64,000 bases of DNA from Flavivirga spongiicola (lineage in GTDB: Bacteria > Bacteroidota > Bacteroidia > Flavobacteriales > Flavobacteriaceae), in the NCBI RefSeq assembly GCF_030540825.1, contig NZ_JAUOEO010000001.1, positions 4,849,001-4,913,000 of the forward strand, read 5' to 3'. Each line of letters opens with the position of its first letter. The stretch's first letter is position 1. The notes below the pieces were generated by a model, which worked only from the letters and a program-made list of their open reading frames with translations, was not told the DNA's origin and ran no database searches. The position numbers were made by a program, and so were the translations under genes. Shown piece by piece: positions 1-64,000 of the stretch.

Positions 1-1220
1 TGACAACTAGCACAACTCACATTTTTATGAGCATGATCTCTTGAACACACTACAGATTGTTTTCTTAAAGTGTGTCTTGTTCCATCTTTTTTACCTATTA
101 AAAATGCTTTTCCCAAAGAATCAACATAAGTATTTACTAAAGGATGATTATCTTTCTTAGCTACTAAAATTTGTTTATCAGTATGCTTATAATCACGATG
201 TAAAAACACCAATCGACTTTCAGTGTCTAAAGAGTCGTAAGGAATGGTATTCGGAGTTTCTTTATAATGACAATCTACACACTGTATTTTTACCGCTTGT
301 TCAGCATGCTGATATTGTTTTCCATCCCCCATAACTTCATGAGACGAATGACAATCTATACAAAGCAACCCTTTTGTATGATGTACATCTTCTTCAAGAT
401 ATTTATAAACTCTTTTATCTTCTAAAACTATATGATTGCTTTTATCTTTGATTTCATCCTCATTTAACAAGGTTTCTTGCAATCCCATATAATTTGTTGA
501 AATTCTACTTGAACGACTGTGACAACCAAAGCAATGTGTATCATTAACAAAAATATCGGTAGATGGATGAAAACTTGGCAGTATTTTTTTATTTGAAGCT
601 AAATATTTATTTAACTCCTCTTTTGCTTCTTGTGAATAATTTAAATGACATGCATTACAGCCTCCTCCTCTACTTAATTGATTAATTTCTCCATAGGTAG
701 TCTTTTTAGCTCCTAAATGACAGTTTGCACATAAATCTCTTAAGTGTTTATCTGCAGCCGAATTTTTTATATCCTTTATATGGTAATGATAATTTTGATG
801 ATTTGCCTCACCAAAAATAAACTTATCTACAGCTACTATACCACTATTAGTAGTCATCAAAGAGGTATTAATCTTATCTAATTCATTGGGATGACATTTA
901 CCACAAGTTTCTTTCGCATCAGATAAATTACCAGGAATTAAAATCATGCCTCTATGTGCTTCGTCTTTATTAAATGATAATATATTTCCTAAATGACAAC
1001 TTGCACAACCTATAAGCTCTGGATTATGGTAATTAGAATACCCTTTGGTATTTTGATGGCATTGAAGACATGACTCTGAGTTTGAAACGTTAATGTTAGT
1101 TGACCCATTTTCATAACTAATATTTGCATTAAAAGAATGTTTATTTCTAACATAGAATAATACTGCAAATAGTATTAAAACTAATGCTAAAATTCCATTC
1201 AAATATTTTTTATTTTCCAT
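1..1220 (-). CDS. multihaem c-type cytochrome, 3' end cut by the window edge
   Basis: Minus-strand reading from the ATG at 1220 gives about 406 residues without a stop, so the C-terminus lies outside the window. A short N-terminal hydrophobic segment (about residues 8-21) looks like a membrane anchor or uncleaved signal. Nine CXXCH haem c motifs are visible, near bases 1056-1070, 993-1007, 891-905, 717-731, 645-659, 519-533, 348-362, 267-281 and 1-14. This density suggests an exported electron-transfer protein. It is divergent from the molybdoenzyme operon with 172 bp between start codons, so the two are probably co-regulated and the cytochrome may exchange electrons with that enzyme or with the quinone pool. 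I cannot assign it to a named family (NapC/NrfH, OTR or MtrA types) from the visible part. Confidence 0.85.
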   Translation of the reverse strand, partial: MENKKYLNGILALVLILFAVLFYVRNKHSFNANISYENGSTNINVSNSESCLQCHQNTKGYSNYHNPELIGCASCHLGNILSFNKDEAHRGMILIPGNLSDAKETCGKCHPNELDKINTSLMTTNSGIVAVDKFIFGEANHQNYHYHIKDIKNSAADKHLRDLCANCHLGAKKTTYGEINQLSRGGGCNACHLNYSQEAKEELNKYLASNKKILPSFHPSTDIFVNDTHCFGCHSRSSRISTNYMGLQETLLNEDEIKDKSNHIVLEDKRVYKYLEEDVHHTKGLLCIDCHSSHEVMGDGKQYQHAEQAVKIQCVDCHYKETPNTIPYDSLDTESRLVFLHRDYKHTDKQILVAKKDNHPLVNTYVDSLGKAFLIGKKDGTRHTLRKQSVVCSRDHAHKNVSCASC

Positions 1221-1293
1221 CGGTAGAACTGTTAATCAAATTTACTACAATTTAAAAATCATCCCCTTATCATAATCAATTAATTAAAGTTTA

Positions 1294-1309
1294 TGTAACA
1301 TTTGTTACA
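1294..1309. promoter_or_regulatory. Crp/Fnr-type palindrome 1 in the divergent cytochrome/psrA control region
   Basis: TGTAACATTTGTTACA is a perfect 6-4-6 inverted repeat (arms TGTAAC/GTTACA). Its core GTAAC-N4-GTTAC recurs, in reverse-complement form, at 7768-7783 in front of the second operon of the island. The symmetry and length fit a Crp/Fnr-family dimer site. The natural candidate regulator is the Crp/Fnr protein encoded at 11131-11790; this link is inference. Confidence 0.6.
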
Positions 1310-1325
1310 CATAAATCGCTGATTA

Positions 1326-1341
1326 CATGATATTTATCATG
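1326..1341. promoter_or_regulatory. Crp/Fnr-type palindrome 2 (FNR-like)
   Basis: CATGATATTTATCATG is a second perfect 6-4-6 palindrome, 16 bp after the first. Its core TGAT-N4-ATCA matches the inner part of the classical FNR box TTGAT-N4-ATCAA. It is centred about 60 bp upstream of the ATG at 1393, which would suit activation of the molybdoenzyme operon. Assignment to a particular regulator is inference. Confidence 0.5.
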
Positions 1342-1392
1342 ATTTAAAATTTTAATTATAAATAATTTTATCCCAGATAAACAATTAGATTC

Positions 1393-3636
1393 ATGGCTAC
1401 TTCAAGAAGAAAATTTATAAAAATTTCAGCCTTAGGTTTTGGAGGTTTGGCAACCGCTTCAAGTGCATTTCAACTGTTTGGTTCTAATTCATATTTAGAT
1501 GCTGCATTTAAACAAAATATTTCGAATAAGTTTAAAAAATCTGCAACCTATTGTGAAGTCTGTTTTTGGAAATGTGCTGCCTGGGCTTTTAGTAATGAAG
1601 AAGGAAAAATCAAAAAGATTATTGGTAATAATGAAGATCCACATTGTTATGGCAGACTTTGCCCAAGGGGTACTGGAGGCGTAGGCATGTACTCTGATGA
1701 AGATAGATTAAAAACACCGTTAATCAGAACTACTATTAATGGTGAAGAAACTTTTAGAGAAGCCAGTTGGGAAGAAGCACTAGACTTAATTGCATCAAAA
1801 TTTAAGCATATAAAAGATACATATGGCGCAGAATCTTTTGCTTTACTTAAGCATGGTTCCCCTGGTAGTCATTTAGAACATTTATTCAAAGCTTACGGAT
1901 CTGATACTATTGCAGAACCTGCTTACGCTCAATGTCGTGGCCCAAGAGAAGCTGGGTTCAGTTTAACATTCGGTTCTTGGGTTGGTTCACCTGAACCTAC
2001 AGATATTAGAGACACAAAATGCTTAGTCTTAATAGGTTCTCACATCGGGGAAAATATGCATAATACACAAGTACAAGAAATGTCTGATGCTATAGATAAT
2101 AATGCCACTATTATTACTGTAGATCCAAGATTTTCTACAGCTGCCAGTAAATCACAACATTGGTTAGCTATAAAACCAGCTACAGACATTGCATTAATGC
2201 TGGCTTGGATGCATGTTATAATTGAAGAAGACTTATACGATAAAGAATACATTAAAAAGTATACTTCTGGCTTTAATGAGTTAAAAGACCATGTCCTAAA
2301 TTTCACTCCAGAATGGGCATATGGTATTACAACTATTAAACCGGAAGAGATTAGAAAAACAGCAAGAGCGATGGCTCATGCAGCACCAGCAGTAATTATA
2401 CATCCCGGCCGACATGTTACATGGTATGGCGATGATACGCAACGAGCAAGAGCGATGGCTATATTAAATACCCTATTAGGCTCTTGGGGACGACGAGGTG
2501 GCTTCTATTTCAAAGAAAAAATAAGTGTTCCTAAATTCCCACATCCAGAATACCCGCATCCTAAATGGGGCTGGAAAGATATTGGAGAAAAATTTCCTTT
2601 AGCACAAATGGGCATTACTACCGAAGTTATGAAATGCGCCATTCCAAGTGAAAATAATAAGTACCCGGTAAAAGCTTTGATGGTAGCAGGAACCAACATT
2701 ACTAAATCAATTCCAAACAAAAAGCTATTGGAAGAAGCTATTGATAACCTTGAATTTATGGTAGTAATGGATACCATGCCTATGGACGTTACGGGTTATG
2801 CCGATGTTGTATTGCCAGAATGCACCTATTTAGAGCGTTATGATGGTATCCGTTCTTCACCAAACAGAGAACCCTCTATCGCTGTTAGAATTCCTGCTGT
2901 AAAACCAAAGTATGATTCTAAACCAGGTTGGTGGGTTGCAAAACAAATTGGAGAGCGCTTAGGGTTGAGCAGCTATTTTAATTATAACGATTTTGAAGAA
3001 GTTATAAAGTGGCAATTAACTAAAATGGGGACTTCTTTAGATGAAATGAAAAAAATAGGAGTGAAAAATTTTCCTCGAAAATCTGGACCACTCTATTTAG
3101 TTGAAGGGAAAAAGCATGAGTTCAATACACAAAGTGGAAAAATAGAATTGTACTCAAAAGAGTTAAGAGACTTAGGTTTCGATCCATTACCAGTTTTTAC
3201 TAAACATCCCGAACCACCACAAGGTTTTTATAGATTAAATTATGGAAGATCACCCATGCATACTTTTAGTAGAACCGCTAATAACCCGAATCTTAATGAC
3301 CTAAAAAGTGAAAACAATCTTTGGGTAAACCCTAAAGTAGCACGAATTATAGGGTTAAAAACCGGGCAATCTGTATGGTTAAGAAATCAGGACAAAATAA
3401 CATCAACATTTTCAATTAAAGTTAGAGTTACAGAACGAATTAGATGGGATTCTGTTTACATGGTTCATGGTTTTGGTCATGATAACAAAAAGCTAACCAG
3501 AGCCTTTGGTAAGGGTATTAACGATACTCAAATGATATCAAATGTTGCTGTAGATCCTATAATGGGAGGAACAGGCATGAGAGGCAACTTTGTAGAAATA
3601 TTAACTGAAGATCCACATAAAAATATTAAGATATGA
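1393..3636 (+). CDS. Tat-exported molybdopterin oxidoreductase, PsrA/PhsA-like catalytic subunit
   Basis: Catalytic subunit of a DMSO-reductase-family complex, 747 residues, close to the family length. The N-terminus carries a twin-arginine signal (SRRKFIK at residues 4-10 followed by a hydrophobic stretch), so the enzyme is folded in the cytoplasm and exported. Cysteines 54, 57, 61 and 90 (CX2CX3CX28C) bind the proximal 4Fe-4S cluster. Cys181 in the AQCRGPRE segment lies where PsrA/PhsA enzymes place the molybdenum ligand. The Mo-pterin dinucleotide-binding C-terminal domain begins near residue 610. With the FeS and NrfD-like subunits just downstream this is a thiosulfate/polysulfide reductase-type complex; the rhodaneses and YeeE transporter support a sulfur substrate. 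Tetrathionate, sulfite or operation in the oxidative direction cannot be excluded. The stop overlaps the next start by 4 bp. Confidence 0.85.
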   Translation: MATSRRKFIKISALGFGGLATASSAFQLFGSNSYLDAAFKQNISNKFKKSATYCEVCFWKCAAWAFSNEEGKIKKIIGNNEDPHCYGRLCPRGTGGVGMYSDEDRLKTPLIRTTINGEETFREASWEEALDLIASKFKHIKDTYGAESFALLKHGSPGSHLEHLFKAYGSDTIAEPAYAQCRGPREAGFSLTFGSWVGSPEPTDIRDTKCLVLIGSHIGENMHNTQVQEMSDAIDNNATIITVDPRFSTAASKSQHWLAIKPATDIALMLAWMHVIIEEDLYDKEYIKKYTSGFNELKDHVLNFTPEWAYGITTIKPEEIRKTARAMAHAAPAVIIHPGRHVTWYGDDTQRARAMAILNTLLGSWGRRGGFYFKEKISVPKFPHPEYPHPKWGWKDIGEKFPLAQMGITTEVMKCAIPSENNKYPVKALMVAGTNITKSIPNKKLLEEAIDNLEFMVVMDTMPMDVTGYADVVLPECTYLERYDGIRSSPNREPSIAVRIPAVKPKYDSKPGWWVAKQIGERLGLSSYFNYNDFEEVIKWQLTKMGTSLDEMKKIGVKNFPRKSGPLYLVEGKKHEFNTQSGKIELYSKELRDLGFDPLPVFTKHPEPPQGFYRLNYGRSPMHTFSRTANNPNLNDLKSENNLWVNPKVARIIGLKTGQSVWLRNQDKITSTFSIKVRVTERIRWDSVYMVHGFGHDNKKLTRAFGKGINDTQMISNVAVDPIMGGTGMRGNFVEILTEDPHKNIKI

Positions 3637-4166
3637 GATACGCAATGGTAATAGACACCTTAAAATGTGTTGGATGTAGTGATTGTGTGGTCGCCTGTCA
3701 AACTGAAAACGATGTACCCATTGGATATTGCAGGGATTGGATTACTGAAACTGTAAGTGGTACCTACCCTAACATTGTTTTAGAATTAAAATCTGAACGA
3801 TGTAATCATTGTGATAATGCCCCTTGCGTAAGATGTTGTCCAACTGGAGCGAGCCATATAGTAGACGGAGGGATTGTTCTTGTAACACATAATGAATGTA
3901 TTGGCTGTGGAGCCTGTATAGAATCTTGCCCCTATGATGCACGTTACCAACATCCGGAAGGCTATGTAGATAAATGTACCTTCTGTCATCATAGATTAGA
4001 GAAAGGGCAACTACCTGCATGTGTATCTGTTTGTCCAACCAAGTGCATGTATTTTGGAGATTTAGATAATCCGAATAGTGAAGTTTCTAAATTATTAAAA
4101 AACAGAAAATGGAAAACGTTAGCTCCGGAAGCAGGAACTAAGCCCAATGTATATTATTTAATATAA
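3633..4166 (+). CDS. 4Fe-4S ferredoxin-type electron transfer subunit (PsrB/PhsB-like)
   Basis: 177-residue FeS subunit that passes electrons between the membrane subunit and the molybdoenzyme. Four cysteine clusters are visible: CVGCSDC near residue 12, CNHCDNAPC near 57, CIGCGAC near 89 and CTFCHH...C near 114, the usual set for four 4Fe-4S centres. There is no Tat signal, so like other PsrB/DmsB subunits it is presumably exported together with the catalytic subunit. Its ATG overlaps the preceding stop (ATGA), indicating translational coupling, and the NrfD-type gene follows after 10 bp. Confidence 0.9.
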   Translation: MRYAMVIDTLKCVGCSDCVVACQTENDVPIGYCRDWITETVSGTYPNIVLELKSERCNHCDNAPCVRCCPTGASHIVDGGIVLVTHNECIGCGACIESCPYDARYQHPEGYVDKCTFCHHRLEKGQLPACVSVCPTKCMYFGDLDNPNSEVSKLLKNRKWKTLAPEAGTKPNVYYLI

Positions 4167-4176
4167 AAATATAATT

Positions 4177-5118
4177 ATGCAAGAAGAACTATTTACAAGT
4201 GGTAGAAATATTCCAAATATAGATCCATCATTAGAAGTATGGCACTGGCCAATTGCCGTATATCTATTTTTAGGAGGTTTATCTGCTGGTTTACTTTTGT
4301 TTGCTGCCATTATTACCATATTAGGTAAAGAAAAAGAATACCCAACTACAGTAAAATATGCATCTATTATTACTCCAATAGCACTTTCATTAGGTCTATT
4401 AGCACTGGTTTACGATTTAACGCATCCATTATACACTTGGCAATTGTATACGACTATTAGATTAGAATCTCCAATGTCTTGGGGAGCATGGGTTTTATTG
4501 GTAACAACGCCATTGTCATATTTATGGGTTTTTAGCTACTTCTCCGAAATATTTCCAAAAAGGAATTTAAAATTTAATGTCCTAAAAAACTTTGAAAAAT
4601 GGCTTCAAAAGCATAGAAAAAATATGGCATATATCTTAGTACCGTTGTCTATTATTTTGGGCGTCTATACAGGAATTTTGTTATCCGCTTTCAACGCCAG
4701 ACCATTATGGAACAATGCCATTTTAGGGCCTCTATTCTTAATATCTGGATTATCGACAGGAGCAGCAACAATCATCTTATTATCAAAAACTGCAAAAGAA
4801 AAACATTTGTTTAGCAAAATTGATTTAGCACTTATAATTATAGAATTAGGATTAATAGTTCATATGATTATGGGCATGTATGCAGGATCTCAAGTCCAAC
4901 TAGATGCCATGAATTTATTTATTGGTGGCGAATTCACTCTTATGTTTTTTGGCTTTGTTATTATACTAGGGTTAATAGTTCCTGGTATTCTAGAGCTTTT
5001 AGAAATTAAAGGATACAAAATACCAGTTGCAATTCCTGCCATATTAATCTTGATAGGTGGATTGATATTCAGATTTGTAATGGTTGAAGCAGGACAGTTA
5101 ACAAGATATCTATATTAA
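4177..5118 (+). CDS. NrfD/PsrC-family membrane anchor subunit
   Basis: 313-residue integral membrane protein with about eight hydrophobic helices starting near residue 25 (WHWPIAVYLFLGGLSAG, a typical NrfD/PsrC opening). Family members anchor the FeS and molybdoenzyme subunits and exchange electrons with menaquinone. Its place directly after the FeS gene completes the A-B-C order of a polysulfide/thiosulfate reductase complex. It has no FeS or haem motif of its own. Confidence 0.88.
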   Translation: MQEELFTSGRNIPNIDPSLEVWHWPIAVYLFLGGLSAGLLLFAAIITILGKEKEYPTTVKYASIITPIALSLGLLALVYDLTHPLYTWQLYTTIRLESPMSWGAWVLLVTTPLSYLWVFSYFSEIFPKRNLKFNVLKNFEKWLQKHRKNMAYILVPLSIILGVYTGILLSAFNARPLWNNAILGPLFLISGLSTGAATIILLSKTAKEKHLFSKIDLALIIIELGLIVHMIMGMYAGSQVQLDAMNLFIGGEFTLMFFGFVIILGLIVPGILELLEIKGYKIPVAIPAILILIGGLIFRFVMVEAGQLTRYLY

Positions 5119-5128
5119 AATTGACACA

Positions 5129-5656
5129 ATGAAAAATAAAAAACAAAACAAGCATCTATATTGGAATCCGTATTTCGGTGGATTCCTTCTTGGATTACTA
5201 ATTATTTTCACATTCTATATTACAGGTAGAGGTTTAGGTGCAAGCGGAGCTATGAAAAGTAGTGTAGTTGCAATAGTAAATACAGCTGCTCATGAACATG
5301 CGGAGAACAGTGCTTATTATAGTAAGTTTTTAGATGAAACAAAATCTCCAATGAATAACTGGCTTGTATTTGAAACATTAGGTGTTTTAATCGGTGCATT
5401 CATTTCTGGTGGCATATCTGGTAGGATTGGATGGAGAACACAACACTCACCAAAAATTACACGAAGACGTCGTTTAATTTTTGCTTTTGGGGGAGGTATT
5501 TTATTTGGCCTAGGAGCTCAAATTGCTAGAGGTTGTACAAGTGGCGCTGCTTTAAGTGGTATGGCTGTGCTCTCTTCTGGTGGGTTTATTACCATGCTAG
5601 CCATTTTTGGTACGGCGTATTTATTTGCATATTTCTTTAGAAAAAATTGGATTTAA
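5129..5656 (+). CDS. YeeE/YedE-family (thiosulfate) transporter, N-terminal half protein
   Basis: 175 residues, four or five membrane helices. It contains the family signature GCTSGAALSG near residue 135 and a GRGLGASGA motif near residue 34. YeeE/TsuA proteins transport thiosulfate through conserved GXC-type motifs and are about 350 residues long. Here the function is shared with the next gene, the second half. The pair sits between a sulfur oxidoreductase and rhodanese genes, which fits thiosulfate or another sulfane-sulfur substrate. Both halves are in the same frame, separated by one TAA and 15 bp, but the second half has its own ATG, so they are most likely two genuine subunits rather than a broken gene. 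Confidence 0.82.
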   Translation: MKNKKQNKHLYWNPYFGGFLLGLLIIFTFYITGRGLGASGAMKSSVVAIVNTAAHEHAENSAYYSKFLDETKSPMNNWLVFETLGVLIGAFISGGISGRIGWRTQHSPKITRRRRLIFAFGGGILFGLGAQIARGCTSGAALSGMAVLSSGGFITMLAIFGTAYLFAYFFRKNWI

Positions 5657-5671
5657 CTAAATAATAATAAT

Positions 5672-6262
5672 ATGGGACCATTAATTCCTAACGATATAAT
5701 TCCTTTTGAATGGAGTAGTATAATTGCTATAATAATCGGAATCTTTTTCGGGTTTATATTAGAAGCATCCGGGTTTTCATCATCCCGAAAATTGGCCGGT
5801 GTTTTTTATGGCTATGATTTCGCTGTTTTAAAAGTGTTTTTTACAGCAGCATTAGTATCCCTTATTGGGCTTTTATACATGGATTATCTTGGATATTTAG
5901 ATATGAGTAGTTTATACGTACATCCAACCTATACATGGGCAGCAATAATTGGAGGCGCTATTATGGGAATAGGTTTTGTAGCTGGCGGATTTTGTCCGGG
6001 CACAAGTTTATGTGCTGTAGCTATAGGTAAAATTGACGCTATAATCTATGTTATTGGTATTATGGTTGGTGTTTTTATCTTTTCCGAGCTATATTCAATA
6101 TTTGAACCTATTTACACAAGCTACTTTTATGGAAATATTACTTTAGTAGATTCATTGGGTGTAGACCCCTATTGGTTTGTTTTCCTATTTACAATAGCTG
6201 CTATTATTATTTTCGTATTAGCAGATATAATTCGTAAACGCGTAAAAAAAGTATTTTACTAA
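5672..6262 (+). CDS. YeeE/YedE-family (thiosulfate) transporter, C-terminal half protein
   Basis: 196 residues with about five membrane helices. The signature GGFCPGTSLCAVAIG (near residue 106) carries the conserved cysteines of the second YeeE/TsuA repeat, and SGFSSSRKLAG near residue 33 is the partner motif. Together with 5129-5656 it should form a pseudo-symmetric sulfur-compound channel in the inner membrane. It lies in one operon with psrABC-like genes and rhodanese-like genes. Confidence 0.82.
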   Translation: MGPLIPNDIIPFEWSSIIAIIIGIFFGFILEASGFSSSRKLAGVFYGYDFAVLKVFFTAALVSLIGLLYMDYLGYLDMSSLYVHPTYTWAAIIGGAIMGIGFVAGGFCPGTSLCAVAIGKIDAIIYVIGIMVGVFIFSELYSIFEPIYTSYFYGNITLVDSLGVDPYWFVFLFTIAAIIIFVLADIIRKRVKKVFY

Positions 6263-6280
6263 TAATATAAATTACAGAAA

Positions 6281-6943
6281 ATGATAAATAGAAAATTAGT
6301 TAAATTCTTATCATTTAGATATGTTATTCTTGCATTAATATTTATAATACTTGCAGGAGGTTTGGTTTTGATACCCAAATTTGAAAAACAGGAAGGAATT
6401 ACCCCTGAAGAGTTGTTAAGCAATATTATTAGTCCAGAAAGGTATATGACTACTGATGAACTTGCCGAAAGAATTATAAACCAAGACCCATCATTATTAC
6501 TAATAGATTTGAGAGATGAAAAGACTTTTAAAAAGTACACGCTTCCAAATGCTATAAACATACCTCTTAAAAATTTATTTAATGAAGATTCTGCTGCATT
6601 TATAAATCAAGATGAATTTGATGTTATATTCTATTCAAATGATAATTTTGATGCAGATCAAGCTTGGATTTTATGCAACCGACTGGGATATAAGAATTTG
6701 CGAGTTTTGAAAGGAGGGATTAACACATGGTTTAAAACCATTATTAATCCACCTAAGCCAAAAGAACATATGCAAAATAAGGCTTTTGAGTTATACTCGT
6801 TTAGAAAAGCAGCGAGCATGTATTTCGGTGTTGTTTATCCTGATCAAGTTAAAACTAATACACCAAAACCAATACAAACAGCTCCTAAAAAAGTAATCCC
6901 TGTCAAAAAGAAAAAGAAAATGCCAGTTGAAGGTGGTTGTTAA
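6281..6943 (+). CDS. membrane-anchored rhodanese-like protein without catalytic Cys, C-terminal EGGC tail
   Basis: 220 residues: one N-terminal membrane helix (about 12-31), then a rhodanese-like domain (about 50-160) with the IDLRD motif and the late GGINTW motif. In the active-site loop the catalytic cysteine position is Ser119 (VIFYSNDN), so persulfide chemistry at the usual site is not expected. The protein ends in a lysine-rich tail and a terminal EGGC. The next gene ends almost the same way (KKKKK...PEGGC), so the C-terminal Cys is probably functional, perhaps as a sulfur-carrying or attachment residue; this is inference. Possible role: sulfur-carrier partner of the YeeE transporter or the reductase. 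Confidence 0.75.
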   Translation: MINRKLVKFLSFRYVILALIFIILAGGLVLIPKFEKQEGITPEELLSNIISPERYMTTDELAERIINQDPSLLLIDLRDEKTFKKYTLPNAINIPLKNLFNEDSAAFINQDEFDVIFYSNDNFDADQAWILCNRLGYKNLRVLKGGINTWFKTIINPPKPKEHMQNKAFELYSFRKAASMYFGVVYPDQVKTNTPKPIQTAPKKVIPVKKKKKMPVEGGC

Positions 6944-6970
6944 TTTTTGAAACTTTATAAAACATGCTTT

Positions 6971-7585
6971 ATGAAAGAATTAGAGAAAACAAAAAGAATA
7001 TCTATAGCTTCTACCCTCTTTATATTGGCTATACTAATAGGTCTTTTAACATATAAACGTCCAAAGGATACGTATGCCATAAATGTTAATCAAACACTTG
7101 AAAAAATAACAAATGATCATTTTTTTGTGACATTAGAAAGTATTAACACCCCTGATTATGTCCTAATAGATATTAGAAGCCAAAATGAGTTTGATAAAGG
7201 TCACCTAGAAAATGCTATAAATGTTCATACTCCCGATATTTTAAATAAAGCAAATTCAGCTTTATTTAAGGAATTAAAAGAATCAAATAAAATAGGTGTA
7301 TTGTATGGTTATACCCCACAAGAAGCTAATGTTCCTTTTATGTTTTTATATCAATTGGGTTATGATAACCTAAAACTACTCACAATTAAAAATAACTACT
7401 CGCAAAATAAACTAATTACTAAAACCTGTGACATTGAAAAGCTTGAAGCAGATATTAGCGCTTTTATAAATCAATCTGTTAAAAACTCAAAAGTAAAAGA
7501 GATTCCAAAAAGAATAACTCGACCCGTTAAAAAGATTATTCCTGTTCGAAAAAAGAAAAAAAAGGTTCCCGAGGGAGGTTGTTAA
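6971..7585 (+). CDS. second membrane-anchored rhodanese-like protein without catalytic Cys, C-terminal EGGC tail
   Basis: I start it at the ATG at 6971 (204 residues); an upstream in-frame TTG at 6947 would add eight residues. It has one N-terminal membrane helix (about 12-28) and a rhodanese-like domain with the IDIRSQNEFDKGHLENAIN motif. The active-site loop reads LYGYTPQ, with Gly where the catalytic Cys belongs. The tail PVRKKKKKVPEGGC mirrors the end of the previous protein, so the two are diverged tandem duplicates. A hairpin terminator follows at 7599, closing the first operon of the island. Confidence 0.72.
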   Translation: MKELEKTKRISIASTLFILAILIGLLTYKRPKDTYAINVNQTLEKITNDHFFVTLESINTPDYVLIDIRSQNEFDKGHLENAINVHTPDILNKANSALFKELKESNKIGVLYGYTPQEANVPFMFLYQLGYDNLKLLTIKNNYSQNKLITKTCDIEKLEADISAFINQSVKNSKVKEIPKRITRPVKKIIPVRKKKKKVPEGGC

Positions 7586-7598
7586 CGTTTTAAATTTG

Positions 7599-7630
7599 AA
7601 AAGCTGCTTTACAATAAAGTAGCTTTTTTT
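7599..7630 (+). terminator. intrinsic terminator after the psr/yeeE/rhodanese operon
   Basis: AAAAGCTGCTTT, a five-base loop, then AAAGTAGCTTTT running into a T tract. The stem has one G-T pair. It is placed 14 bp after the stop at 7585. Confidence 0.75.
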
Positions 7631-7767
7631 ATTAGAAATAGCCTGTAAACCTATATAATTAGACTTCAAAAAAGTTACATTTCAAAAAATAAAACTTCTC
7701 ATTAAAAAACACTTCTTAGTGTATATCACTGCCAATCACTAATAGACTGATTTTCAGATAATTAATT

Positions 7768-7783
7768 TGTAACAAATGTTACT
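7768..7783. promoter_or_regulatory. Crp/Fnr-type palindrome 3, upstream of the tandem-rhodanese operon
   Basis: TGTAACAAATGTTACT matches the perfect palindrome at 1294-1309 in both half-sites except for the final base, and its centre AAAT is the reverse complement of ATTT there. The same box in two control regions of the island indicates one Crp/Fnr-type regulon. Confidence 0.6.
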
Positions 7784-7901
7784 AAGTTTACCGATTATTT
7801 ATAAGTAAAAATTGACAAAAGTCATAAAAATAGTTGGTAACATAGTATAACTTCAAACATAATAAAACCAATTAAACAACTGAATATTAAACAATTATGT
7901 C

Positions 7902-8894
7902 ATGAAAAAAATATCTTTATTTATAATGGTATTATCTATTTCTGCAACTGCATTATTTAGCAGTTTTACAAGTTTAGAAAATGCCGTTAACAGAACCAAC
8001 AGCAATCCATCAAATGAATTTGAAATATTGCTAAATTATCTTGAAACTAATAACCTCTTTATTAATGGTGAATCATTGCCAATAATAATGTCAGAAGTTG
8101 TTAAAAAAAACATGAAAAATCCAAAATTTCATGTTATTGATATTAGAACCGCAAGTTGGTTTGAATATGGTCACATAAAAAATGCAAATAATGTAAAGCC
8201 TGCAAACTTGCTTACCTATTTTGAAAACACCATTAATCCTGCAGATTATGAAAAAATTGTTTTAGTCTGTTATTCAGGACAATCGGCGGCATATTATACT
8301 AGTTTATTAAGAATAGCAGGATACAATAATGTGTATAGTATGAAATGGGGAATGAGTTCCTGGAGAGAAGATTTTGCAGATAACTCATGGATTAAAAACA
8401 CTAAAAATGATTATGCTGCAAAACTGGAAACCACAGAAAAAGAAAAACCAAAAAAAGGCTCACAACCCGCATTAAATACTGGTAAAACGGAAGCCAAAGA
8501 AATTCTAAAGGCCAGATTGGAAACCTTATTCGCAATACCTTACAAAAAGTTTATTGTAAAATCGATGGACGTTTTTGAAAATCCTGCTAACTACTATATA
8601 ATAAAATATTGGGATCAAGACAAATGTGTGGGGCATATTCCAGGAACGCTTCACTTTCAACCTAATGCATCATTATCCAAAGATTTATTAACCCTACCAA
8701 CAGATCAAAAAGTATTGGTATACGATATGACAGGCCAAAAAGCAGCTTATGTAGTAGCATACTTAAACGTATTAGGATATAACGTTGGCAATTTAGCCTA
8801 TGGTGCCAATAGTTTTATGAATGAACTTTTAAAGGAAAAAGGTTTAGACGCCTTTTCTAAAAAGGAAATTAACATGTTTCCTGTAATTGAATAA
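7902..8894 (+). CDS. exported tandem rhodanese protein (one active, one degenerate domain)
   Basis: 330 residues with an N-terminal signal peptide (hydrophobic to about residue 22). The first rhodanese-like domain (about 60-160) has IDIRT and an intact active loop CYSGQS with Cys123. The second (about 205-315) keeps the fold signature (GHIPGTLHF, GQKAAYVVAYLNVLGY) but has Asp275 in the Cys position (VYDMTGQK). Family knowledge: active rhodanese domains carry persulfide and transfer sulfane sulfur. Inference: a periplasmic sulfur carrier or sulfurtransferase working with the reductase complex. The next gene is a paralogue 28 bp downstream. Confidence 0.8.
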   Translation: MKKISLFIMVLSISATALFSSFTSLENAVNRTNSNPSNEFEILLNYLETNNLFINGESLPIIMSEVVKKNMKNPKFHVIDIRTASWFEYGHIKNANNVKPANLLTYFENTINPADYEKIVLVCYSGQSAAYYTSLLRIAGYNNVYSMKWGMSSWREDFADNSWIKNTKNDYAAKLETTEKEKPKKGSQPALNTGKTEAKEILKARLETLFAIPYKKFIVKSMDVFENPANYYIIKYWDQDKCVGHIPGTLHFQPNASLSKDLLTLPTDQKVLVYDMTGQKAAYVVAYLNVLGYNVGNLAYGANSFMNELLKEKGLDAFSKKEINMFPVIE

Positions 8895-8922
8895 AAACCT
8901 AACAACTTAAAACAATACAATC

Positions 8923-9927
8923 ATGAAAAAATTAGCATTATTAATAGGATTATTAGTAGTCCCTGCTCTATTCCTAACTTCCTGTGATAGAGGAGATGAC
9001 CCTTCAGACCCAACAGCAATTTCTACACCTGCCTTCACACTTATGGCAGATTATATGGTACAAAATAATTTAGACATAAATAATATACTTACTAATACTG
9101 ATGGAGAAAAATTTGTTAAGGCTCCACCGGCAACAGCGGATTTGGTAGACGGTTTTCTAAGCAAGTATTACATTATGGATATTAGAAACAGTACAGACTT
9201 TTTAGCGGCTCATGTTAATGGTGCCAAAAATGTTGCTTTTGCCGATATTTTAACTGATGCCGCTAATGCCACAAAACCAATACTTGTTGTGTGTTATACA
9301 GGACAAACTGCATGCTATGCTACTGGACTTTTACGCATGTATGGGTACGCTCATACTTTTGCTTTAAAATGGGGAATGTCTGGCTGGAATTCAAATAACG
9401 CAACACCATGGAATAATTCTATAGGAAATCCAGCACAAGGTCATGCCAATTGGACCAACACAGGTGCACCTACAAATATTGTATATGAAGCTCCAACAAT
9501 AACTAGTCTCTCTACAAATGGTGAAACCATTCTTAAAGAACGTGTTGAAGCAATTGTAACATTAGGCTTCCAAGGCGTTAATGGCACAGATGTGATAGCT
9601 AATCCAGGTAACTATTTTATAAATAATTATTTCAGTGAAACTGACTATCTAGGCTTTGGACATATCAATGGCGCTTATAGAATCAATCCACTTAAACTTT
9701 CAGACGATAGCTATTTAGGCCTTAATCCTGCCAACAATGCTAAAGTAGTAACATACTGCTATACTGGACAAACATCTGCAGTAATTACAGCTTGTTTAAG
9801 AGTTTTAGGATATGATGCTTATAGCTTAAAATTTGGGATGAACGGATTATACAATTCCAATCCTGTTTGGACATCTAACAAATGGAGCGCTTCAGTTTCT
9901 AAAGACTTTCCAACAGTTTCTAATTAA
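8923..9927 (+). CDS. tandem rhodanese lipoprotein with two active-site cysteines
   Basis: 334 residues. A lipobox (FLTSC, Cys21) predicts a lipid-anchored envelope protein. Two rhodanese domains are seen, each with the loop CYTGQT: Cys124 in domain one and Cys279 in domain two, both followed by the LKWGMSGW / LKFGMNGL motif. It is clearly homologous to the preceding protein but with both sites intact. Likely a periplasmic persulfide carrier or thiosulfate sulfurtransferase; substrate unknown. Co-transcribed with its paralogue and a porin. Confidence 0.83.
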   Translation: MKKLALLIGLLVVPALFLTSCDRGDDPSDPTAISTPAFTLMADYMVQNNLDINNILTNTDGEKFVKAPPATADLVDGFLSKYYIMDIRNSTDFLAAHVNGAKNVAFADILTDAANATKPILVVCYTGQTACYATGLLRMYGYAHTFALKWGMSGWNSNNATPWNNSIGNPAQGHANWTNTGAPTNIVYEAPTITSLSTNGETILKERVEAIVTLGFQGVNGTDVIANPGNYFINNYFSETDYLGFGHINGAYRINPLKLSDDSYLGLNPANNAKVVTYCYTGQTSAVITACLRVLGYDAYSLKFGMNGLYNSNPVWTSNKWSASVSKDFPTVSN

Positions 9928-9947
9928 TAGATTTAAACACATAAACA

Positions 9948-10994
9948 ATGAAAATTAATATATATATATTATTTGCTCTATTAATATTTCAAGTAAATAA
10001 TACGTTTTCGCAAGGTTGTGATGATGATGATCCTGTTGCTAGTGATTCTCTAAGTATTAACAATATTAAAATATTTGGATATATACAACCGCAATACGAT
10101 TATAATTTTACCGATGGTGGTGAAAATACATTCCGGTTTAAAAGAGCCAGAATAGGTGTTAGAGGCAACATAAAAGGTGATTTTTCATACTATTTTATGT
10201 TAGAAGCTAGCCCATTTATTGGCAGCTCTGGAGATGCTTATTTAATGGATGCTTTTATCACATATGATAAGTACAATTGGGCAAGAGCATCAGTAGGTTC
10301 GTTTAAGCAACCTTTTAGTTTAGATGTAAGCACACCATGTAATGCGCTTACAACTATCGATAGATCTATTGTGGCAGACCAATTAGTGGCGCCGCAAAGA
10401 GATTTTGGAATTATGCTTTTAGGAGGAAATAAGTACACCAAATTTAATTATGCTATTGCCTTAATGAATGGCAGGGGCTTAAGAGTAAAAGATGATAATA
10501 CCAAAAAAGATATTATCGGACGGCTTACTTATAAAATAACTAACTTTTTAACAGTTGGCGGTAGTTTTAGATATGGGTATCCAATTCCAAACAACGACGA
10601 TGATTCACGCACATCTTACGGAGGTGAATTTTTATTAAACTGGGAGGCATTTGAACTTCAGGGAGAGTATATTTACGATGAAGGTGCTTACTTTAGTGGA
10701 GCCGCAGGTGGTTGTGGCGCAACGCCTGTTGCTTTAGCTGAAAAAAGAGATGGTGCTTACATCATGGCATCATATTTAATAAAAGAGCATTTCCAACCAG
10801 TATTTAAATATGAATATTTTGATCCAGATATTGACCTTAAAGATAATATTGGTTATCAAGAAAGAATGACTATAGGAATTAACTACTTCCATAACGAAAA
10901 AGTTCGATTTCAATTAAATTATCAAGCAAATATTCAAACTGTAGTAAATGTAGACGATGATGCACTAATAGGGCAATTACAAATAAAATTTTAG
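9948..10994 (+). CDS. OprP/OprO-like outer-membrane porin
   Basis: 348 residues with a signal peptide (cleavage probably after FSQ, residue 21). The sequence then reads as alternating amphipathic strands, with the family opening FGYIQPQYDYNF and RARIGVRGNIKGDFSYYFMLE, typical of phosphate-selective porin O/P proteins, and ends with a barrel-closing strand (LIGQLQIKF). An odd acidic stretch CDDDDP follows the signal. In this operon it probably admits a sulfur oxyanion through the outer membrane rather than phosphate (inference). A terminator follows at 11042. Confidence 0.78.
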   Translation: MKINIYILFALLIFQVNNTFSQGCDDDDPVASDSLSINNIKIFGYIQPQYDYNFTDGGENTFRFKRARIGVRGNIKGDFSYYFMLEASPFIGSSGDAYLMDAFITYDKYNWARASVGSFKQPFSLDVSTPCNALTTIDRSIVADQLVAPQRDFGIMLLGGNKYTKFNYAIALMNGRGLRVKDDNTKKDIIGRLTYKITNFLTVGGSFRYGYPIPNNDDDSRTSYGGEFLLNWEAFELQGEYIYDEGAYFSGAAGGCGATPVALAEKRDGAYIMASYLIKEHFQPVFKYEYFDPDIDLKDNIGYQERMTIGINYFHNEKVRFQLNYQANIQTVVNVDDDALIGQLQIKF

Positions 10995-11041
10995 TTTATA
11001 ATTAATTCTTTTTCAGTAATTAAGCTCTAGTTTAGTACTTT

Positions 11042-11071
11042 AAACCCTCTAGCTTTTGTTAGGGGGTTTTC
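11042..11071 (+). terminator. intrinsic terminator after the porin gene
   Basis: AAACCCTCTAG, a short loop, then TTAGGGGGTTTT with G-T pairs in the stem and a T-rich end. It separates the porin from the Crp/Fnr gene. Confidence 0.7.
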
Positions 11072-11130
11072 CTTTATAATTGATTATCTTTACTATCAAA
11101 CACTAAATCAAACCAATACACCTTATAAAA

Positions 11131-11790
11131 GTGAATAATCAAGAATTAACATTAAGGCAAAAACTTGATGATTGTTATTCTGAAATTTTTGAAAAAAAAT
11201 TAATGGATGAAATTATTAAAGCAGGTCATTTTAATAAAATTAAAAGCGGTGGGCTACTAATTGACATAGGAAGTGAGTTAACCCATATTCCCCTAATTCT
11301 AGATGGTATCGTGAAAATTATAAGAAGAAAAAAAAATGGGGAGGAAATAGTTCTTCATTTTTTAGAACGAGGTAATACCTGTGCCATTTCATTTGCAAAC
11401 TGTATCAACCATAAAAAAAGTATATTCAAAGGTGTTGTAGAAACTAATATGGAAGCTATTTTTTTACCTGTTGACCATATTGATGAATGGCTATCCAAAT
11501 ATAAATCTTGGCGTCATTTTATTATTGACAGTTACCATTTTAGATTAATAGAAATGGTAGATTCAATTGATGGTTTAGCATTTATGAAAATGCATCAACG
11601 ATTACTAAAATACTTAACCAATAAAGTTAAAATAAGCAAAGATGCTGAGCTAAAAATAACGCATCAAGAAATTGCTAATGATTTAAATACATCTAGAGTT
11701 GTGATTACAAGACTATTAAAACAATTACATGATGAAAATAAAATCTATTCTACAAGGAACAAAATTAGAGTCTTAGAATTTTTTGAATAA
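11131..11790 (+). CDS. Crp/Fnr-family transcriptional regulator
   Basis: 219 residues, GTG start at 11131. It has an N-terminal cyclic-nucleotide-binding-like beta-roll (about 30-130) and a C-terminal winged helix (about 165-215, with THQEIANDLNTSRVVITRLLKQL as the recognition region; Ser and Arg as in typical Crp/Fnr helices). The N-terminal cysteine cluster of FNR is absent, so it does not carry the classical 4Fe-4S sensor. It lies between the sulfur island and the Moco operon and is the best candidate for the GTAAC-N4-GTTAC palindromes at 1294 and 7768. Confidence 0.85.
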   Translation: MNNQELTLRQKLDDCYSEIFEKKLMDEIIKAGHFNKIKSGGLLIDIGSELTHIPLILDGIVKIIRRKKNGEEIVLHFLERGNTCAISFANCINHKKSIFKGVVETNMEAIFLPVDHIDEWLSKYKSWRHFIIDSYHFRLIEMVDSIDGLAFMKMHQRLLKYLTNKVKISKDAELKITHQEIANDLNTSRVVITRLLKQLHDENKIYSTRNKIRVLEFFE

Positions 11791-11811
11791 TACCAATTAT
11801 ATTTTAAAATG

Positions 11812-11842
11812 AAACATAAAAAGCAAAATTGTTTTTATGTTT
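11812..11842 (+). terminator. AT-rich hairpin after the Crp/Fnr gene
   Basis: AAACATAAAAA, nine-base loop, TTTTTATGTTT: a perfect 11-bp stem 21 bp after the stop. It can serve as terminator between the regulator gene and the ModE-controlled promoter. Confidence 0.5.
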
Positions 11843-11885
11843 TATCACATAAAAGTTTCTAATTATTTTAATCATATTAAAACGA

Positions 11886-11913
11886 ATCGTTATATTTGCA
11901 AAGACATAACGAT
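11886..11913 (+). promoter_or_regulatory. ModE-type operator overlapping the moeA promoter
   Basis: ATCGTTAT, 12 bases, ATAACGAT: perfect 8-bp inverted repeat. This resembles the E. coli ModE operator (ATCGNTATATA-N6-TATATAACGAT). The -7 box TATATTTG (TAnnTTTG) at 11891-11898 lies inside it, so a bound dimer would block RNA polymerase. The leader to the ATG at 11920 is very short. A ModE-like gene is the second gene of the operon, so autoregulation by molybdate status is likely. Confidence 0.75.
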
Positions 11914-11919
11914 ATGTAA

Positions 11920-13098
11920 ATGATTACCATAGAAAAAGCTATAAATACAGTCAAATCAAATATTAAACCTCTTTTAAAAGAAGCGTCTAAATCTATTGAA
12001 AAATCTGGTGGATATAAGCTTTCTCAAAATGTTACTTCTCCAATAAACATGCCACCTTTCAGACAATCGGCCATGGATGGTTATGCATTATGTTTACACG
12101 AAAGTTTAGAATATAATCTTATTGGAGAAATTAAAGCAGGCGACCAACATCAACCTATTTTAAAACAAGGAGAAGCAGTTCGTATTTTTACAGGAGCGGC
12201 AGTTCCAGATTCAGCTAATGCTGTTATGATGCAAGAAAAAGTTGTTAGAAACGGAAATTCCATTAGCGTTGAGCATCAAATAGGTTTAGAACACAACATT
12301 CGCCCGTTAGGAGAACAAGTCAAAATAGGTGATGTCGCTCTAAAAAAAGGAACAAAATTAACACCTGCAGCTATTGGTTTTTTAACATCCCTAGGAATAA
12401 CTGAAGTTTTAGTTTACAAAAAACCCTCAATAGCTTTAATTACTACTGGTAATGAACTTGTTGAAGCCGGTGAACCGTTAGTGTATGGGAAAATATATGA
12501 AAGTAATTCTAAAATGCTTTTAAACGCTTTATATAGTCTTAAATTTTATGATGTGACTATTCACAAAATAGAGGACGATTATACGCAAACCAAAAACAAG
12601 CTTGAAACTGTTATCAACGACAACGATTTGGTCATTGCGACAGGCGGAATCTCCGTTGGTGATTATGATTTTGTTGGGAAGGCTCTTAAAGAATTACAAG
12701 TAGAAGAAGTATTCTATAAAGTAAAGCAAAAACCAGGAAAACCTTTATTCTTTGGAAAAAAAGAGAATACTGTCATATTTGCTTTGCCTGGTAACCCTGC
12801 TGCTGCCCTATCATGCTTTTATGTTTATGTATATATCGCACTGCAAAAAATGATGAATAAAAATACGATTGAATTACCAAGAATAAAAGCTAAGTCTATT
12901 TCTACATTCGAAAAAAAAGGAGATAGACCTCAGTTTTTAAAAGCGATATATAGCGAAGGTGAAGTTAAAATATTAGAAGGGCAAAATTCATCCATGCTGC
13001 AAACATTTGCGCTTTCAAACGCATTAGTTTTTGTTCCAGGAGATGTTTCAAGTATTAATATAAATGACGAAATAGAAGTTATTTTATTACCAATATAA
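11920..13098 (+). CDS. moeA: MoeA, molybdopterin molybdotransferase
   Basis: 392 residues, full length for MoeA, which inserts molybdate into adenylylated molybdopterin in the last step of Moco synthesis. Visible family motifs: MPPFRQSAMDGYAL near residue 45, the MPT-binding domain TTGNEL near 175, GGISVGDYDF near 242, and KPGKPLFFG plus ALPGNPAA near 270-290. It opens the Moco operon directly behind the ModE-type operator. The modE-like gene follows without a gap. Confidence 0.93.
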   Translation: MITIEKAINTVKSNIKPLLKEASKSIEKSGGYKLSQNVTSPINMPPFRQSAMDGYALCLHESLEYNLIGEIKAGDQHQPILKQGEAVRIFTGAAVPDSANAVMMQEKVVRNGNSISVEHQIGLEHNIRPLGEQVKIGDVALKKGTKLTPAAIGFLTSLGITEVLVYKKPSIALITTGNELVEAGEPLVYGKIYESNSKMLLNALYSLKFYDVTIHKIEDDYTQTKNKLETVINDNDLVIATGGISVGDYDFVGKALKELQVEEVFYKVKQKPGKPLFFGKKENTVIFALPGNPAAALSCFYVYVYIALQKMMNKNTIELPRIKAKSISTFEKKGDRPQFLKAIYSEGEVKILEGQNSSMLQTFALSNALVFVPGDVSSININDEIEVILLPI

Positions 13099-13101
13099 GT
13101 G

Positions 13102-13446
13102 ATGATTATGGGATATAAAATTAAAAGTAGAATTTGGATTGAATCTGAAAACAATGTACTTCTAGGTGAAGGCCGTGTACATTTATTAAAGGCAATTCAA
13201 CAAACAGGGTCGCTCTCAAAAGCAGCCAAATCTTTAAATATATCCTATAAAAAAGCATGGCAGCTTTTGGACTCCGTAAATAAATCAGCAAAAAAGCCAG
13301 TAACCATTAATAGTATTGGTGGTAAAGGTGGCGGAGGTGCCGAACTAACCGACTACGGAAAATCGTTGGTTAAAGCCTTTGATGAAATTAATAAAAATTG
13401 TTGGGCGTTTTTAGACAAACAGTTGGAAAAAATAGAAATGCTATAA
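13102..13446 (+). CDS. ModE-like winged-helix regulator without Mop domains
   Basis: About 114 residues. GTG at 13099, ATG at 13102 and ATG at 13108 are all in frame; I take an ATG. The sequence matches the N-terminal DNA-binding domain of ModE (GRVHLLKAIQQTGSLSKAAKSLNISYKKAWQLLDSVN), including the conserved Ser-Tyr-Lys-x-x-Trp recognition helix. The C-terminal Mop/TOBE molybdate-binding domains of E. coli ModE are missing, so how molybdate is sensed is unclear. Single-domain relatives are common in bacteria. It immediately follows moeA and probably binds the operator at 11886. Confidence 0.8.
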   Translation: MIMGYKIKSRIWIESENNVLLGEGRVHLLKAIQQTGSLSKAAKSLNISYKKAWQLLDSVNKSAKKPVTINSIGGKGGGGAELTDYGKSLVKAFDEINKNCWAFLDKQLEKIEML

Positions 13447-13479
13447 ATACCTGAAGTCTAAAAGTTAAGGTTAACAGCT

Positions 13480-13535
13480 AGAAACCAGAAACCAGAAACC
13501 AGAAACCAGAAACCAGAAACTAGAAACTAGAAACT
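13480..13535 (+). repeat. eight tandem 7-bp repeats between modE and the TSUP gene
   Basis: Five copies of AGAAACC followed by three of AGAAACT, 56 bp in total without interruption. It is non-coding and ends 18 bp before the ATG at 13554, so copy-number change could alter the spacing of the mRNA leader of the TSUP gene. Slippage is inference. Confidence 0.9.
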
Positions 13536-13553
13536 AACAAAGAAAAAATATAA

Positions 13554-14294
13554 ATGTTACAAACAGAAAACATATACATATTTTTAATCATACTCCCAGT
13601 AGTATCTTTTCTGTATTCCAGTGTAGGACATGGTGGTGCAAGTGGCTATTTAGCATTAATGGCATTATTTTCATTCGCACCGGAAATTATGAAACCCACT
13701 GCCCTATTACTCAATCTTTTTGTCGCTGGTATTTCATTTTATTATTATTACAAAGAAGGTTTCTTTAACAAGAAATTATTTATATCCTTTGCAATCATCT
13801 CAGTACCACTAGCCTTTTTAGGCGGTACAATTGAGATAGACGCTTCTATATATAAAAAGATATTAGCTGTTCTGTTGGTTTTTGCCATATTAAAAATGTT
13901 AAACGTTTTCGGAAATGAAAGTAAATCAATTAAAGATGTAACACTTTGGCAAGGATTATTGGTCGGTGGTATTATTGGATTCTTCTCAGGGCTTATAGGT
14001 ATTGGTGGTGGAATTATACTAACACCGGTTATTTTGTTGTTGCACTGGGGTAAAATGAAAGAGGCCGCAGCAGTTTCTGCCCTATTTATCTGGGTGAATT
14101 CTGCCGCCGGTTTAATTGGACAAGTAAGTAGTGGTGTTCATATTAAAATGGAATCTTTCGTTTTAGTGGCCATTGCAATAGTTGGTGGTATTTTTGGAGG
14201 CTACTTAGGAAGTAAAAAAATAAATAATCAAAAGCTCAGATACATTCTATCTTTTGTATTAATAACTGCATGTTTAAAATTATTCTTTACTTAA
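13554..14294 (+). CDS. TSUP (TauE/SafE) family membrane transporter
   Basis: 246 residues and about eight membrane helices in two homologous halves, with repeat motifs SSVGHGGASGYLAL near residue 22 and GLIGIGGGIILTPV near 150, typical of TauE/SafE proteins. Family members export or import sulfite, sulfonates or related anions. Its position inside a Moco operon suggests an oxyanion linked to molybdenum or to sulfur metabolism, but the substrate cannot be told from sequence. mobA follows after 1 bp. Confidence 0.82.
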   Translation: MLQTENIYIFLIILPVVSFLYSSVGHGGASGYLALMALFSFAPEIMKPTALLLNLFVAGISFYYYYKEGFFNKKLFISFAIISVPLAFLGGTIEIDASIYKKILAVLLVFAILKMLNVFGNESKSIKDVTLWQGLLVGGIIGFFSGLIGIGGGIILTPVILLLHWGKMKEAAAVSALFIWVNSAAGLIGQVSSGVHIKMESFVLVAIAIVGGIFGGYLGSKKINNQKLRYILSFVLITACLKLFFT

Positions 14295-14295
14295 A

Positions 14296-14880
14296 ATGAT
14301 CGATAAAAAAGACATAACAGGTATAATTTTGGCAGGAGGTAAAAGTTCCCGTATGGGAACGGATAAAGGTTTTTTAGTGTTGAACGAAAAATCTTTTATT
14401 CAACGAAGTATTGATGCCATAAAACCCTTGGTATCTAATATCATTATTGTTTCTGATAATCCGGATTATGATATCTTAAGTTACGAAAGGGTAACTGATA
14501 CCATAAAGGATGCCGGGCCAATTGCTGGAATCTGTTCTGGTCTTGATGCATCCCAAACGAATTACAATTTAGTTTTAAGCTGCGATATACCCCTAATTAA
14601 AACTGAGATACTGGAAAAACTAATAATGAATATTGATACCAATTCAGATATCATTCAGATAGAAAGCAATGGAAAAGCAATGCCTTTAATTGCTTTGTAT
14701 AAAAAGCAATGTAGTATCATTTTTAATAATTTATTGAAAACAGACGAAAAACGTTTAAGAATGGCTGTTAGTCAATGTCGTGTTAAAAATATCCCTTTGG
14801 ATAATAATGATTATAACACCACAATGAACGTGAACACTAAAGAAGAATTAAAACAATTAGAAGATGCTTATAACGATTAA
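14296..14880 (+). CDS. mobA: MobA, molybdenum cofactor guanylyltransferase
   Basis: 194 residues, close to MobA length. The nucleotide-binding signature ILAGGKSSRMGTDK is at residues 11-24, and DAGPIAGICSGL near 74 and SCDIPL near 94 fit the family. It converts Mo-MPT to the guanine dinucleotide form used by DMSO-reductase-family enzymes, such as the PsrA-like and FdhF-like proteins of this window. It overlaps moaD by 17 bp. Confidence 0.9.
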   Translation: MIDKKDITGIILAGGKSSRMGTDKGFLVLNEKSFIQRSIDAIKPLVSNIIIVSDNPDYDILSYERVTDTIKDAGPIAGICSGLDASQTNYNLVLSCDIPLIKTEILEKLIMNIDTNSDIIQIESNGKAMPLIALYKKQCSIIFNNLLKTDEKRLRMAVSQCRVKNIPLDNNDYNTTMNVNTKEELKQLEDAYND

Positions 14881-15097
14881 ATATTTTGGTCAAATAGCAG
14901 AGGTAACTCAACAAGAAGAAGAGTCTTTGGAATTCTCAGGGGTTTTTATTTCTGAACTTATAGAACAGCTTTATGAAAAGTATGTCCCATTAAAGAATAA
15001 GGATTTTAAAGTTGCACAAAATCAGGAATTAGTAACATTAGAAACGCAGGTCTCTGGAAGCGACATTGCGCTTTTACCACCTTTTGCAGGCGGGTAG
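14864..15097 (+). CDS. moaD: MoaD, molybdopterin synthase sulfur-carrier subunit
   Basis: 77 residues with ubiquitin-like fold pattern and the diagnostic C-terminal Gly-Gly (PPFAGG), which is adenylylated by MoeB and thiocarboxylated. It starts inside the mobA end. Partner of MoaE encoded at 16327. Confidence 0.88.
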   Translation: MLITIKYFGQIAEVTQQEEESLEFSGVFISELIEQLYEKYVPLKNKDFKVAQNQELVTLETQVSGSDIALLPPFAGG

Positions 15098-15172
15098 TCA
15101 TTTCGACCTAGAGGGGGAAATTGCATAACTTACTGTTATGGGATGTCTCAGTTGTACCTCATTCGATATGAC
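15097..15172. repeat. dispersed repeat with GTCAT...ATGAC ends
   Basis: Segment between moaD and moeB beginning GTCATTTCGA and ending TCGATATGAC. Similar end sequences bound 48986-49078, and ATGAC-ended fragments occur near 27500. It contains no reading frame. It looks like a short non-coding dispersed element within the operon. Confidence 0.5.
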
Positions 15173-15213
15173 AAAAAATGAAATATTAAAGTAATTAGAA
15201 ATGGTAGGATGGG

Positions 15214-15233
15214 ATTCCTGCCTTCGCAGGAAT
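15214..15233. repeat. small dispersed hairpin at the moeB start
   Basis: ATTCCTGC CTTC GCAGGAAT, a perfect 8-bp stem with a 4-base loop. Its translation gives the extra N-terminal residues WDSCLRRN in front of MoeB when the upstream ATG at 15201 is used, so that start is rejected. Confidence 0.7.
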
Positions 15234-15239
15234 TTAGGA

Positions 15240-16337
15240 ATGAATAGATATAGCAGACATATAATATTATCAGAAATCGGACAAGAAGGTCAAGATAAAC
15301 TTTCAAATGCTAAAGTATTGGTTATTGGTGCCGGTGGTTTAGGTTGTCCCATTTTACAATATCTTACTGCCGCTGGTATTGGTCATATTGGTATTGTAGA
15401 TTTTGATGTTGTCGAAATATCTAATTTGCAACGACAAGTACTGTTTGGCACATCATCATTAGGAGAAAATAAAGCGGTAGCAGCAAAAAAACGTTTAGAA
15501 GATTTAAACGATAGTATTTCAATAATTGCTTACCCTAAAAAACTCACTCATAAAAACGCTATAGATTTATTTAATCAATATGATATTATTGTTGATGGAA
15601 CCGATAATTTCGCAACGCGTTATCTGGTTAATGATGCCTCTGTTATAACCAACAAACCGTTGGTTTTTGGAGCTATTTACAAGTTTGAAGGTCAGGTTTC
15701 TGTCTTTAATTATAACAACGGACCAAGTTATCGCTGCCTATTCCCTACCCCTCCAGAAAAAGGAGCTGTTCCTAATTGCTCCGAAATAGGTGTTTTAGGT
15801 GTTTTACCTGGTATTATTGGAACGATGCAAACCAATGAAGTTTTAAAGATCATTTTAGGTCTTGGTCAACCGCTTTCTGGAAAACTACTTTGTTACAATG
15901 CGCTAAATAGCCAAACAATTACATTAAACATAAACAGATCCTCATCTGAAATTGAGGCTATTTTAAGTAAAAAAGATAGTTTTCATACCCAAAATGTTGA
16001 AGAAATTTGTGAAATAGAAATCGATACTATTTCAATAACCGAAGCTATCAATCAAACAAACATTCAAATTATTGATGTTCGTGAAACTCATGAAATACCT
16101 AAAATTGAAAGTTTAGACATTACGTACATTCCTTTGGGTATATTAGAATCTCAACTAGAAAAAGTTGATTCTGAAAAGAAAAAAGCCATTTTTTGTCAAT
16201 CTGGAATAAGGAGCAAAAAAGCTGTATCTATATTAAAATCATATGAAATCAATAATTGTTATAGCATTATTGAAAGCGCTTTAGAAATTAAATCATATTT
16301 AAAAGAACAACATAAAGAAGTATCAAATGACAGATAA
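15240..16337 (+). CDS. moeB: MoeB-like adenylyltransferase fused to a rhodanese domain
   Basis: 365 residues from the ATG at 15240; the in-frame ATG at 15201 lies in a dispersed hairpin. Residues 1-245 form the ThiF/MoeB E1-like domain: nucleotide loop GAGGLGC at 30-36, DFDVVEISNLQRQ near 54, and PNC with Cys180. The C-terminal part (about 260-360) is a rhodanese domain with active loop FCQSGIRS. It activates the MoaD C-terminus and supplies sulfur, like MOCS3/Uba4. The usual zinc-binding CXXC pairs are not kept: the first reads SYRC (one Cys) and no CPxC follows, so the structural zinc site seems lost. It overlaps moaE by 11 bp. Confidence 0.88.
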   Translation: MNRYSRHIILSEIGQEGQDKLSNAKVLVIGAGGLGCPILQYLTAAGIGHIGIVDFDVVEISNLQRQVLFGTSSLGENKAVAAKKRLEDLNDSISIIAYPKKLTHKNAIDLFNQYDIIVDGTDNFATRYLVNDASVITNKPLVFGAIYKFEGQVSVFNYNNGPSYRCLFPTPPEKGAVPNCSEIGVLGVLPGIIGTMQTNEVLKIILGLGQPLSGKLLCYNALNSQTITLNINRSSSEIEAILSKKDSFHTQNVEEICEIEIDTISITEAINQTNIQIIDVRETHEIPKIESLDITYIPLGILESQLEKVDSEKKKAIFCQSGIRSKKAVSILKSYEINNCYSIIESALEIKSYLKEQHKEVSNDR

Positions 16338-16770
16338 AAAAATAAAAAACGTATTTAGACAAGGAGCCATTTCTTCAGAATTCATAGGAGATTCCATTGC
16401 TAAACACCAAACAAAAACAAGCATTGGTGCTCATAATATTTTCTTAGGGCAAGTACGTGCTGATGTTATAGACAACAAAACAGTATCAGCAATAGAATAT
16501 ACCGCTTATGAGGATATGGCTAATGCTAAATTCCATGACATTCGAGAAGCAGCTTTTGAAAAATTCGAATTAACATGTATGCATATCTATCACAGTTTAG
16601 GAACTGTAAAGGCTGGTGAAATATGCTTATTTGTATTCGTATCATCACCAAGACGTAAAGTCGTTTTCAAAGCTTTAGAATTTATTGTAGAAGCTATAAA
16701 AGCAGATGTTCCTGTTTTTGGAAAGGAGATTTTTGAAGACGAATCACATCAATGGAAAGTTAATAATTGA
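16327..16770 (+). CDS. moaE: MoaE, molybdopterin synthase catalytic subunit
   Basis: 147 residues, normal length. Motifs: HNIFLGQVR near residue 37, IEYTAYEDMA near 57, HSLGTVKAGE near 88, FVSSPRRKVVFKA near 102 and PVFGKEIFED near 130. The Lys residues of PVFGKE and RRKVVFKA belong to the active site. It works with MoaD to convert cPMP to molybdopterin. Start overlaps the moeB end. Confidence 0.92.
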   Translation: MTDKKIKNVFRQGAISSEFIGDSIAKHQTKTSIGAHNIFLGQVRADVIDNKTVSAIEYTAYEDMANAKFHDIREAAFEKFELTCMHIYHSLGTVKAGEICLFVFVSSPRRKVVFKALEFIVEAIKADVPVFGKEIFEDESHQWKVNN

Positions 16771-17168
16771 ATATTGACTAATTATTATTGATTATTATGA
16801 AAGAAGCGTTAAAAAAAAGAACTAAAATTTTTGCACATAATTGCATTAAGGTTACAGAGTTTTTTCCAAAGACTTACCTCACTAATCATATAAAAATGCA
16901 GCTTATCAGGTGTTCAACGTCTGTAGCTGCAAATTATAGAGCGACCTGTGTTGCTCAATCAAAACCCAGTTTTGTTGCGAAAATTAGTATTGTTATAGAA
17001 GAAGTAGATGAATCAAATTTTTGGCTGGAATTTGCTCTGGACGAAAACCTTATTCAAAAAGACAAGATTGAATTTTTATTAAAAGAATCTAGCGAATTAA
17101 CAGCAATCTTTATGGCTTCAAGAAAAACAGCAAGCACTAATAATAAATAATCAATAAAAAATATTCAA
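16767..17168. mobile_element. IVS-like insertion: four-helix-bundle gene with inverted flanks
   Basis: Left flank TTGAATATT (16767-16775) plus ATTGATTATT (16787-16796); right flank AATAATCAAT (17146-17155) plus AATATTCAA (17160-17168). These pair as 9 + 10 bp complementary arms around the gene at 16797-17150. 23S rRNA intervening sequences have the same layout: an ORF between ends that form a stem. Here the unit interrupts the moaE-moaC order of a protein operon. Confidence 0.55.
16797..17150 (+). CDS. four-helix-bundle protein (23S rRNA intervening-sequence protein family)
   Basis: 117 residues from the ATG at 16797. The segment [30 protein letters not shown] (residues about 38-63) and the WLEFA motif near 80 are hallmarks of the IVS-protein family (TIGR02436), small helical proteins often encoded inside 23S rRNA intervening sequences or next to unrelated genes. 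Function unknown. It is out of context between moaE and moaC. Complementary flanks suggest it arrived as a small mobile RNA/DNA unit. Confidence 0.85.
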
Positions 17169-17176
17169 TTCAAAAA

Positions 17177-18088
17177 ATGGTCGATATTACACATAAAAGC
17201 ACCACATTACGAACCGCGATAGCACAAGCTGTTGTAAAAGTTAGTAAATCAGAAACAATACAAGCAATCGAAAACGATAAGGTTCCGAAAGGCAATGTAT
17301 TTGCCATGAGTAAAGCTGCTGGATTATTAGGCGTAAAAAGAACACCTGATATTCTTCCAGACTGCCACCCCTTACCTATTGAATTCACTGGGGTTGAATA
17401 TGAAATAAACGGACTGGAAATCACTGTTTTATTTACGGTAAAAACTATTTATAAAACGGGTGTTGAAGTTGAAGCTATGCACGGAGCGAGTGTTATCGCC
17501 CTAAACATGTATGATATGTTGAAGCCTATAGATAAAGGTATTGAGATCCATGCGATAAAACTACTTAATAAAAAAGGCGGGAAATCTGATTTTAGAGATC
17601 GTTTTAGAAAAGACCTGAAAGCAGCTGTGATTGTATGTTCCGATACTATTTCAGCAGGACATAAAGAAGACAAAGCAGGAAAAGCGATCATAAAGAAATT
17701 AGAGGAAAGCGATGTAAAAATTGAAGATTACATTATTATTCCTGACGAAAAAGAGATCATCCAAGAGAAGGCAAAAAACTATGAAAAAGAAGGTGTTGAT
17801 TTAATTATCTATACAGGTGGAACTGGGCTTTCTGTTAGGGATATCACTCCAGAGGCGCTTTTACCGCTTTTAGATAGAAGAATTCCTGGTATTGAGGAGG
17901 CTATTCGCAACTACGGACAAGACAGAACACCTTTCTCCATGTTATCCAGAAGTGTTGCAGGAACTATAAATAACACATTGGTATTAGCGCTTCCTGGTTC
18001 AACCAATGGTGCAAAAGAATCGATGGATGCTATATTTCCATCGGTATTACATATTTTTAGAATATTAAAAGGTGCAAGACATGATTAA
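17177..18088 (+). CDS. moaCB: MoaC-MoaB/MogA fusion
   Basis: 303 residues. The first half (1-145) is MoaC, cyclic pyranopterin monophosphate synthase: [25 protein letters not shown] and [20 protein letters not shown] are characteristic, though the last part of usual MoaC (KGG near 138) is followed directly by the second domain. The second half (150-300) is MoaB/MogA: CSDTISAG near 155, [16 protein letters not shown] near 213 and [10 protein letters not shown] near 275, which adenylylates molybdopterin. Such fusions are known in Bacteroidetes. moaA follows 68 bp downstream after a small dispersed hairpin. Confidence 0.9.
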
Positions 18089-18095
18089 GCCCCTC

Positions 18096-18140
18096 CCGAA
18101 ATTGCGAAAAAGCAATTCCGACCTCCCCAAAGGGTAGGTA
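18096..18140. repeat. dispersed hairpin repeat between moaCB and moaA
   Basis: GC-richer segment containing CTCCCGAAATTGC, a short A-rich loop and GCAATTCCGACCTCC, forming a stem around GAATTGC/GCAATTC. It differs in composition from its neighbours and resembles the CCTCCTAAATTTCG...CCTCCC hairpin at 59990-60026. Confidence 0.45.
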
Positions 18141-18156
18141 TAATCTAGGATTTAAA

Positions 18157-19164
18157 ATGAATAGAAATAAAAATATATTACAAGATTTACATGGTAGAGA
18201 CCATGCGTATTTACGTATCTCTTTAATAGAGCGATGTAATTTACGTTGCACTTACTGTATGCCGGAAGAAGGCGTGCCACTATCTCCTAAAAGTCATTTA
18301 ATGACTTACGAGGAAATTTACGAAATAGCAAAAACTTTTGTAGATCATGGCGTTACTAAAATTAGACTAACTGGTGGAGAACCTTTGATTAGAAAAGATA
18401 TTCCAACTATTTTAGAAAAATTAGCCACACTTCCTGTAGAGTTATCTATTACGTCTAACGCTGTTATTATTGATAAGTTTATTGCCGTTTTAAAGGCAAA
18501 TGGTGTCAATAAAATCAATGTAAGTTTGGACTCTTTGGATGAAGACAAGTTTAAACACATTACCAGAAGGCACGAATTTAAAAAGGTTTATAACAATATT
18601 TTATTATTAGTAAAGGAAGGTTTTACTGTTAAGGTGAATGCTGTTTTAATGAAAGATTTTAACGATAATGAAATTATAGATTTTATAAATTTCACCAAAG
18701 ATTTACCAATTTCTGTTCGCTTTATTGAATTCATGCCTTTTGATGGTAATAAATGGGATATGAGTAAGATGATATCTTATAATCAGGTAATGAATTATGT
18801 AAATGATACATTTCCTGAAACACAAATAGAACGTTTACAAGATGCTCCGAATGACACTTCAAAAAACTATAAAATAAAAGGTTACCAAGGGTCTTTTGCT
18901 ATTATAAGCTCAGTTACCAATCCGTTTTGCGATTCCTGTAATAGACTGCGATTAACTGCCAACGGACAATTAAAAAACTGTTTGTTTTCTTCAACAGAAT
19001 CAGATTTATTAACCACACTAAGATCTGGAAATTCTATTGAACCAATCATTCAAAAAGCAGTACAAGCTAAGCTTAAAGTTCGTGGCGGGATGGATACTTT
19101 AAAAAAATTACAAGAACCTAAATTACATTCTAAGAATAGGAGTATGACAACCATTGGGGGATAA
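18157..19164 (+). CDS. moaA: MoaA, GTP 3',8-cyclase
   Basis: 335 residues. Radical SAM cluster motif CX3CX2C at Cys27, Cys31 and Cys34 (ERCNLRCTYCMPEEG). The C-terminal auxiliary 4Fe-4S cluster motif is PFCDSCNRLRL with a further Cys in LKNCLF. The C-terminus ends in Gly-Gly (TTIGG), as required in MoaA. It catalyses the first step of Moco synthesis and is the last gene of the operon, followed by a strong terminator. Confidence 0.95.
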   Translation: MNRNKNILQDLHGRDHAYLRISLIERCNLRCTYCMPEEGVPLSPKSHLMTYEEIYEIAKTFVDHGVTKIRLTGGEPLIRKDIPTILEKLATLPVELSITSNAVIIDKFIAVLKANGVNKINVSLDSLDEDKFKHITRRHEFKKVYNNILLLVKEGFTVKVNAVLMKDFNDNEIIDFINFTKDLPISVRFIEFMPFDGNKWDMSKMISYNQVMNYVNDTFPETQIERLQDAPNDTSKNYKIKGYQGSFAIISSVTNPFCDSCNRLRLTANGQLKNCLFSSTESDLLTTLRSGNSIEPIIQKAVQAKLKVRGGMDTLKKLQEPKLHSKNRSMTTIGG

Positions 19165-19166
19165 AA

Positions 19167-19199
19167 AAAGCAGTGCTTAAAATCATTAAGCACTGCTTT
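19167..19199. terminator. bidirectional terminator between moaA and the GT2 gene
   Basis: AAAGCAGTGCTTAA, loop AATCA, TTAAGCACTGCTTT: perfect 14-bp stem between convergent genes, with A and T tracts on both sides. Confidence 0.9.
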
Positions 19200-19227
19200 C
19201 AAATCAAACAAAGTGTATGAGGCTAAG

Positions 19228-20052
19228 TTAAGCTGCTATCTCAATATTCGAACTGTTAATTACATTAATCTTATCTAGAGTTATTACTTTACCAGCTTCT
19301 AGTGTATTAGAAAAAATTGATAAAACGGTATAAGAAAACCAAATGTTAATTAGCATTAATGGTATTTGCAACGCATCTTTCATTCCTAATTTAGAATCAT
19401 CTACATGTACCCATCTATCTAATGGCTGTTCGTACATTTTATTCATAATAGCTTTCGAACCAAAATGCTTTTTAAGTCTTAAAAATATTTCAACATCAAA
19501 TAACCATCTTGTTAAAAATGATCGATTATATGCTACAGGAATAATATTACGTCTAAAAACTTTAGCACCACACTGTGTATCTTCAATTGGTAAACCTAAA
19601 ATTAGAAATACAATCATTTTTACCATTTTTGAAAATATATTTCTAAACAGATTTCTTTCTATTTGTCCTTCTCCTTTTCCTCTTGAACCATAAACCAATG
19701 ATAAATTATCATTATTATGTAAAGTATCTACCAACTTTTTAAAGTCGTTAAAGTTGGTAGATAAATCTGCATCAATAAAACCAATATAATCTATATCTTG
19801 TCTATTAAATAAGTAACGTGCACCAGATCTTACTGCCGCCGCTTTACCAGCGTTCTTTTTCACATCTACAATACTTACTCTTGTTTGAGCTTGTTTTTGA
19901 ACATCCTGTAATACCTGTAGTGTATTGTCTTTACTACCGTCATTTACAAAACATAAATGAAATTCATTATGCGATTGAATAAATTCGACAAAAGCATTAA
20001 CATCTAATCTTTTTTCTTCATTGTAGCACGGTATAATAATTCCTGTTTTCAT
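19228..20052 (-). CDS. family 2 glycosyltransferase, dolichyl/polyprenyl-phosphate sugar synthase type
   Basis: 274 residues. GT2 fold signatures: IIPCYNEEKRLD near residue 5, FVNDGSKDNT near 34, DVKKNAGKAAAVRSGARY near 62 and the metal-binding DADLST near 93. The KVFRRN...RWLFDVEI region matches DPM1-type enzymes that load a sugar onto a polyprenyl phosphate. No large membrane part, so cytoplasmic or membrane-associated. It is divergent from the GT-C-like gene at 20228, a logical consumer of a polyprenyl-linked sugar. A direct-repeat operator lies 63 bp upstream of the start. Confidence 0.85.
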   Translation of the reverse strand: MKTGIIIPCYNEEKRLDVNAFVEFIQSHNEFHLCFVNDGSKDNTLQVLQDVQKQAQTRVSIVDVKKNAGKAAAVRSGARYLFNRQDIDYIGFIDADLSTNFNDFKKLVDTLHNNDNLSLVYGSRGKGEGQIERNLFRNIFSKMVKMIVFLILGLPIEDTQCGAKVFRRNIIPVAYNRSFLTRWLFDVEIFLRLKKHFGSKAIMNKMYEQPLDRWVHVDDSKLGMKDALQIPLMLINIWFSYTVLSIFSNTLEAGKVITLDKINVINSSNIEIAA

Positions 20053-20077
20053 AATAAGTTTGTTTTGATTTCTACTT

Positions 20078-20085
20078 CAAAAGTA
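20078..20085 (-). promoter_or_regulatory. -7 box of the GT2 gene
   Basis: CAAAAGTA on the plus strand is TACTTTTG (TAnnTTTG) on the minus strand. It lies 30 bp from the LytTR-type operator at 20116 and 25 bp upstream of the start codon. Confidence 0.55.
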
Positions 20086-20115
20086 GCCGTGACTGACGTC
20101 TTTTTTGGGTGTAAT

Positions 20116-20147
20116 TCGTTGGTTGGAAACGTTGTATAGACGAATGA
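20116..20147 (-). promoter_or_regulatory. LytTR-type direct-repeat operator, site 1
   Basis: TCGTTGGTTGG (20116-20126) and TAGACGAATGA (20137-20147), 21-bp period. First of six sites of the same design. It lies between the GT2 gene (minus) and the 1029-residue membrane protein gene (plus) and could serve both. Confidence 0.6.
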
Positions 20148-20227
20148 AAATTTTACTTCGATAAATACCACTCGTCGAAACAAAACTTTGTTATATCTTT
20201 AATTCGTAGAAAACAGCTTACATTTTA

Positions 20228-23200
20228 ATGAAGGAAAAGTCAAATAAATATTTAATGGTTGCTTTGCTCTTGGGGTTAGCGTTTCACGGGACTTCTATAT
20301 TCTTTACTTTAGAAACCACCTATGATGCGCTAATACATTTGTTTTTTGCAGACCATTATGCGAATAGTTGGTTTGAACCATGGAACTATAAATGGTACAC
20401 AGGCTTTACAGTAATGAGTTACCCGCCATTAGTGCATCAGGCTATTGCAGCATTTTCTTTTATTGGTGGATTAAAATTTGGGCTATTCATAGTAGCCATC
20501 ATTAGTGTTATATTATTTATAACCGGGGCTTACCGATTTGCTTTATTAATGACTTCAAATAAAACTGCTGCAGGTTACGCCGCCATATTAGCTGTACTAT
20601 CGTCGTCGTTTGTCGAAACTCTACACTTATTTGGACAATTACCTAGTATTATTGGAATCTCTATTTTAATGCATGCCCTACCAGAAATCTATTTATGGAT
20701 AAAAACAGGTAAGTATTGCTATTTATTGACATCTTTATCATTAATAGCAGTTACAGTAACATCACACCATGTCACACCTATATTCGGTATGGTGTTCTTC
20801 ATTTTTCCTTTAATAGGTATGGTTATCATGGATGTTTCAAGAGAACAGGTCGATTCCATCAAAGCCATAACGTTCAAAGTTTTTTTAAGTAGTTTTTTTA
20901 AACTTTTTAAACGGATTGTAAGTTTTGGAATGTTATCACTGGTCACCATCATTGGATGCATTCTACCTTATTGGATCAATTCTAAAAGCAACCCCATTAC
21001 ACAAGTTCCTATTCCACACGGATCACGTGATAACTTTTTAGAAATCACTTCATCCGGTTTGGTTTTCTTTTTAATCCCTTGGGGTATATTACTTATACTT
21101 CTCCCCTATATATTTTATAGATATTATAGTAAACGCTATTTGTTCTTTGGTTTATCAATAACTATATTATTTATTTTAGGAACAGGAGGCACCACCTTTA
21201 TCCCTAGATTTGTATTAGGTGAAACCGCTTTTAATATTTTAACACTTGATCGATTTACATTATGGGCTTCCATCATGTCTCTCCCTCTTTTTGGTGAATT
21301 TGCTTATCGTTTTATAGAAGGCGATTTAAAAACCTTAATACAGAATAAATTTGGAGCTATCTACCATCGTATTATTGGTGGACTACTCGCTGGTCTATTT
21401 ATATTCATGACCATTTTCACCATGAGCTTAGGGTATTTTAGACCTTCTCAACCTCAGCAAATAAAGATGTTACCCATTGTTAATTTTCTTAATCAAGACC
21501 AACATGACCAATGGCGTTATATGACTTTAGGCTTTGGAGACCAAATGGCGTGGTTATCTGCGCAAACCAATGCAATGAGTGTTGACGGTAACTACCATTC
21601 TGCCAGACGACTACCAGAGCTTACAACAAGGCCTATTGAGCGTTTAGAAAATTCTAAGTTCAAAGGCATTGAAGGGATTGGGTCTTTACAACAGTTTTTA
21701 ACCACACCGGAAAAGTATCATCTTAAATATATTTTTTCTAATGATAAGTTTTACGATCCCATCTTGTATTTCTGTGGTTGGCAACGCCTAAGACAATTAG
21801 AAAATGGCATTCAGGTATGGGAAAAGCTAAATGTACCACCAATATCATCCATTTTACCAAAAGACGATGTCGCTATGTGGCAAAAAATACTTTGGGGTAT
21901 TATTCCTTTTTTAACGGTTATTATAGCGTTTATATTGAACATTCAATTACTATGGATTCGTGCTTTAAAAACGAAGGTGAAAATAATTCCTGAATACTTG
22001 AAATTTGAGACTAATTATAATCAATTTTCAAAAAGACTTCTTAAAACAACGCATATTTGGTCTGTCATTCTAGTTATAGTTGTTTGTTTTGGTATCTATA
22101 AATTCTATATTAAAAATGACGCACATCATTCGCCAGAAAACGCTATCATAGCCTATTATGACGCTTTGGACTTTAAAGAATTTGAAAAAGCACATAGTCT
22201 TATTAATCCAGAAAGTAATATACAAATTGCACAATATATGTTGGAAATCTCGGTAACCGATGGCTTATTAAGTTCGTATGCTAAATTAGATGCCATAGAG
22301 ACCATCATAATAAATGAAACTGATAGTTTAGCTACAGTTAAAGTCAATACTAATTGGATAACTCCTTTAGAGAAAATAAATAAAACAGATTATAAATCAT
22401 TGATTAAATTACATGGCAAGTGGTTTATTCAACCTGATGATATTGATTTAGATTTACCTCCAGATCAGTTGTATTCCGATAATACCACGAGTTATTTTAA
22501 TCAGGGTCGCAGACGTATTACGACAGAACAAACCCATCATGAAGATGTTTTAAAACAACCAGTTTTAGAAGTCCTTTCTGCTAAATTGATAAAATATCAT
22601 AGTAGTTATGCTTTAATAGGCGAAGTTCAGAATATAGACAATGTTCCTGCTGATGTTGTTTTAAAAGGTACCTTGTATAATGATAACGATAAAGAATTAG
22701 CAACTTTTAATGCCAAATATCATGTAAAGCATAAATTAATGCCAAAGGAAGTGAGCTCTTTTAAAATCAATTTTGAAGGCATTGCCTGGTCTAAAACTCA
22801 GGATTCTATCCCGAAAACTTTTAATCCTGACGAATTTACACCTGTTGAGTTTAATGAACAACCTACTAAGTTTAACTTACAAGTAGCCGGTAATGTTTCT
22901 GGTTCAGATTTATACAAAAAGGCAACTTTAAGTGATTTAGATATCTCATCAAATGTTATTAGCGGAAAATTATTTAATTCTGGATTAGAAGAAATTACCA
23001 TTCCGCAACTATTGATTACTTATTATGATGACCATAAAAGTCTGATTTGGGTAGATCATTTGTTTTTAGAAGAAGGCATCAGGCAGCAACGACAACAAAC
23101 TTTTAAATATTCACTTTTAAAAGATCACAACATACTCATAATAAGCGATGATATGAAAGATTGTTATGTAAATGGTTTACCAAATGAAGCCATTTCAAAT

Positions 23201-23317
23201 AAAATAGTCCCGGATAGAATTATAAATCAAACGCATACAAAACTGCAAACCGTAAATAATCCAAACTATAAGTTTATTAAAATTGAAATTAACAGTTATA
23301 TAGGAAACCCAAATTGA
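20228..23317 (+). CDS. large GT-C-like membrane protein with periplasmic NTF2-like and FxLYD-like regions
   Basis: 1029 residues. Residues 1-430 hold about eleven membrane helices; an early loop has ETTYDALIHLFFADHYAN, resembling the acidic first-loop motif of GT-C glycosyltransferases that use polyprenyl-phosphate sugars. About 430-560 is periplasmic, two more helices lie near 560-580 and 630-650, and the tail is extracytoplasmic: an NTF2/SnoaL-like segment (about 660-760), then an FxLYD-like beta domain (about 790-870). The stop overlaps the next start by 4 bp (ATGA), so it forms an operon with 23314 and 24528. Likely a sugar transferase or polymerase of the polysaccharide locus; this is inference. 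Confidence 0.65.
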   Translation: MKEKSNKYLMVALLLGLAFHGTSIFFTLETTYDALIHLFFADHYANSWFEPWNYKWYTGFTVMSYPPLVHQAIAAFSFIGGLKFGLFIVAIISVILFITGAYRFALLMTSNKTAAGYAAILAVLSSSFVETLHLFGQLPSIIGISILMHALPEIYLWIKTGKYCYLLTSLSLIAVTVTSHHVTPIFGMVFFIFPLIGMVIMDVSREQVDSIKAITFKVFLSSFFKLFKRIVSFGMLSLVTIIGCILPYWINSKSNPITQVPIPHGSRDNFLEITSSGLVFFLIPWGILLILLPYIFYRYYSKRYLFFGLSITILFILGTGGTTFIPRFVLGETAFNILTLDRFTLWASIMSLPLFGEFAYRFIEGDLKTLIQNKFGAIYHRIIGGLLAGLFIFMTIFTMSLGYFRPSQPQQIKMLPIVNFLNQDQHDQWRYMTLGFGDQMAWLSAQTNAMSVDGNYHSARRLPELTTRPIERLENSKFKGIEGIGSLQQFLTTPEKYHLKYIFSNDKFYDPILYFCGWQRLRQLENGIQVWEKLNVPPISSILPKDDVAMWQKILWGIIPFLTVIIAFILNIQLLWIRALKTKVKIIPEYLKFETNYNQFSKRLLKTTHIWSVILVIVVCFGIYKFYIKNDAHHSPENAIIAYYDALDFKEFEKAHSLINPESNIQIAQYMLEISVTDGLLSSYAKLDAIETIIINETDSLATVKVNTNWITPLEKINKTDYKSLIKLHGKWFIQPDDIDLDLPPDQLYSDNTTSYFNQGRRRITTEQTHHEDVLKQPVLEVLSAKLIKYHSSYALIGEVQNIDNVPADVVLKGTLYNDNDKELATFNAKYHVKHKLMPKEVSSFKINFEGIAWSKTQDSIPKTFNPDEFTPVEFNEQPTKFNLQVAGNVSGSDLYKKATLSDLDISSNVISGKLFNSGLEEITIPQLLITYYDDHKSLIWVDHLFLEEGIRQQRQQTFKYSLLKDHNILIISDDMKDCYVNGLPNEAISNKIVPDRIINQTHTKLQTVNNPNYKFIKIEINSYIGNPN

Positions 23318-24531
23318 TGACATCAAAGTTTACATACCTGCTCATAATAGTAATGCTATCATTATCATTCAGATCTTCTGTGGAACAAGTAGCAATTAAT
23401 GAGACATTCCATTTACTAACTAATGAAACCGAATTTGAAGTAGGAAGCACTATTGTTTTAAAGTTTTCAACCAGTAATAGTTCTAAACCAAACTTATATT
23501 TAAGTAACAGCTATGGCTCTATAATCCTTAAACCTGTTCTTGAAAGCGGTGTTTTGAATTACCTACTCCCCAAATCATTCAGTAATAAAAAAGGAGTAAT
23601 TAACTGGAAATTATTAAGTAACAATACACCATTATCCGGTAAATTCAATATGCACTCAAAACAAGAAGTAGCAACAATGGAAACCTATTTAGGACCACCG
23701 AGCATTGAAGCAGGGGGGACAGATTACACCATGTTAGTTGTTATTCCAACAGATTCTTATGATAACCCTTTAAAAGATAGCACCCAAGTTTTAGTAAAAC
23801 ACCAGTTTTTAGCAAATGAAAGTCATGATGTTATTTACATGAAAAATGGCATCAGTTATAAAAATATATTTTCAGAACTAAAAACAGGACGCATGCTTAT
23901 CGGTTCAGAATCTTTAAGCAAAAACTCAAAAGAATATGATGTTAATGTGTTACCAGCTATTCCAACTGATTTTACTATAGCTTATAATCGTAATCATGAG
24001 TATGCCGACGGTAATCAAATAACTAACTTTTCAACTTCTATTATAAAAGACAAAAACAACAATGTAGTTAGTGATGGTACCTATGTCGATTTTTTTATTA
24101 CTAATACCTCAAACCATGTGCTTAAAACGTCTGGTAGTACAATTAATGGTATTGCGACGGCTAAAATGATTCACCCAGACCATCAAGATAGCTGGACAGT
24201 AAAAGCTTTTATAGAAGGTATGGCAGAAAGCAATAGTATAGCATTAATTTACAAACAGGCTGTTTTAGATTTTCAGGTTATTTTTTCTGAAGACAACCGA
24301 ACGGTTACTATCGGGCCTTTAAAAAGTTTTATGAATCAAATGATTCCGGATGGTTTAGAGGTAAAACTACATATGTATCAAAACGACACAAAAATCAAAA
24401 CACTTAATAAAAGTTCGTTTGAAGGTTATACTAGCTTTAAACTGAATTCTGATATTTTCCCTGAAAACATGTACACTTTTAAACTAGAAACTGCTGGTAT
24501 TGAAAAAACATATCAAAATATTAAACTATGA
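23314..24531 (+). CDS. secreted beta-rich protein of the polysaccharide operon, function unknown
   Basis: 405 residues with a signal peptide (hydrophobic residues 5-18). The rest is predicted beta-rich, with segments such as DGNQITNFSTSIIKDKNNNVVSDGTYVDF (about 231-260) that read like bacterial Ig-like or invasin-type domains. No catalytic motif seen. It is coupled to both neighbours by 4-bp overlaps, so it probably acts with the GT-C-like protein and the GH5-like hydrolase at the periplasmic face, perhaps as a polysaccharide-binding or scaffold subunit. Confidence 0.6.
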   Translation: MMTSKFTYLLIIVMLSLSFRSSVEQVAINETFHLLTNETEFEVGSTIVLKFSTSNSSKPNLYLSNSYGSIILKPVLESGVLNYLLPKSFSNKKGVINWKLLSNNTPLSGKFNMHSKQEVATMETYLGPPSIEAGGTDYTMLVVIPTDSYDNPLKDSTQVLVKHQFLANESHDVIYMKNGISYKNIFSELKTGRMLIGSESLSKNSKEYDVNVLPAIPTDFTIAYNRNHEYADGNQITNFSTSIIKDKNNNVVSDGTYVDFFITNTSNHVLKTSGSTINGIATAKMIHPDHQDSWTVKAFIEGMAESNSIALIYKQAVLDFQVIFSEDNRTVTIGPLKSFMNQMIPDGLEVKLHMYQNDTKIKTLNKSSFEGYTSFKLNSDIFPENMYTFKLETAGIEKTYQNIKL

Positions 24532-26045
24532 TAGGTATTAACAAGAACATATTACGTGTCACTTTAATACTCTCATACATTGCTATCATTGCTTTGGTTG
24601 TCTTTGGGATTAGTAGTTTATATAGTTATCTTAATACAGGTGCAGACAGAAGCAGCATACTACATACAGAAATTAAAAAAATAGATCAGTATCTACCTAA
24701 AATAGTATGGGCGCCTTTGAACAATGAAGGTCGACCTATGGATATGCAAACCCTAAATACTATTGAAAATGATTACCTGGATGCCTGGTATGTTAAACAT
24801 ATAGCTTACAAAACCAATAAAGCTAAAGGTATTGACGACTATTATACTGATAGCGCACGTGAAAACATTTTTAATATTATTGAACATAATACCACTGAAA
24901 ACATTGCTGTTGAAGGTACGACCTTAGAGCACCACCCTACTCTGGAGTTTTTTAGTGAAGATGGGCAACTGGCTGTTATAACTGATAAAGATGTAGTTGA
25001 ATACAAGTGTATTTATGAAAATAAAAATATCATCTTAGAGACCACAGAGAAATCGACTTACAAAATTATTTTACTATTAGAAGATGGTTTTTGGCGTATT
25101 CGACATATGATGAAGGTTCACAGTGAAATTTACAATAAAAAGGAAATACCATCTTCAAATCAAATAACACCATTAAAAGGCATTAATTATTATCCACAAG
25201 ATGCTCCTTGGGATATGTTTGGTGATACATTTAATTTAGATATTATTTCGAAAGATTTCAAACTCATTAAAGAAGTTGGACTCAATAGTATTCGGCTTTT
25301 TGTGCCTTACGTAGATTTCGGCAAGGCAAATGTAAATACGGAAAAATTAAAAAAGCTTACTCAAGTATTAGACTTGGCCGAAATACAAGAATTGAAAGTC
25401 CTAGTGACATTATTTGATTTTTATGGTGATTATTCGGTATTGGATTGGACGTTAAATCAGCGTCACGCAGAAACTATCGTCACTACTTTAAAAAACCACA
25501 ACGCTTTGTTGGCTTGGGATATTAAAAATGAACCTAATTTAGATTTTGAATCTCGTGGACAAGAGCATGTGATTGCCTGGTTGAACCATATGATTGATTT
25601 GGTAAAATCTATTGATCAAGAACACCCCATTACTATCGGCTGGTCCAATGCCAAAAGTGCTACCATTCTAAAAGATAAACTAGACCTTATCACCTTTCAT
25701 TATTATGAAGATCTGAATGATTTAGAAAAAACGTATCAAGATTTAAAGCAAAAAACACCTAATAAATCTATCGCTATTACCGAATTTGGAATGTCATCGT
25801 ATAAAGGGCTTTGGAACCCTTTTGGTAATTCAGAAAAGAATCAAATGGCATATCATAAACAAGCACAAAACATTTTTCATAACTACGAGATATCCTCTAT
25901 GTCCTGGACACTCTATGATTTTACAAAAATACCAAAGGAAGTCGTTGGACGACTTCCTTGGCATAAACGGGCTCAAGAACATTTTGGGTTTATAAACCAA
26001 AACGGAGAGACTAAACCCGCTTTTAAATTTATATCTAAACAGTAA
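24528..26045 (+). CDS. membrane-anchored GH5-like glycoside hydrolase
   Basis: 505 residues. One N-terminal membrane helix (about 10-32), then an NTF2-like segment (about 60-200), then a (beta/alpha)8 cellulase-like domain (about 220-500). Catalytic features: WDIKNEP near residue 330 (acid/base Glu) and ITEFG near 420 (nucleophile Glu), with LNSIRLFVPY near 245 and SWTLYDF near 460. In polysaccharide secretion loci such hydrolases trim or release the nascent chain (as BcsZ or PelA do). The gene ends 11 bp inside the convergent GT4 gene. Confidence 0.78.
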   Translation: MIGINKNILRVTLILSYIAIIALVVFGISSLYSYLNTGADRSSILHTEIKKIDQYLPKIVWAPLNNEGRPMDMQTLNTIENDYLDAWYVKHIAYKTNKAKGIDDYYTDSARENIFNIIEHNTTENIAVEGTTLEHHPTLEFFSEDGQLAVITDKDVVEYKCIYENKNIILETTEKSTYKIILLLEDGFWRIRHMMKVHSEIYNKKEIPSSNQITPLKGINYYPQDAPWDMFGDTFNLDIISKDFKLIKEVGLNSIRLFVPYVDFGKANVNTEKLKKLTQVLDLAEIQELKVLVTLFDFYGDYSVLDWTLNQRHAETIVTTLKNHNALLAWDIKNEPNLDFESRGQEHVIAWLNHMIDLVKSIDQEHPITIGWSNAKSATILKDKLDLITFHYYEDLNDLEKTYQDLKQKTPNKSIAITEFGMSSYKGLWNPFGNSEKNQMAYHKQAQNIFHNYEISSMSWTLYDFTKIPKEVVGRLPWHKRAQEHFGFINQNGETKPAFKFISKQ

Positions 26046-27252
26046 CCTGTTGTTGTTGTTGTAATTTTTCTCTTTTCTTTTTTAAAATAATAGCTTCAAA
26101 TGTATTTAAATAAATGTTAATTATTCTTAACATAGGATAAGCAGTTGCCGCTTTATAATTAGCTCTTTCCAGCTCAACTCTATAGGCATTATCTTCAAGA
26201 ATTTTTTGAATAGCTAAAGCCAAGCTGCTCACACTTGTAGGTTCAAAAAACTCGCCTTTATAACCTTCATCCTTTACTAAAAGAGCCAAGTCTCCTATAT
26301 CTGGCATAACAACAGCTTTACCATAACTTCCTGCTTGATGTAATACACCAGAGCTCCCTGTTGTAGATGTATAAGGAAATACCACAAGCGCACTCTCTTT
26401 GAACAATTTTGGTACATCCTGCTCTTCAACATAACCCGTAAAAGTTAATCCTTCAACATGGCTATAAGCCTTTTTTACAGACTCTAAATACCCTGGTGTA
26501 TTAGGATTATCCGTCCCTGCTATAACGACTTCTAGATTTAAATTTGAATATTTTCTGATACGCTCAACAGCTTCAATTAACGATTCTACTTTTTTATAAG
26601 TTCCAAACTTTCCAAAAGTCATAACTTTAAAAGGTTGCAGTGGTACGTCGTAGGTTGGTTCTTCAAGGATTTCAAACGTACCATGTGGTATAAGTTTTAC
26701 ATTTTTAGCATGGTATTTTTCCTCTAAAATGTCAACATACTTTTGCATGGTTAAAGCAACGACATCGGCTTGAAGAATTAATCGTGTTAATGTGCTCCCT
26801 ATAAATCCATAGATTTTCTGCATGATTTTATTATTTGTAAATCCTGCATTTCCCAAATCTACTTCTTCCAGTATGTTATGCAATAAAACAATATTTGGGA
26901 TTTTTTTAAGCTTACAAACCAATGGTAACATTAAACCTAAAGCAGCGGCCACTTTTTTATCACCAAACTTCATAAACTGTAAATTGAACAAAACGGCATC
27001 TGGTTTAGTTGCATCAATAGCCTTAGTCACACTAAAAATGGTAGTATAGCTATTAAATTTCCAACATTCTTTTATTGTTACTTTGCATCCAGCTTCGATA
27101 AATTCAATATCTTTTTTTCCTTCTGTTTTATCAGTTAACAATATTAATTCTGTTATCCTTTCTTTTTGTCTAAAGTGTTTTACCAAATGATATGCATATT
27201 CATTTAAAGTGACTTTACTTGGTGGATATGCTGTTACGATTGCTAGTTTCAT
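26035..27252 (-). CDS. family 4 glycosyltransferase
   Basis: 405 residues, cytoplasmic. It has a Rossmann-type N-terminus (MKLAIVTAYPPSK) and the GT4 C-terminal donor site: FKVMTFGKFGTYKKVESLIEA near 205, SALVVFPYTSTTGSSGVLHQAGSYGKAVV near 300 and the EX7E-type region after it. Ends in a glutamine run (QQQQQ) at the C-terminus. Likely adds sugars to the growing polysaccharide. Transcribed alone with site 2 of the LytTR-type operator 64 bp upstream. Confidence 0.85.
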   Translation of the reverse strand: MKLAIVTAYPPSKVTLNEYAYHLVKHFRQKERITELILLTDKTEGKKDIEFIEAGCKVTIKECWKFNSYTTIFSVTKAIDATKPDAVLFNLQFMKFGDKKVAAALGLMLPLVCKLKKIPNIVLLHNILEEVDLGNAGFTNNKIMQKIYGFIGSTLTRLILQADVVALTMQKYVDILEEKYHAKNVKLIPHGTFEILEEPTYDVPLQPFKVMTFGKFGTYKKVESLIEAVERIRKYSNLNLEVVIAGTDNPNTPGYLESVKKAYSHVEGLTFTGYVEEQDVPKLFKESALVVFPYTSTTGSSGVLHQAGSYGKAVVMPDIGDLALLVKDEGYKGEFFEPTSVSSLALAIQKILEDNAYRVELERANYKAATAYPMLRIINIYLNTFEAIILKKKREKLQQQQQVTV

Positions 27253-27316
27253 AATAATCTAGTTTAATATTTATAGTACAAATTTGGGGTTTTACTCACC
27301 AAAAAAGGGGTGGTTT

Positions 27317-27348
27317 TAGATGAGTCAACTTTTACTGTAGACGAATGG
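27317..27348 (-). promoter_or_regulatory. LytTR-type direct-repeat operator, site 2
   Basis: TAGATGAGTCA (27317-27327) and TAGACGAATGG (27338-27348), 21-bp period. A weak -7 box, CAAATTTG on the plus strand, is at 27279-27286, exactly 30 bp away as at site 1. Target: the GT4 gene. Confidence 0.6.
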
Positions 27349-27372
27349 TAACTTGCTTTAGATTAAGCTCTA

Positions 27373-27392
27373 ATTCCCGCGGAGGCGGGAAT
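27373..27392. repeat. dispersed hairpin ATTCCCGC...GCGGGAAT
   Basis: Perfect 8-bp stem with loop GGAG, GC-rich compared with its surroundings. The following 100 bp (to about 27512) read like a non-coding dispersed repeat ending TTCTGAATGAC. Confidence 0.6.
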
Positions 27393-27517
27393 CTTATACA
27401 TTGACCCCATTACTTTCTTTATAGATTCCTGCTATAGTTTATCTTGAGGATTTGGGTAAACTGGTAAAGCGAGAGCATTTTTAGATTCTTCAGTCGTACC
27501 TCCTTCTGAATGACAAG

Positions 27518-28759
27518 TTAAACCTTTTTTTGATCCAATCTAAAGAATACAAGTTGAATGATCAATAATAAAATCATGGCTACAATCTGCATATAAACAA
27601 CTTGCTCTAAACTATCGTGATAGAAAACAACCAATACCATTTGAAGCATCCCGAACACTCCTGATATAATTACCGGCACATATTTATCTAAAGACAAATA
27701 GTAATAAGCGAATATGTTAGAAATGGCAAACATGCTTGTTGCTATGGCATATTTCCATAAAAGAGGCGCCATGGCTATATAACTTTCACCAAATAATAGC
27801 TTAATGATCGTTTCAGGGAAGCTTAAGCATGCTAAAACAATGGTCATTGAAATAACTACTATGTACCCAACATACTTAAATAATGTTGATGCGGTTTCCT
27901 TTCCTTCTTTTTTAAGTTGAACTACTGTTGGCAATAATAACATCACAAACATCCAGGCTATAAAATAAACGATACGTCCTATTAAAGCTAAAGAAGCATA
28001 TAAACCAGCTTCATAAGATTCAAAGTAATGTTTTACTAAAAGAATATCACTGTTATTAATGATGATCTGTGTTAACTCATAAAAGGCAGTTAATATAAAA
28101 AACTGTTTCACTTGTTTAGATTGTAGAACAGGCATTTTAACTGCTTTTTTCAAACTGACCTGCTTAAATTTAAAAGGCACTAATCCAAATCCAAACGACA
28201 TAAGGATACCAATAGCTATAACGACTGAAGATTGAATATTGAATAAGAAGATTAATCCTAAAGTAATCAGTAATCGACTCAACATTTCTAATTGATATGT
28301 AATCGATAGTGATTTATAGGCTTTCTTTCCTTGAAAAATACCTCTGTTAACACTCATTAAAAAGTATAAAGGCACACCGCATCCAAAAATAATGAACATG
28401 CTTGAAGATGCCGTATTAAAAAGTTGTTGTAATTGAGACGCAAAACCAATAACTAAAACACCTAATACTAAGCCTATAGTGAAAGCATTCTTATAAACTT
28501 TTGAGATAAAACTTTTAAACAATTGATTTTCAAAAAGCACCGAAAACTTTGCAGTAACCAATTGAAAGGTCATTGCTACAAAAGATAACACCAATAAAAA
28601 TGTTATTAGTACTGCTGCATCTGCAAATTGTGCCGGACCTAATAAGCGACCAAGAATTAGATTATATAAATAATTCCCTCCATTAACTGCCAGAACACTT
28701 ATCATAAATAACTGCTCTGGCGTCACTCTTTTCTTTAAATTATTTGCTATCGTAATCAT
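27518..28759 (-). CDS. polysaccharide flippase-like membrane protein (Wzx/PelG-like)
   Basis: 413 residues with about twelve membrane helices and the MVF/MOP-family layout (N-terminal NYLYNLILGRLLGPAQFADAAVL near 28-50; central FFILTAFYELTQIIINNSDILLVKHYF near 216). Such proteins move lipid-linked sugars or polymers across the inner membrane. The start overlaps the upstream STAS gene by 20 bp, so translation is coupled. Part of a three-gene minus-strand unit with two STAS proteins. Confidence 0.8.
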   Translation of the reverse strand: MITIANNLKKRVTPEQLFMISVLAVNGGNYLYNLILGRLLGPAQFADAAVLITFLLVLSFVAMTFQLVTAKFSVLFENQLFKSFISKVYKNAFTIGLVLGVLVIGFASQLQQLFNTASSSMFIIFGCGVPLYFLMSVNRGIFQGKKAYKSLSITYQLEMLSRLLITLGLIFLFNIQSSVVIAIGILMSFGFGLVPFKFKQVSLKKAVKMPVLQSKQVKQFFILTAFYELTQIIINNSDILLVKHYFESYEAGLYASLALIGRIVYFIAWMFVMLLLPTVVQLKKEGKETASTLFKYVGYIVVISMTIVLACLSFPETIIKLLFGESYIAMAPLLWKYAIATSMFAISNIFAYYYLSLDKYVPVIISGVFGMLQMVLVVFYHDSLEQVVYMQIVAMILLLIIQLVFFRLDQKKV

Positions 28760-29048
28760 TTCTAAATATGTTTATTAGATTAGCAGCTTCAAATTGCTTC
28801 TTAATACGTTTATTATCTTTCCCTAGAACGAATAGAACTTTACTTCTTCTTTTTGCTTTAGCATCAATAAACTGCATGACATTTAAAGCTTTAGCATCCA
28901 TACGCTTAACTTGTTTAAGACATATTGTAATTTCATAATATCTATCCAACAGGTTATTAAAGAAATCTGCTACCTGATTGGTATATGCATTTGTAAAATG
29001 ACCCCGTATTTCAAAAATGCCTTTGTTATTTATTATCTCGAAGTTCAT
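28740..29048 (-). CDS. STAS-domain protein
   Basis: 102 residues, single STAS-like domain with the strand-helix pattern IRGHFTNAYTNQVADFFNNLL and ITICLKQVKRMDAKALNVMQFIDAKA. The usual phosphorylatable Ser of anti-sigma-factor antagonists (DSSG) is replaced: the loop reads MDAKAL. So it is probably a binding or scaffolding domain, not a classical SpoIIAA. It overlaps the flippase gene and follows a second STAS gene. Confidence 0.72.
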   Translation of the reverse strand: MNFEIINNKGIFEIRGHFTNAYTNQVADFFNNLLDRYYEITICLKQVKRMDAKALNVMQFIDAKAKRRSKVLFVLGKDNKRIKKQFEAANLINIFRNDYDSK

Positions 29049-29081
29049 AGTATTTGGATTTAGGTTTATACTAATTATGAT

Positions 29082-29360
29082 TTATGCTACATTTGTAAAG
29101 GTCAAATCATCATAGATTTCTTTACAACCAGTACCAACAATATAAAATGGTCTATTATAAATCAATGCATTGCTGTAAAGAGCTCTTAAAGCTTTCATAC
29201 CATTAGTGTCAATTTCTGTTACCATTTCAATATCTATAGTTAAAGTTTCGTAAGTATTTAAAACAGCCTCTAAATGATTTTGAAAGCTCATTGCTGTAGT
29301 AGCGTTAAGAGTTCCTTCTACTAAAAATGTTCTATTTTGTTTTGTTATTTTAAGTGCCAT
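29082..29360 (-). CDS. STAS-domain protein, second copy
   Basis: 92 residues from the ATG at 29360 (MALKITKQNRTFLVEG); an upstream in-frame ATG at 29411 would add 17 residues of non-domain sequence. STAS pattern: TLTIDIEMVTEIDTNGMKALRALYSNAL, with Thr-Asn in place of Ser-Ser in the loop. Paralogue of the next gene. First gene of the flippase unit, with LytTR-type site 3 78 bp upstream. Confidence 0.72.
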   Translation of the reverse strand: MALKITKQNRTFLVEGTLNATTAMSFQNHLEAVLNTYETLTIDIEMVTEIDTNGMKALRALYSNALIYNRPFYIVGTGCKEIYDDLTFTNVA

Positions 29361-29438
29361 AATTTCTATTCTTTTATTAATACTATTTTGATTTCTGATG
29401 TAAAGATGCATTGGAATCCTTAATTTTATTATCCAAGT

Positions 29439-29470
29439 TCGGTGAGTTGCAGTTTGCTGTAGACGAATGA
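29439..29470 (-). promoter_or_regulatory. LytTR-type direct-repeat operator, site 3
   Basis: TCGGTGAGTTG (29439-29449) and TAGACGAATGA (29460-29470), 21-bp period. A poor -7-like sequence TAAAGATG occupies 29401-29408, again 30 bp from the near repeat. It lies between the STAS/flippase unit (minus) and the TPR-barrel gene (plus, start 29512). Confidence 0.55.
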
Positions 29471-29511
29471 TTGAAATCTATTGATTAACTTGCAAGTACT
29501 AAAAATCGCTC

Positions 29512-31572
29512 ATGAATTTAAAATCATACGTAGTCGTAACACTCCTGTTTATTAGTACACTTGGGGTATCTCAAAACATGCAAGAAGGGTTTACTTACTT
29601 AGAAACTGGTAAATATGAAGCTGCCAAAACATATTTTAAAACTGTTTTAAAAACCTATCCAGATAACAAAACTGCTAAGCTATGTTATGGACGAGCCGTA
29701 GGTCTAAATGGAAATTCCAAAGAAGCGGTTTCTATATTTACCGACTTACTAAAAACCTATCCTAAGGACTTTGAAATTAAACTGAATTACGCCGAATCGC
29801 TCCTTTGGAATAAAAACTATCATACTGCGAAAGGCTATTACGAAGAACTTATTAAAGAAAATGATCAAAGCTTCCCTGCTCTTTTAGGATATGCCAATAC
29901 CCTATCTAATCTTAAAATATATGATGCCGCCTTAGTGTATGTTAATAAAGCTTTGAAAATCTCTCCTGGAAATCAAAATGCCCTAACCTCGAAAAAATAT
30001 ATCTATTTGGGTTATGCTTACCAAAATCAACAGCAACAAAACTATGTGGAGGCTGAACGACTTTTAAAAGAAAACCTATCCCTTTTTGAAAATGATAAAG
30101 AAACCTTAATCAACTTAGCCAATCTGTATTTAATTTCTGAAGCGTTCGACAAGGCTGAAACCATCTATAATACTATTAGTAAAAGCAAAGCCAATAAAAC
30201 AATAGCATTAAATGGACTTTCCCTAGTAAAACACTTAAAAAACAAAGACAAAGACGCCTTAAACTTTAGTACAAAAGCATATAACACCATACCTAACTTA
30301 AACGATGTTAAGCTAATACAACAAACTCAAGAACGTTATATACAAGCCTTAATTTGGAATAAAAAGTATAAAGACGCCCAAGTTTTAATAGATGAATTAA
30401 TAGAAACGAAGCCTAACACCAATTGGGTTTTAGCCTTACGAGCAACCTTAAACATCTATAAAAGTGATTTCAAAAAGAGTTTAACGGATTACAATCGTAT
30501 TCTGGAAAACGACAGCAGCTCTTTTGATGGAAACTTAGGAAAAGCCAATGTATTAAAAGCTTTAGGCTTTTATGATAAAGCCTACCAATCGGCCAATAGT
30601 ACCCTTAGTTTTTACGAGAATCAAAAAGATGCAATAAATTTTATTAAAGACTTAAACACCCGTTTTACTCCTTTTTTAGAAACCAAGGGCTCCTACTCCT
30701 TTGACAATGGAGATAACGAAGCCTATGCATTTCAAACTAATGTGGAATTTCTAACATCTACAAAATTTAAATGGTTAGCGAATTATGGATATAGAACCAC
30801 TAGTAATTCGGTAACAAATAACAAAGCCACATCAAATGATTTTTCTTTGGGGTTAACTTATCAGTTATTACCAAATATTACCTTTAAAGGAACTGCTGGT
30901 ATCACTACAGCAAAAGCCAATACCAATGATTATACCCAATTGTTAACCGATGTATCGTTTAACGTTAAACCCTTTAAATTACAGGTTTTAGATATTGGCT
31001 ATAAACGGGAGATTCAGAATTTTAATGCGGATCTATTAGACCGTGAAATAGTGATGAATAACTTTTACGCCAATTACAATCTTAGCACTAACTTCAATTT
31101 AGGTTGGTTTATGCAGTATTATTATACGTCTCAAAACGATGATAACACCAGAAACTTATTGTTTACTTCGTTATATTATAACATACTTAGTAAACCGTCT
31201 CTAAAAGCAGGTCTAAACTACCAATACATCACCTTTAAAAATCAGGTACCTACTATCTACTTTAGTCCTGAAAAATTTAATGCCACCGAGGTTTTTATAA
31301 ACTTAATTAAAGATGAAGCCATCACAAAACCAAAGGAGTGGTTTTATGAGTTAACTGCAGCTACAGGCTATCAGTTTATTGAAAACAATACAAAACAAAG
31401 TACGTATCGTATTCAAGGAAAATTAGGCTATAGGTTTTGTGAACGCGCTTTATTAAATATCTATGGTACCCGAAGTAATATTGCCTCAGCTACTGCTGCT
31501 GGGTTTACTTTTACGGAGATTGGATTACGATTTAAATGGTATTTGTTTGAAAAGCCAGTTTTTAAAAATTAA
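29512..31572 (+). CDS. TPR protein with C-terminal YaiO-like outer-membrane barrel
   Basis: 686 residues with signal peptide (cleavage near GVSQ, residue 20). About nine TPR-like helical repeats (25-385) are followed by a beta-barrel region (about 395-686) with alternating strands (YRTTSNSVTNNKATSNDFSLGLTY and others) ending in LRFKWYLF, as in YaiO-family barrels. This TPR-plus-barrel design is used by exporters of exopolysaccharide (BcsC, PelB, PgaA). Likely the outer-membrane exit for the polymer made by this locus. Terminator at 31628. Confidence 0.8.
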   Translation: MNLKSYVVVTLLFISTLGVSQNMQEGFTYLETGKYEAAKTYFKTVLKTYPDNKTAKLCYGRAVGLNGNSKEAVSIFTDLLKTYPKDFEIKLNYAESLLWNKNYHTAKGYYEELIKENDQSFPALLGYANTLSNLKIYDAALVYVNKALKISPGNQNALTSKKYIYLGYAYQNQQQQNYVEAERLLKENLSLFENDKETLINLANLYLISEAFDKAETIYNTISKSKANKTIALNGLSLVKHLKNKDKDALNFSTKAYNTIPNLNDVKLIQQTQERYIQALIWNKKYKDAQVLIDELIETKPNTNWVLALRATLNIYKSDFKKSLTDYNRILENDSSSFDGNLGKANVLKALGFYDKAYQSANSTLSFYENQKDAINFIKDLNTRFTPFLETKGSYSFDNGDNEAYAFQTNVEFLTSTKFKWLANYGYRTTSNSVTNNKATSNDFSLGLTYQLLPNITFKGTAGITTAKANTNDYTQLLTDVSFNVKPFKLQVLDIGYKREIQNFNADLLDREIVMNNFYANYNLSTNFNLGWFMQYYYTSQNDDNTRNLLFTSLYYNILSKPSLKAGLNYQYITFKNQVPTIYFSPEKFNATEVFINLIKDEAITKPKEWFYELTAATGYQFIENNTKQSTYRIQGKLGYRFCERALLNIYGTRSNIASATAAGFTFTEIGLRFKWYLFEKPVFKN

Positions 31573-31627
31573 ACATTGGTATTTTTGGTTATTATTTAAT
31601 TCTATAATAGAGCTTGTACAAAATAAA

Positions 31628-31659
31628 AAAAGGTAAAAAGCAATTGCTTTTTACCTTTT
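31628..31659. terminator. bidirectional terminator between convergent genes
   Basis: AAAAGGTAAAAAGC, AATT, GCTTTTTACCTTTT: perfect 14-bp stem with A/T tracts on either side. Confidence 0.85.
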
Positions 31660-31773
31660 GGAAAGAATTAGTCGCCATTAATCTAATCCATAGCTAGTGT
31701 TGTGTTATTTTTTACTATAAACTACCAAACAGGCTATCTTAAGCTACTGATAATTTATAACTAATAGTATACA

Positions 31774-33513
31774 TTATTTCTTAATTACTTTTATTCTTTG
31801 AATTCCTTTCATGGTTTGTAAGCTTAATAAATAGGTCCCTTTTGATATATTATTAACATTAATAGATTCTAAATTGATATCCGTATTCTTTTTACTTAAA
31901 AGTTGTTTTCCATTTAAGTCATGTAAGGTGATAGTTTTTAATTTCAGACTGGTATTATTTTTAATACTAATCTCATCTGTTACTGGATTAGAAGTTATAC
32001 TAAATGGAGTTGAGTGAACTGCAACATTATTTACTCCCAAAACAGATAGGGTCATTTTCATTACAAAAGCATCACTTCTACCACCAGATTGAAGTTCCAG
32101 AGTATTGCTGCTTCCCATACTAAAATCAACGATACCCTCAAAGATTCCGGAAATAATCAAATTGTTATTTAAATCCAGATTAGCATCATATACATTATCA
32201 TTACCAGAACCACCAATCATTGTACTCCATACTATGGAACCGCTAGTAGTACTTAATTTAGCAAATATTAAATCTTGCTTATTAATAGTATAAGTGTCAC
32301 TTCCAAAATTAAAAGTATTAGTAGAGCTTGTATCTCTTATATCTCCAACAAAATACAAATTGTTATTACTATCAATAGAAACAAAACCACCTTGTTCAGG
32401 ATCTAAATAATCAGAAGTTAATGACCAAATACCAAAGGTTTTCACCCATTCAAAATGACCACTACCATCCAGTTTATGAATAAATTGTTTACTATCAACT
32501 GTATTTGGAGCAGGGATGGAAAATATACTTATACCTGGATCAAAATCAATATCATTTGGAGATCCTTGCCATACACCACTTGTGTAAACATTGCCATGAG
32601 TATCTACCGCTATAGAATGGCCAACTATATTATATGGATTTTTTAATTGTTTTGCCCAAACAAAATGGCCATCAGAATCAAGTTTTTGAATATAAGCATC
32701 ATAGTTTATAGGAAAACCTGAAATAGACCCTGTTTCCTTCATAAGGAAAACGTTAGTACCATAATCAAAATCATTTTCTAAAAGGAAATAGCCCGTTAAA
32801 AAAATATTATTGCTATTATCAAAGGCAATATCTTTAGTAAAAGCTGTACCTGTAGAGTAAGCCCAAATAACATTTGCATTGTTATTGATTTTCACCAATC
32901 CTCCTGATAATGGCAAAGTAGGATCAGCTGATTGAATAGTAATACCCGGAGATAATGTTAGAGGATCCATAAATTGGATACTCAGGAGAATAGCTCCCAT
33001 TTTATCGACCTCCATATCATGTACAAAATCATTTCCTGTATTACCAAAATTTTTGGCCCAGACAAAATCACCATCCTTATTAAGTTTTATTAGATAAATG
33101 TCGATGCTACCACTAGAAACTAAATTATACAGATTTCCGCTAGGATCTGCATCTAATACGCCTTCAAAAGTGCCACTAATAAAGACACCACCATCATTTG
33201 CAATAGAGATAGAAGATAAATATTCATTCCCAGAGCTACCAATGTTTTTAACCCACAAAAGACTTCCATTATGATCTCTTTTTTCTATAAAAACATCTTG
33301 TAACCCCTCATTGGGGATAGCATGACCTTCATTAGTTAAAATACTTGTATACACGCCAGCGGTATAAACATTCCCAGTAGCATCAACTTTTGAAAAAACA
33401 TGGGTTTCTCCTTCTGAAGAACCATATGCAGCAGCCCAATTCGTAGTTTGAGCGTTGATTTTTATATTACTGATTAGTACTATAAATATAATTCTGATAA
33501 ATTTATTGGGCAT
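31774..33513 (-). CDS. secreted type IX cargo protein with beta-propeller-like (SBBP) repeats
   Basis: 579 residues from the ATG at 33513, which gives a clean signal peptide (MPNKFIRIIFIVLISNIKINAQ-like); an in-frame ATG at 33558 would add 15 residues. The body has repeated units of about 50 residues with the pattern D..GNVY..G.F....D.DP and WAK..G..GND, typical of SBBP beta-propeller repeats. The C-terminal 80 residues (ITSNPVTDEISIKN...ISKGTYLLSLQT) form a type A T9SS sorting domain ending IKVIKK. Cell-surface or secreted; role unknown. Confidence 0.82.
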   Translation of the reverse strand: MPNKFIRIIFIVLISNIKINAQTTNWAAAYGSSEGETHVFSKVDATGNVYTAGVYTSILTNEGHAIPNEGLQDVFIEKRDHNGSLLWVKNIGSSGNEYLSSISIANDGGVFISGTFEGVLDADPSGNLYNLVSSGSIDIYLIKLNKDGDFVWAKNFGNTGNDFVHDMEVDKMGAILLSIQFMDPLTLSPGITIQSADPTLPLSGGLVKINNNANVIWAYSTGTAFTKDIAFDNSNNIFLTGYFLLENDFDYGTNVFLMKETGSISGFPINYDAYIQKLDSDGHFVWAKQLKNPYNIVGHSIAVDTHGNVYTSGVWQGSPNDIDFDPGISIFSIPAPNTVDSKQFIHKLDGSGHFEWVKTFGIWSLTSDYLDPEQGGFVSIDSNNNLYFVGDIRDTSSTNTFNFGSDTYTINKQDLIFAKLSTTSGSIVWSTMIGGSGNDNVYDANLDLNNNLIISGIFEGIVDFSMGSSNTLELQSGGRSDAFVMKMTLSVLGVNNVAVHSTPFSITSNPVTDEISIKNNTSLKLKTITLHDLNGKQLLSKKNTDINLESINVNNISKGTYLLSLQTMKGIQRIKVIKK

Positions 33514-33623
33514 ATTTTTAAGACTTGGGGTTCTTATGATAGTCTTTAAACGTTTCAAATAAAAAATACCCTCCGCTTTACACTCTTTTTTTGTGAAAAT
33601 GCTTAAATAATGAATTTAACTAT

Positions 33624-34298
33624 TTAAAATTTTGACTTATAAAATGCTCTTATACTAACCAAATGCGAAAACAAAACAATAGGAACAATTACAGTCGGAA
33701 GCCATACAAATGGAAAATAAGCCACACCAATATTGGGTTGATTTAATGCTAATTTTTGAAAAGGGGTTTGAGCACTTAAGATCGCTATTATCAAGATATT
33801 CAGAAGTAGCCCTAAACAAATACTATTCCAAAGCAAAAGTCCTTTGAAACCTACCCATTTTTTAACAAATACTAAGTAATAAATTATTGGTGCCGAAAGC
33901 CCAGAAAGGATATCGAAATTATAGCCTTCAAAAGTCATAAGATCTGGTAAAAGTCCTTCTAAAAAAACATAAAAGAGGATAATCTCAACAGGGATTCTAA
34001 CCACGTGGAGCAATGTCAACCATTTTAAATTCAGGCTATCTGAAAACTTACGACCACTACTAGTAAAAAAAATGAATAACACAAAAAGAATTCCCGGACT
34101 AATGAGAAAAATAAACCTAGGAGGATAAACTTCCGTATTTCTGTAAAAACCTGATAAGCCGAGTAAACTTACAACAATCATCCAAATAATGATGCCAAAA
34201 AGGACTATCTTGCTCATGGAAGCTTTGTAAAAAAACCATAGGGTAGTCAATGTTGTAAGGATAAAACCTACTGTTACTAAATTTGATATTTCTGCCAT
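33624..34298 (-). CDS. seven-helix integral membrane protein of unknown function
   Basis: 224 residues with about seven hydrophobic helices from residue 7 to 215. No recognised catalytic motif. It lies 75 bp downstream of the Crp-like gene and probably forms an operon with it. Conserved-looking proline/tyrosine residues (YPPRFIFLISPG near 58) do not identify a family for me. Confidence 0.7.
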   Translation of the reverse strand: MAEISNLVTVGFILTTLTTLWFFYKASMSKIVLFGIIIWMIVVSLLGLSGFYRNTEVYPPRFIFLISPGILFVLFIFFTSSGRKFSDSLNLKWLTLLHVVRIPVEIILFYVFLEGLLPDLMTFEGYNFDILSGLSAPIIYYLVFVKKWVGFKGLLLWNSICLGLLLNILIIAILSAQTPFQKLALNQPNIGVAYFPFVWLPTVIVPIVLFSHLVSIRAFYKSKF

Positions 34299-34373
34299 AA
34301 ATTAATTTTTTATGACACAAAATTCTGTAGAAATCAATAAATTCCACTTGACAAAAGGCAAGAAATGCACCAT

Positions 34374-34952
34374 TTATGCTTTTCTTCTCAACCTGCTTAG
34401 CGTACTATCTGTAATACCTAAATAAGAGGCTATATATTTTAAGGGAGAATGTTTCATAATTTGTGGCTTAGTCGTTAATAATTCCTGATAACGTTGTTCT
34501 GCTGTGCGGTTGATCATACCATAGTTTCGTTTTTTAGAAGCCATAAACTCTTTGACTAAAATGGCGCGTCCAAAATCGCGAAAAGCAGGTTTTTGGTGAA
34601 AAAGCGTGTTCAGTTCCTGATAAGAAATCTTGAATCCGACACAATCTGTTATAGCCTGAATATTAGCTTCTGATGTAACTCCATTAAAAAAGGAGGTCAC
34701 TTCGAAAACCATATTATTTTCAAGGAAAAAATCTGTTGTTATTTCATTACCCTCTAGATCAAAAAGAAAAGTACGCATGAGCCCTTTTTCTAAATAAACA
34801 TAATCATCGCTTATAGTCTTCTCTCGCAATAGAAAATCACCTTTCTTAAATTGAACGGAGTCAAAGCTACGGGCTATTTCCTGTGCTTCTATTAGCGGAA
34901 TAGGAACAATCCGCAGAATAAAATTTGTTAACGAATCTCTGTCTTGGTTCAT
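34374..34952 (-). CDS. Crp/Fnr-family regulator (short flavobacterial type)
   Basis: 192 residues. A cyclic-nucleotide-binding-like domain fills residues 20-120 (DFLLREKTISDDYVYLEKGLMRTF); the C-terminus has the short helix-turn-helix typical of this flavobacterial group (HSPLKYIASYLGITDSTLSRLRRKA). No cysteine sensor. Likely regulator of the adjacent membrane protein gene; effector unknown. Confidence 0.82.
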   Translation of the reverse strand: MNQDRDSLTNFILRIVPIPLIEAQEIARSFDSVQFKKGDFLLREKTISDDYVYLEKGLMRTFLFDLEGNEITTDFFLENNMVFEVTSFFNGVTSEANIQAITDCVGFKISYQELNTLFHQKPAFRDFGRAILVKEFMASKKRNYGMINRTAEQRYQELLTTKPQIMKHSPLKYIASYLGITDSTLSRLRRKA

Positions 34953-35035
34953 TGGTAATATTGTAGAGTATTAAGAAGAAACATAGCCAATCATAGTTAT
35001 TGTTACAACAAAACTAAATTACTACATAAAACAAA

Positions 35036-35068
35036 AAGAGGCAAAAAACTTCATGTCTTTTACCTCTT
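35036..35068 (-). terminator. terminator of the 860-residue secreted protein gene
   Basis: On the minus strand AAGAGGTAAAAGAC, short loop, GTTTTTTGCCTCTTTTTG, 26 bp after the stop. Stem with one mismatch and a T tract on the minus strand. Confidence 0.75.
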
Positions 35069-35093
35069 AAATAGAAATCAGAGTAGCTATCAA

Positions 35094-37676
35094 TTATTCT
35101 ATGAGTAGTTTTATCGTTTTATAAGTTTTTCTCTTACTTTTTATTTTACAGAAATACAATCCTGAACTTAAGCCTGTTCTTTCAAGTTTCATTTCATTTT
35201 TACCTTTAACAGCTTCATGCGTCATCGTTTTAACCAATCCACCTAATTGACTGTAAACCACCAACTCAACCCTTTCAGAATTCTGGCTTGAAAAATGTAT
35301 GGTTGTACTAGACTCCATAGGGTTTGGTGACGCAAATGTTTTATTCAACTCATCCTCTGTTTTAAATGAGTCCACCGAAAGTGTACTACTAGTTGAAAAA
35401 CGTAACTGTTGCAAAGTCATTTCTTTAGTTTCTATATCACCGGTTTCAGCTAGCATGGTAAACACTATAGAGGTTACGTCATTCACTTCAAAATCATTAC
35501 CGTTAATGGATTTAAATTCAGAAAATGGAATACTATAGTCTTGTAATTCATTAGTTAATGAAATACTGGTTTTATACTGTTCTTTCCAGTTGCTCACACC
35601 TTCCTTAACCAATCTAACAATTAATGCTCCTGTTCCTTTCGCTTTAAACTGCAAGCTATTATAATCTGATAAATCTATAGGGTTAAACTTTGGTGTTAAG
35701 GCTCTATAAGCTGCAATATACTCACTGGTATTGGCTGCTAATTCTATATTACGTTCAATAGGAAACTCATCGTCATTAAATTCTTCTTTATTAGGCTCTA
35801 CTTTGTATACGTTAACCATTGTACTTGGTGCTGCATCATCATATCCCCAAGGGCCGTCAGACATAAACAAATCATCTGGTGTAGCGATACCATCACCTAT
35901 TCTAAAACCAATATCAAATAGGTTACCTGCATCTACTTCTATATTCGTAATGTAGTTGCCATCTAAATCTAAAGTTGACGATACATACTCTACAGTATTG
36001 GTTTCTGTAGCCCTTAATCCACCATCAAATTTAACAGCTTCACTCCTATTCGTATTCACAATTTGTAATTCCAGCTTTCCATGATGATATTTACCTTTTC
36101 TAACAAAAACCGTTGGTGGTGTTGAGTTATTATAACTCGTTACTGGCTTTTGAACATCTAATAGTCGTACCACTTCTTCTCCAAGACGTAATAAATCATC
36201 TAAAGAATTGGACCAGATTTGGAAATTATAGAATGGTACATTGTTTTCATATTTATCTAAATTCCAATGGCTTTCAACTTCGAAGTTAGTACCACTGTTT
36301 ATTGGTTTTGCTGATAAACTCAGTACGAATTCCAGAGAACCATCGATATTTCTAATCAATGCTTTTATAAATTTTTGTTCTTTGATTTCTATGGTTGATA
36401 CCGAAATTAGCTCAGCTCCCAATAGCCTATCGCAAATATATTTAGTGTGTTCGTATACACCTTTGTCAGTTTTAAGAACAAGTATTGATGCTACAGCTTC
36501 GTCTGCTTTCATATAATCTACAGAATATATCTCGGTAGCATTGGTAATGCTTAATAAATCTATTGGAGATGATTCTATGACATGGTCTTCATTTAAAATT
36601 TCCAATGGTACAAAATCTGATAATTGTAATCCGGTTTTACTAGTTTTTTTACCATACTTAGCAGATTTTGTAAATCGCTTTGCAGACACTTTATCAAATT
36701 TGTAATTGTTCTTAGCACGGTCAAAGTTTCTCTTATTAATCTGCTCAGACAATCTATTATTACTTTCCAATCCTCCTGAATTACCACTCGATGTTGGTGC
36801 TTCAATAACAGGACAAGCTGCATAACCAGAACATGAAGGATCTTCACAATCTACTAAGCCGTCACCATCATCATCAATACCATTCGTACAATCTTCTTGT
36901 GGTACGGGAGCCGTTGGACAACGAGCACCATCATTTTGAGAACTTGAAGGACCAAAAGCGAACAGATTTGAGTCCATATTATTGGTGCCGTCTAAATCTT
37001 GTACGTTTTGTATAACATAAATAGTTCCAGTTTGATTAGCAGATACATAAAAACGACCAGACGCATCAAAATAAACGGCACCATAAGTGTAATTTAAGCC
37101 TGATAAGATTGGGACTTCACCTAAACTTTCCACAGTGCCGCTTTCTGCTTCTATACGATATAGTATATTGGTTTTCTTTTCTACGGTATATAATTTACCA
37201 TCCACGGCATTGAATGCCCAGTCATGAATGCTTATACTTTTTGATAAATCTTTTGTTGTTATATAACTTCCATAATTATCAGAATCTGGGTTTAGGTCTA
37301 TCGCATAATAAGGTGTTCCTCCACCTTTTAAATAATAAACCCCTTCTGCACTGACATCTCCAATATATCTGCCATTAGTTGGCAACTCATCTACATAAAA
37401 CGTAAGGGTCGAGAAGTCTTTACCTATTCTAACTATAGATTTTGCTGGATAACTTAACGAACCCCAGATAAATCCATCTGTAGGGTTGTACGCAGCAGCG
37501 TTAATAGTTCCTTCTGTTACATCGGTTGCTACTGTATATGAATTCCCAGAGGCCAAGTCAATAGCATACACATCGTTGTATTGGAATAAGTAAGCATTAT
37601 AATCACAATTAAATGGTATGTCTTGTGTATATACACTCGTGTAAATAAGCACAAGTAATAGTAATATTTTTTTCAT
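35094..37676 (-). CDS. large secreted type IX cargo protein, putative matrix/adhesin component
   Basis: 860 residues, signal peptide to about residue 18. Residues 20-250 look like a six-bladed beta-propeller (DUF6923-like: NGRYIGDVSAEGVYYL, HDWAFNAVDGKLYTVE). A calcium-binding-like linker follows (CTNGIDDDGDGLVDCEDPSC near 262), then a unique region, a carbohydrate-binding/CIA30-like beta domain (about 670-775) and a C-terminal type A T9SS sorting domain (ASPNPMESSTTIHF to the end). Site 4 of the LytTR-type operator and a perfect -7 box lie directly upstream, so it is predicted to be co-expressed with the polysaccharide locus. Confidence 0.8.
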   Translation of the reverse strand: MKKILLLLVLIYTSVYTQDIPFNCDYNAYLFQYNDVYAIDLASGNSYTVATDVTEGTINAAAYNPTDGFIWGSLSYPAKSIVRIGKDFSTLTFYVDELPTNGRYIGDVSAEGVYYLKGGGTPYYAIDLNPDSDNYGSYITTKDLSKSISIHDWAFNAVDGKLYTVEKKTNILYRIEAESGTVESLGEVPILSGLNYTYGAVYFDASGRFYVSANQTGTIYVIQNVQDLDGTNNMDSNLFAFGPSSSQNDGARCPTAPVPQEDCTNGIDDDGDGLVDCEDPSCSGYAACPVIEAPTSSGNSGGLESNNRLSEQINKRNFDRAKNNYKFDKVSAKRFTKSAKYGKKTSKTGLQLSDFVPLEILNEDHVIESSPIDLLSITNATEIYSVDYMKADEAVASILVLKTDKGVYEHTKYICDRLLGAELISVSTIEIKEQKFIKALIRNIDGSLEFVLSLSAKPINSGTNFEVESHWNLDKYENNVPFYNFQIWSNSLDDLLRLGEEVVRLLDVQKPVTSYNNSTPPTVFVRKGKYHHGKLELQIVNTNRSEAVKFDGGLRATETNTVEYVSSTLDLDGNYITNIEVDAGNLFDIGFRIGDGIATPDDLFMSDGPWGYDDAAPSTMVNVYKVEPNKEEFNDDEFPIERNIELAANTSEYIAAYRALTPKFNPIDLSDYNSLQFKAKGTGALIVRLVKEGVSNWKEQYKTSISLTNELQDYSIPFSEFKSINGNDFEVNDVTSIVFTMLAETGDIETKEMTLQQLRFSTSSTLSVDSFKTEDELNKTFASPNPMESSTTIHFSSQNSERVELVVYSQLGGLVKTMTHEAVKGKNEMKLERTGLSSGLYFCKIKSKRKTYKTIKLLIE

Positions 37677-37696
37677 AATAGTTGTATTTAATATTA

Positions 37697-37704
37697 CAAA
37701 ACTA
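37697..37704 (-). promoter_or_regulatory. -7 box of the secreted protein gene
   Basis: CAAAACTA on the plus strand is TAGTTTTG on the minus strand, a perfect TAnnTTTG. It lies 20 bp upstream of the start codon and 29 bp from operator site 4. Confidence 0.65.
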
Positions 37705-37733
37705 TATGACTAAAAGTGCTTAAATTTTAATTT

Positions 37734-37765
37734 TCGGTGGATGGAAATTAAGTGTAGACGAATGG
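37734..37765 (-). promoter_or_regulatory. LytTR-type direct-repeat operator, site 4
   Basis: TCGGTGGATGG (37734-37744) and TAGACGAATGG (37755-37765), 21-bp period. It lies between the LytTR regulator gene and the promoter of the secreted protein. The best-formed combination of operator and -7 box in the window. Confidence 0.68.
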
Positions 37766-37778
37766 AAAGGCTAAGTTG

Positions 37779-38492
37779 TTAAAGCAAATTCAAACGCTTC
37801 ATTAACTCAGGTCTATTGGAACGACTTACAGGAATGACGTCTTTTTTTATGAGTACACTGTTATCTTCAATATCAATAATTTTTTTAATATTGATAATGT
37901 ATGAACGATGTACTTTAAGGAATAATGAATCTGGTAATTTCTCCTCAATCTTTTTTAAGGTAGAATGCACCGTATAATTTTTCTCTTCAGTTTTCACATT
38001 GATATAATCCCCTTTGGCTTCAATAAGGTAAATACTGGGAATATCCAGCTTTATTAAACGCCTGTCTATATTTATATACAAATCATTACCAGAAGCAGTT
38101 TCTACAGCATCTGCTGGTTCTGTATTTTTAACAGTTTCTGACGTTGTTGCTTTTGCTTTTTGTATAGCCTTTTCAAACCTTGGTAAGGTTATGGGTTTTA
38201 CCAAATAATCTACAATACAATCATATTCAAAAGCTTCAATCGCAAAATTGGCATCCGAAGTCGTTAAAATTATTTTTGGTGGATTTTTTAAGGTTTGAAT
38301 AAAGTCAAACCCCGTAAAATCTGGCATATGTATATCTAAAAAGATAAGATCTACATTATTCTGATTTAAATATTTAATAGCTTCAATCGCATTTGGAAAT
38401 TCTTCAAGAATGTTTAAACTTGGAATATTTGTACAGAGTTGAGAGATAATAGCTCTGGCTGTAGCTTCGTCATCAATAATAATACAATTCAT
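37779..38492 (-). CDS. LytTR-family response regulator of the H-NOX locus
   Basis: 237 residues. Receiver domain 1-120 with acidic pair DDE near 7-9, phospho-acceptor Asp53 (LIFLDIHMP) and Lys in LVKPITL near 105. The LytTR DNA-binding domain occupies 140-235 (IYLIEAKGDYINVKTEEKNYTVHSTLKKIEEKLP, then FLKVHRSYIINIKKI). It is the last gene of the H-NOX/kinase/HPt operon, 8 bp after the HPt gene. LytTR proteins bind two direct repeats about 21-22 bp apart; six such repeats occur in the window, so this is the prime candidate for binding them. Confidence 0.92.
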   Translation of the reverse strand: MNCIIIDDEATARAIISQLCTNIPSLNILEEFPNAIEAIKYLNQNNVDLIFLDIHMPDFTGFDFIQTLKNPPKIILTTSDANFAIEAFEYDCIVDYLVKPITLPRFEKAIQKAKATTSETVKNTEPADAVETASGNDLYINIDRRLIKLDIPSIYLIEAKGDYINVKTEEKNYTVHSTLKKIEEKLPDSLFLKVHRSYIINIKKIIDIEDNSVLIKKDVIPVSRSNRPELMKRLNLL

Positions 38493-38500
38493 AAAAGTGG

Positions 38501-38821
38501 TTATATGGTCTCTAAAAAGTCCGTTATAAGCTGCAAAATGGTATCAAATTCGGCTTTACCAACGACACTATGGTCTTTTAAATTATTTTCAAAATCTGCA
38601 GCTATAGCATAACTTTTTTCAAGTCCTAAAATACTAATTTTATGCTTAAGTTTGTGTACATTTTCTGCTGATTCTTTAAAGTTTTTAGCTTCAATGTTTT
38701 TAAAATAAACTTCTTTTTCATCTGGAAACTCCCTTTTAATAATAGTTATCAACTTCTCTTTAAAAGCTTCATCTCCACCTGAAAGGGTATTTATATATGA
38801 TAAATTAGGCTGTTCTATCAT
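38501..38821 (-). CDS. HPt phosphotransfer protein
   Basis: 106 residues, all-helical, with the HPt signature around His56 (AENVHKLKHKISILGLEKS; the usual HXLKG has His in place of Gly). The protein carries phosphate between receiver domains in a multistep relay. It overlaps the kinase gene by 4 bp. Since the kinase has no receiver domain, an intermediate receiver is required; the CheY-like protein at 41517 is a candidate. Confidence 0.85.
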   Translation of the reverse strand: MIEQPNLSYINTLSGGDEAFKEKLITIIKREFPDEKEVYFKNIEAKNFKESAENVHKLKHKISILGLEKSYAIAADFENNLKDHSVVGKAEFDTILQLITDFLETI

Positions 38822-40797
38822 TTCTTCTTAAGTGTAAAATAAAATGTCGTGCCTTTTCCTGCTTCGGAATCAATCCAAATTTCTCCTTGGTATAAATCAA
38901 TGATTTTCTTAACTATAGAAAGTCCAACACCTGTTGATTTTTTACTTGTATTAAGAGAATGGAATATTTTAAAAATCTTATCATGATATTCCTTTTTAAT
39001 ACCAACGCCATTATCTTTTATTGAAAATTGATAAAATGATTTTTGTTCTAATACATCAATTTCAATAAGACCTTTCTCTTTATCATTAAACTTGACACCG
39101 TTGCTTATTAAATTTTGAAATAGCTGCTTAAACTTCGTTTTATCTCCTTCTATTATCGGTAGCTTGTTAAGCACATTTATAGAAATATGTTCTGGTACAA
39201 ATAGTATTTTTTTGAGCTCACTGACTATGACATTTAAATCTACAGGTTCTTTTTCGGGCATCTCAGAACCAATACTAGAATACAACAAAACATCAGAAAT
39301 AAGTTGTTCCATCTTCTCTAATGTCGTTTCTATAAGTTCAAAATTCTGAATACTCACAGCATCCAACTTCCCTTTATTATCTTCTTTTATCCAGTTAACC
39401 AGAGCGTCTATACTTCGTAATGGTGACTTTAAATCATGCGACACTATATGTGCATATTCTTGTAACTCATCATTACTTTTTTCAAGTTTTAATAGTAATT
39501 TTTCTTTTTGAAGTTCTAATTTTTTAATATCGGTAATATCTAAATGTACCCCTATTGAACCTACTAATTCTCCATTTAAATTATAATTTGGGGCTCCACT
39601 TATTAACCAATGTCTATCATCTCCTAATTTATTTTTAACTTTTATTTCGTACGAGTGTGATTCCCCTTTACGACGCTTTAAATCTTTAGTTTCTATGACT
39701 TCTGTATTTTCTTTTGTTAAAAATAATTCTTTACCAGTTTTTCCAATAATTTCTTTTTCTGAATATCCAGACATTTCAGAAAAACTCTGATTAATCATTA
39801 ATATTTTACCCTTATTATCAGCTTCAACCAAGCCTAAATTCATATTAGCAATAATGCTACTATATTTTTGTTTTTGAGCTTCTAAACTTTCGCTATACTT
39901 TCGTTTTAAAGTCACATCTCTATAACTCCATAAATGGCCTTTATATTCATGATTTTTAAAAATAGGAATATAGTCGCGTTCTAAAATTTTACCGTCAACC
40001 ATTTTAATTTCATCACCTAAAACAGTGGTTCTTTTATTTAGAGTATCATTAATTTTTGATATAAAGTTTTCTGCATCTACAAATAGATTTTTGCTTTGTT
40101 CTGCTGCATTCGAACAATCTTGCCCTATCATTAATTCCGGAGATATAGGAATATTAAACAATTCACAGAATTTCTTGTTTGTCAGTACTATTTTTCTATT
40201 CTCATCTTCAAGTAAAACACCACTATCTAAATTGAGAATAAGCGTTGATAACCTGTTTTCAGATTCTATCAATTGCTCTTCATTTTGTTTCGCTATAGTT
40301 ATATCTCTAACAATACCTTGTGCAGCGACTGGCACTCCTTTATCATAAATAACACTGGCATTAACATGAACCAATTTAGATTCATTCTTCTTCGTAACTA
40401 TATTTAGAAAAAAATCTGTAATTGAACCTTTTTTCAGTAAAGATTTAAATGAGTCTGTGACGCGTTGTACCTCTGTAGGAGCTGCCATTTTCATTAGATT
40501 AAAATTTTCCTTGGCATTATCAAACCCTAACAAATCTACAGCAGCATCATTCATTTTAAGAATATATCCTTGAAGATCTATAATAACATAAGCATCAACA
40601 ATATTTTCAAAAACACCTTGTAGCTGAGAATCTGTTTTATCTAGTAGTGCTTCTAACTCCGAATAAGATTTTTCTAACTTTTGTTTGGCATCATATAATT
40701 CCGCCGCCTTATCTTCAAGAATTTTTTCTGCTTGTTTTCTGGCAGCTTTTTCACGTGCAAGTGCACGTTTTAGCATGTCAATGTTATCTTGACTCAT
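38818..40797 (-). CDS. cytoplasmic PAS-domain histidine kinase, H-NOX partner
   Basis: 659 residues without membrane helices. N-terminal coiled coil (1-60, MLKRALAREKAARKQAEKILEDKAA-like, seen in H-NOX-associated kinases), three PAS domains (about 58-175, 182-305, 315-430), HisKA with His454 (IVSHDLKSPLRS), and HATPase (about 545-655; NLISNGVKF, DNGVGIKKE, STGVGLSIVKKI). No receiver domain. The ATG overlaps the H-NOX stop by 1 bp, so sensor and kinase are translated together and probably interact directly, as in other bacterial H-NOX/kinase pairs where NO-bound H-NOX inhibits the kinase. Confidence 0.92.
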   Translation of the reverse strand: MSQDNIDMLKRALAREKAARKQAEKILEDKAAELYDAKQKLEKSYSELEALLDKTDSQLQGVFENIVDAYVIIDLQGYILKMNDAAVDLLGFDNAKENFNLMKMAAPTEVQRVTDSFKSLLKKGSITDFFLNIVTKKNESKLVHVNASVIYDKGVPVAAQGIVRDITIAKQNEEQLIESENRLSTLILNLDSGVLLEDENRKIVLTNKKFCELFNIPISPELMIGQDCSNAAEQSKNLFVDAENFISKINDTLNKRTTVLGDEIKMVDGKILERDYIPIFKNHEYKGHLWSYRDVTLKRKYSESLEAQKQKYSSIIANMNLGLVEADNKGKILMINQSFSEMSGYSEKEIIGKTGKELFLTKENTEVIETKDLKRRKGESHSYEIKVKNKLGDDRHWLISGAPNYNLNGELVGSIGVHLDITDIKKLELQKEKLLLKLEKSNDELQEYAHIVSHDLKSPLRSIDALVNWIKEDNKGKLDAVSIQNFELIETTLEKMEQLISDVLLYSSIGSEMPEKEPVDLNVIVSELKKILFVPEHISINVLNKLPIIEGDKTKFKQLFQNLISNGVKFNDKEKGLIEIDVLEQKSFYQFSIKDNGVGIKKEYHDKIFKIFHSLNTSKKSTGVGLSIVKKIIDLYQGEIWIDSEAGKGTTFYFTLKKK

Positions 40798-41336
40798 TAG
40801 TTTTTATTAATTAAAAACTTAACCTCGGTTCCGTCTTCTTTTATTTTTTCTAACTCAATAGTGGCAGTCGAGTTAAAATGTTCGAACGTTTTGTTCATTA
40901 ACCCTAAACCAAAATGGTGCATAGCTCTACTCGATTTATAAATCATTACGAGTGAATTATCTGATTTTTCAAGAACTTCAAAAGTTGGTAATTCTGCATC
41001 TGGATAAATTTTCCTAACCTCCACATGAATATGATTCTCAATAGATGCTAACATCTCTATGGGATCTTTGTAAGTAACTAAAAGCCCTGGGTAGCTATCT
41101 TTTAAAACACCAAAAAAGTGTTCCGCATAGACTAATAATAAATCGTCAATTTTAATATTTGTACGGGCACTTAAATGTTGAAGTAATTGGAGCATTTCAG
41201 AGAATTTATAGGTGCCGACGGCAGTATAAACGCCTTCGGACTCTAACTCAGATTGCGATATAATAGTATCGACCATTTCTAAGCCAAATTTTTCTTCAAC
41301 AAGATCTAAAAACTCTGTAAATACAATACCTTTCAT
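40797..41336 (-). CDS. H-NOX haem-based nitric oxide sensor
   Basis: 179 residues, H-NOX family length. The N-terminus MKGIVFTEFLDLVEEKFG is diagnostic. The proximal haem ligand should be His104 (NHIHVEVRKIYPDAELP); the haem-propionate-binding YXSXR motif is Tyr133-Ser135-Arg137 (IYKSSRAMHHFGLGL). The spacing of 29 residues from His to Tyr matches characterised H-NOX proteins. Facultative anaerobes use such proteins to sense NO and regulate a kinase, often controlling biofilm. First gene of a four-gene operon with kinase, HPt and LytTR regulator. Confidence 0.93.
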   Translation of the reverse strand: MKGIVFTEFLDLVEEKFGLEMVDTIISQSELESEGVYTAVGTYKFSEMLQLLQHLSARTNIKIDDLLLVYAEHFFGVLKDSYPGLLVTYKDPIEMLASIENHIHVEVRKIYPDAELPTFEVLEKSDNSLVMIYKSSRAMHHFGLGLMNKTFEHFNSTATIELEKIKEDGTEVKFLINKN

Positions 41337-41516
41337 ACGTTTAAATTTTATAATTGAAATAATCGTTAATTAAATATTAAGAATGTATGTAGCCCAGCAA
41401 TCTCTCACTAAACCTATCTTTTTAAACATTCCTTTTTATGAATGTTTTTTTAAAATTTAATAAAGATTTTTTTGAAACCGGCTATCCCCGAGGCAAGCCT
41501 CGGAGAATTTTTTTGA
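41337..41516. repeat. intergenic region upstream of H-NOX with two hairpins
   Basis: Holds AAACATTC, loop, GAATGTTT (41424-41447, followed by T on the plus strand) and a GC-rich dispersed hairpin CCGAGGC AA GCCTCGG (41488-41503). The second is related to the hairpin at 63809-63828. No LytTR-type repeat was found here, so the H-NOX operon may instead be read through from the CheY-like gene. Confidence 0.5.
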
Positions 41517-41930
41517 TTAAATTTTTATTAATTCATTAATACTCCAATAAGCAAGTAGGTTTTTTATTTTGGTAACGTAATCTTCATATTTTAAAGGCTT
41601 TAAAACATAACCTGCAATACCTAACTTATAACATTCTAATAAATCCTTTTGATTATTAGAGGTTGTTAATACAATAGCAGGGATATGTCTTAAATTTTCA
41701 TCCTTTTTTAAAATAGACAAAAATTCTATACCATTAATTTTTGGCATGTTTAAATCTAATAAAATTATGTGAGGTAATTCGTATTTTTTTTCTAAAATAT
41801 TTAAAGCTTCTTCTCCATTATGGGCTTCTATAATATTATGATCAAGGTTTAGAGACGCTACGACCCTATTTAATTTCATAACTTCAATCATATCATCTTC
41901 AATAAGGAGAATTTTCAAATTATTTTTCAT
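41517..41930 (-). CDS. single-domain CheY/Rcp1-like response regulator
   Basis: 137 residues, receiver domain only: acidic pair EDD at 11-13, phospho-acceptor Asp59 (IILLDLNMP), Thr in VLTTS and Lys in YVLKPLKYED. No output domain, so it must act through protein interaction, most simply as the middle receiver of a relay from kinase to HPt. Upstream of H-NOX in the same orientation. LytTR-type site 5 lies 79 bp upstream of its start, which suggests feedback control. Confidence 0.88.
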   Translation of the reverse strand: MKNNLKILLIEDDMIEVMKLNRVVASLNLDHNIIEAHNGEEALNILEKKYELPHIILLDLNMPKINGIEFLSILKKDENLRHIPAIVLTTSNNQKDLLECYKLGIAGYVLKPLKYEDYVTKIKNLLAYWSINELIKI

Positions 41931-42009
41931 TACTTACAATTTAGTTGCATGTAAAAATAATCTAATAGGGTAAAATGATAGCTTTACTTCGTTAGATTCA
42001 ATTTAAGTG

Positions 42010-42041
42010 TAGGTGAATCGCAATTAAGTGTCGACGAATGG
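42010..42041 (-). promoter_or_regulatory. LytTR-type direct-repeat operator, site 5
   Basis: TAGGTGAATCG (42010-42020) and TCGACGAATGG (42031-42041), 21-bp period; both copies are preceded by TTAAGTG, making the similarity longer than at other sites. Upstream of the CheY-like gene. The -7 box is not clear here. Confidence 0.62.
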
Positions 42042-42059
42042 TTTTTTGTATTTCAAAGA

Positions 42060-42398
42060 TCAGGCTGCATCTAGCCTTAGAGTGCTTGTCAAGCTAATAG
42101 TATTTCTCTGAGCACTAAGCTTATTGTGTTCTAAACCTCTTAAGAAAGAGAGTGAAAAGAAACGCAACTGCTTATCATTTAAATTTAATTCTAAATGATT
42201 TATAAATTCTAATTGCTTTAATCGCTTATTCAAAACAACTTCTTCTTGTTGTTTTATTTTAGAATGAGCTTGAAATCTCTGAGAATCAGGTTTTCTTTCT
42301 ATAAACTCAGGCTTGTTATTTTTTGAATTATAAGTAAAGGTCTTAATTATTTTGTCCAATTTGGAATAGAGAGAATTTTTCATTTGTAAATAATTCAA
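42060..42398 (-). CDS. small hypothetical protein of the LytTR regulon
   Basis: 112 residues (an in-frame ATG at 42383 would give 107). Basic, helical, glutamine/lysine-rich, without signal or membrane segment; contains ERKPDSQRFQAHSKIKQQEE and LNDKQLRFFSLSFLRGLEHNKLSAQ. I do not recognise it. It is preceded by LytTR-type site 6 and lies directly upstream of the relay genes, so it may be a small regulator or effector of the same pathway. Confidence 0.55.
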   Translation of the reverse strand: MNYLQMKNSLYSKLDKIIKTFTYNSKNNKPEFIERKPDSQRFQAHSKIKQQEEVVLNKRLKQLEFINHLELNLNDKQLRFFSLSFLRGLEHNKLSAQRNTISLTSTLRLDAA

Positions 42399-42483
42399 GT
42401 TAATATTTCAGTGAATTAATTAAGGTAAATTTAGATTTGAAATGAATTGGATTTATAAAAATTCTTCAAACGAAAGTATTACT

Positions 42484-42515
42484 AAGGTAAAATAAAACGA
42501 AGTGTCGACGAATGG
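42484..42515 (-). promoter_or_regulatory. LytTR-type direct-repeat operator, site 6 (one half degenerate)
   Basis: AAGGTAAAATA (42484-42494, weak) and TCGACGAATGG (42505-42515, identical to the strong half of site 5), 21-bp period. It lies between the small hypothetical gene (minus) and the Rrf2 gene (plus). Confidence 0.45.
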
Positions 42516-42542
42516 GATTTTGTATAGGTTTTGAAAATACTT

Positions 42543-42574
42543 TTTTATAAAGGATAAATTTGTCCGTTATAAAA
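42543..42574 (+). promoter_or_regulatory. Rrf2-type palindromic operator at the nsrR-like promoter
   Basis: 32-bp near-perfect palindrome: outer arms TTTTATAAAGGA and TCCGTTATAAAA (11 of 12 paired) around TAAATTTG. The -7 box TACATTTG lies at 42583-42590, so a bound dimer would cover the -33 region. Autoregulation of the Rrf2 gene is likely. Confidence 0.65.
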
Positions 42575-42609
42575 TTTAGAATTACATTTGTATTATAATA
42601 ATAGACAAT

Positions 42610-43044
42610 ATGTTTTCAAAATCTTGTGAATATGGGCTTAGAGCAATCATTTATATTGCTCAACAAACTAACCTAAACAATAAGGTGAGTTTGATGACCA
42701 TATCAGAAGAAATCAATTCTCCTCAAGCTTTTACAGCGAAGATTTTACAACAATTAACTCGAAATAATATTGTAAGATCTATTAAAGGACCACATGGTGG
42801 ATTTGTAATTGAACCAGAAAAAATGCAAACTAAAATTAGTGAGGTCGTTTTCTTATTTGATGGTGATAGTATTTATAATGGTTGTGGACTAGGTTTAAAA
42901 CAATGTGACGCCAACTCTCCTTGCCCATTACATCATAAATTTATTGAAATTCGTAATGATCTGAAAACCATGTTAGAGAAAACAACACTTGAAATACTAG
43001 TTAATGAGATGAATGATAACGACATGGTTTGGCTGAAGCGGTAA
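42610..43044 (+). CDS. Rrf2-family FeS regulator, NsrR-like
   Basis: 144 residues. N-terminal winged helix (CEYGLRAIIYIAQQ, then SPQAFTAKILQQLTRNNIVRSIKGPHGGF). Three conserved cysteines, Cys92, Cys99 and Cys105, in GCGLGLKQCDANSPC match the FeS-binding loop of NsrR/IscR/RsrR proteins; the spacing is close to NsrR. NsrR senses NO through its cluster. Its gene heads an operon with a membrane protein, a ferredoxin and a cupin and lies beside the H-NOX locus. RsrR- or IscR-like redox sensing remains possible. Confidence 0.85.
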   Translation: MFSKSCEYGLRAIIYIAQQTNLNNKVSLMTISEEINSPQAFTAKILQQLTRNNIVRSIKGPHGGFVIEPEKMQTKISEVVFLFDGDSIYNGCGLGLKQCDANSPCPLHHKFIEIRNDLKTMLEKTTLEILVNEMNDNDMVWLKR

Positions 43045-43064
43045 GAGAAAAAATTTAAACTAAT

Positions 43065-43084
43065 AAAGGATAAAAAGATCCTTT
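43065..43084 (+). promoter_or_regulatory. second Rrf2-type palindrome or leader hairpin
   Basis: AAAGGAT, AAAAAG, ATCCTTT directly before the ATG at 43093. It shares AAAGGATAAA with the operator at 42543. It could be an internal operator or an mRNA hairpin near the translation start. Confidence 0.45.
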
Positions 43085-43092
43085 TATCTGTT

Positions 43093-43539
43093 ATGAAACA
43101 AAAACATATAAATATAAACATAGCAACGACATATATATGGATTGGTTTTGTATGTGCCATAAGCTTTATGGAAGCTTGGTTAAAATTTCTAGCTCCAGGT
43201 ATTGATACAAAACTAGGTCTGGGCATTAGGCAACTTGTATTTGCTGCTTTAAATAAGGTGGAAATAGTATGTGCTATAATTATTTCTGTTATGTTTTTAT
43301 TAAAGAATTACTTACCTCCTACTTCCTTCATTATAGTTGTGGTCATACTGTTATTACAATCTATATGGTTCTTGCCATATTTAGATGAACGTGCTGATCA
43401 TATAATTAATGGGTTGCAAGTACCTGAAAGTAATATTCATGTACTGTTTGTCATCCTGGAAATTAGCAAAATTGTGGGATTAAACATTTTTGGGATTAAA
43501 ATTTTAAAGAAAAAACAATATGAGCATGAATCAAATTAA
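43093..43539 (+). CDS. four-helix membrane protein of the NsrR-like operon
   Basis: 148 residues with about four hydrophobic helices (13-30, 45-72, 76-95, 118-140). The layout resembles DoxX/DUF-type small membrane proteins but I see no diagnostic motif. Overlap of 20 bp with the ferredoxin gene implies co-translation. Possibly a quinone- or NO-related membrane partner of the ferredoxin; this is inference from position. Confidence 0.68.
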   Translation: MKQKHININIATTYIWIGFVCAISFMEAWLKFLAPGIDTKLGLGIRQLVFAALNKVEIVCAIIISVMFLLKNYLPPTSFIIVVVILLLQSIWFLPYLDERADHIINGLQVPESNIHVLFVILEISKIVGLNIFGIKILKKKQYEHESN

Positions 43540-43852
43540 TATCATAGATTCTTACAACGAAATATACAAAATCCCTTATCGACAATTTGAATACCCAAAC
43601 CTCATGGAGTTAATCATAGACAATTTGTATGATGATATAGGAGGGTGCTTAGGTAGAGGTTTATGTGGTACTTGTCATGTAGAATTGGTTTCCGGATCAA
43701 TGAATGTACCCATACATCCAAGTGAAAAAGAAACCCTTTCTAAAATAAATAGTTCAAACAAAAACAGTCGATTGGCTTGTCAAATCATTTTAGATGAGAA
43801 AATAAATAACATGACTTTTAAAATTAAAACTGAAGATAATATAAACTTATAA
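43520..43852 (+). CDS. 2Fe-2S plant-type ferredoxin
   Basis: 110 residues. The cluster motif is Cys43, Cys49, Cys52 (GGCLGRGLCGTCHVEL) and Cys87 (RLACQI), the CX5CX2C...C pattern of plant-type ferredoxins. Starts 20 bp inside the preceding gene. Small soluble electron carrier, predicted to serve a reductase controlled by the NsrR-like regulator. Confidence 0.88.
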   Translation: MSMNQINIIDSYNEIYKIPYRQFEYPNLMELIIDNLYDDIGGCLGRGLCGTCHVELVSGSMNVPIHPSEKETLSKINSSNKNSRLACQIILDEKINNMTFKIKTEDNINL

Positions 43853-43856
43853 AATT

Positions 43857-44192
43857 ATGAACACAGCATCTTTATTAGATAACATTACTTATCAAGAAAA
43901 CGGCAAACCAACTGTAACTGTTTTATTAAAAACAAGCAGTACAAAGGAAGTTAGAATTGTTATGAAAACAGGGCAATTCATGAAAGAACATACAGCCCCC
44001 TTCCCAATCATTATAGAACTATTTGACGGTTCTATAGACTTTGGTGTCAACGGTAAAAACCAAGATCTAAAAAAAGGAGATATGATAGCACTTGATGCTA
44101 ACGTACCGCATGATTTAACCTGTATTTCTAATTGTATCATTCGTTTATCAATCTCTGTACTTGATGGCGTAGAACGTATTAAAAGCATCTAG
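43857..44192 (+). CDS. small cupin protein
   Basis: 111 residues with a single cupin barrel: GQFMKEHTAPFPIIIELFDGSIDFGVNG followed by LKKGDMIALDANVPHDL. One His in each motif (His50 region and PHDL) could bind a metal. Substrate unknown. Last gene of the NsrR-like operon, 4 bp after the ferredoxin gene. Confidence 0.8.
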   Translation: MNTASLLDNITYQENGKPTVTVLLKTSSTKEVRIVMKTGQFMKEHTAPFPIIIELFDGSIDFGVNGKNQDLKKGDMIALDANVPHDLTCISNCIIRLSISVLDGVERIKSI

Positions 44193-44310
44193 AAAAAATA
44201 AATTAATACCAAATGAATTTTAAAATGATTGATAATAAATTTGAATTATATTTTCTTTAGATGATATAGAAAACATAAGCATAGCCTTAGTTACGGTTTT
44301 ATTTTATATT

Positions 44311-44332
44311 GAAATAGAAACGAAATAGAAAC
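44311..44332. repeat. two tandem 11-bp repeats
   Basis: GAAATAGAAAC twice without spacer, in the leader region of the small membrane protein at 44381. Confidence 0.7.
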
Positions 44333-44380
44333 GAATTTAATCGATTATTTTGAAGTTTATTTAGTATAAACATAATACTT

Positions 44381-44662
44381 ATGAAACTCTATAAAAATTA
44401 TTTAAACGAATACGAAAAAGGACTCATGGGTTATTCAACTATAGCAATTATAGGACAAAGTTGTTTAGGTTCTATAGCTGTCATGTTTTTATTTATGAAT
44501 GACATGTCTGGTCTCCAATCCTTTCAACTCTTTTTGGTTACCATATGCTGTCTCTTTTATAACGGAGCTATTTTATCTCAGCAAAAAGCAAAAATAAGTT
44601 TTAACCTTCTTATTATCAGCATTGTTGTAAGCTTATTAGTAATAGCTATCAATCTTATTTGA
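44381..44662 (+). CDS. small three-helix membrane protein
   Basis: 93 residues with hydrophobic segments at about 18-36, 45-62 and 72-93. Unrecognised. The stop codon lies inside a perfect 16-bp terminator stem, which is a compact arrangement. Confidence 0.62.
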   Translation: MKLYKNYLNEYEKGLMGYSTIAIIGQSCLGSIAVMFLFMNDMSGLQSFQLFLVTICCLFYNGAILSQQKAKISFNLLIISIVVSLLVIAINLI

Positions 44663-44676
44663 TTGATAGCTATTAC
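44639..44676 (+). terminator. terminator overlapping the end of the small membrane protein gene
   Basis: GTAATAGCTATCAATC, loop TTATTT, GATTGATAGCTATTAC: perfect 16-bp stem, then a T-rich run. The last eight codons of the gene form its left arm. Confidence 0.8.
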
Positions 44677-44703
44677 TATTTTATAATAAATGCTTTATAC
44701 TTT

Positions 44704-45288
44704 TTAATCGATCGCCTGTTTTATTAAAGACAAACTTTTATCTGAAAAGTTAAGTTGTAAGGCTGCTTCATGCCCTTTGTCTGACATTTTAATCCAGGTT
44801 TTTTTTAGGATATTTATAATTTTTTCATCGTCATGCTTTGCAACAAACTCTTCAAAATAATAATCTAAAAAAACCAAACAAATAGTATCTTCTAAAACTT
44901 GAGATTCTTCATTTTTCTTAATAAATTTTTTATTTATCAATGAAGATACTCTATCAATAAATGAGGTATCATATCCTACCTGATTAAGAATTTCGGTAGT
45001 TAATTCTGCATGCATTTTTTTTAGAGTTTCTCGCCATTTTAAATATCCAATCCTATCCATGGGGTATTCATCTCTTGCTATCTTCCAACGGCAAATATGT
45101 TGTGCACGCGCAGCTATTTGAAGGGCTCGTGATGCATTTGGATTAAACTGCAATAATTTTCGAGACATGCGCAGCGAATATAATAACTCCTTTGGATAGT
45201 TTAAACCAAAAACCTGATACGTATTAATATCTTCAGAGTTTTTTTTATCTATTAATGCTATAGTTGTTTCAAATCTTGTGGGCTTCAT
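44704..45288 (-). CDS. DUF4202 family protein
   Basis: 194 residues. The motif AARAQHICRWKIARDEYPMDRIGYLKWRE near residue 60 with later His in KKMHAEL is characteristic of DUF4202, which looks like an HD-type helical protein. Function unknown. Family members are often found next to FdhF/YdeP-like molybdoenzymes, as here (gap of 196 bp). Confidence 0.8.
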   Translation of the reverse strand: MKPTRFETTIALIDKKNSEDINTYQVFGLNYPKELLYSLRMSRKLLQFNPNASRALQIAARAQHICRWKIARDEYPMDRIGYLKWRETLKKMHAELTTEILNQVGYDTSFIDRVSSLINKKFIKKNEESQVLEDTICLVFLDYYFEEFVAKHDDEKIINILKKTWIKMSDKGHEAALQLNFSDKSLSLIKQAID

Positions 45289-45484
45289 TTTATTAAGTAT
45301 TTTGAACTATTCTCTATTTTGTTTTACACACAAAGGTTAAGATTAGTTCATTAATCTGAAAAGACAATATACACATTTCCGTTTTAAATATTTTACGATT
45401 CACTATTGATTATTAATGATTTCTCGAATTGCTATCATACCTAATACTTATATTACAAAATATTATGGTTAATGCATGATACTA

Positions 45485-47779
45485 TTAAACTACATGTACA
45501 TTAATAATAATACTCTTAGATGCTGGTGTTTTGGCTGTATGCGCATAACTATCTATAGGTACTAATACATTAGTTTCCGGGAAATAAGTGGCACAACAAT
45601 TCTTAGGAATATCATAACCAACCACTTTAAAATTATTGGCCTTTCTAATTTTACCATTGAACTCTGAAGTCAGATTTACAACTTGTTTTTCTTCAAGATT
45701 TCTAATTTTCATATCTTCCCGATTCATGAAAATAATACGTCGTTCGTTAAAAATACCACGATAACGATCATCTAAACCATAAATGGTGGTATTAAATTGA
45801 TCGTGACTACGTATCGTCATCATTATTAATTCTGAATCCTTAAGTTTCCATTCTGGCAATTTATTTATAGAGAAATTAGCTTTTCCTGTAGCTGTTTTAA
45901 ATTTTCTTTCCCTGGCTCCATTGGGTAAGTAAAAACCAGATGGCTGTTTAATTCTTTTATTATAATGCTGAAACCCTTCTACAACTTCTTGGATATCTTC
46001 ACGAACTAAATTATAATCATCCTTATATTGAAGCCAATTGATTTTAGGTCGCTCTTTTAAAGTAGCATGCGCAATATTACAAACCACCGCAACTTCACTT
46101 AATAGTTTATCGGAGCAAGGTTCTAAAATACCTTTGGTAGAGGACACAACCCCCATAGAGTTTTCTACGCTTTGGATTTGAATCCCAGTTTTTTGATAAT
46201 CTTTTTCTGCACGACCTAAGCAAGGGAATATTAAAGCTTCTTTACCAGTAACTAAATGTGAGCGATTTAACTTCGTACTTACATGTACTGTTAAATTACA
46301 ATTAGACAAACCTTGTGCAGAATAATTAGTATCTGGAACTGCTGAGATAAAATTACCTCCCAGACCAAAAAACACTTTGGCTTTTTTCTCGTTCATGGCT
46401 TTAATCGCGTCAATTACCGAGTACCCATGTTTAGCAGTGGGTTTAAAACCATATTTATTTTCAATTTTATCTAAAAAGGCTTGTGGTGCAGCTTCGAATA
46501 TTCCAACGGTTCTATCCCCTTGCACATTAGAATGTCCACGAACTGGACACGTACCTGCTCCTTCCTTTCCTATACTTCCTTTTAATAATAATAGATTTAC
46601 TAATTCACGTATATTATCAACAGCGTTCTCATGCTGGGTAAGCCCCATGGCCCAACAAATAATAATCTTCTTCTTGTTTAGAACTAAATCAAAAACGGCA
46701 TCAAAAGTAGATCTGGTTACACCAGACAATTCTAAACAATCGTTAAAATTAAATCGTTTTAAATCTGCAATAAAAGTATCATAGCCATGCGTATGCCCAT
46801 TAATAAAGTCTTTATCAAACACGTTGCCTTCTAATTCCTCTATCTCTAATAATTTAAGTAATAAAGCTTTTACAAAGGCCACGTCTCCATTAATAGTTAT
46901 AGGCACAAACACATCGGCAAGTTTAGTCCCTCCAGTCAATAATTTAATAGGACTTTGTGGATTTGTAAACTTAATAAGCCCCGCTTCCGGTAGCGGGTTA
47001 ATGGCAATAATTTTTCCACCATTCTTTTTACATTTTTCTAAAGCTGTTAGCATTCTCGGATGGTTGGTTCCCGGGTTCTGACCAATAACCAGAACCAATT
47101 CTGCTTTATATAAATCATCTAAGGTTACTGAGCCTTTTCCAATACCTAAAGTTTCAGAAAGTGCACTACCACTTGCTTCATGGCACATATTAGAGCAATC
47201 TGGCAGATTAGCAGTTCCGAATTCACGAACAAACAACTGATATAAAAAGGCAGCTTCGTTTGTAGTTCTGCCAGATGTATAAAAAACTGCTTCGTCTGGA
47301 TTATTTAAAGCATTCAAATGGTTACCGACCTTTTCAAAAGCAGATTCCCAGGATATAGGTTGATAATGAGACGCTCCTTCTGCCAAAAACATAGGTTCTG
47401 AAAGACGTCCAGATTTACCGATTTCAAAATCTGATAAATTGGCAAGTTCTTCAACCGAATGATTTGCAAAAAACTCATAATCAATTGTTTTCTTTTGCAT
47501 CTCTTCCGACATCGCTTTCATACCATTCTCACAGTATTCACCTAATAATGAGCGCTCATCGTCAGGGTCTGGCCATGCACATCCCGGACAATCAAACCCT
47601 CCTTTTTGATTTATTTTAGTCGAAATTTTAATGGCATCTGCAGGTTTCATATATTTTGAAGCATGGGTAACCGCTGATTTCAATGCTTTAAAACCGCCAC
47701 TGTTTTTCGCTGGTGTGGTTACTTTTAAGCTCGTAAATTCTTCCGGTGTATTTGCTTTATTTATTGAAGGTGCACTCAT
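45485..47779 (-). CDS. FdhF/YdeP-family molybdopterin oxidoreductase
   Basis: 764 residues, cytoplasmic (no Tat signal). Matches the TIGR01701 formate-dehydrogenase-alpha-like group: Cys64, Cys67 (GGFDCPGCAWPDP) and Cys83, then GRTTNEAAFLYQLFVREFGTANLPDCSNMCHEASG near 195 and the C-terminal MGD-binding part (MTIRSHDQFNTTIYG near 630). YdeP-type proteins have an unclear reaction; formate dehydrogenase activity is not proven. It needs the Moco made by the operon at 11920. No FdhD gene is in the window. Confidence 0.88.
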   Translation of the reverse strand: MSAPSINKANTPEEFTSLKVTTPAKNSGGFKALKSAVTHASKYMKPADAIKISTKINQKGGFDCPGCAWPDPDDERSLLGEYCENGMKAMSEEMQKKTIDYEFFANHSVEELANLSDFEIGKSGRLSEPMFLAEGASHYQPISWESAFEKVGNHLNALNNPDEAVFYTSGRTTNEAAFLYQLFVREFGTANLPDCSNMCHEASGSALSETLGIGKGSVTLDDLYKAELVLVIGQNPGTNHPRMLTALEKCKKNGGKIIAINPLPEAGLIKFTNPQSPIKLLTGGTKLADVFVPITINGDVAFVKALLLKLLEIEELEGNVFDKDFINGHTHGYDTFIADLKRFNFNDCLELSGVTRSTFDAVFDLVLNKKKIIICWAMGLTQHENAVDNIRELVNLLLLKGSIGKEGAGTCPVRGHSNVQGDRTVGIFEAAPQAFLDKIENKYGFKPTAKHGYSVIDAIKAMNEKKAKVFFGLGGNFISAVPDTNYSAQGLSNCNLTVHVSTKLNRSHLVTGKEALIFPCLGRAEKDYQKTGIQIQSVENSMGVVSSTKGILEPCSDKLLSEVAVVCNIAHATLKERPKINWLQYKDDYNLVREDIQEVVEGFQHYNKRIKQPSGFYLPNGARERKFKTATGKANFSINKLPEWKLKDSELIMMTIRSHDQFNTTIYGLDDRYRGIFNERRIIFMNREDMKIRNLEEKQVVNLTSEFNGKIRKANNFKVVGYDIPKNCCATYFPETNVLVPIDSYAHTAKTPASKSIIINVHVV

Positions 47780-48093
47780 AAAAGGTCTGCTATATTTTAT
47801 TTCTATTATTAGTAAAATTAAGTTTTTTTTAGATAGCCTCCTTAAGCTCTATAAAACAATAGTATTTCAATATTTTTAATAACGCCTATTTATTTTGTGC
47901 CACACTGTACTGAGCACGGCAGAAGTTCGCCTCTTTCTCCCTACCGCACGTATAGTTAGAAATATAGTTTTATTTCTATTTAACACAAAAAAACAACATA
48001 TTGGCAAGTAAAGTATTACTATATGATAATATAGCTCAAACTTTATGCTAAACAATTACATAATTTTAAATATCAATTTTAAACTAAAAAATT
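47780..48093. other. 314-bp gap between divergent genes
   Basis: Upstream region of the FdhF-like gene (minus) and the protease gene (plus). The segment 47897-47951 (GTGCCACACTGTACTGAGCACGG and following) resembles part of the dispersed repeat at 48986-49078 (both have TACTGAG...GAAGT). No other feature recognised. Confidence 0.5.
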
Positions 48094-48918
48094 ATGTTAA
48101 CACACAAATTCAAACTCAGTATTTTTTTGGCTACTATTTTATTATGCGTTAGTTGTCAAAATGATGGTTTAGATCAGGAAGGTTTAAATCAAGAAAAGCA
48201 ATCATTATCTAAAGAAGCTACAGCCACTTTAAATTACTTAATTGAAAAAGGTTTTTTTGAGGTAGATCTTTTACCAGATTTTAAGGATGAGGGTTTTATG
48301 CACGGCGACATCGTGATTCCCTTTGCATTAAAAGGGAATATAGATAAAAACTCACCTAAAAAAGGAAATGTTCAGGAGAAAAACCAATGGTATTATAATG
48401 GAAATGGGGTATATTATAATAATTCTAGAAATATTAGGTATTATATTGAAAGTAGCTTTCCCACAAACTTGGAATACGCACTTTCTTGGGCTGCTTATCA
48501 TTGGAGCATATCAAGTGCTAATATTAATTTCAGTAGAACATATAATAGATCGAGTGCAGATATACTAATAGGGACTTGGTATAATTCCAATGAAGTTGCA
48601 TGGGCAAGGGCCGCATTACCAGACGGTGGAGGGAATGTTGGCTCCTGGATGAGAGTAAATACAGCTAAAAACCATGCAGGCGGAGAGTCTACAATGGCTT
48701 TGTTGATACACGAATTTGGGCATAACCTTGGTTATTTACATTCTGATCAGTATGGTGGAGGTCAGATACCAGGTACTAATGGTCCATCGTATCATCAAAA
48801 TAATAATTGTGGTTCAGTCATGAAAAGTGCAGTATATACTTGTAACTGGAGATTCAGTACACCGTCCGGATGGTCGAGTGACGATAGAACATCTATCACT
48901 TGGGCTTATGGAAATTAA
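48094..48918 (+). CDS. M57-like zinc metalloprotease lipoprotein
   Basis: 274 residues. Lipobox LLCVSC with Cys21. The zinc motif HEXXHXXGXXH is complete: His206, Glu207, His210 and His216 (IHEFGHNLGYLH), and a C-terminal Met-turn candidate (SVMKSAVY) follows. It fits the dual-action HEIGH/M57 metallopeptidases of Bacteroidetes. Predicted to act at the cell surface on proteins or peptides; no inhibitor gene adjacent. Confidence 0.85.
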   Translation: MLTHKFKLSIFLATILLCVSCQNDGLDQEGLNQEKQSLSKEATATLNYLIEKGFFEVDLLPDFKDEGFMHGDIVIPFALKGNIDKNSPKKGNVQEKNQWYYNGNGVYYNNSRNIRYYIESSFPTNLEYALSWAAYHWSISSANINFSRTYNRSSADILIGTWYNSNEVAWARAALPDGGGNVGSWMRVNTAKNHAGGESTMALLIHEFGHNLGYLHSDQYGGGQIPGTNGPSYHQNNNCGSVMKSAVYTCNWRFSTPSGWSSDDRTSITWAYGN

Positions 48919-48985
48919 CAATTCAACTTAATGTATTATATATAAACAGCCTTTATCATTTTAATTAAGAAAAGGTCTAAAGAGT

Positions 48986-49078
48986 GTCATTCTGAATTTT
49001 ATAGTAAAGTAAGATTTTCTGACCGGTAGCAGGTTCGCTATAGCCTATACTGAGTCCAGTCGAAGTGCTCTAAATGAC
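48986..49078. repeat. dispersed repeat with GTCATT...AATGAC ends
   Basis: 93 bp beginning GTCATTCTGA and ending AATGAC (6-bp terminal inverted repeat), with internal CTGAGTCCAGTCGAAGT. Non-coding; same end sequence type as 15097-15172. Confidence 0.6.
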
Positions 49079-49100
49079 AAAATATATCACTTTTTTGATC

Positions 49101-50654
49101 TCACTGCATAGTCACATTACTGTACTTAGCATTTACAAGAATACTTTTTCCACTTGCTAGGCTCCCCGTAGAAAAATTAGAAGCATTATGGCTAAGTTTT
49201 TCTTTGGGGTGGCTTACATGCGAACGATTTCCTTTATACTGTAAATTATACGCTACTTTAGGTAATGAAATAACCACATTGCTATTTTGAATGATAACAT
49301 TTAAGTTAGAAAAAGCATCATCTATATCTAAAATTTTTAAATCACCGATATTACCATCAATGATAGCACTTCCTAATAAATGCTTTATAGTAGTATTAGA
49401 TGAATTTGAATTTAGAACCATATGCTTAACATGAGCTAATTCAACATTTTCTGTATAACGAAGGTTTAGTTCTCCTAAATTCCAATAGTTTACATAAACA
49501 GGCGAGTATGAAGCATTAACGGAAGTAGAACTTCCATTAATGCTATGTGCTGTAAACTTTGTATGTGACAACTCTGCTTTTAAATTATCAACATTAGCGG
49601 CAAACTCTATTTCACCATGTCTAACATTAACCTTTAATTTAGCCTTTTTAGGCATTTTTATTTTAATAGTTTTTTTAACCTTAGAATTAGATTCTTTATT
49701 AACCAATCTTTCAATTAGAACTTTTCTGTTTTTTGCTAGCTCCTCTCTCTTTTGTGCATGCTTTTCTCGTTCTTTGGCATGTCTTTCTCGTACTTTTTCG
49801 TGTCTTTCTCGCATTTTTTCGTGTTGTGCATGCTGTTTTTCTAAATGTCTCGCCTGAGCTTCAATACGGGTAGCTTGTCTTTCCATTTTTTCAGCAAAGC
49901 GCTTCCCCCATTCTTCCATTCGCTTTCCATATTTTTCTTCCCATTTTTCATCAAATTTAGCAGCCCACTCTTCCATTTGCTTGCCATACTTATCTTCCCA
50001 TTCTTTTCCAAATTTGTCACCCCATGCTTCCATTTTTTTAGCATAATCTTTACCATACTGCGATTCGAATTTTTTTGAATATTCTTCTAAATACTTTTCA
50101 CCATCCTTTTTATATGCTTTGTAATCAAACTGAATTCCATCTACACCTTCTGGCAATTCTGGCAATTCAGGCAATTCTGGTACCTCTGGCATTTCGGGAA
50201 GTTCTGGCATTTCAAAGTCTATATCTAATTCTACCCCGTCAACTATAACTTCTGGTAAATCCGCTAATTCAAACTTTAACTCTTCTAATACAGCATGTAC
50301 AGCCTCATTATCTCCATAACCTGAGTTGTAAACCCAAGTATTTGCTCTTGTTCCTTTCGTTCTAATCTCCACTTCACCCATTGAAGCATCAACATCGACA
50401 TCCCAGTCCTCTAAAGCATTCTCTAACGCTTCTTTGCTTAAATCATCACCCTCAATATAAGCTTCTATTTCAATAATATCTTTATTCCATGTATCAAATA
50501 CAATATTGCAATGGCTCGTATTTAAATCAATAGTAACATCTTTATCTACTTTTATAGATTGCGATACTTTGTTTAATTTTTGTTGTGCCATTAGCCCGCC
50601 AGTAATAAAAAAGCTTAAAACTAATAGTTTGATTTTTATAATTGTCTTGTTCAT
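49101..50654 (-). CDS. DUF4097-like exported protein with charged coiled-coil repeats
   Basis: 517 residues with signal peptide (to about 24). N-terminal beta part, then a Pro-Glu repeat (PE[LMV] about seven times, residues 149-169), a long charged helical stretch (178-310) containing 19-residue repeats of the YGKxMEEWxxKFxEKWEEK type and an Arg/Lys/Glu/His-rich coil, and a C-terminal beta-helix-like DUF4097/adhesin-like part (330-517). Probably a surface or periplasmic protein. Third gene of an ECF sigma/anti-sigma operon. Confidence 0.72.
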   Translation of the reverse strand: MNKTIIKIKLLVLSFFITGGLMAQQKLNKVSQSIKVDKDVTIDLNTSHCNIVFDTWNKDIIEIEAYIEGDDLSKEALENALEDWDVDVDASMGEVEIRTKGTRANTWVYNSGYGDNEAVHAVLEELKFELADLPEVIVDGVELDIDFEMPELPEMPEVPELPELPELPEGVDGIQFDYKAYKKDGEKYLEEYSKKFESQYGKDYAKKMEAWGDKFGKEWEDKYGKQMEEWAAKFDEKWEEKYGKRMEEWGKRFAEKMERQATRIEAQARHLEKQHAQHEKMRERHEKVRERHAKEREKHAQKREELAKNRKVLIERLVNKESNSKVKKTIKIKMPKKAKLKVNVRHGEIEFAANVDNLKAELSHTKFTAHSINGSSTSVNASYSPVYVNYWNLGELNLRYTENVELAHVKHMVLNSNSSNTTIKHLLGSAIIDGNIGDLKILDIDDAFSNLNVIIQNSNVVISLPKVAYNLQYKGNRSHVSHPKEKLSHNASNFSTGSLASGKSILVNAKYSNVTMQ

Positions 50655-50673
50655 TTTTTGATTTTTAAATTGA

Positions 50674-51240
50674 TTATCCTACTTCTTCTGTAATACTATC
50701 TGAAGCATTTATTTTTTTTAATTGATCTCTTAAACGGTATAAAAGATTTAAACGAAACTTTAAATTATCAATTAATGCATTCACTGTTAACTCACTCGGT
50801 CCTGACTCGTTTAATTCCGTCGATAAACGTTTATATTCCTTATCAAGTTCATCCAATTGCAACAAATACCCATCAAAAAGATCTTTGGTTTCTGGAGTAT
50901 ATTTCATTTTAGATAGCTCTAAATTAATACTCGCCAAATAATAATCTTCAACTTTTTTAAGTCCGGGAGACACATCTCCCAAGGTTTTTGTTTCAACAGT
51001 TTTAGTCTTTACCACCTCTATTGGATTCTCAACCTGTGGTTGAAAAAACTTGAAAGCACTAAACCCTAAACCTATAAACAGCAGAACACTTGCAGCTATG
51101 CGCATCCAATTAAATTTAGATTTGTTCGCTGCTGGCATGGCTTCATCTAGCTTTTTAAGAAATCTTTCTTGATGGTTTTCAGACATCTTTACATCCGTTA
51201 CTTTATCATCTTTGAACAATTCTCTAATATCTCGTGCCAT
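50674..51240 (-). CDS. putative anti-sigma factor, single-pass membrane protein
   Basis: 188 residues: cytoplasmic N-terminus (1-43), one membrane helix (about 45-64), extracytoplasmic helical part. It overlaps the ECF sigma gene by 17 bp, the usual sign of a sigma/anti-sigma pair. No zinc (ZAS) motif, so the type is uncertain. Confidence 0.7.
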   Translation of the reverse strand: MARDIRELFKDDKVTDVKMSENHQERFLKKLDEAMPAANKSKFNWMRIAASVLLFIGLGFSAFKFFQPQVENPIEVVKTKTVETKTLGDVSPGLKKVEDYYLASINLELSKMKYTPETKDLFDGYLLQLDELDKEYKRLSTELNESGPSELTVNALIDNLKFRLNLLYRLRDQLKKINASDSITEEVG

Positions 51241-51775
51241 TTTTTTTAAGTATTAACAGTTCCTGTAATTTACTTTTACCTCTTGATAATTGTGTTCTGG
51301 ATGCGACTTCAGAAATATTCAAAATCTCTGAAATTTCTTGATGATCATATCCTTCAATTAAATAAAGCATCACAACATATTGATACTTCTCAGGTAATTT
51401 ATTAATTGCAATTTTCACATCGTTTAATGTAATTGCATCATCTACTAACCATTTGTCATCATGTGTTGTATCGACCACTTTTAGGTGCACCTCATCTAAT
51501 TCAACAAGTTGTTGTTTTTTAGATTTTAAAAAGTCAATACTTTTATTAACGACAATACGTTTTAACCAAGCTCCAAAAGTCACTTCTGCTTTATATTGAT
51601 CCAGTTTAGTAAAAGCCTTAACAAAAGCTTCTTGTACTACATCTTCAGCTTCGGTAGCATCTTTTAAAAATCGTTTAGCAACAATATACATACCATCACA
51701 GTACTGGTTGTACAACTGTAATTGTGCTTTGCGATTGTTTTGTTTACATTTTTCAATAATGTCAACTTGAAACAT
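51224..51775 (-). CDS. ECF-type RNA polymerase sigma factor
   Basis: 183 residues. Region 2 reads LYNQYCDGMYIVAKRFLKDATEAEDVVQEAFVKAF; region 4 reads LPEKYQYVVMLYLIEGYDHQEISEILNISEVASRTQLSRGKSKLQELL. First gene of the sigma/anti-sigma/DUF4097 operon; probably controls its own operon in response to an envelope signal. Confidence 0.9.
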   Translation of the reverse strand: MFQVDIIEKCKQNNRKAQLQLYNQYCDGMYIVAKRFLKDATEAEDVVQEAFVKAFTKLDQYKAEVTFGAWLKRIVVNKSIDFLKSKKQQLVELDEVHLKVVDTTHDDKWLVDDAITLNDVKIAINKLPEKYQYVVMLYLIEGYDHQEISEILNISEVASRTQLSRGKSKLQELLILKKNGTRY

Positions 51776-52133
51776 GCTAATTCTACTTTTGGTTATAAGT
51801 TAGTTCATTTTAAAAGACGATAAAAAAAATGAAGTGTTGCAAAAAAAATGTTTTTTTTAATTATGGAAGTGGCTTAAACTGTCCTGTCAAGCTTACCACA
51901 TGTTTTTAAAAACGGTTACAAAATGCGCGCTTTCATCCCTTTTTTGTCTTTTAATTACTTTGTAGTAAAGCTATAAGCCTTAAAAAACTGCAAAATGAAC
52001 AAAAATCAGCTGTTTTTCAATTCAATCAAAAATTTAATGCACTTCTCAAATAAGAAAATTCAAAAATCTGTGTTAACATTATTAATAATCATTTCTTTTT
52101 AAAGTATATTTATAACCTCTTAAAACACCCAAT
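51776..52133. other. 358-bp gap with divergent promoters
   Basis: Separates the ECF sigma operon (minus) from DUF2911 (plus). AT-rich with T and A runs. TTACTTTG at 51957-51964 is a near match to the -7 box on the plus strand. A short frame of 35 codons (51995-52102) lies inside. Confidence 0.45.
51995..52102 (+). CDS. possible 35-codon leader ORF
   Basis: ATG at 51995 to TAA at 52100-52102: MNKNQLFFNSIKNLMHFS..., basic first half and hydrophobic end (VLTLLIISF). Placed between a possible -7 box and the DUF2911 gene 31 bp downstream. Could be chance; no homology judgement possible. Confidence 0.22.
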   Translation: MNKNQLFFNSIKNLMHFSNKKIQKSVLTLLIIISF

Positions 52134-52688
52134 ATGAATACCTTTTTGAAGCGTATATTAATTCTTTTATCCATAATAGCATTAGGGCTATTTCTATACT
52201 CTTTTTTTGTTGAAAATATCTTTTCTTCACGGCTAAGTCCTAAAGATACTGTAGAATTTAAACTTAATGATCTAAAACTTGAAGTGTTTTATAATAGACC
52301 TTCTAAAAAAAATAGAGCGATTTTTGGTGCTTTAGTACCTTTTAATAAAGTTTGGCGCACAGGAGCTAATGAAGCTACTACTTTTGAAACGAACCAAACC
52401 CTTGAAGTACAAGGCATGCCTTTACCTATGGGTAAATATACCCTTTGGACGGTTCCTAAAGATACAACCTGGACCGTTATATTTAATTCTAAACAATATG
52501 CCTGGGGTGTCGATTCTGACATGAAACCAATGTGGAACCCTAATTATGATGTTTTAAATATTGAGATTCCTGTGCAGAAATTACCAGCTACAGTAGAACA
52601 ATTTACTATAGCTTTCGATAATTCTACTGATAATTTATTTTTAACAATGGCATGGGATGATGTAAAAGTTGCTGTGCCTCTTAAATAA
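52134..52688 (+). CDS. DUF2911 family membrane-anchored protein
   Basis: 184 residues with one N-terminal hydrophobic helix (8-25) and a DUF2911 beta domain: FYNRPSKKNRAIFGALVPFNKVWRTGANEATTF near 55 and LPMGKYTLWTVP near 98. Family function is unknown; common in Bacteroidetes as periplasmic or lipid-linked proteins. Confidence 0.85.
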   Translation: MNTFLKRILILLSIIALGLFLYSFFVENIFSSRLSPKDTVEFKLNDLKLEVFYNRPSKKNRAIFGALVPFNKVWRTGANEATTFETNQTLEVQGMPLPMGKYTLWTVPKDTTWTVIFNSKQYAWGVDSDMKPMWNPNYDVLNIEIPVQKLPATVEQFTIAFDNSTDNLFLTMAWDDVKVAVPLK

Positions 52689-52767
52689 ATATTCTGTAAT
52701 CAATGTTCAGCTGCAGTAATACGTTTTCTCAAATAAAATAGTAAATTAGACAAACATTTGTTTATTC

Positions 52768-53844
52768 GTGGCAAAAGAAAAAAAATCTGCACTTAAAGAA
52801 AAAAAAGGTGTTTCAATTTCTGAAATCACTAATAAATCTACCATCAAAGCTATTAAAAAGAAGCGTAGATCTGAAATTAATACAGATGCTTTAGTGACCT
52901 CTATTTTAAATGGAGACATTACAGCTTTAAGTAGGGCCATTACTTTAGTTGAAAGTAAAAATCCCACACATTTAGAAAAGGCAAATACCATAATAAAAGC
53001 ATGTTTACCGCATGCAAATAAATCTGTTCGTATTGGTATTACTGGGGTTCCCGGGGTTGGAAAAAGTACTTTTATAGAAACCTTTGGCAAACATATAACT
53101 TCTAAAGGAAAACGCATTGCTGTTCTGGCAATAGACCCTAGTAGTTCACTTACAAAAGGCAGTATTTTAGGTGATAAAACCAGAATGGAAGATTTAGTAA
53201 AAGATGCTAATGCTTATATACGTCCATCTGCTTCAGGAGATTCATTAGGCGGTGTCGCCAGAAAAACCAGAGAAACTATAATTTTATGTGAAGCCGCCGG
53301 GTTTGATGTTATTATTATTGAAACCGTCGGTGTTGGCCAAAGTGAAACCACTGTACATAGTATGGTCGATTTCTTTTTATTATTAAAATTAGCCGGTGCA
53401 GGTGATGAACTGCAAGGTATAAAACGAGGCATTATAGAAATGGCAGATGCGATTGCTATTAATAAAGCGGATGGTGATAATTTAAAACCTGCTAAACTTG
53501 CTAAGGTAGAATTTAACAGGGCACTTCATCTCTACCCTGAAAAATCTTCTAGCTGGCAACCAAAAGTTACGATTTGTAGTGCCTTAAACGATGAAGGTAT
53601 TGATTCGATTTGGCGTATTATTTTAGACTATGCAGAAACGACAACAAAGAATGGATACTTTAATAAAAAACGAAACGAACAAAATAAATTTTGGCTCATT
53701 CAAACCATTGAAGAACAATTAAAATCTGCGTTTTTTAATCGTCCGAAAATCAAAAAAGAACTTTCAAAACAATTGCTCCTTATTGAAACTAATAAAACCA
53801 CTCCGTTTGCAGCTGCTGATTATTTAATGGGATTAAAAACCTAA
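52768..53844 (+). CDS. meaB: MeaB/ArgK-family GTPase, methylmalonyl-CoA mutase chaperone
   Basis: 358 residues, GTG start at 52768. Walker A GVPGVGKS near residue 96, AIDPSSSLTKGSILGDKTRM near 130, ETVGVGQSE near 190, and NKADGDN near 232 match MeaB. It loads and protects the B12-dependent methylmalonyl-CoA mutase; the mutase genes are not in this window. The lysine-rich first 40 residues extend beyond the usual start. Confidence 0.9.
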   Translation: MAKEKKSALKEKKGVSISEITNKSTIKAIKKKRRSEINTDALVTSILNGDITALSRAITLVESKNPTHLEKANTIIKACLPHANKSVRIGITGVPGVGKSTFIETFGKHITSKGKRIAVLAIDPSSSLTKGSILGDKTRMEDLVKDANAYIRPSASGDSLGGVARKTRETIILCEAAGFDVIIIETVGVGQSETTVHSMVDFFLLLKLAGAGDELQGIKRGIIEMADAIAINKADGDNLKPAKLAKVEFNRALHLYPEKSSSWQPKVTICSALNDEGIDSIWRIILDYAETTTKNGYFNKKRNEQNKFWLIQTIEEQLKSAFFNRPKIKKELSKQLLLIETNKTTPFAAADYLMGLKT

Positions 53845-54173
53845 ATATTTGTTTAGCTCTAGAAAGATTTAATGGATTAAACTTCTTTAAACAGTTTTAT
53901 ACTATTTTTTTATTTAATAAAAGGGATTAAACTCTAGGGCAAGCAAGCTCTTGACCTTGAAAATCACCCATAGGACCGAGGTATTAAACCTAGGATTCCG
54001 ATTTTCAGCGGGATTAGTTCAACTATCTATTTTGAATGCTTTGCTTCGCAACTTTTCAAAACAGAGTTTCACTAATAAAAAGCCTGAATAGAGGTATCAC
54101 TATTCAGGCTTAAAACAAGTACAAGATTAATTAGTTTTATGAACTATTTATTTGCTATTAATCAGTTACTTTA
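53845..54173. other. 329-bp gap with a bidirectional terminator
   Basis: Between convergent genes. The last quarter holds the terminator at 54080. The middle contains an inverted pair GAAAATC...GATTTTC (about 53958-54006) around a segment of higher GC content that looks like a dispersed repeat remnant. Confidence 0.45.
54080..54111. terminator. bidirectional terminator after meaB and the lipoprotein gene
   Basis: AAGCCTGAATAG, loop of eight, CTATTCAGGCTT: perfect 12-bp stem flanked by A and T tracts. Confidence 0.85.
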
Positions 54174-55334
54174 TTACTTAACAATCTTTGAAGTTATAGT
54201 TAGTTTTGCCGGTTCTAACAGATCACTAACATCTGCATTATATTTTATTTTGGAATAAAATACGGCCGTTGATTTATAGGTTCCTTCTGGAAAATTATTA
54301 AGACCTAAATTTACGTGCACTTTAACATCTGCGCTTGCCCCAGGTATTAAACCACCGCCAGGCAAAAACCTCAACGCAGTAATTACATTTGTCGGAGGGG
54401 TAATAACCGGGCTTATATCTTCATAAGTGGTTGCTTTTTGATATTCAAGTATATGATTTCCTTGATTAATCCATTTTGTTACAATAAAGCTCCCTGAATC
54501 GCCTTCTTTCGTATCTGGCGTTGTAATGGAAGTCGTTTCTATTTTAACAGGATTGATCACATCTACAATTACTGAAGCGCTTCTAAACTTATCGTTATTT
54601 TTATCTTTAACAGACAATATAAAAGATTTCGGATATGCAAAATCAAAACTGGTATCTGCTGCTGGGTATTCTGTAGTTGATGTCGACGACGAATCTTGTG
54701 TATAATATAACTTTGTTCCGTCATAAGTTATCGTTGGTACTAAATCTGTGAAATCTGTACCTAATGGTACAAAAACATATATTTTATCTCTGCCTACCTC
54801 TTCAATTATTCTTGCAATCGTAACATCAGCAGACAGGCTTGGGTTTTTACTTTTCTCGAAAGTAAAACCTGTTATTTTTAGAGTTTCAGGAACTTCCGGA
54901 ACCTCCTTAATGATACTAACATTGTAATGTAGTAATACTTCTTTACTACCTGTGGCAGTACTAATCGTATATACATGTATTTTTTCATCTTCAAAAGATA
55001 AGCCAGCATCATTATTACCTGGAGAAATACTAAACTTACTCAAATTAAGTTCTTCAGAAGTGATTAATACATTTACATTATCCAAAGAAGTTGTACTAGG
55101 TACTGTAATTTTTATCTCTCCATAGGTTACTTCTTTATTATCTGTAATCACAGGTTGGACAATTTCTATTCCTGTATGTTGTATTCCAAATAATGGGAAA
55201 CCGGAAAGTTTAGCCTCTTCTATATTAACCTCTGTTGGTGTTTGGTTGTTTTCTTCATCAGAATCACAACTCATCATAAAAAATACAGAAAACAATATGA
55301 TTCCGATATTTTGTAGTTTTAAAATTTTTGTCAT
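54174..55334 (-). CDS. beta-rich surface lipoprotein, paralogue of 58398-59600
   Basis: 386 residues. Lipobox FMMSC (Cys23) followed by acidic residues (DSDEENN), a signal often seen in lipoproteins exported to the cell surface in this phylum. Remaining sequence is beta-sandwich-like, possibly DUF5018-related, and shares ITGF.FE.SKN..LS, VP.GTD.T.L.P and the T..GD...F...W.N.GNH pattern with the gene at 58398. Unknown ligand. It lies downstream of the kinase gene and has its own direct-repeat operator. Confidence 0.68.
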   Translation of the reverse strand: MTKILKLQNIGIILFSVFFMMSCDSDEENNQTPTEVNIEEAKLSGFPLFGIQHTGIEIVQPVITDNKEVTYGEIKITVPSTTSLDNVNVLITSEELNLSKFSISPGNNDAGLSFEDEKIHVYTISTATGSKEVLLHYNVSIIKEVPEVPETLKITGFTFEKSKNPSLSADVTIARIIEEVGRDKIYVFVPLGTDFTDLVPTITYDGTKLYYTQDSSSTSTTEYPAADTSFDFAYPKSFILSVKDKNNDKFRSASVIVDVINPVKIETTSITTPDTKEGDSGSFIVTKWINQGNHILEYQKATTYEDISPVITPPTNVITALRFLPGGGLIPGASADVKVHVNLGLNNFPEGTYKSTAVFYSKIKYNADVSDLLEPAKLTITSKIVK

Positions 55335-55403
55335 TTCTTTTTAATTCTTTATTTCATTTGGGGAATAAACTTATAGAATTATTAATCTACTACTAAATTA
55401 ATA

Positions 55404-55454
55404 TGGTGAGCCTATTCATTTAAGTGGTAAACGTGCTGAAACAATGGGTGAGTT
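55404..55454 (-). promoter_or_regulatory. second-type LytTR direct repeats upstream of the 54174 lipoprotein gene
   Basis: TGGTGAGCC (55404), TGGTAAACG (55425) and GGGTGAGTT (55446): three copies, 21-bp period. A -7-like box TAAACTTA (plus strand) ends at 55373, 30 bp from the first copy. Confidence 0.58.
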
Positions 55455-55470
55455 AATACAGCTACTTTAT

Positions 55471-57408
55471 TTATCCAGCCATACTGAACGTAATGGTATA
55501 ACATGCACCGGGGTTAGAAATAATTTCTACAGTGCCTTTAATTTGCTTTGTCAACCCCTGTATGAGTTGCATTCCTAAAGACTGGCTACTCTCCATCTCG
55601 AAATTCTCTGGAAAACCAATTCCTGTATCTTGTATTGTAAGTGTACATGTATCCTTATTTTTTGAAGCCTTTATACTAATATGACCATTGGTATTATCCT
55701 GAAATGCATATTTGATACTGTTAGCTATTATTTCATTAACTATTAAACCACAAGGCACCAGACGATCCATACCAAGATTTATATTATCTATGGCTGTAGT
55801 TATTGTTATGTTTTGTTCTGGAAGATCATAACTAGTATTAAAATGACTTAATAAATTATCAAGGTACGTTTGTAAATTAATCAATGATAAATTATTGGAT
55901 TTATATAATCTTTCATGTATAATAGACATGGCATGTATTTTATCCTGAATTTCCTGCAAGATTTCGGTAGAACTTTTATGGTTCCCAAATTTATACTGAA
56001 GCCTTAATAAACTTGATACTATCTGCAAATTATTTTTAACCCTATGATGTACTTCTTTCAATAGTATTTCACGATCCTTTAGGGTTTGTGATATAACCTC
56101 ATTCTTTTCTGCAAGAATTTTATTGTTTCCTTGCTTATTTTTATAGGCACCGAATAGGGTTAACAAAATGATTGTTAATGTCATCAACCCCATTATTAAC
56201 AAGACTTGTGTTGTACTTTGGTTTTGATTTTCTAATGCTTTAATTTTGTTTTCATTAGTTAACAATAGAATCTCTTTTTCTTTGTTTTCCAAACCAAATT
56301 TCGCCTGCACTTCCTTTAGTTGTTTATCTTTTTTTATGGTAAACAAAGAATCTTTAGCCTTATTATATTTCAGTACATATTCGTAGCTTTTCTTGTAATC
56401 CTTTCTTCTATTAGCATACTCATGAAGTGCTTCATATACTCTTGAAAGTTGAGGCAAAGCTTTTGATGTTTTAGCTTCCGACAATGCTTTATTATAATGG
56501 AATTCTGTAGCCTTTATATCGTCAAGTTTTTCGTATATATCTGCTAGTGTTAAATATGTTAATGTATTATCTTCAGTATACCCAGATTCTAAACGCATTT
56601 TCAATACTCTTTTAGAATACATTAATGCTTCTTTATATTTTTTTTCCTCTATACTAATTAGAGATAGATTACTCAATACAGATATAACAACTCTTGGGTA
56701 ATTAGCTTTTTCTGCAATATCAAGAGATTCTTTTAACACTTTTTTTGCCTTTGCAAACTCTTTTTGCCGGATATACATCTCAGCAACAGCTCCAAGAATA
56801 TGCGATCTAAACTCATTATTCCCTGTTTTTTTCGACATTTCCAATGCTCTATTATAATATAATAAACCATTCTCGTCATCTTTTAATCGACAAGAATAGA
56901 GGGAACCTATATTACCTACTAATCCTGTAATAAGGTTTTCATCGTTATTTTTTTCATAAATCTTGAGAGCTTTCAGGTCATAATCAAGGGCCTTGTCATA
57001 ATTTCCCATTTTTACATGAGTTACCGCTATATTTTGATAGCACTTCCCGATTCCTAATTCGTAGTTTAGTGCCTCTGATACTTCTAATGCCTTTTTATAA
57101 TAAAACAGTGCTTTTACATGTTCAGATTTATCATTATGGAAGTATCCAAGCCTCAAATAGAAAAAACCTGTGTATTTACTATTTTCAGTTTTTACCAGTT
57201 CTAACCCTTGTTTCGCATAATCTATGGCTTTATCTACTTTTATTTTACTGTATTTATTAGCCAATTGCATATAAATTTCGATCTTTTCTTCCTTGGAAGC
57301 TTTAACTATTTTTTGTTCTAAACTGTCTGTTTGAGCAGTTAATAAAACATAAAAAAATAAGGAAAAGAAATAAAAAAATCTCTTAAAAAAAGGTAATATT
57401 TTCTTCAT
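55471..57408 (-). CDS. TPR-type sensor histidine kinase (HisKA_2)
   Basis: 645 residues. Signal/anchor sequence (1-25), about seven TPR repeats (30-340) outside the membrane, one membrane helix (about 400-420), then HisKA_2 with the phospho-acceptor His of LKEVHHRVKNNLQIVSSLLRLQ (near 452) and HATPase with NEIIANSIKYAF and DTGIGFPENF. The regulator gene is 1 bp upstream. Typical flavobacterial two-component pair; stimulus unknown. Confidence 0.9.
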   Translation of the reverse strand: MKKILPFFKRFFYFFSLFFYVLLTAQTDSLEQKIVKASKEEKIEIYMQLANKYSKIKVDKAIDYAKQGLELVKTENSKYTGFFYLRLGYFHNDKSEHVKALFYYKKALEVSEALNYELGIGKCYQNIAVTHVKMGNYDKALDYDLKALKIYEKNNDENLITGLVGNIGSLYSCRLKDDENGLLYYNRALEMSKKTGNNEFRSHILGAVAEMYIRQKEFAKAKKVLKESLDIAEKANYPRVVISVLSNLSLISIEEKKYKEALMYSKRVLKMRLESGYTEDNTLTYLTLADIYEKLDDIKATEFHYNKALSEAKTSKALPQLSRVYEALHEYANRRKDYKKSYEYVLKYNKAKDSLFTIKKDKQLKEVQAKFGLENKEKEILLLTNENKIKALENQNQSTTQVLLIMGLMTLTIILLTLFGAYKNKQGNNKILAEKNEVISQTLKDREILLKEVHHRVKNNLQIVSSLLRLQYKFGNHKSSTEILQEIQDKIHAMSIIHERLYKSNNLSLINLQTYLDNLLSHFNTSYDLPEQNITITTAIDNINLGMDRLVPCGLIVNEIIANSIKYAFQDNTNGHISIKASKNKDTCTLTIQDTGIGFPENFEMESSQSLGMQLIQGLTKQIKGTVEIISNPGACYTITFSMAG

Positions 57409-57409
57409 A

Positions 57410-58156
57410 TTATAAAATATCTAATCGTTCTAATAATTGACTTTTATATGCTTTACTTATAGGTATTCGGTGTGCCTCTATAAAAACAAACCTGTTTTCT
57501 ATTTTATCGATTTTATCTAAAGCAACCATATACGATCTGTGAATTCTTAAAAATTTATCTTGTGGTACTTTTTCATAGAACTCTTTTAAAAACATATTTG
57601 CCAAAATCTTTTTATCCTTGGTAATGATTTGAGTATAATTATCCATAGCTTCTACCCATAAAATATCTTTTATCTTAACACTTATAAGTTGTGATTTATC
57701 TTTAATAAATAAGGTTTCTGATATTTTATTATTAGGAACTGTATTATTAGACATTGTAGATTTAGGGGCTTCGTTTTCAACCCTTTGCTGTAATGCTATT
57801 TGAATTGAAAAAGACAGTTCCTTTATATTAAAAGGTTTTAGTAAAAACCCAAAAGGCCTAGATTTCAAAGCTTCTTTAAATGTATTGTCGTCACCATAAG
57901 CAGTTAAAAAAACAATTGGGATTTTATATTTATCATAAATATCTTTTGCTGCTTCAACGCCATTTTTTTCTCCAGAAATATTAATATCCATAATGACAGC
58001 ATCAGGCATCTCTTCCTCTGCATACCTCATTGCTTCTTTATAATTACTCGCTATCCCTACAATATTATATCCTATTTTTTTTAAACTGGTTTTAATATCT
58101 AATGCAATAGAAAATTCATCTTCAACTATGAGTACTTTTTTATTACCAATTACCAT
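57410..58156 (-). CDS. LytTR-family response regulator
   Basis: 248 residues from the ATG at 58156 (GTG at 58162 also in frame). Receiver domain with Asp57 (AVIMDINISGEKNGVEAAKD) and Lys in LLKPFNIKE; LytTR domain 150-248 (ILWVEAMDNYTQIITKDKKILANMFLKEF, FLRIHRSYMVALDKIDKI). Together with the TPR kinase it should control the two flanking lipoprotein genes, whose promoters share direct repeats of 21-bp period. Confidence 0.9.
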   Translation of the reverse strand: MVIGNKKVLIVEDEFSIALDIKTSLKKIGYNIVGIASNYKEAMRYAEEEMPDAVIMDINISGEKNGVEAAKDIYDKYKIPIVFLTAYGDDNTFKEALKSRPFGFLLKPFNIKELSFSIQIALQQRVENEAPKSTMSNNTVPNNKISETLFIKDKSQLISVKIKDILWVEAMDNYTQIITKDKKILANMFLKEFYEKVPQDKFLRIHRSYMVALDKIDKIENRFVFIEAHRIPISKAYKSQLLERLDIL

Positions 58157-58186
58157 AAACACATTTTAGATTTGAGCACAAAACTG

Positions 58187-58200
58187 CTATTTAAATAGCT
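58187..58200. repeat. 14-bp palindrome upstream of the LytTR regulator gene
   Basis: GCTATTTAAATAGC is a perfect palindrome 30 bp upstream of the ATG at 58156. A binding site or promoter element is possible. Confidence 0.4.
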
Positions 58201-58311
58201 ATCCTGAAAACTACAAAAAAACACTAATATTGTGTTGCAAAATAAAATCTATTAAGAAATGATTTAATCCTAAAATTATTAAGAAATCAATCCTAATAAC
58301 GTATTTTACAT

Positions 58312-58351
58312 AACTAGAGGTTAAACCTTAAATAAGGTTTAACCTCTAGTT
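58312..58351. terminator. long hairpin between regulator and lipoprotein genes
   Basis: AACTAGAGGTTAAACCTT, loop AAAT, AAGGTTTAACCTCTAGTT: perfect 18-bp stem, 47 bp after the stop of the lipoprotein gene (minus). Confidence 0.8.
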
Positions 58352-58397
58352 TATAATTATTAGGATTTATCTGATATTATATTTTTTCAATACCTCC

Positions 58398-59600
58398 TTA
58401 ATTGTTTTTTGCAATTACTGTTGTTTTAACATTCAATGTTAATGCTCTAAATATGTCTTCTATTGGATTTAGGTCATCAATTATATCATTAATTCTTGCC
58501 CGATTTACATCATATTTTGGAGAAAATACAATATCGACATCATAGCTTCCAATGGCAACACCATTAGCATTTACTTTAACAAGTGCATTTCCTTCCTCTC
58601 CTGGTTTTATATATGCACCTTGCAATGGATCGGATACTTCTAAAAAAGAAGCAAATATATTACCCTTATTATCCGATGTTTTATCTATATAATTACTTGC
58701 CTTGAGATTTCTTTCTATCGGATGATTACCTTTATTAACCCATTTAAGCAAAAAATTCCGAGTGTCTCCTTCTTCTACATCAGTAGTTGTTACAGAATTT
58801 TTGTTTAACACAATTGGGGTTTCTACATCTACAATAACACGATAGTTCTTTTGTAAGTCTTGACTATTAATTGACAAAACAAATTCGTTTTTATCTCTAA
58901 AACTTAAATAATCATAGTCACTTGTAAAATCAACATTGAGATCTGTTGTTGGATATGCTGTAAAGCTACCGCTACCTTGTTTATATTCCAGAGATCCTCC
59001 TTCAAAATCTATAGATGGAATCAGATTAGTTAAATCTGTTCCTACAGGAACCAAGATAAATATAGCATTCCAATTGATACCTGGATACTCGACTATTTTA
59101 ACAGCTTCAACAGTTGAGGACAACGTTTGGTTTTTGGACTGCTCGAATCTAAAACCTGTAATCTCGAATTTTTCTTCAGGTTGCACATTTTCTTTCATTA
59201 CAGAAACGAGATACCGAATACTTTGTTCCGGATTTTCCTTAGATGTAATAGTATAGACAATAACAGTTCCTCCTTCAAATGACTGTATAGCCCCAACTTC
59301 AGGAGATATTGTAAATTTAGATTCGTCAAAATTAACAGAAGCTAAACTCAAACTAAGATTATCTGCTGTTGCTGGGATAGTAACGGTAATCTGACCTGAT
59401 GTTTTTTCTTTCCCTTCAACAATTTCTGGCTGACGCATCTCAATATTTGTATATGTAACTTCTGAGAATTGAAAATCGTTTAATTTTGCGGCTGTTAAAT
59501 CTACCTGTACTGGAATAGAGGGAGTATTATCATCATCGGAACTACATCCAATAAGTAAAATAATTAATAAAAATACACTTGCTTTAAATAATTTTTTCAT
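58398..59600 (-). CDS. beta-rich surface lipoprotein, paralogue of 54174-55334
   Basis: 400 residues. Lipobox IGCS (Cys19) then acidic residues (SDDDN). Same domain order and shared motifs as the gene at 54174 (ITGFRFEQSKNQTLS, VPVGTDLTNLIPSI, TTDVEEGDTRNFLLKWVNKGNHP). The pair flanks the LytTR two-component genes, suggesting duplication and common control. Ligand unknown. Confidence 0.68.
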   Translation of the reverse strand: MKKLFKASVFLLIILLIGCSSDDDNTPSIPVQVDLTAAKLNDFQFSEVTYTNIEMRQPEIVEGKEKTSGQITVTIPATADNLSLSLASVNFDESKFTISPEVGAIQSFEGGTVIVYTITSKENPEQSIRYLVSVMKENVQPEEKFEITGFRFEQSKNQTLSSTVEAVKIVEYPGINWNAIFILVPVGTDLTNLIPSIDFEGGSLEYKQGSGSFTAYPTTDLNVDFTSDYDYLSFRDKNEFVLSINSQDLQKNYRVIVDVETPIVLNKNSVTTTDVEEGDTRNFLLKWVNKGNHPIERNLKASNYIDKTSDNKGNIFASFLEVSDPLQGAYIKPGEEGNALVKVNANGVAIGSYDVDIVFSPKYDVNRARINDIIDDLNPIEDIFRALTLNVKTTVIAKNN

Positions 59601-59641
59601 GTTTTTTTTTTAAGTAGGACTCTTTTTTTAAGATATAGGAA

Positions 59642-59649
59642 CAAAAATA
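59642..59649 (-). promoter_or_regulatory. -7 box of the 58398 lipoprotein gene
   Basis: CAAAAATA on the plus strand, i.e. TATTTTTG on the minus strand, perfect TAnnTTTG, 41 bp upstream of the start codon and 30 bp from the repeats at 59680. Confidence 0.6.
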
Positions 59650-59679
59650 CTTTGCTCAATAAGATTAATAAAATTAATA

Positions 59680-59710
59680 TGGTAAGCATGATGGTATTCT
59701 TGGTGAGTAA
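59680..59710 (-). promoter_or_regulatory. second-type LytTR direct repeats upstream of the 58398 lipoprotein gene
   Basis: TGGTAAGCA (59680) and TGGTGAGTA (59701), 21-bp period. The first copy lies in AAATTAATATGGTAAGC, which also occurs, with one change, upstream of the paralogue at 55394-55411. Confidence 0.6.
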
Positions 59711-60081
59711 TCAGAAAAAAGGGGTAAACAAACTTTGAACGATGTATTAAATGATCCTTTTTTGATATTTTTAATTCTTCTCAACTCGTATAACTCGATT
59801 TGAGGTTTCTATACTGAACTCATCTTAATAAATATGAAGTTTGTTCCAAATAAAAGCCTAAGACCAATTTGAGTGTCATATCCATGATTTGATGTATCGA
59901 AAACAAATAGGAATATTATAAAAAAGATTTCTTAATTCTAAATAAATAGTACTTTGAAGACTTATACCATTTACAGTTTGAATTTAACCCTCCTAAATTT
60001 CGATAAAATCGAAATTATCCTCCCTTTGAAAAGAACTACCGTGTTACACAAATATTGACACATGTAATGAATATAAAAGTT

Positions 60082-60160
60082 AGACACGGATTACACGAAT
60101 TTTCAGGAATTATAGCCTGTCAACAGGTATCATTCCTGAAAATTCGTGTAATTCGTGTCT
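60082..60160. repeat. long hairpin repeat with 29-bp arms
   Basis: Left arm 60082-60110 starts AGACACGGATTACACG; right arm 60132-60160 ends ACACGAATT-like GTGTAATTCGTGTCT. They pair over 29 bp with one G-T pair. A further 5-bp stem (CCTGT/ACAGG) sits in the loop. T8 follows on the plus strand. Each arm contains two ACACGRATT copies. Confidence 0.85.
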
Positions 60161-60182
60161 TTTTTTTACGAAATAGAAAAAG

Positions 60183-60758
60183 TCAAAATGAGTTCACTAT
60201 ATATCTTTTTAAAAAATACTTACCCAATTTGTAAAATAGGAATCCAGCTATCGCACCAAATGTTAATCCGCAAACAATGTCTAACGGATAATGTACACCT
60301 ACATAAATCCTGCTATAAGCTACTACTGCACTCCAAAATAACAAAATAAAAATAAGGTACTTATAATATTGTTTAAGCATTAAACCGGCAAAGACAGCTG
60401 CTGCCATAGAATTAGATGAATGTCCTGAAAAGAATCCGTATTTTCCACACCGTACTGCTATAAACCGCATTTGATCAATTAAATCAGCCTCTCCGCAAGG
60501 TCTTGGACGTTGAAATCCTCGCTTAAACACATTGGTGATTTGATCTGTAAAAGTTATCATTAAGGCCACAACAACTACAAAAACAAGCAATGATCTTAGC
60601 CCATATTTTTTATAAAGTAAATACAACAAGATAGCATATAACGGAATGAACGTAAGCTTGTTTGTTATTATTAACCACAAATTATCCCAAGGTTCGGAAC
60701 CTAAATTGTTTAAAAACAAAAATAACTCGGTGTCGTATTCTAAAAGTTGATTTATCAT
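60183..60758 (-). CDS. PAP2-family membrane phosphatase
   Basis: 191 residues, about five membrane helices. The three phosphatase motifs are present: KX6RP-like RGFQRPRPCGE near 90, SGHSSN near 115 and SRIYVGVHYPLDI near 150 with the catalytic His. It probably dephosphorylates undecaprenyl pyrophosphate or another lipid phosphate. Upstream small gene 12 bp away, likely same transcript. Confidence 0.88.
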   Translation of the reverse strand: MINQLLEYDTELFLFLNNLGSEPWDNLWLIITNKLTFIPLYAILLYLLYKKYGLRSLLVFVVVVALMITFTDQITNVFKRGFQRPRPCGEADLIDQMRFIAVRCGKYGFFSGHSSNSMAAAVFAGLMLKQYYKYLIFILLFWSAVVAYSRIYVGVHYPLDIVCGLTFGAIAGFLFYKLGKYFLKRYIVNSF

Positions 60759-60770
60759 TTATTATATATA

Positions 60771-60998
60771 CTAATCTTCATATTTTGCCACTTCGCTATC
60801 GTAAAACTCTGTAGCTAATTTAATAGCATTTTCTGTTTCCTTTCCCAGTTCCTTTTGGTCTTCAACATCAAAGTCTTCAAACCATTCTACGTCGTCATCT
60901 TCAAGATTTATAATAAATCTAGGGAATTCGGTATGAATTACAAAAATAGCATTTGGGTAATCCGTATTATCGCCAAGTATAAATTTTGGAAGTGTCAT
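60771..60998 (-). CDS. small acidic hypothetical protein
   Basis: 75 residues, strongly acidic (NLEDDDVEWFEDFDVEDQKELGKE), no membrane segment. The regular composition and coupling to the PAP2 gene suggest a real gene conserved in the family; function unknown. Confidence 0.68.
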   Translation of the reverse strand: MTLPKFILGDNTDYPNAIFVIHTEFPRFIINLEDDDVEWFEDFDVEDQKELGKETENAIKLATEFYDSEVAKYED

Positions 60999-61023
60999 CT
61001 CTCTTAGTTTTGAGTTAGAAGTG

Positions 61024-61136
61024 CCTTAAGTATTTAAAGTTTTATAATTTCGTTAGCAAACTTAATTGTTTTTTTTTAGTTTTTAGCAAACTTCTTATTC
61101 ATCATTACGCAACTTTTAAACTTTAAATATTTAAGG
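61024..61136. repeat. inverted repeat with 19-bp arms around 75 bp
   Basis: CCTTAAGTATTTAAAGTTT (61024-61042) and AAACTTTAAATATTTAAGG (61118-61136) match in inverted orientation at 18 of 19 positions. Inside are two direct TTAGCAAACTT copies. It fills most of the gap between the MATE gene and the acidic small gene. Confidence 0.75.
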
Positions 61137-61141
61137 TATTA

Positions 61142-62515
61142 TTAACTTAATTTTATTAACTTTTTAGTCAAATAATTAAATCTAATATACAACAATATAG
61201 CCGCTGTAGTCAAACCTGCCAGTAATCCCAGCCAGATGCCAAAACTACCATAAGCATCTTCTTTGCCAAAAAACCAACTCACAGGAAATCCAACCAACCA
61301 ATAAGATACAAATGTAATAATGGTTGGTATTTTAACATCTTGTAAGCCGCGTAAAGCTCCTAAAACTAAAACTTGAATACTATCACTTATTTGAAATATA
61401 GCTGCCGCTATTAATAATTTAGATGCAATACCTACCACTTCTGTATTATCAATTAAGTTCTTAGCATCGTTAAAATCTACATATAGCTTTGGTAATTGAT
61501 TATGAAATATAAAGAATAGCAAAGCAAAACCAATAGCCAACATGGTTCCCATTAAAAATAAAGAAAATGCAATACGACGTAATTCATAATATGCTTTTAG
61601 TCCTTTTTGATTACCAACCCGAATCATAGAAGCTACACTTAATCCCATAGCTACCATAAATGTCATAGACGATAAATTAAGCGCTATCTGATTTGCTGCT
61701 TGCGGATTTTTCCCCAGTAAACCACTTAACCATATAGCAGCAGTGAAAATGGCTACCTCAAAAAACATTTGCATAGCACTTGGTGCTCCTAAATTGATAA
61801 TTTTATTAAGCATTAATTTATCTAAAACAAAAAACTTAATATTTGTTACAAATGCTTTCGATTTCTCTTTTCCTTTAAGTAAAAACCATAAATGCCAAAC
61901 CATAATAATACGTGAGACCAAAGTGCCATAAGCTGCTCCTACAATGCCGAGCTCTGGAAATCCAAACTTTCCAAAAATTAATAAATAGTTTAAAACGACA
62001 TTTATAATATTACCTAATAAAGTTGAATACATAGGATATTTAGTCATGGACAATCCATCACTAAACTGTTTAAAACCTTGAAAAATAATCAAAGGAATTA
62101 AAGAAAAGGCAACTAAATCCAGATACGGAATTGCTAACTCTACAACCTCTACCGGCTGTTTCATAAAATACATGAGGGGTTTTGCAAAAAATACCATTAA
62201 GAATAATAATACTCCCAAAACTGTACACAAAAACAAGCCATGTTTAAAGGATGATTTTCCTTTTATAAAATCTTTTGCAGCATCAGCTTCAGCTATTAAA
62301 GGTGTTATAGCCGTAGAAAAACCAATACCTAAAGACATGGCAATAAACATAAAACTATTACCCAAGGACACCGCAGCTAACTCGGCAGTTCCTAATTGTC
62401 CTACCATGATATTATCAACAAAACTAACAAAGGTATGCCCCAACATACCTAACATAACAGGAGAAGCTAATTTCCAATTATACTTAAATTCTTTGGTATA
62501 GTCTTTTAATTGCAT
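61142..62515 (-). CDS. MATE-family multidrug/sodium antiporter (NorM-like)
   Basis: 457 residues, twelve membrane helices, full length. Motifs: WKLASPVMLGMLGHTFVSFVDNIMVGQLG at the start, IPLIIFQGFKQFSDGLSMTKYPM near 138, and the second-half counterpart near 245. Exports drugs or metabolites in exchange for Na+ or H+. Confidence 0.92.
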   Translation of the reverse strand: MQLKDYTKEFKYNWKLASPVMLGMLGHTFVSFVDNIMVGQLGTAELAAVSLGNSFMFIAMSLGIGFSTAITPLIAEADAAKDFIKGKSSFKHGLFLCTVLGVLLFLMVFFAKPLMYFMKQPVEVVELAIPYLDLVAFSLIPLIIFQGFKQFSDGLSMTKYPMYSTLLGNIINVVLNYLLIFGKFGFPELGIVGAAYGTLVSRIIMVWHLWFLLKGKEKSKAFVTNIKFFVLDKLMLNKIINLGAPSAMQMFFEVAIFTAAIWLSGLLGKNPQAANQIALNLSSMTFMVAMGLSVASMIRVGNQKGLKAYYELRRIAFSLFLMGTMLAIGFALLFFIFHNQLPKLYVDFNDAKNLIDNTEVVGIASKLLIAAAIFQISDSIQVLVLGALRGLQDVKIPTIITFVSYWLVGFPVSWFFGKEDAYGSFGIWLGLLAGLTTAAILLYIRFNYLTKKLIKLS

Positions 62516-62856
62516 TAGGCAAAAGTAAACTTTAGCCTTATATTTTTGTGGCTTTTGTAATCTTCTTTTAGTTTTTTTTAAAAAATTAATAATTGTTAAT
62601 AACTCTATATGACTTTTAAACTATTTACTGTAGTATTTTCATACATTCGTTGCGCTGTAAAAAGCAAACTAAATAAGAAACAGTACTTTAAACATTTAGC
62701 TTTTTAATTTAAAGGGATTAAAAATTATATTAGCTTAGAAGTTTCAGTATTTCAAGGAGGAATTTAAAATTCCTCCTTTTTTTATTTTTTAAGATTAACA
62801 TTCCTTTTAGAATTCTAAATCTTCTCTTTTAGTATCTTGTAAAAAATACATTTCTT
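62516..62856. other. 341-bp gap with a possible small RNA
   Basis: Divergent gap. On the plus strand a TAnnTTTG match (TATTTTTG, 62541-62548) is followed about 205 bp later by a strong terminator at 62754, with no protein frame between. A small RNA of about 220 nt is possible but unproven. Confidence 0.3.
62754..62786 (+). terminator. strong intrinsic terminator without an upstream plus-strand gene
   Basis: AAGGAGGAATTT, AAAATTCCTCCTT, then T7. Plus-strand orientation, although the nearest upstream gene is on the minus strand. Confidence 0.75.
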
Positions 62857-63792
62857 ATGAGGCATCTATACTTATTAATCTTTATATCTAATATATTTTT
62901 AGGCTTTTCACAACAAACAGCTAAACCCTTTATACCTGAAATTGTAAAACAGTTTCCAAATGTTCGTGACATAGCTATCTCTCCAAACGGAAAAGAAATT
63001 ATGTTTTCTGCACAAAGCGTTATGGGTACTCTATCAGCCATAATAACTATAAAAAATGAAGGAGATACATGGAGCACTCCGCAAGTAGCTTCGTTTTCTG
63101 GGCAACATTTTGATCTAGAACCTTTCTTCTCTAATGATGGTTTAAAGATTTATTTTGTTTCTACCAGACCTTTAGATGCTTCATCAAATAAACCCAAAGA
63201 TTTTGATATATGGTATGCAGAACGAGCAACACTAAATAGCGATTGGTCACAACCTATAAATATAGGGGCGCCCATTAATACAGAGCATGGCGAATTTTAT
63301 CCTTCAATAGCTAACAATGGTAATTTTTATTTTACTAGAGATAATCCAAATTTAAAACGTAAAGATGATATTTACGTAAGTGTCTTTACTAATGGAACAT
63401 ACTCAGAGCCCAAAACCTTACCTAATACAGTAAACTCTGCAGGTTATGAATACAATGCTTTTATTTCACCTGACGAATCGTATTTAATTTACGGTTGTTA
63501 TAACAAACAAGGAGGTTATGGTAGTGGTGACTTATACATTAGTTATCATATTAATAATGAGTGGTTAGAAGCTAAAAACTTAGGAGAAAGCATTAACACG
63601 AGTAAAATGGATTATTGTCCTTTTGTTGATAATAAAACAAATACTTTATACTTTACAAGTAAACAAGATAATACCAAAATAGATTTTAAAAGCCCATTAC
63701 CTATAAATGAGTTAATAATAGAGTTTAATAAATATGACAATGGATCAAGTCGATTATATCAAATCCCTCTGAGTGAATTACCTAAAAAATAA
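62857..63792 (+). CDS. exported TolB/PD40-like beta-propeller protein
   Basis: 311 residues with signal peptide (cleavage near FSQ, residue 19). Several WD40-like PD40 repeats: DIAISPNGKEIMFSAQS, EPFFSNDGLKIYFVSTRP, YPSIANNGNFYFTRD, NAFISPDESYLIYGCYN and CPFVDNKTNTLYFTS. Such proteins are usually periplasmic or surface beta-propellers without known reaction. Confidence 0.82.
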   Translation: MRHLYLLIFISNIFLGFSQQTAKPFIPEIVKQFPNVRDIAISPNGKEIMFSAQSVMGTLSAIITIKNEGDTWSTPQVASFSGQHFDLEPFFSNDGLKIYFVSTRPLDASSNKPKDFDIWYAERATLNSDWSQPINIGAPINTEHGEFYPSIANNGNFYFTRDNPNLKRKDDIYVSVFTNGTYSEPKTLPNTVNSAGYEYNAFISPDESYLIYGCYNKQGGYGSGDLYISYHINNEWLEAKNLGESINTSKMDYCPFVDNKTNTLYFTSKQDNTKIDFKSPLPINELIIEFNKYDNGSSRLYQIPLSELPKK

Positions 63793-63808
63793 AGAATTTC
63801 AATGGAAA

Positions 63809-63828
63809 CCCGAGGCTGAGCCTCTGGG
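63809..63828. repeat. dispersed GC-rich hairpin
   Basis: CCCGAGGC, TGA, GCCTCTGGG: related to the hairpin at 41488-41503 and its GAAACC and GAATT surroundings. Lies between convergent genes and may act as terminator. Confidence 0.55.
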
Positions 63829-63848
63829 AATTCTTTTCGACTAAACAT

Positions 63849-64000
63849 TTATAAACTAGGTATTCTTTTTTTAGCTTCTTCATACTCTTGCACCATATCT
63901 TCAACAATTTTTGATACTGGTTTAACATCGTGAATCAAGCCTGCAATTTGTCCGATTTCTAATTCTCCTTCCTCCAATTGGCCTTCAAACATGCCTTTTT
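63849..64000 (-). CDS. nitronate monooxygenase-like protein, C-terminal end only
   Basis: The visible 50 codons on the minus strand end at the stop at 63849-63851 and read KGMFEGQLEEGELEIGQ, then IAGLIHDVKPVSKIVEDMV. The GELEIGQ...I..V.PV..IV..M pattern is the C-terminus of 2-nitropropane dioxygenase/FabK-like flavoenzymes. The rest is outside the window. Confidence 0.65.
   Translation of the reverse strand, partial: KGMFEGQLEEGELEIGQIAGLIHDVKPVSKIVEDMVQEYEEAKKRIPSL

Follow-up and report, generated by a model that had tools for sequence, protein, structure and literature searches.

Direct-repeat operators as candidate targets of a LytTR regulator at an H-NOX relay and polysaccharide locus of Flavivirga spongiicola

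In this work we have analysed the relay genes and the polysaccharide locus in a stretch of 64,000 nucleotides from Flavivirga spongiicola, referred to here as the window, whose features are collected in Table 1. The LytTR regulator has a REC domain followed by a LytTR domain, both above the Pfam cut-off, and its DNA-contact motif of the FhRhHRS type reads FLKVHRS at residues 191–197, with Lys replacing the first Arg. The residues of a phosphorelay are all present: the kinase has HisKA and HATPase, and CheY Asp59, Hpt His56 and the phospho-Asp of the LytTR regulator, Asp53, are each kept in at least 97% of the sequences (132 sequences for Asp53). The H-NOX gene is open over its full length and lies between the CheY and kinase genes on the same strand. 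Its product belongs to the H-NOX family, combining the HNOB domain with His102, which we take to be the proximal histidine, and with Tyr133, Ser135 and Arg137, presumably the Tyr-x-Ser-x-Arg motif; of 120 sequences, at least 97% keep His102, Tyr133 and Ser135 and at least 90% keep Arg137. A PDB search matched the protein over its full 179 residues (331 bits) to the structures 6bdd/6bde, presumably from Kordia algicida, and with so close a solved relative the binding of haem and NO is predicted. The PDB search names the molecule an aldolase. Among the products of the three opposite-strand genes, the 1029-aa protein has no Pfam match, the 405-aa protein is Ig-like below the Pfam cut-off and the 505-aa protein is glycosyl-hydrolase-like. 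The small protein encoded at 42060–42398 resembles a family found behind the operators of relatives.

Table 1. Features of the relay and polysaccharide loci, in window coordinates
Feature	Position	Strand	Remarks
GT2 glycosyltransferase (Glycos_transf_2)	19228..20052	-	Pfam
Operator before GT2	20114..20147	-	two half-sites, 21-bp period; PWM 26.5; TTTG of -7 box at +32
Three opposite-strand polysaccharide-locus genes	20228..26045	+	1029-aa, 405-aa and 505-aa products
GT4 glycosyltransferase (Glycos_transf_1)	26035..27252	-	Pfam
Operator before GT4	27315..27348	-	PWM 41.7; TTTG at +32
Wzx-type flippase (Polysacc_synt_3)	27518..28759	-	Pfam
102-aa protein between STAS and flippase	28740..29048	-	no Pfam match
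STAS-domain protein	29082..29360	-	start at in-frame ATG; listed ORF 29082-29411
Operator before STAS-(102 aa)-flippase	29437..29470	-	PWM 41.0
TPR protein, divergent from STAS	29512..31572	+	relatives without operator on its sense strand
860-aa secreted protein, T9SS sorting tail and DUF6923	35094..37676	-	Pfam
Operator before T9SS protein	37732..37765	-	PWM 49.5; TTTG at +31
LytTR response regulator (REC + LytTR), proposed operator binder	37779..38492	-	PF00072 65.8 bits, PF04397 75.8 bits
Hpt phosphotransfer protein	38501..38821	-	Pfam Hpt 20.2 bits, below cut-off 24.6; His56, His60 conserved
PAS histidine kinase without receiver domain	38818..40797	-	HisKA/HATPase; own PAS domains
H-NOX haem protein	40797..41336	-	HNOB PF07700 135.4 bits; closely related to 6bdd (solved)
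CheY-like stand-alone receiver, first gene of relay run	41517..41930	-	Asp59
Relay-run operator	41987..42041	-	three half-sites; overlapping PWM hits 42008 (45.4) and 41987 (25.1)
Small hypothetical protein	42060..42398	-	TTG start listed; ATG 5 codons in
Weakest operator, before small hypothetical	42482..42515	-	PWM 22.8; no box at usual spacing

The first-pass annotation had described six repeat pairs with a 21-bp period, all in one orientation and before minus-strand genes, and we found every one of them, at 20116, 27317, 29439, 37734, 42010 and 42484. Read on the minus strand, they start with CATTCGTC[TG]A. Every site has a near-perfect first copy; the second, 21 bp further along, is weaker and degenerate (for example CATCCACCGAA), and very weak at 42484. 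The site at 42010 is a real repeat pair but proved to be the start of three phased half-sites, and the distance of 57–85 bp to the gene starts holds, for STAS only if translation begins at an in-frame ATG that lies 51 bp into the listed ORF, whose first ATG is 25 bp from the operator. The period corresponds to a 9-nt core and a 12-nt gap (a gap of 10 if the repeats are counted as 11 nt), and repeats of 9–11 nt with spacers of 11–13 nt are said, in the excerpt of PMC4847170, to fit almost all LytTR regulators. With up to three mismatches the window holds 7 matches, one of them a shifted overlap at 20139, against 0.21 expected, and none of 100 shuffles reached 7. The genome-wide search proposed earlier showed that strong matches are rare: at the same tolerance the whole genome (5.9 Mb) has 10, the six window sites and four elsewhere, against 4 for the reversed control, and outside the window there are ten half-sites with one mismatch. 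The PWM was trained on loci L071–L130 and the window, so that the scores of the six sites (26.5, 41.7, 41.0, 49.5, 45.4 and 22.8 from 20116 to 42484) are partly circular. Beyond these, the window hits scoring at least 8 were the third half-site (41987, 25.1) and one at 20168 on the plus strand (10.6), and 20 window shuffles gave one such hit altogether.

Which genes carry the operator in relatives? We counted sites with a PWM score of at least 20 within 300 bp upstream in two sets of 80 loci, leaving out genes with less than 310 bp upstream, hits with at most 50% coverage or less than 40% identity, and those overlapping a better-labelled hit. In the first set, whose counts are partly circular, and the second (L131–L210, outside the PWM training), the operator stood before CheY in 46/56 and 74/78 cases, before STAS in 17/18 and 30/31, before the T9SS gene in 11/12 and 42/53 and before GT4 in 20/33 and 29/34; GT2 (4/21 and 2/10) and the flippase (9/34 and 7/40) were weaker targets. 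It was found before none of the LytTR (0/62 and 0/80), H-NOX (0/51 and 0/77) and kinase (0/42 and 0/59) genes, before Hpt once (1/59 and 0/80), and not on the sense strand of relatives of the three plus-strand genes at 20228–26045. Eight of the 80 loci of the second set are on the same contigs as loci of the first, in which overlaps of 1–5.5 kb (L222/L072, L229/L071 and L230/L229) count a few genes twice and L223–L228, picked for their motif match, are not independent. Sites inside other ORFs of these loci were few (4/187 and 6/302); equal frequency in genes and promoters, which had been named beforehand as speaking against the proposal, was not seen. With up to two mismatches, 60 loci and the window gave 75 sites with a period of 21 bp, 10 with 22 and 3 with 17, and none with 18, 19, 20, 23, 24 or 25. 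In some relatives the operator precedes different, non-homologous polysaccharide genes of the Wzx/Wzy type, including REC-linked initiating sugar transferases.

Across the family the operator accompanies the regulator. An ortholog (identity at least 56%, next best at most 49%), called from at most 19 or so scored candidates per genome, is found in 61 of 149 genomes, and the operator, with up to two mismatches, in 49 (reversed control, 1). The operators are kept in relatives, and lack of such conservation was among the outcomes that the first-pass annotation had named as refuting. Genomes with the ortholog bear the operator in 47/61 cases and those without it in 2/88 (Fisher p 1.3e-23, a statistic that ignores kinship), and this holds with or without the present polysaccharide locus (32/38 and 15/23 regulator genomes); the counts include G049 and G039. 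The former has CheY, H-NOX and kinase genes together with operators; a regulator ortholog did not turn up, and with an internal stop in its H-NOX frame it reads as a decaying locus; the latter has one match with two mismatches and no H-NOX. G106 has the 1029-aa gene, a site of 26.3 and, on another contig, an H-NOX, but a regulator ortholog was not found. Of 94 matches, 81 are no more than 50 kb away from the regulator, and 52 of 60 regulator loci have an intergenic site scoring at least 20 (8 do not). No match with up to two mismatches was seen in 14 of the 61 regulator genomes, and no site of at least 18 at the loci of two regulators from outside the family (L231 and L232, 54 and 47% identity) or of four inside it (L233, L234, L245 and L246). 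Mere synteny was set aside as the cause of the co-occurrence: the swapped polysaccharide sets are clear, and polysaccharide loci unlinked to the regulator are clear in two of four genomes (G144 and G100, site of at least 20; G002 reaches only 17.1 and G011 has none of at least 15).

The repeats most likely serve as operator for the LytTR regulator, whose ortholog their presence tracks, and we consider it very probable that all six belong to one relay-driven, activating regulon. The earlier proposal that this regulator activates the six promoters is supported by the co-occurrence, the box spacing and the conservation. We propose that H-NOX, depending on whether it has bound NO, gates the kinase, which NO may inhibit, and that phosphate would pass from the kinase to Asp of CheY, His of Hpt and Asp of the LytTR regulator, an order suggested by the separate REC and Hpt proteins and a kinase without REC. 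The phosphorylated regulator would bind a direct pair of half-sites (CATTCRTCKACA) spaced by 21 bp on the same helix face and just upstream of the -33 position, and RNA polymerase would be recruited to the TAnnTTTG -7 box. The relay genes, probably one transcript, would be switched on from the CheY promoter with its three half-sites, a positive autoregulation, together with STAS-flippase, GT4 and GT2 polysaccharide genes, the T9SS-secreted protein and the small protein; the product may be a matrix or surface exopolysaccharide.

Is NO the physiological input here, or could the switch be real and the kinase, with its own PAS domains, sense something else? Fourteen genomes lack H-NOX at the regulator locus by tblastn; in eight of them the assembly as a whole yields no HNOB match, and seven of the eight (G115, G005, G047, G129, G358, G285 and G309) bear operators at that locus, the kinase of G115 following CheY directly. 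The remaining six do have H-NOX, in three cases near the regulator (G363, G373 and G295). Loci L240 and L242 were rejected as H-NOX-less: tblastn with the window H-NOX missed theirs, which an HNOB search brought to light, and a missing tblastn hit was therefore not counted by itself. In Flavivirga itself the H-NOX is intact between CheY and kinase, its key residues are kept and it is near a solved H-NOX, and kinases are inhibited by H-NOX partners in Vibrio and Shewanella, according to excerpts of sources including PMC12369376. An input other than NO is therefore a minor, though real, possibility. H-NOX is the usual companion of the relay but is absent from seven operator-bearing genomes, and for this reason we regard control by NO as likely in Flavivirga without being inherent in the switch.

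Does the regulator activate, or does it repress these promoters or act both ways, as AgrA, a LytTR protein that can repress at bsaA (PMC4227749, in excerpt), might suggest? The TTTG of the TAnnTTTG box lies at +31 or +32 in 95/173 and 113/252 promoters of two locus sets (expected per position, 1.1 and 1.6), and none occurs between 25 and 38 in 72/173 and 136/252; among 193 unique sites it lies one repeat further on in 20. In the window, the -7 box spacings of 30, 30 and 29 bp read from the sequence at first agree with our offsets of 32, 32 and 31 from the PWM edge; the STAS box ends TTTA instead of TTTG, the CheY promoter has no TTTG within 75 bp of its operator and the 42484 operator none at the usual offset. 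Operator-bearing promoters share no conserved -33 element. The site thus lies upstream of the box, mostly by 31–32 bp, without overlap, and the promoter-proximal repeats of AgrA are centred near -60 in the excerpt of PMC4227749. The set distance to the -7 box and the missing -33 element support an activator geometry, and repression or dual action appears improbable. Three half-sites, the third weaker, emerge when 111 unique CheY promoters are reduced to a consensus (duplicates were dropped from box counts and from residue and consensus alignments, and translated hits with a stop from the latter), and target promoters show two. With a fixed half-site score only 2/45 and 4/75 CheY promoters have three in phase, so the third belongs to the consensus and does not match strongly in every promoter.

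The window encodes other potential DNA binders, an Rrf2 protein at 42610, a Crp-like protein at 34374 and a second LytTR regulator at 57410, any of which might bind the repeats. This is very doubtful: an Rrf2 relative occurs in 2/60 and a Crp-like one in 0/60 regulator loci (tblastn with the window proteins, mostly 20 kb), against 52/60 with operators, and LytTR proteins are reported to use half-sites of such length and spacing (PMC4847170, excerpt). The genome has 33 other LytTR domains, and the 29 loci fetched, including that of the 57410 regulator (L045), have no PWM hit of at least 8; a single one (L046) has a pattern match, with four mismatches. That the repeats are chance or relics of shared locus ancestry, as their nearness to the regulator and the relatedness of the genomes might suggest, is hardly credible given the shuffles and reversed controls, their rarity in coding sequence, their mostly constant period and distance to the box, their absence upstream of genes in the interior of the locus, and their presence before non-homologous polysaccharide genes in relatives.

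The regulon of the LytTR regulator proposed here resembles several known systems, each described in excerpt. In Vibrio fischeri, HnoX-HahK-SypF/SypG controls the syp polysaccharide (PMC12369376): there, as proposed here, an H-NOX gates a histidine kinase whose relay governs biofilm and an exopolysaccharide locus, but the kinase feeds SypF and LuxU and the last regulator is SypG, whereas the four relay proteins of Flavobacteriaceae would end in a LytTR regulator that acts on a direct-repeat operator. AgrA of Staphylococcus aureus is likewise a LytTR regulator with two direct repeats and a FhRhHRS-type motif, and activates promoters with poor core spacing (PMC4227749). The half-site sequence, the H-NOX relay signal, the Bacteroidota-type -7 box and the three half-sites at the relay promoter set our system apart from it. 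YpdB of Escherichia coli also has a direct repeat of a CATT-containing half-site, with another sensor and another target, yhjX (PMC4847170). AlgR of Pseudomonas aeruginosa, with the kinase AlgZ, also regulates exopolysaccharide (PMC4064291), and the likeness noted before holds in sequence, its core CCGTTCGTC matching CCATTCGTC at 8 of 9 bases, but not in arrangement: AlgR sites as described occur scattered in both orientations, some of them far upstream, and are not 21-bp pairs, whereas ours form pairs in phase, all oriented alike and close to the promoter. The signal of AgrA is a peptide. The 6bdd/6bde match offers a structure only, the PDB search being silent on relay and operator. In the literature searched, an H-NOX relay with a LytTR regulator at its end did not come up; one paper naming both mentions LytTR solely in connection with AgrA.

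We lean, with moderate confidence, towards an exchangeable switch used across the family, in which the core of CheY, kinase, Hpt, LytTR regulator and operator would be kept, the sensor and polysaccharide ends swapped, and the relay promoter set apart by its third half-site. The sensor is H-NOX in most genomes, and this polysaccharide locus is present in many, with non-homologous sets elsewhere. The regulon would give an H-NOX protein a transcriptional output of its own and would supply, for the control of exopolysaccharide in marine Flavobacteriaceae, a concrete operator sequence together with its regulator and a set of promoters. As this H-NOX has a solved relative, its output could be read by a simple reporter, and the regulon would be predictable in sequenced relatives.

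The first-pass annotation had read six repeats of the window (20116, 27317, 29439, 37734, 42010 and 42484) as LytTR operators tying the polysaccharide locus to the NO relay, and the sequence contains all six repeats at these positions, every one reading on the minus strand and lying ahead of a minus-strand gene. The promoter-distal half-site is near-invariant among them, CATTCGTC[TG]A, and the proximal one is weaker. The site at 42010 is present but is not merely the pair that had been described, as it runs on into a third half-site. At up to three mismatches the window holds seven matches to the pattern against 0.21 expected, and the proposed genome-wide search returned ten from the 5.9-Mb genome, these six and four others, with four for the same pattern reversed. 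The half-site alone, at up to one mismatch, occurs 15 times against four for the reversed control; the four exact copies all lie in the window, which is contained in a single contig, as does one of the eleven inexact ones. By domain content the gene at 37779-38492 encodes a REC-LytTR protein, whose closest relatives among named genomes are from Flavivirga species (93-94% identity). The genome has 34 LytTR domains, and at 29 fetched loci (95 kb) of the 33 others we found no hit of at least 8 with the operator weight matrix, trained on loci L071-L130 of relatives and the window. A second REC-LytTR regulator lies at 57410-58162 of the window, with no such operator nearby. Membership in an AlgR regulon was rejected by the tests made.

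Does the operator follow the regulator or the polysaccharide genes? An ortholog of the regulator was found in 61 of 149 family genomes (at least 56% identity, the next class reaching at most 49%). The operator proved to be conserved in relatives, being present at up to two mismatches in 49 of the 149 genomes against one for the reversed control. It occurs in 47 of the 61 genomes with the ortholog, the other 14 having no site at this threshold, and in 2 of the 88 without it, a table for which Fisher's test gives too small a value because the genomes are related. When the regulator is present, the operator is found in 32 of 38 genomes with the 1029-aa polysaccharide gene and in 15 of 23 without it; when it is absent, the figures are 0 of 1 and 2 of 87. 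It is thus the regulator, and not this polysaccharide locus, that the operator tracks. Operator matches number 94 in all; 81 of them lie no more than 50 kb from the regulator, and 68 no more than 10 kb. Four genomes have the polysaccharide locus unlinked from the regulator (G100, G144, G002 and G011): two of them have matrix sites scoring 20 or more, a third has just one of 17.1, and the fourth has none that reaches 15. G106 carries the polysaccharide gene and a site of 26.3, with no regulator ortholog found in an assembly that is 95% complete. Eighteen further stretches came from 14 added family genomes (15), genomes outside the family (two) and a second place in G049 (one); seven of them (L231-L234, L245, L246 and L248) have no site of at least 18. 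In G049 (L225, L249) an H-NOX frame with an internal stop stands beside CheY and the kinase, and Hpt and LytTR were not found there; this reads as a decaying relay copy with its operators still present. By the tests made, the product of 37779-38492 ranks as a regulator of the LytTR class, and its predicted operator is of the LytTR type.

At 60 regulator loci the usual gene order is CheY, H-NOX, PAS kinase, Hpt and LytTR, and at many the relay is followed by a T9SS gene and a locus of TPR, STAS, flippase, GT4, GH, Ig-like, 1029-aa and GT2 genes. We counted the genes that have a site scoring 20 or more in the 300 bp upstream, first in the initial 80 loci, which include the training loci, and then in 80 loci outside training (L131-L210). 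Operators precede CheY in 46/56 and 74/78 cases, STAS in 17/18 and 30/31, the T9SS gene in 11/12 and 42/53, GT4 in 20/33 and 29/34, the flippase in 9/34 and 7/40 and GT2 in 4/21 and 2/10. Within this distance none was found upstream of LytTR (0/62 and 0/80), H-NOX (0/51 and 0/77) or the kinase (0/42 and 0/59), and one upstream of Hpt (1/59 and 0/80). Sites within other ORFs numbered 4/187 and 6/302, and an intergenic site of at least 20 was absent at 8 of the 60 regulator loci and 1 of the 80 outside training. As the operators stand at CheY and not at the interior relay genes, the relay would be transcribed from the CheY promoter and would regulate itself. Divergent from it, at 42610-44192, lies a gene for an Rrf2-type regulator, accompanied by a 2Fe-2S ferredoxin-like gene and by two small genes that are unassigned.

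The period is mostly 21 bp: at up to two mismatches 75 sites have a period of 21 bp, ten of 22 and three of 17, with none at 18, 19, 20, 23, 24 or 25, and at up to three mismatches periods of 17 through 25 bp gave 14, 2, 1, 1, 107, 15, 0, 1 and 5 sites. The TTTG of the -7 box starts 31 or 32 bp past the last half-site in 95/173 and 113/252 promoters of the two sets, where chance would give 1.1 and 1.6 at each position, and the promoter logo has no conserved -33 element. If the start site is assumed to lie a few bases past TTTG, the midpoint of the pair falls at about -57, not far from the -60 reported for the proximal repeats of AgrA (PMC4227749). A consensus built from 111 unique CheY promoters has three half-sites; STAS, GT4, T9SS, flippase and GT2 promoters have two each.

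Judged from sequence, the targets of the operator appear to be exchangeable among relatives. Behind operators without a labelled target we gathered 57 proteins, among them UDP-glucose dehydrogenase (six loci), an outer membrane efflux protein (five), a CAP-family protein (four; all by Pfam), a Wzz-like protein (three, by Pfam GNVR only and under cut-off) and, from the set to which this one belongs, a membrane protein (three). At L150 and L192 the polysaccharide sets comprise a flippase and an initiating sugar transferase that carries a receiver domain, and at L192 also a Wzy_C protein; genes of these sets have operators ahead of them, with TTTG at its usual offset. Direct phospho-control of the fused enzyme is possible.

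Receiver-fused initiating sugar transferases in two relatives
Feature	Locus	Coordinates	Neighbour
Bac_transf initiating sugar transferase with receiver domain	L150	13888-15069	stand-alone receiver gene
Bac_transf initiating sugar transferase with receiver domain	L192	11460-12692	stand-alone receiver gene

A family of small proteins with an L(K/R)xLEFI stretch stands behind operators in 15 loci, one contig being counted twice; the product of 42060-42398 in the window matches it (best E 3e-10), and two members scanned had no Pfam match. By eye, more STAS-like small proteins come first behind operators in L104, L105, L120, L214 and others; similarity to the window STAS missed them, and the one scanned had no Pfam match. 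Adjoining the polysaccharide locus, 1393-19164 holds a molybdopterin oxidoreductase, an NrfD-type membrane subunit, rhodaneses and molybdenum-cofactor genes.

The sensor end of the relay also varies. In fourteen genomes tblastn showed no H-NOX at the regulator locus; six of them nevertheless have one, and eight have no HNOB match anywhere in the assembly. Seven of these eight (G115, G005, G047, G129, G358, G285 and G309) have operators at the regulator locus, and G262 has none there. In G115 CheY adjoins the kinase with a gap of 150 bp, too small for H-NOX; the G005 assembly is only 90% complete. Conserved in the relay are CheY Asp59, Hpt His56/His60, LytTR Asp53 and an FLKVHRS motif. Among 120 H-NOX sequences His102, Tyr133 and Ser135 are conserved in 97% or more and Arg137 in 90% or more, and the protein matches PDB 6bdd over its full length (331 bits). 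The molecule field of the H-NOX-like entries 6bdd and 6bde reads 2,4-dihydroxyhept-2-ene-1,7-dioic acid aldolase. The kinase has PAS domains and no receiver, so that separate CheY and Hpt proteins fit a four-step relay.

The Flavivirga system would work like HnoX-HahK-SypG of V. fischeri, in which control of a polysaccharide is NO-gated, and like AgrA, whose paired LytTR sites stand ahead of a core promoter that is weak. Among the matches listed, in a search with most subscription literature outside its coverage, no title or abstract describes an H-NOX relay ending in a LytTR regulator with this operator, and the combination of relay, operator and exchangeable ends appears to be new. In Vibrio (PMC12369376) and Shewanella, NO-bound H-NOX inhibits the kinase. 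If the same holds in Flavivirga by analogy, NO would lower transcription of the polysaccharide genes.
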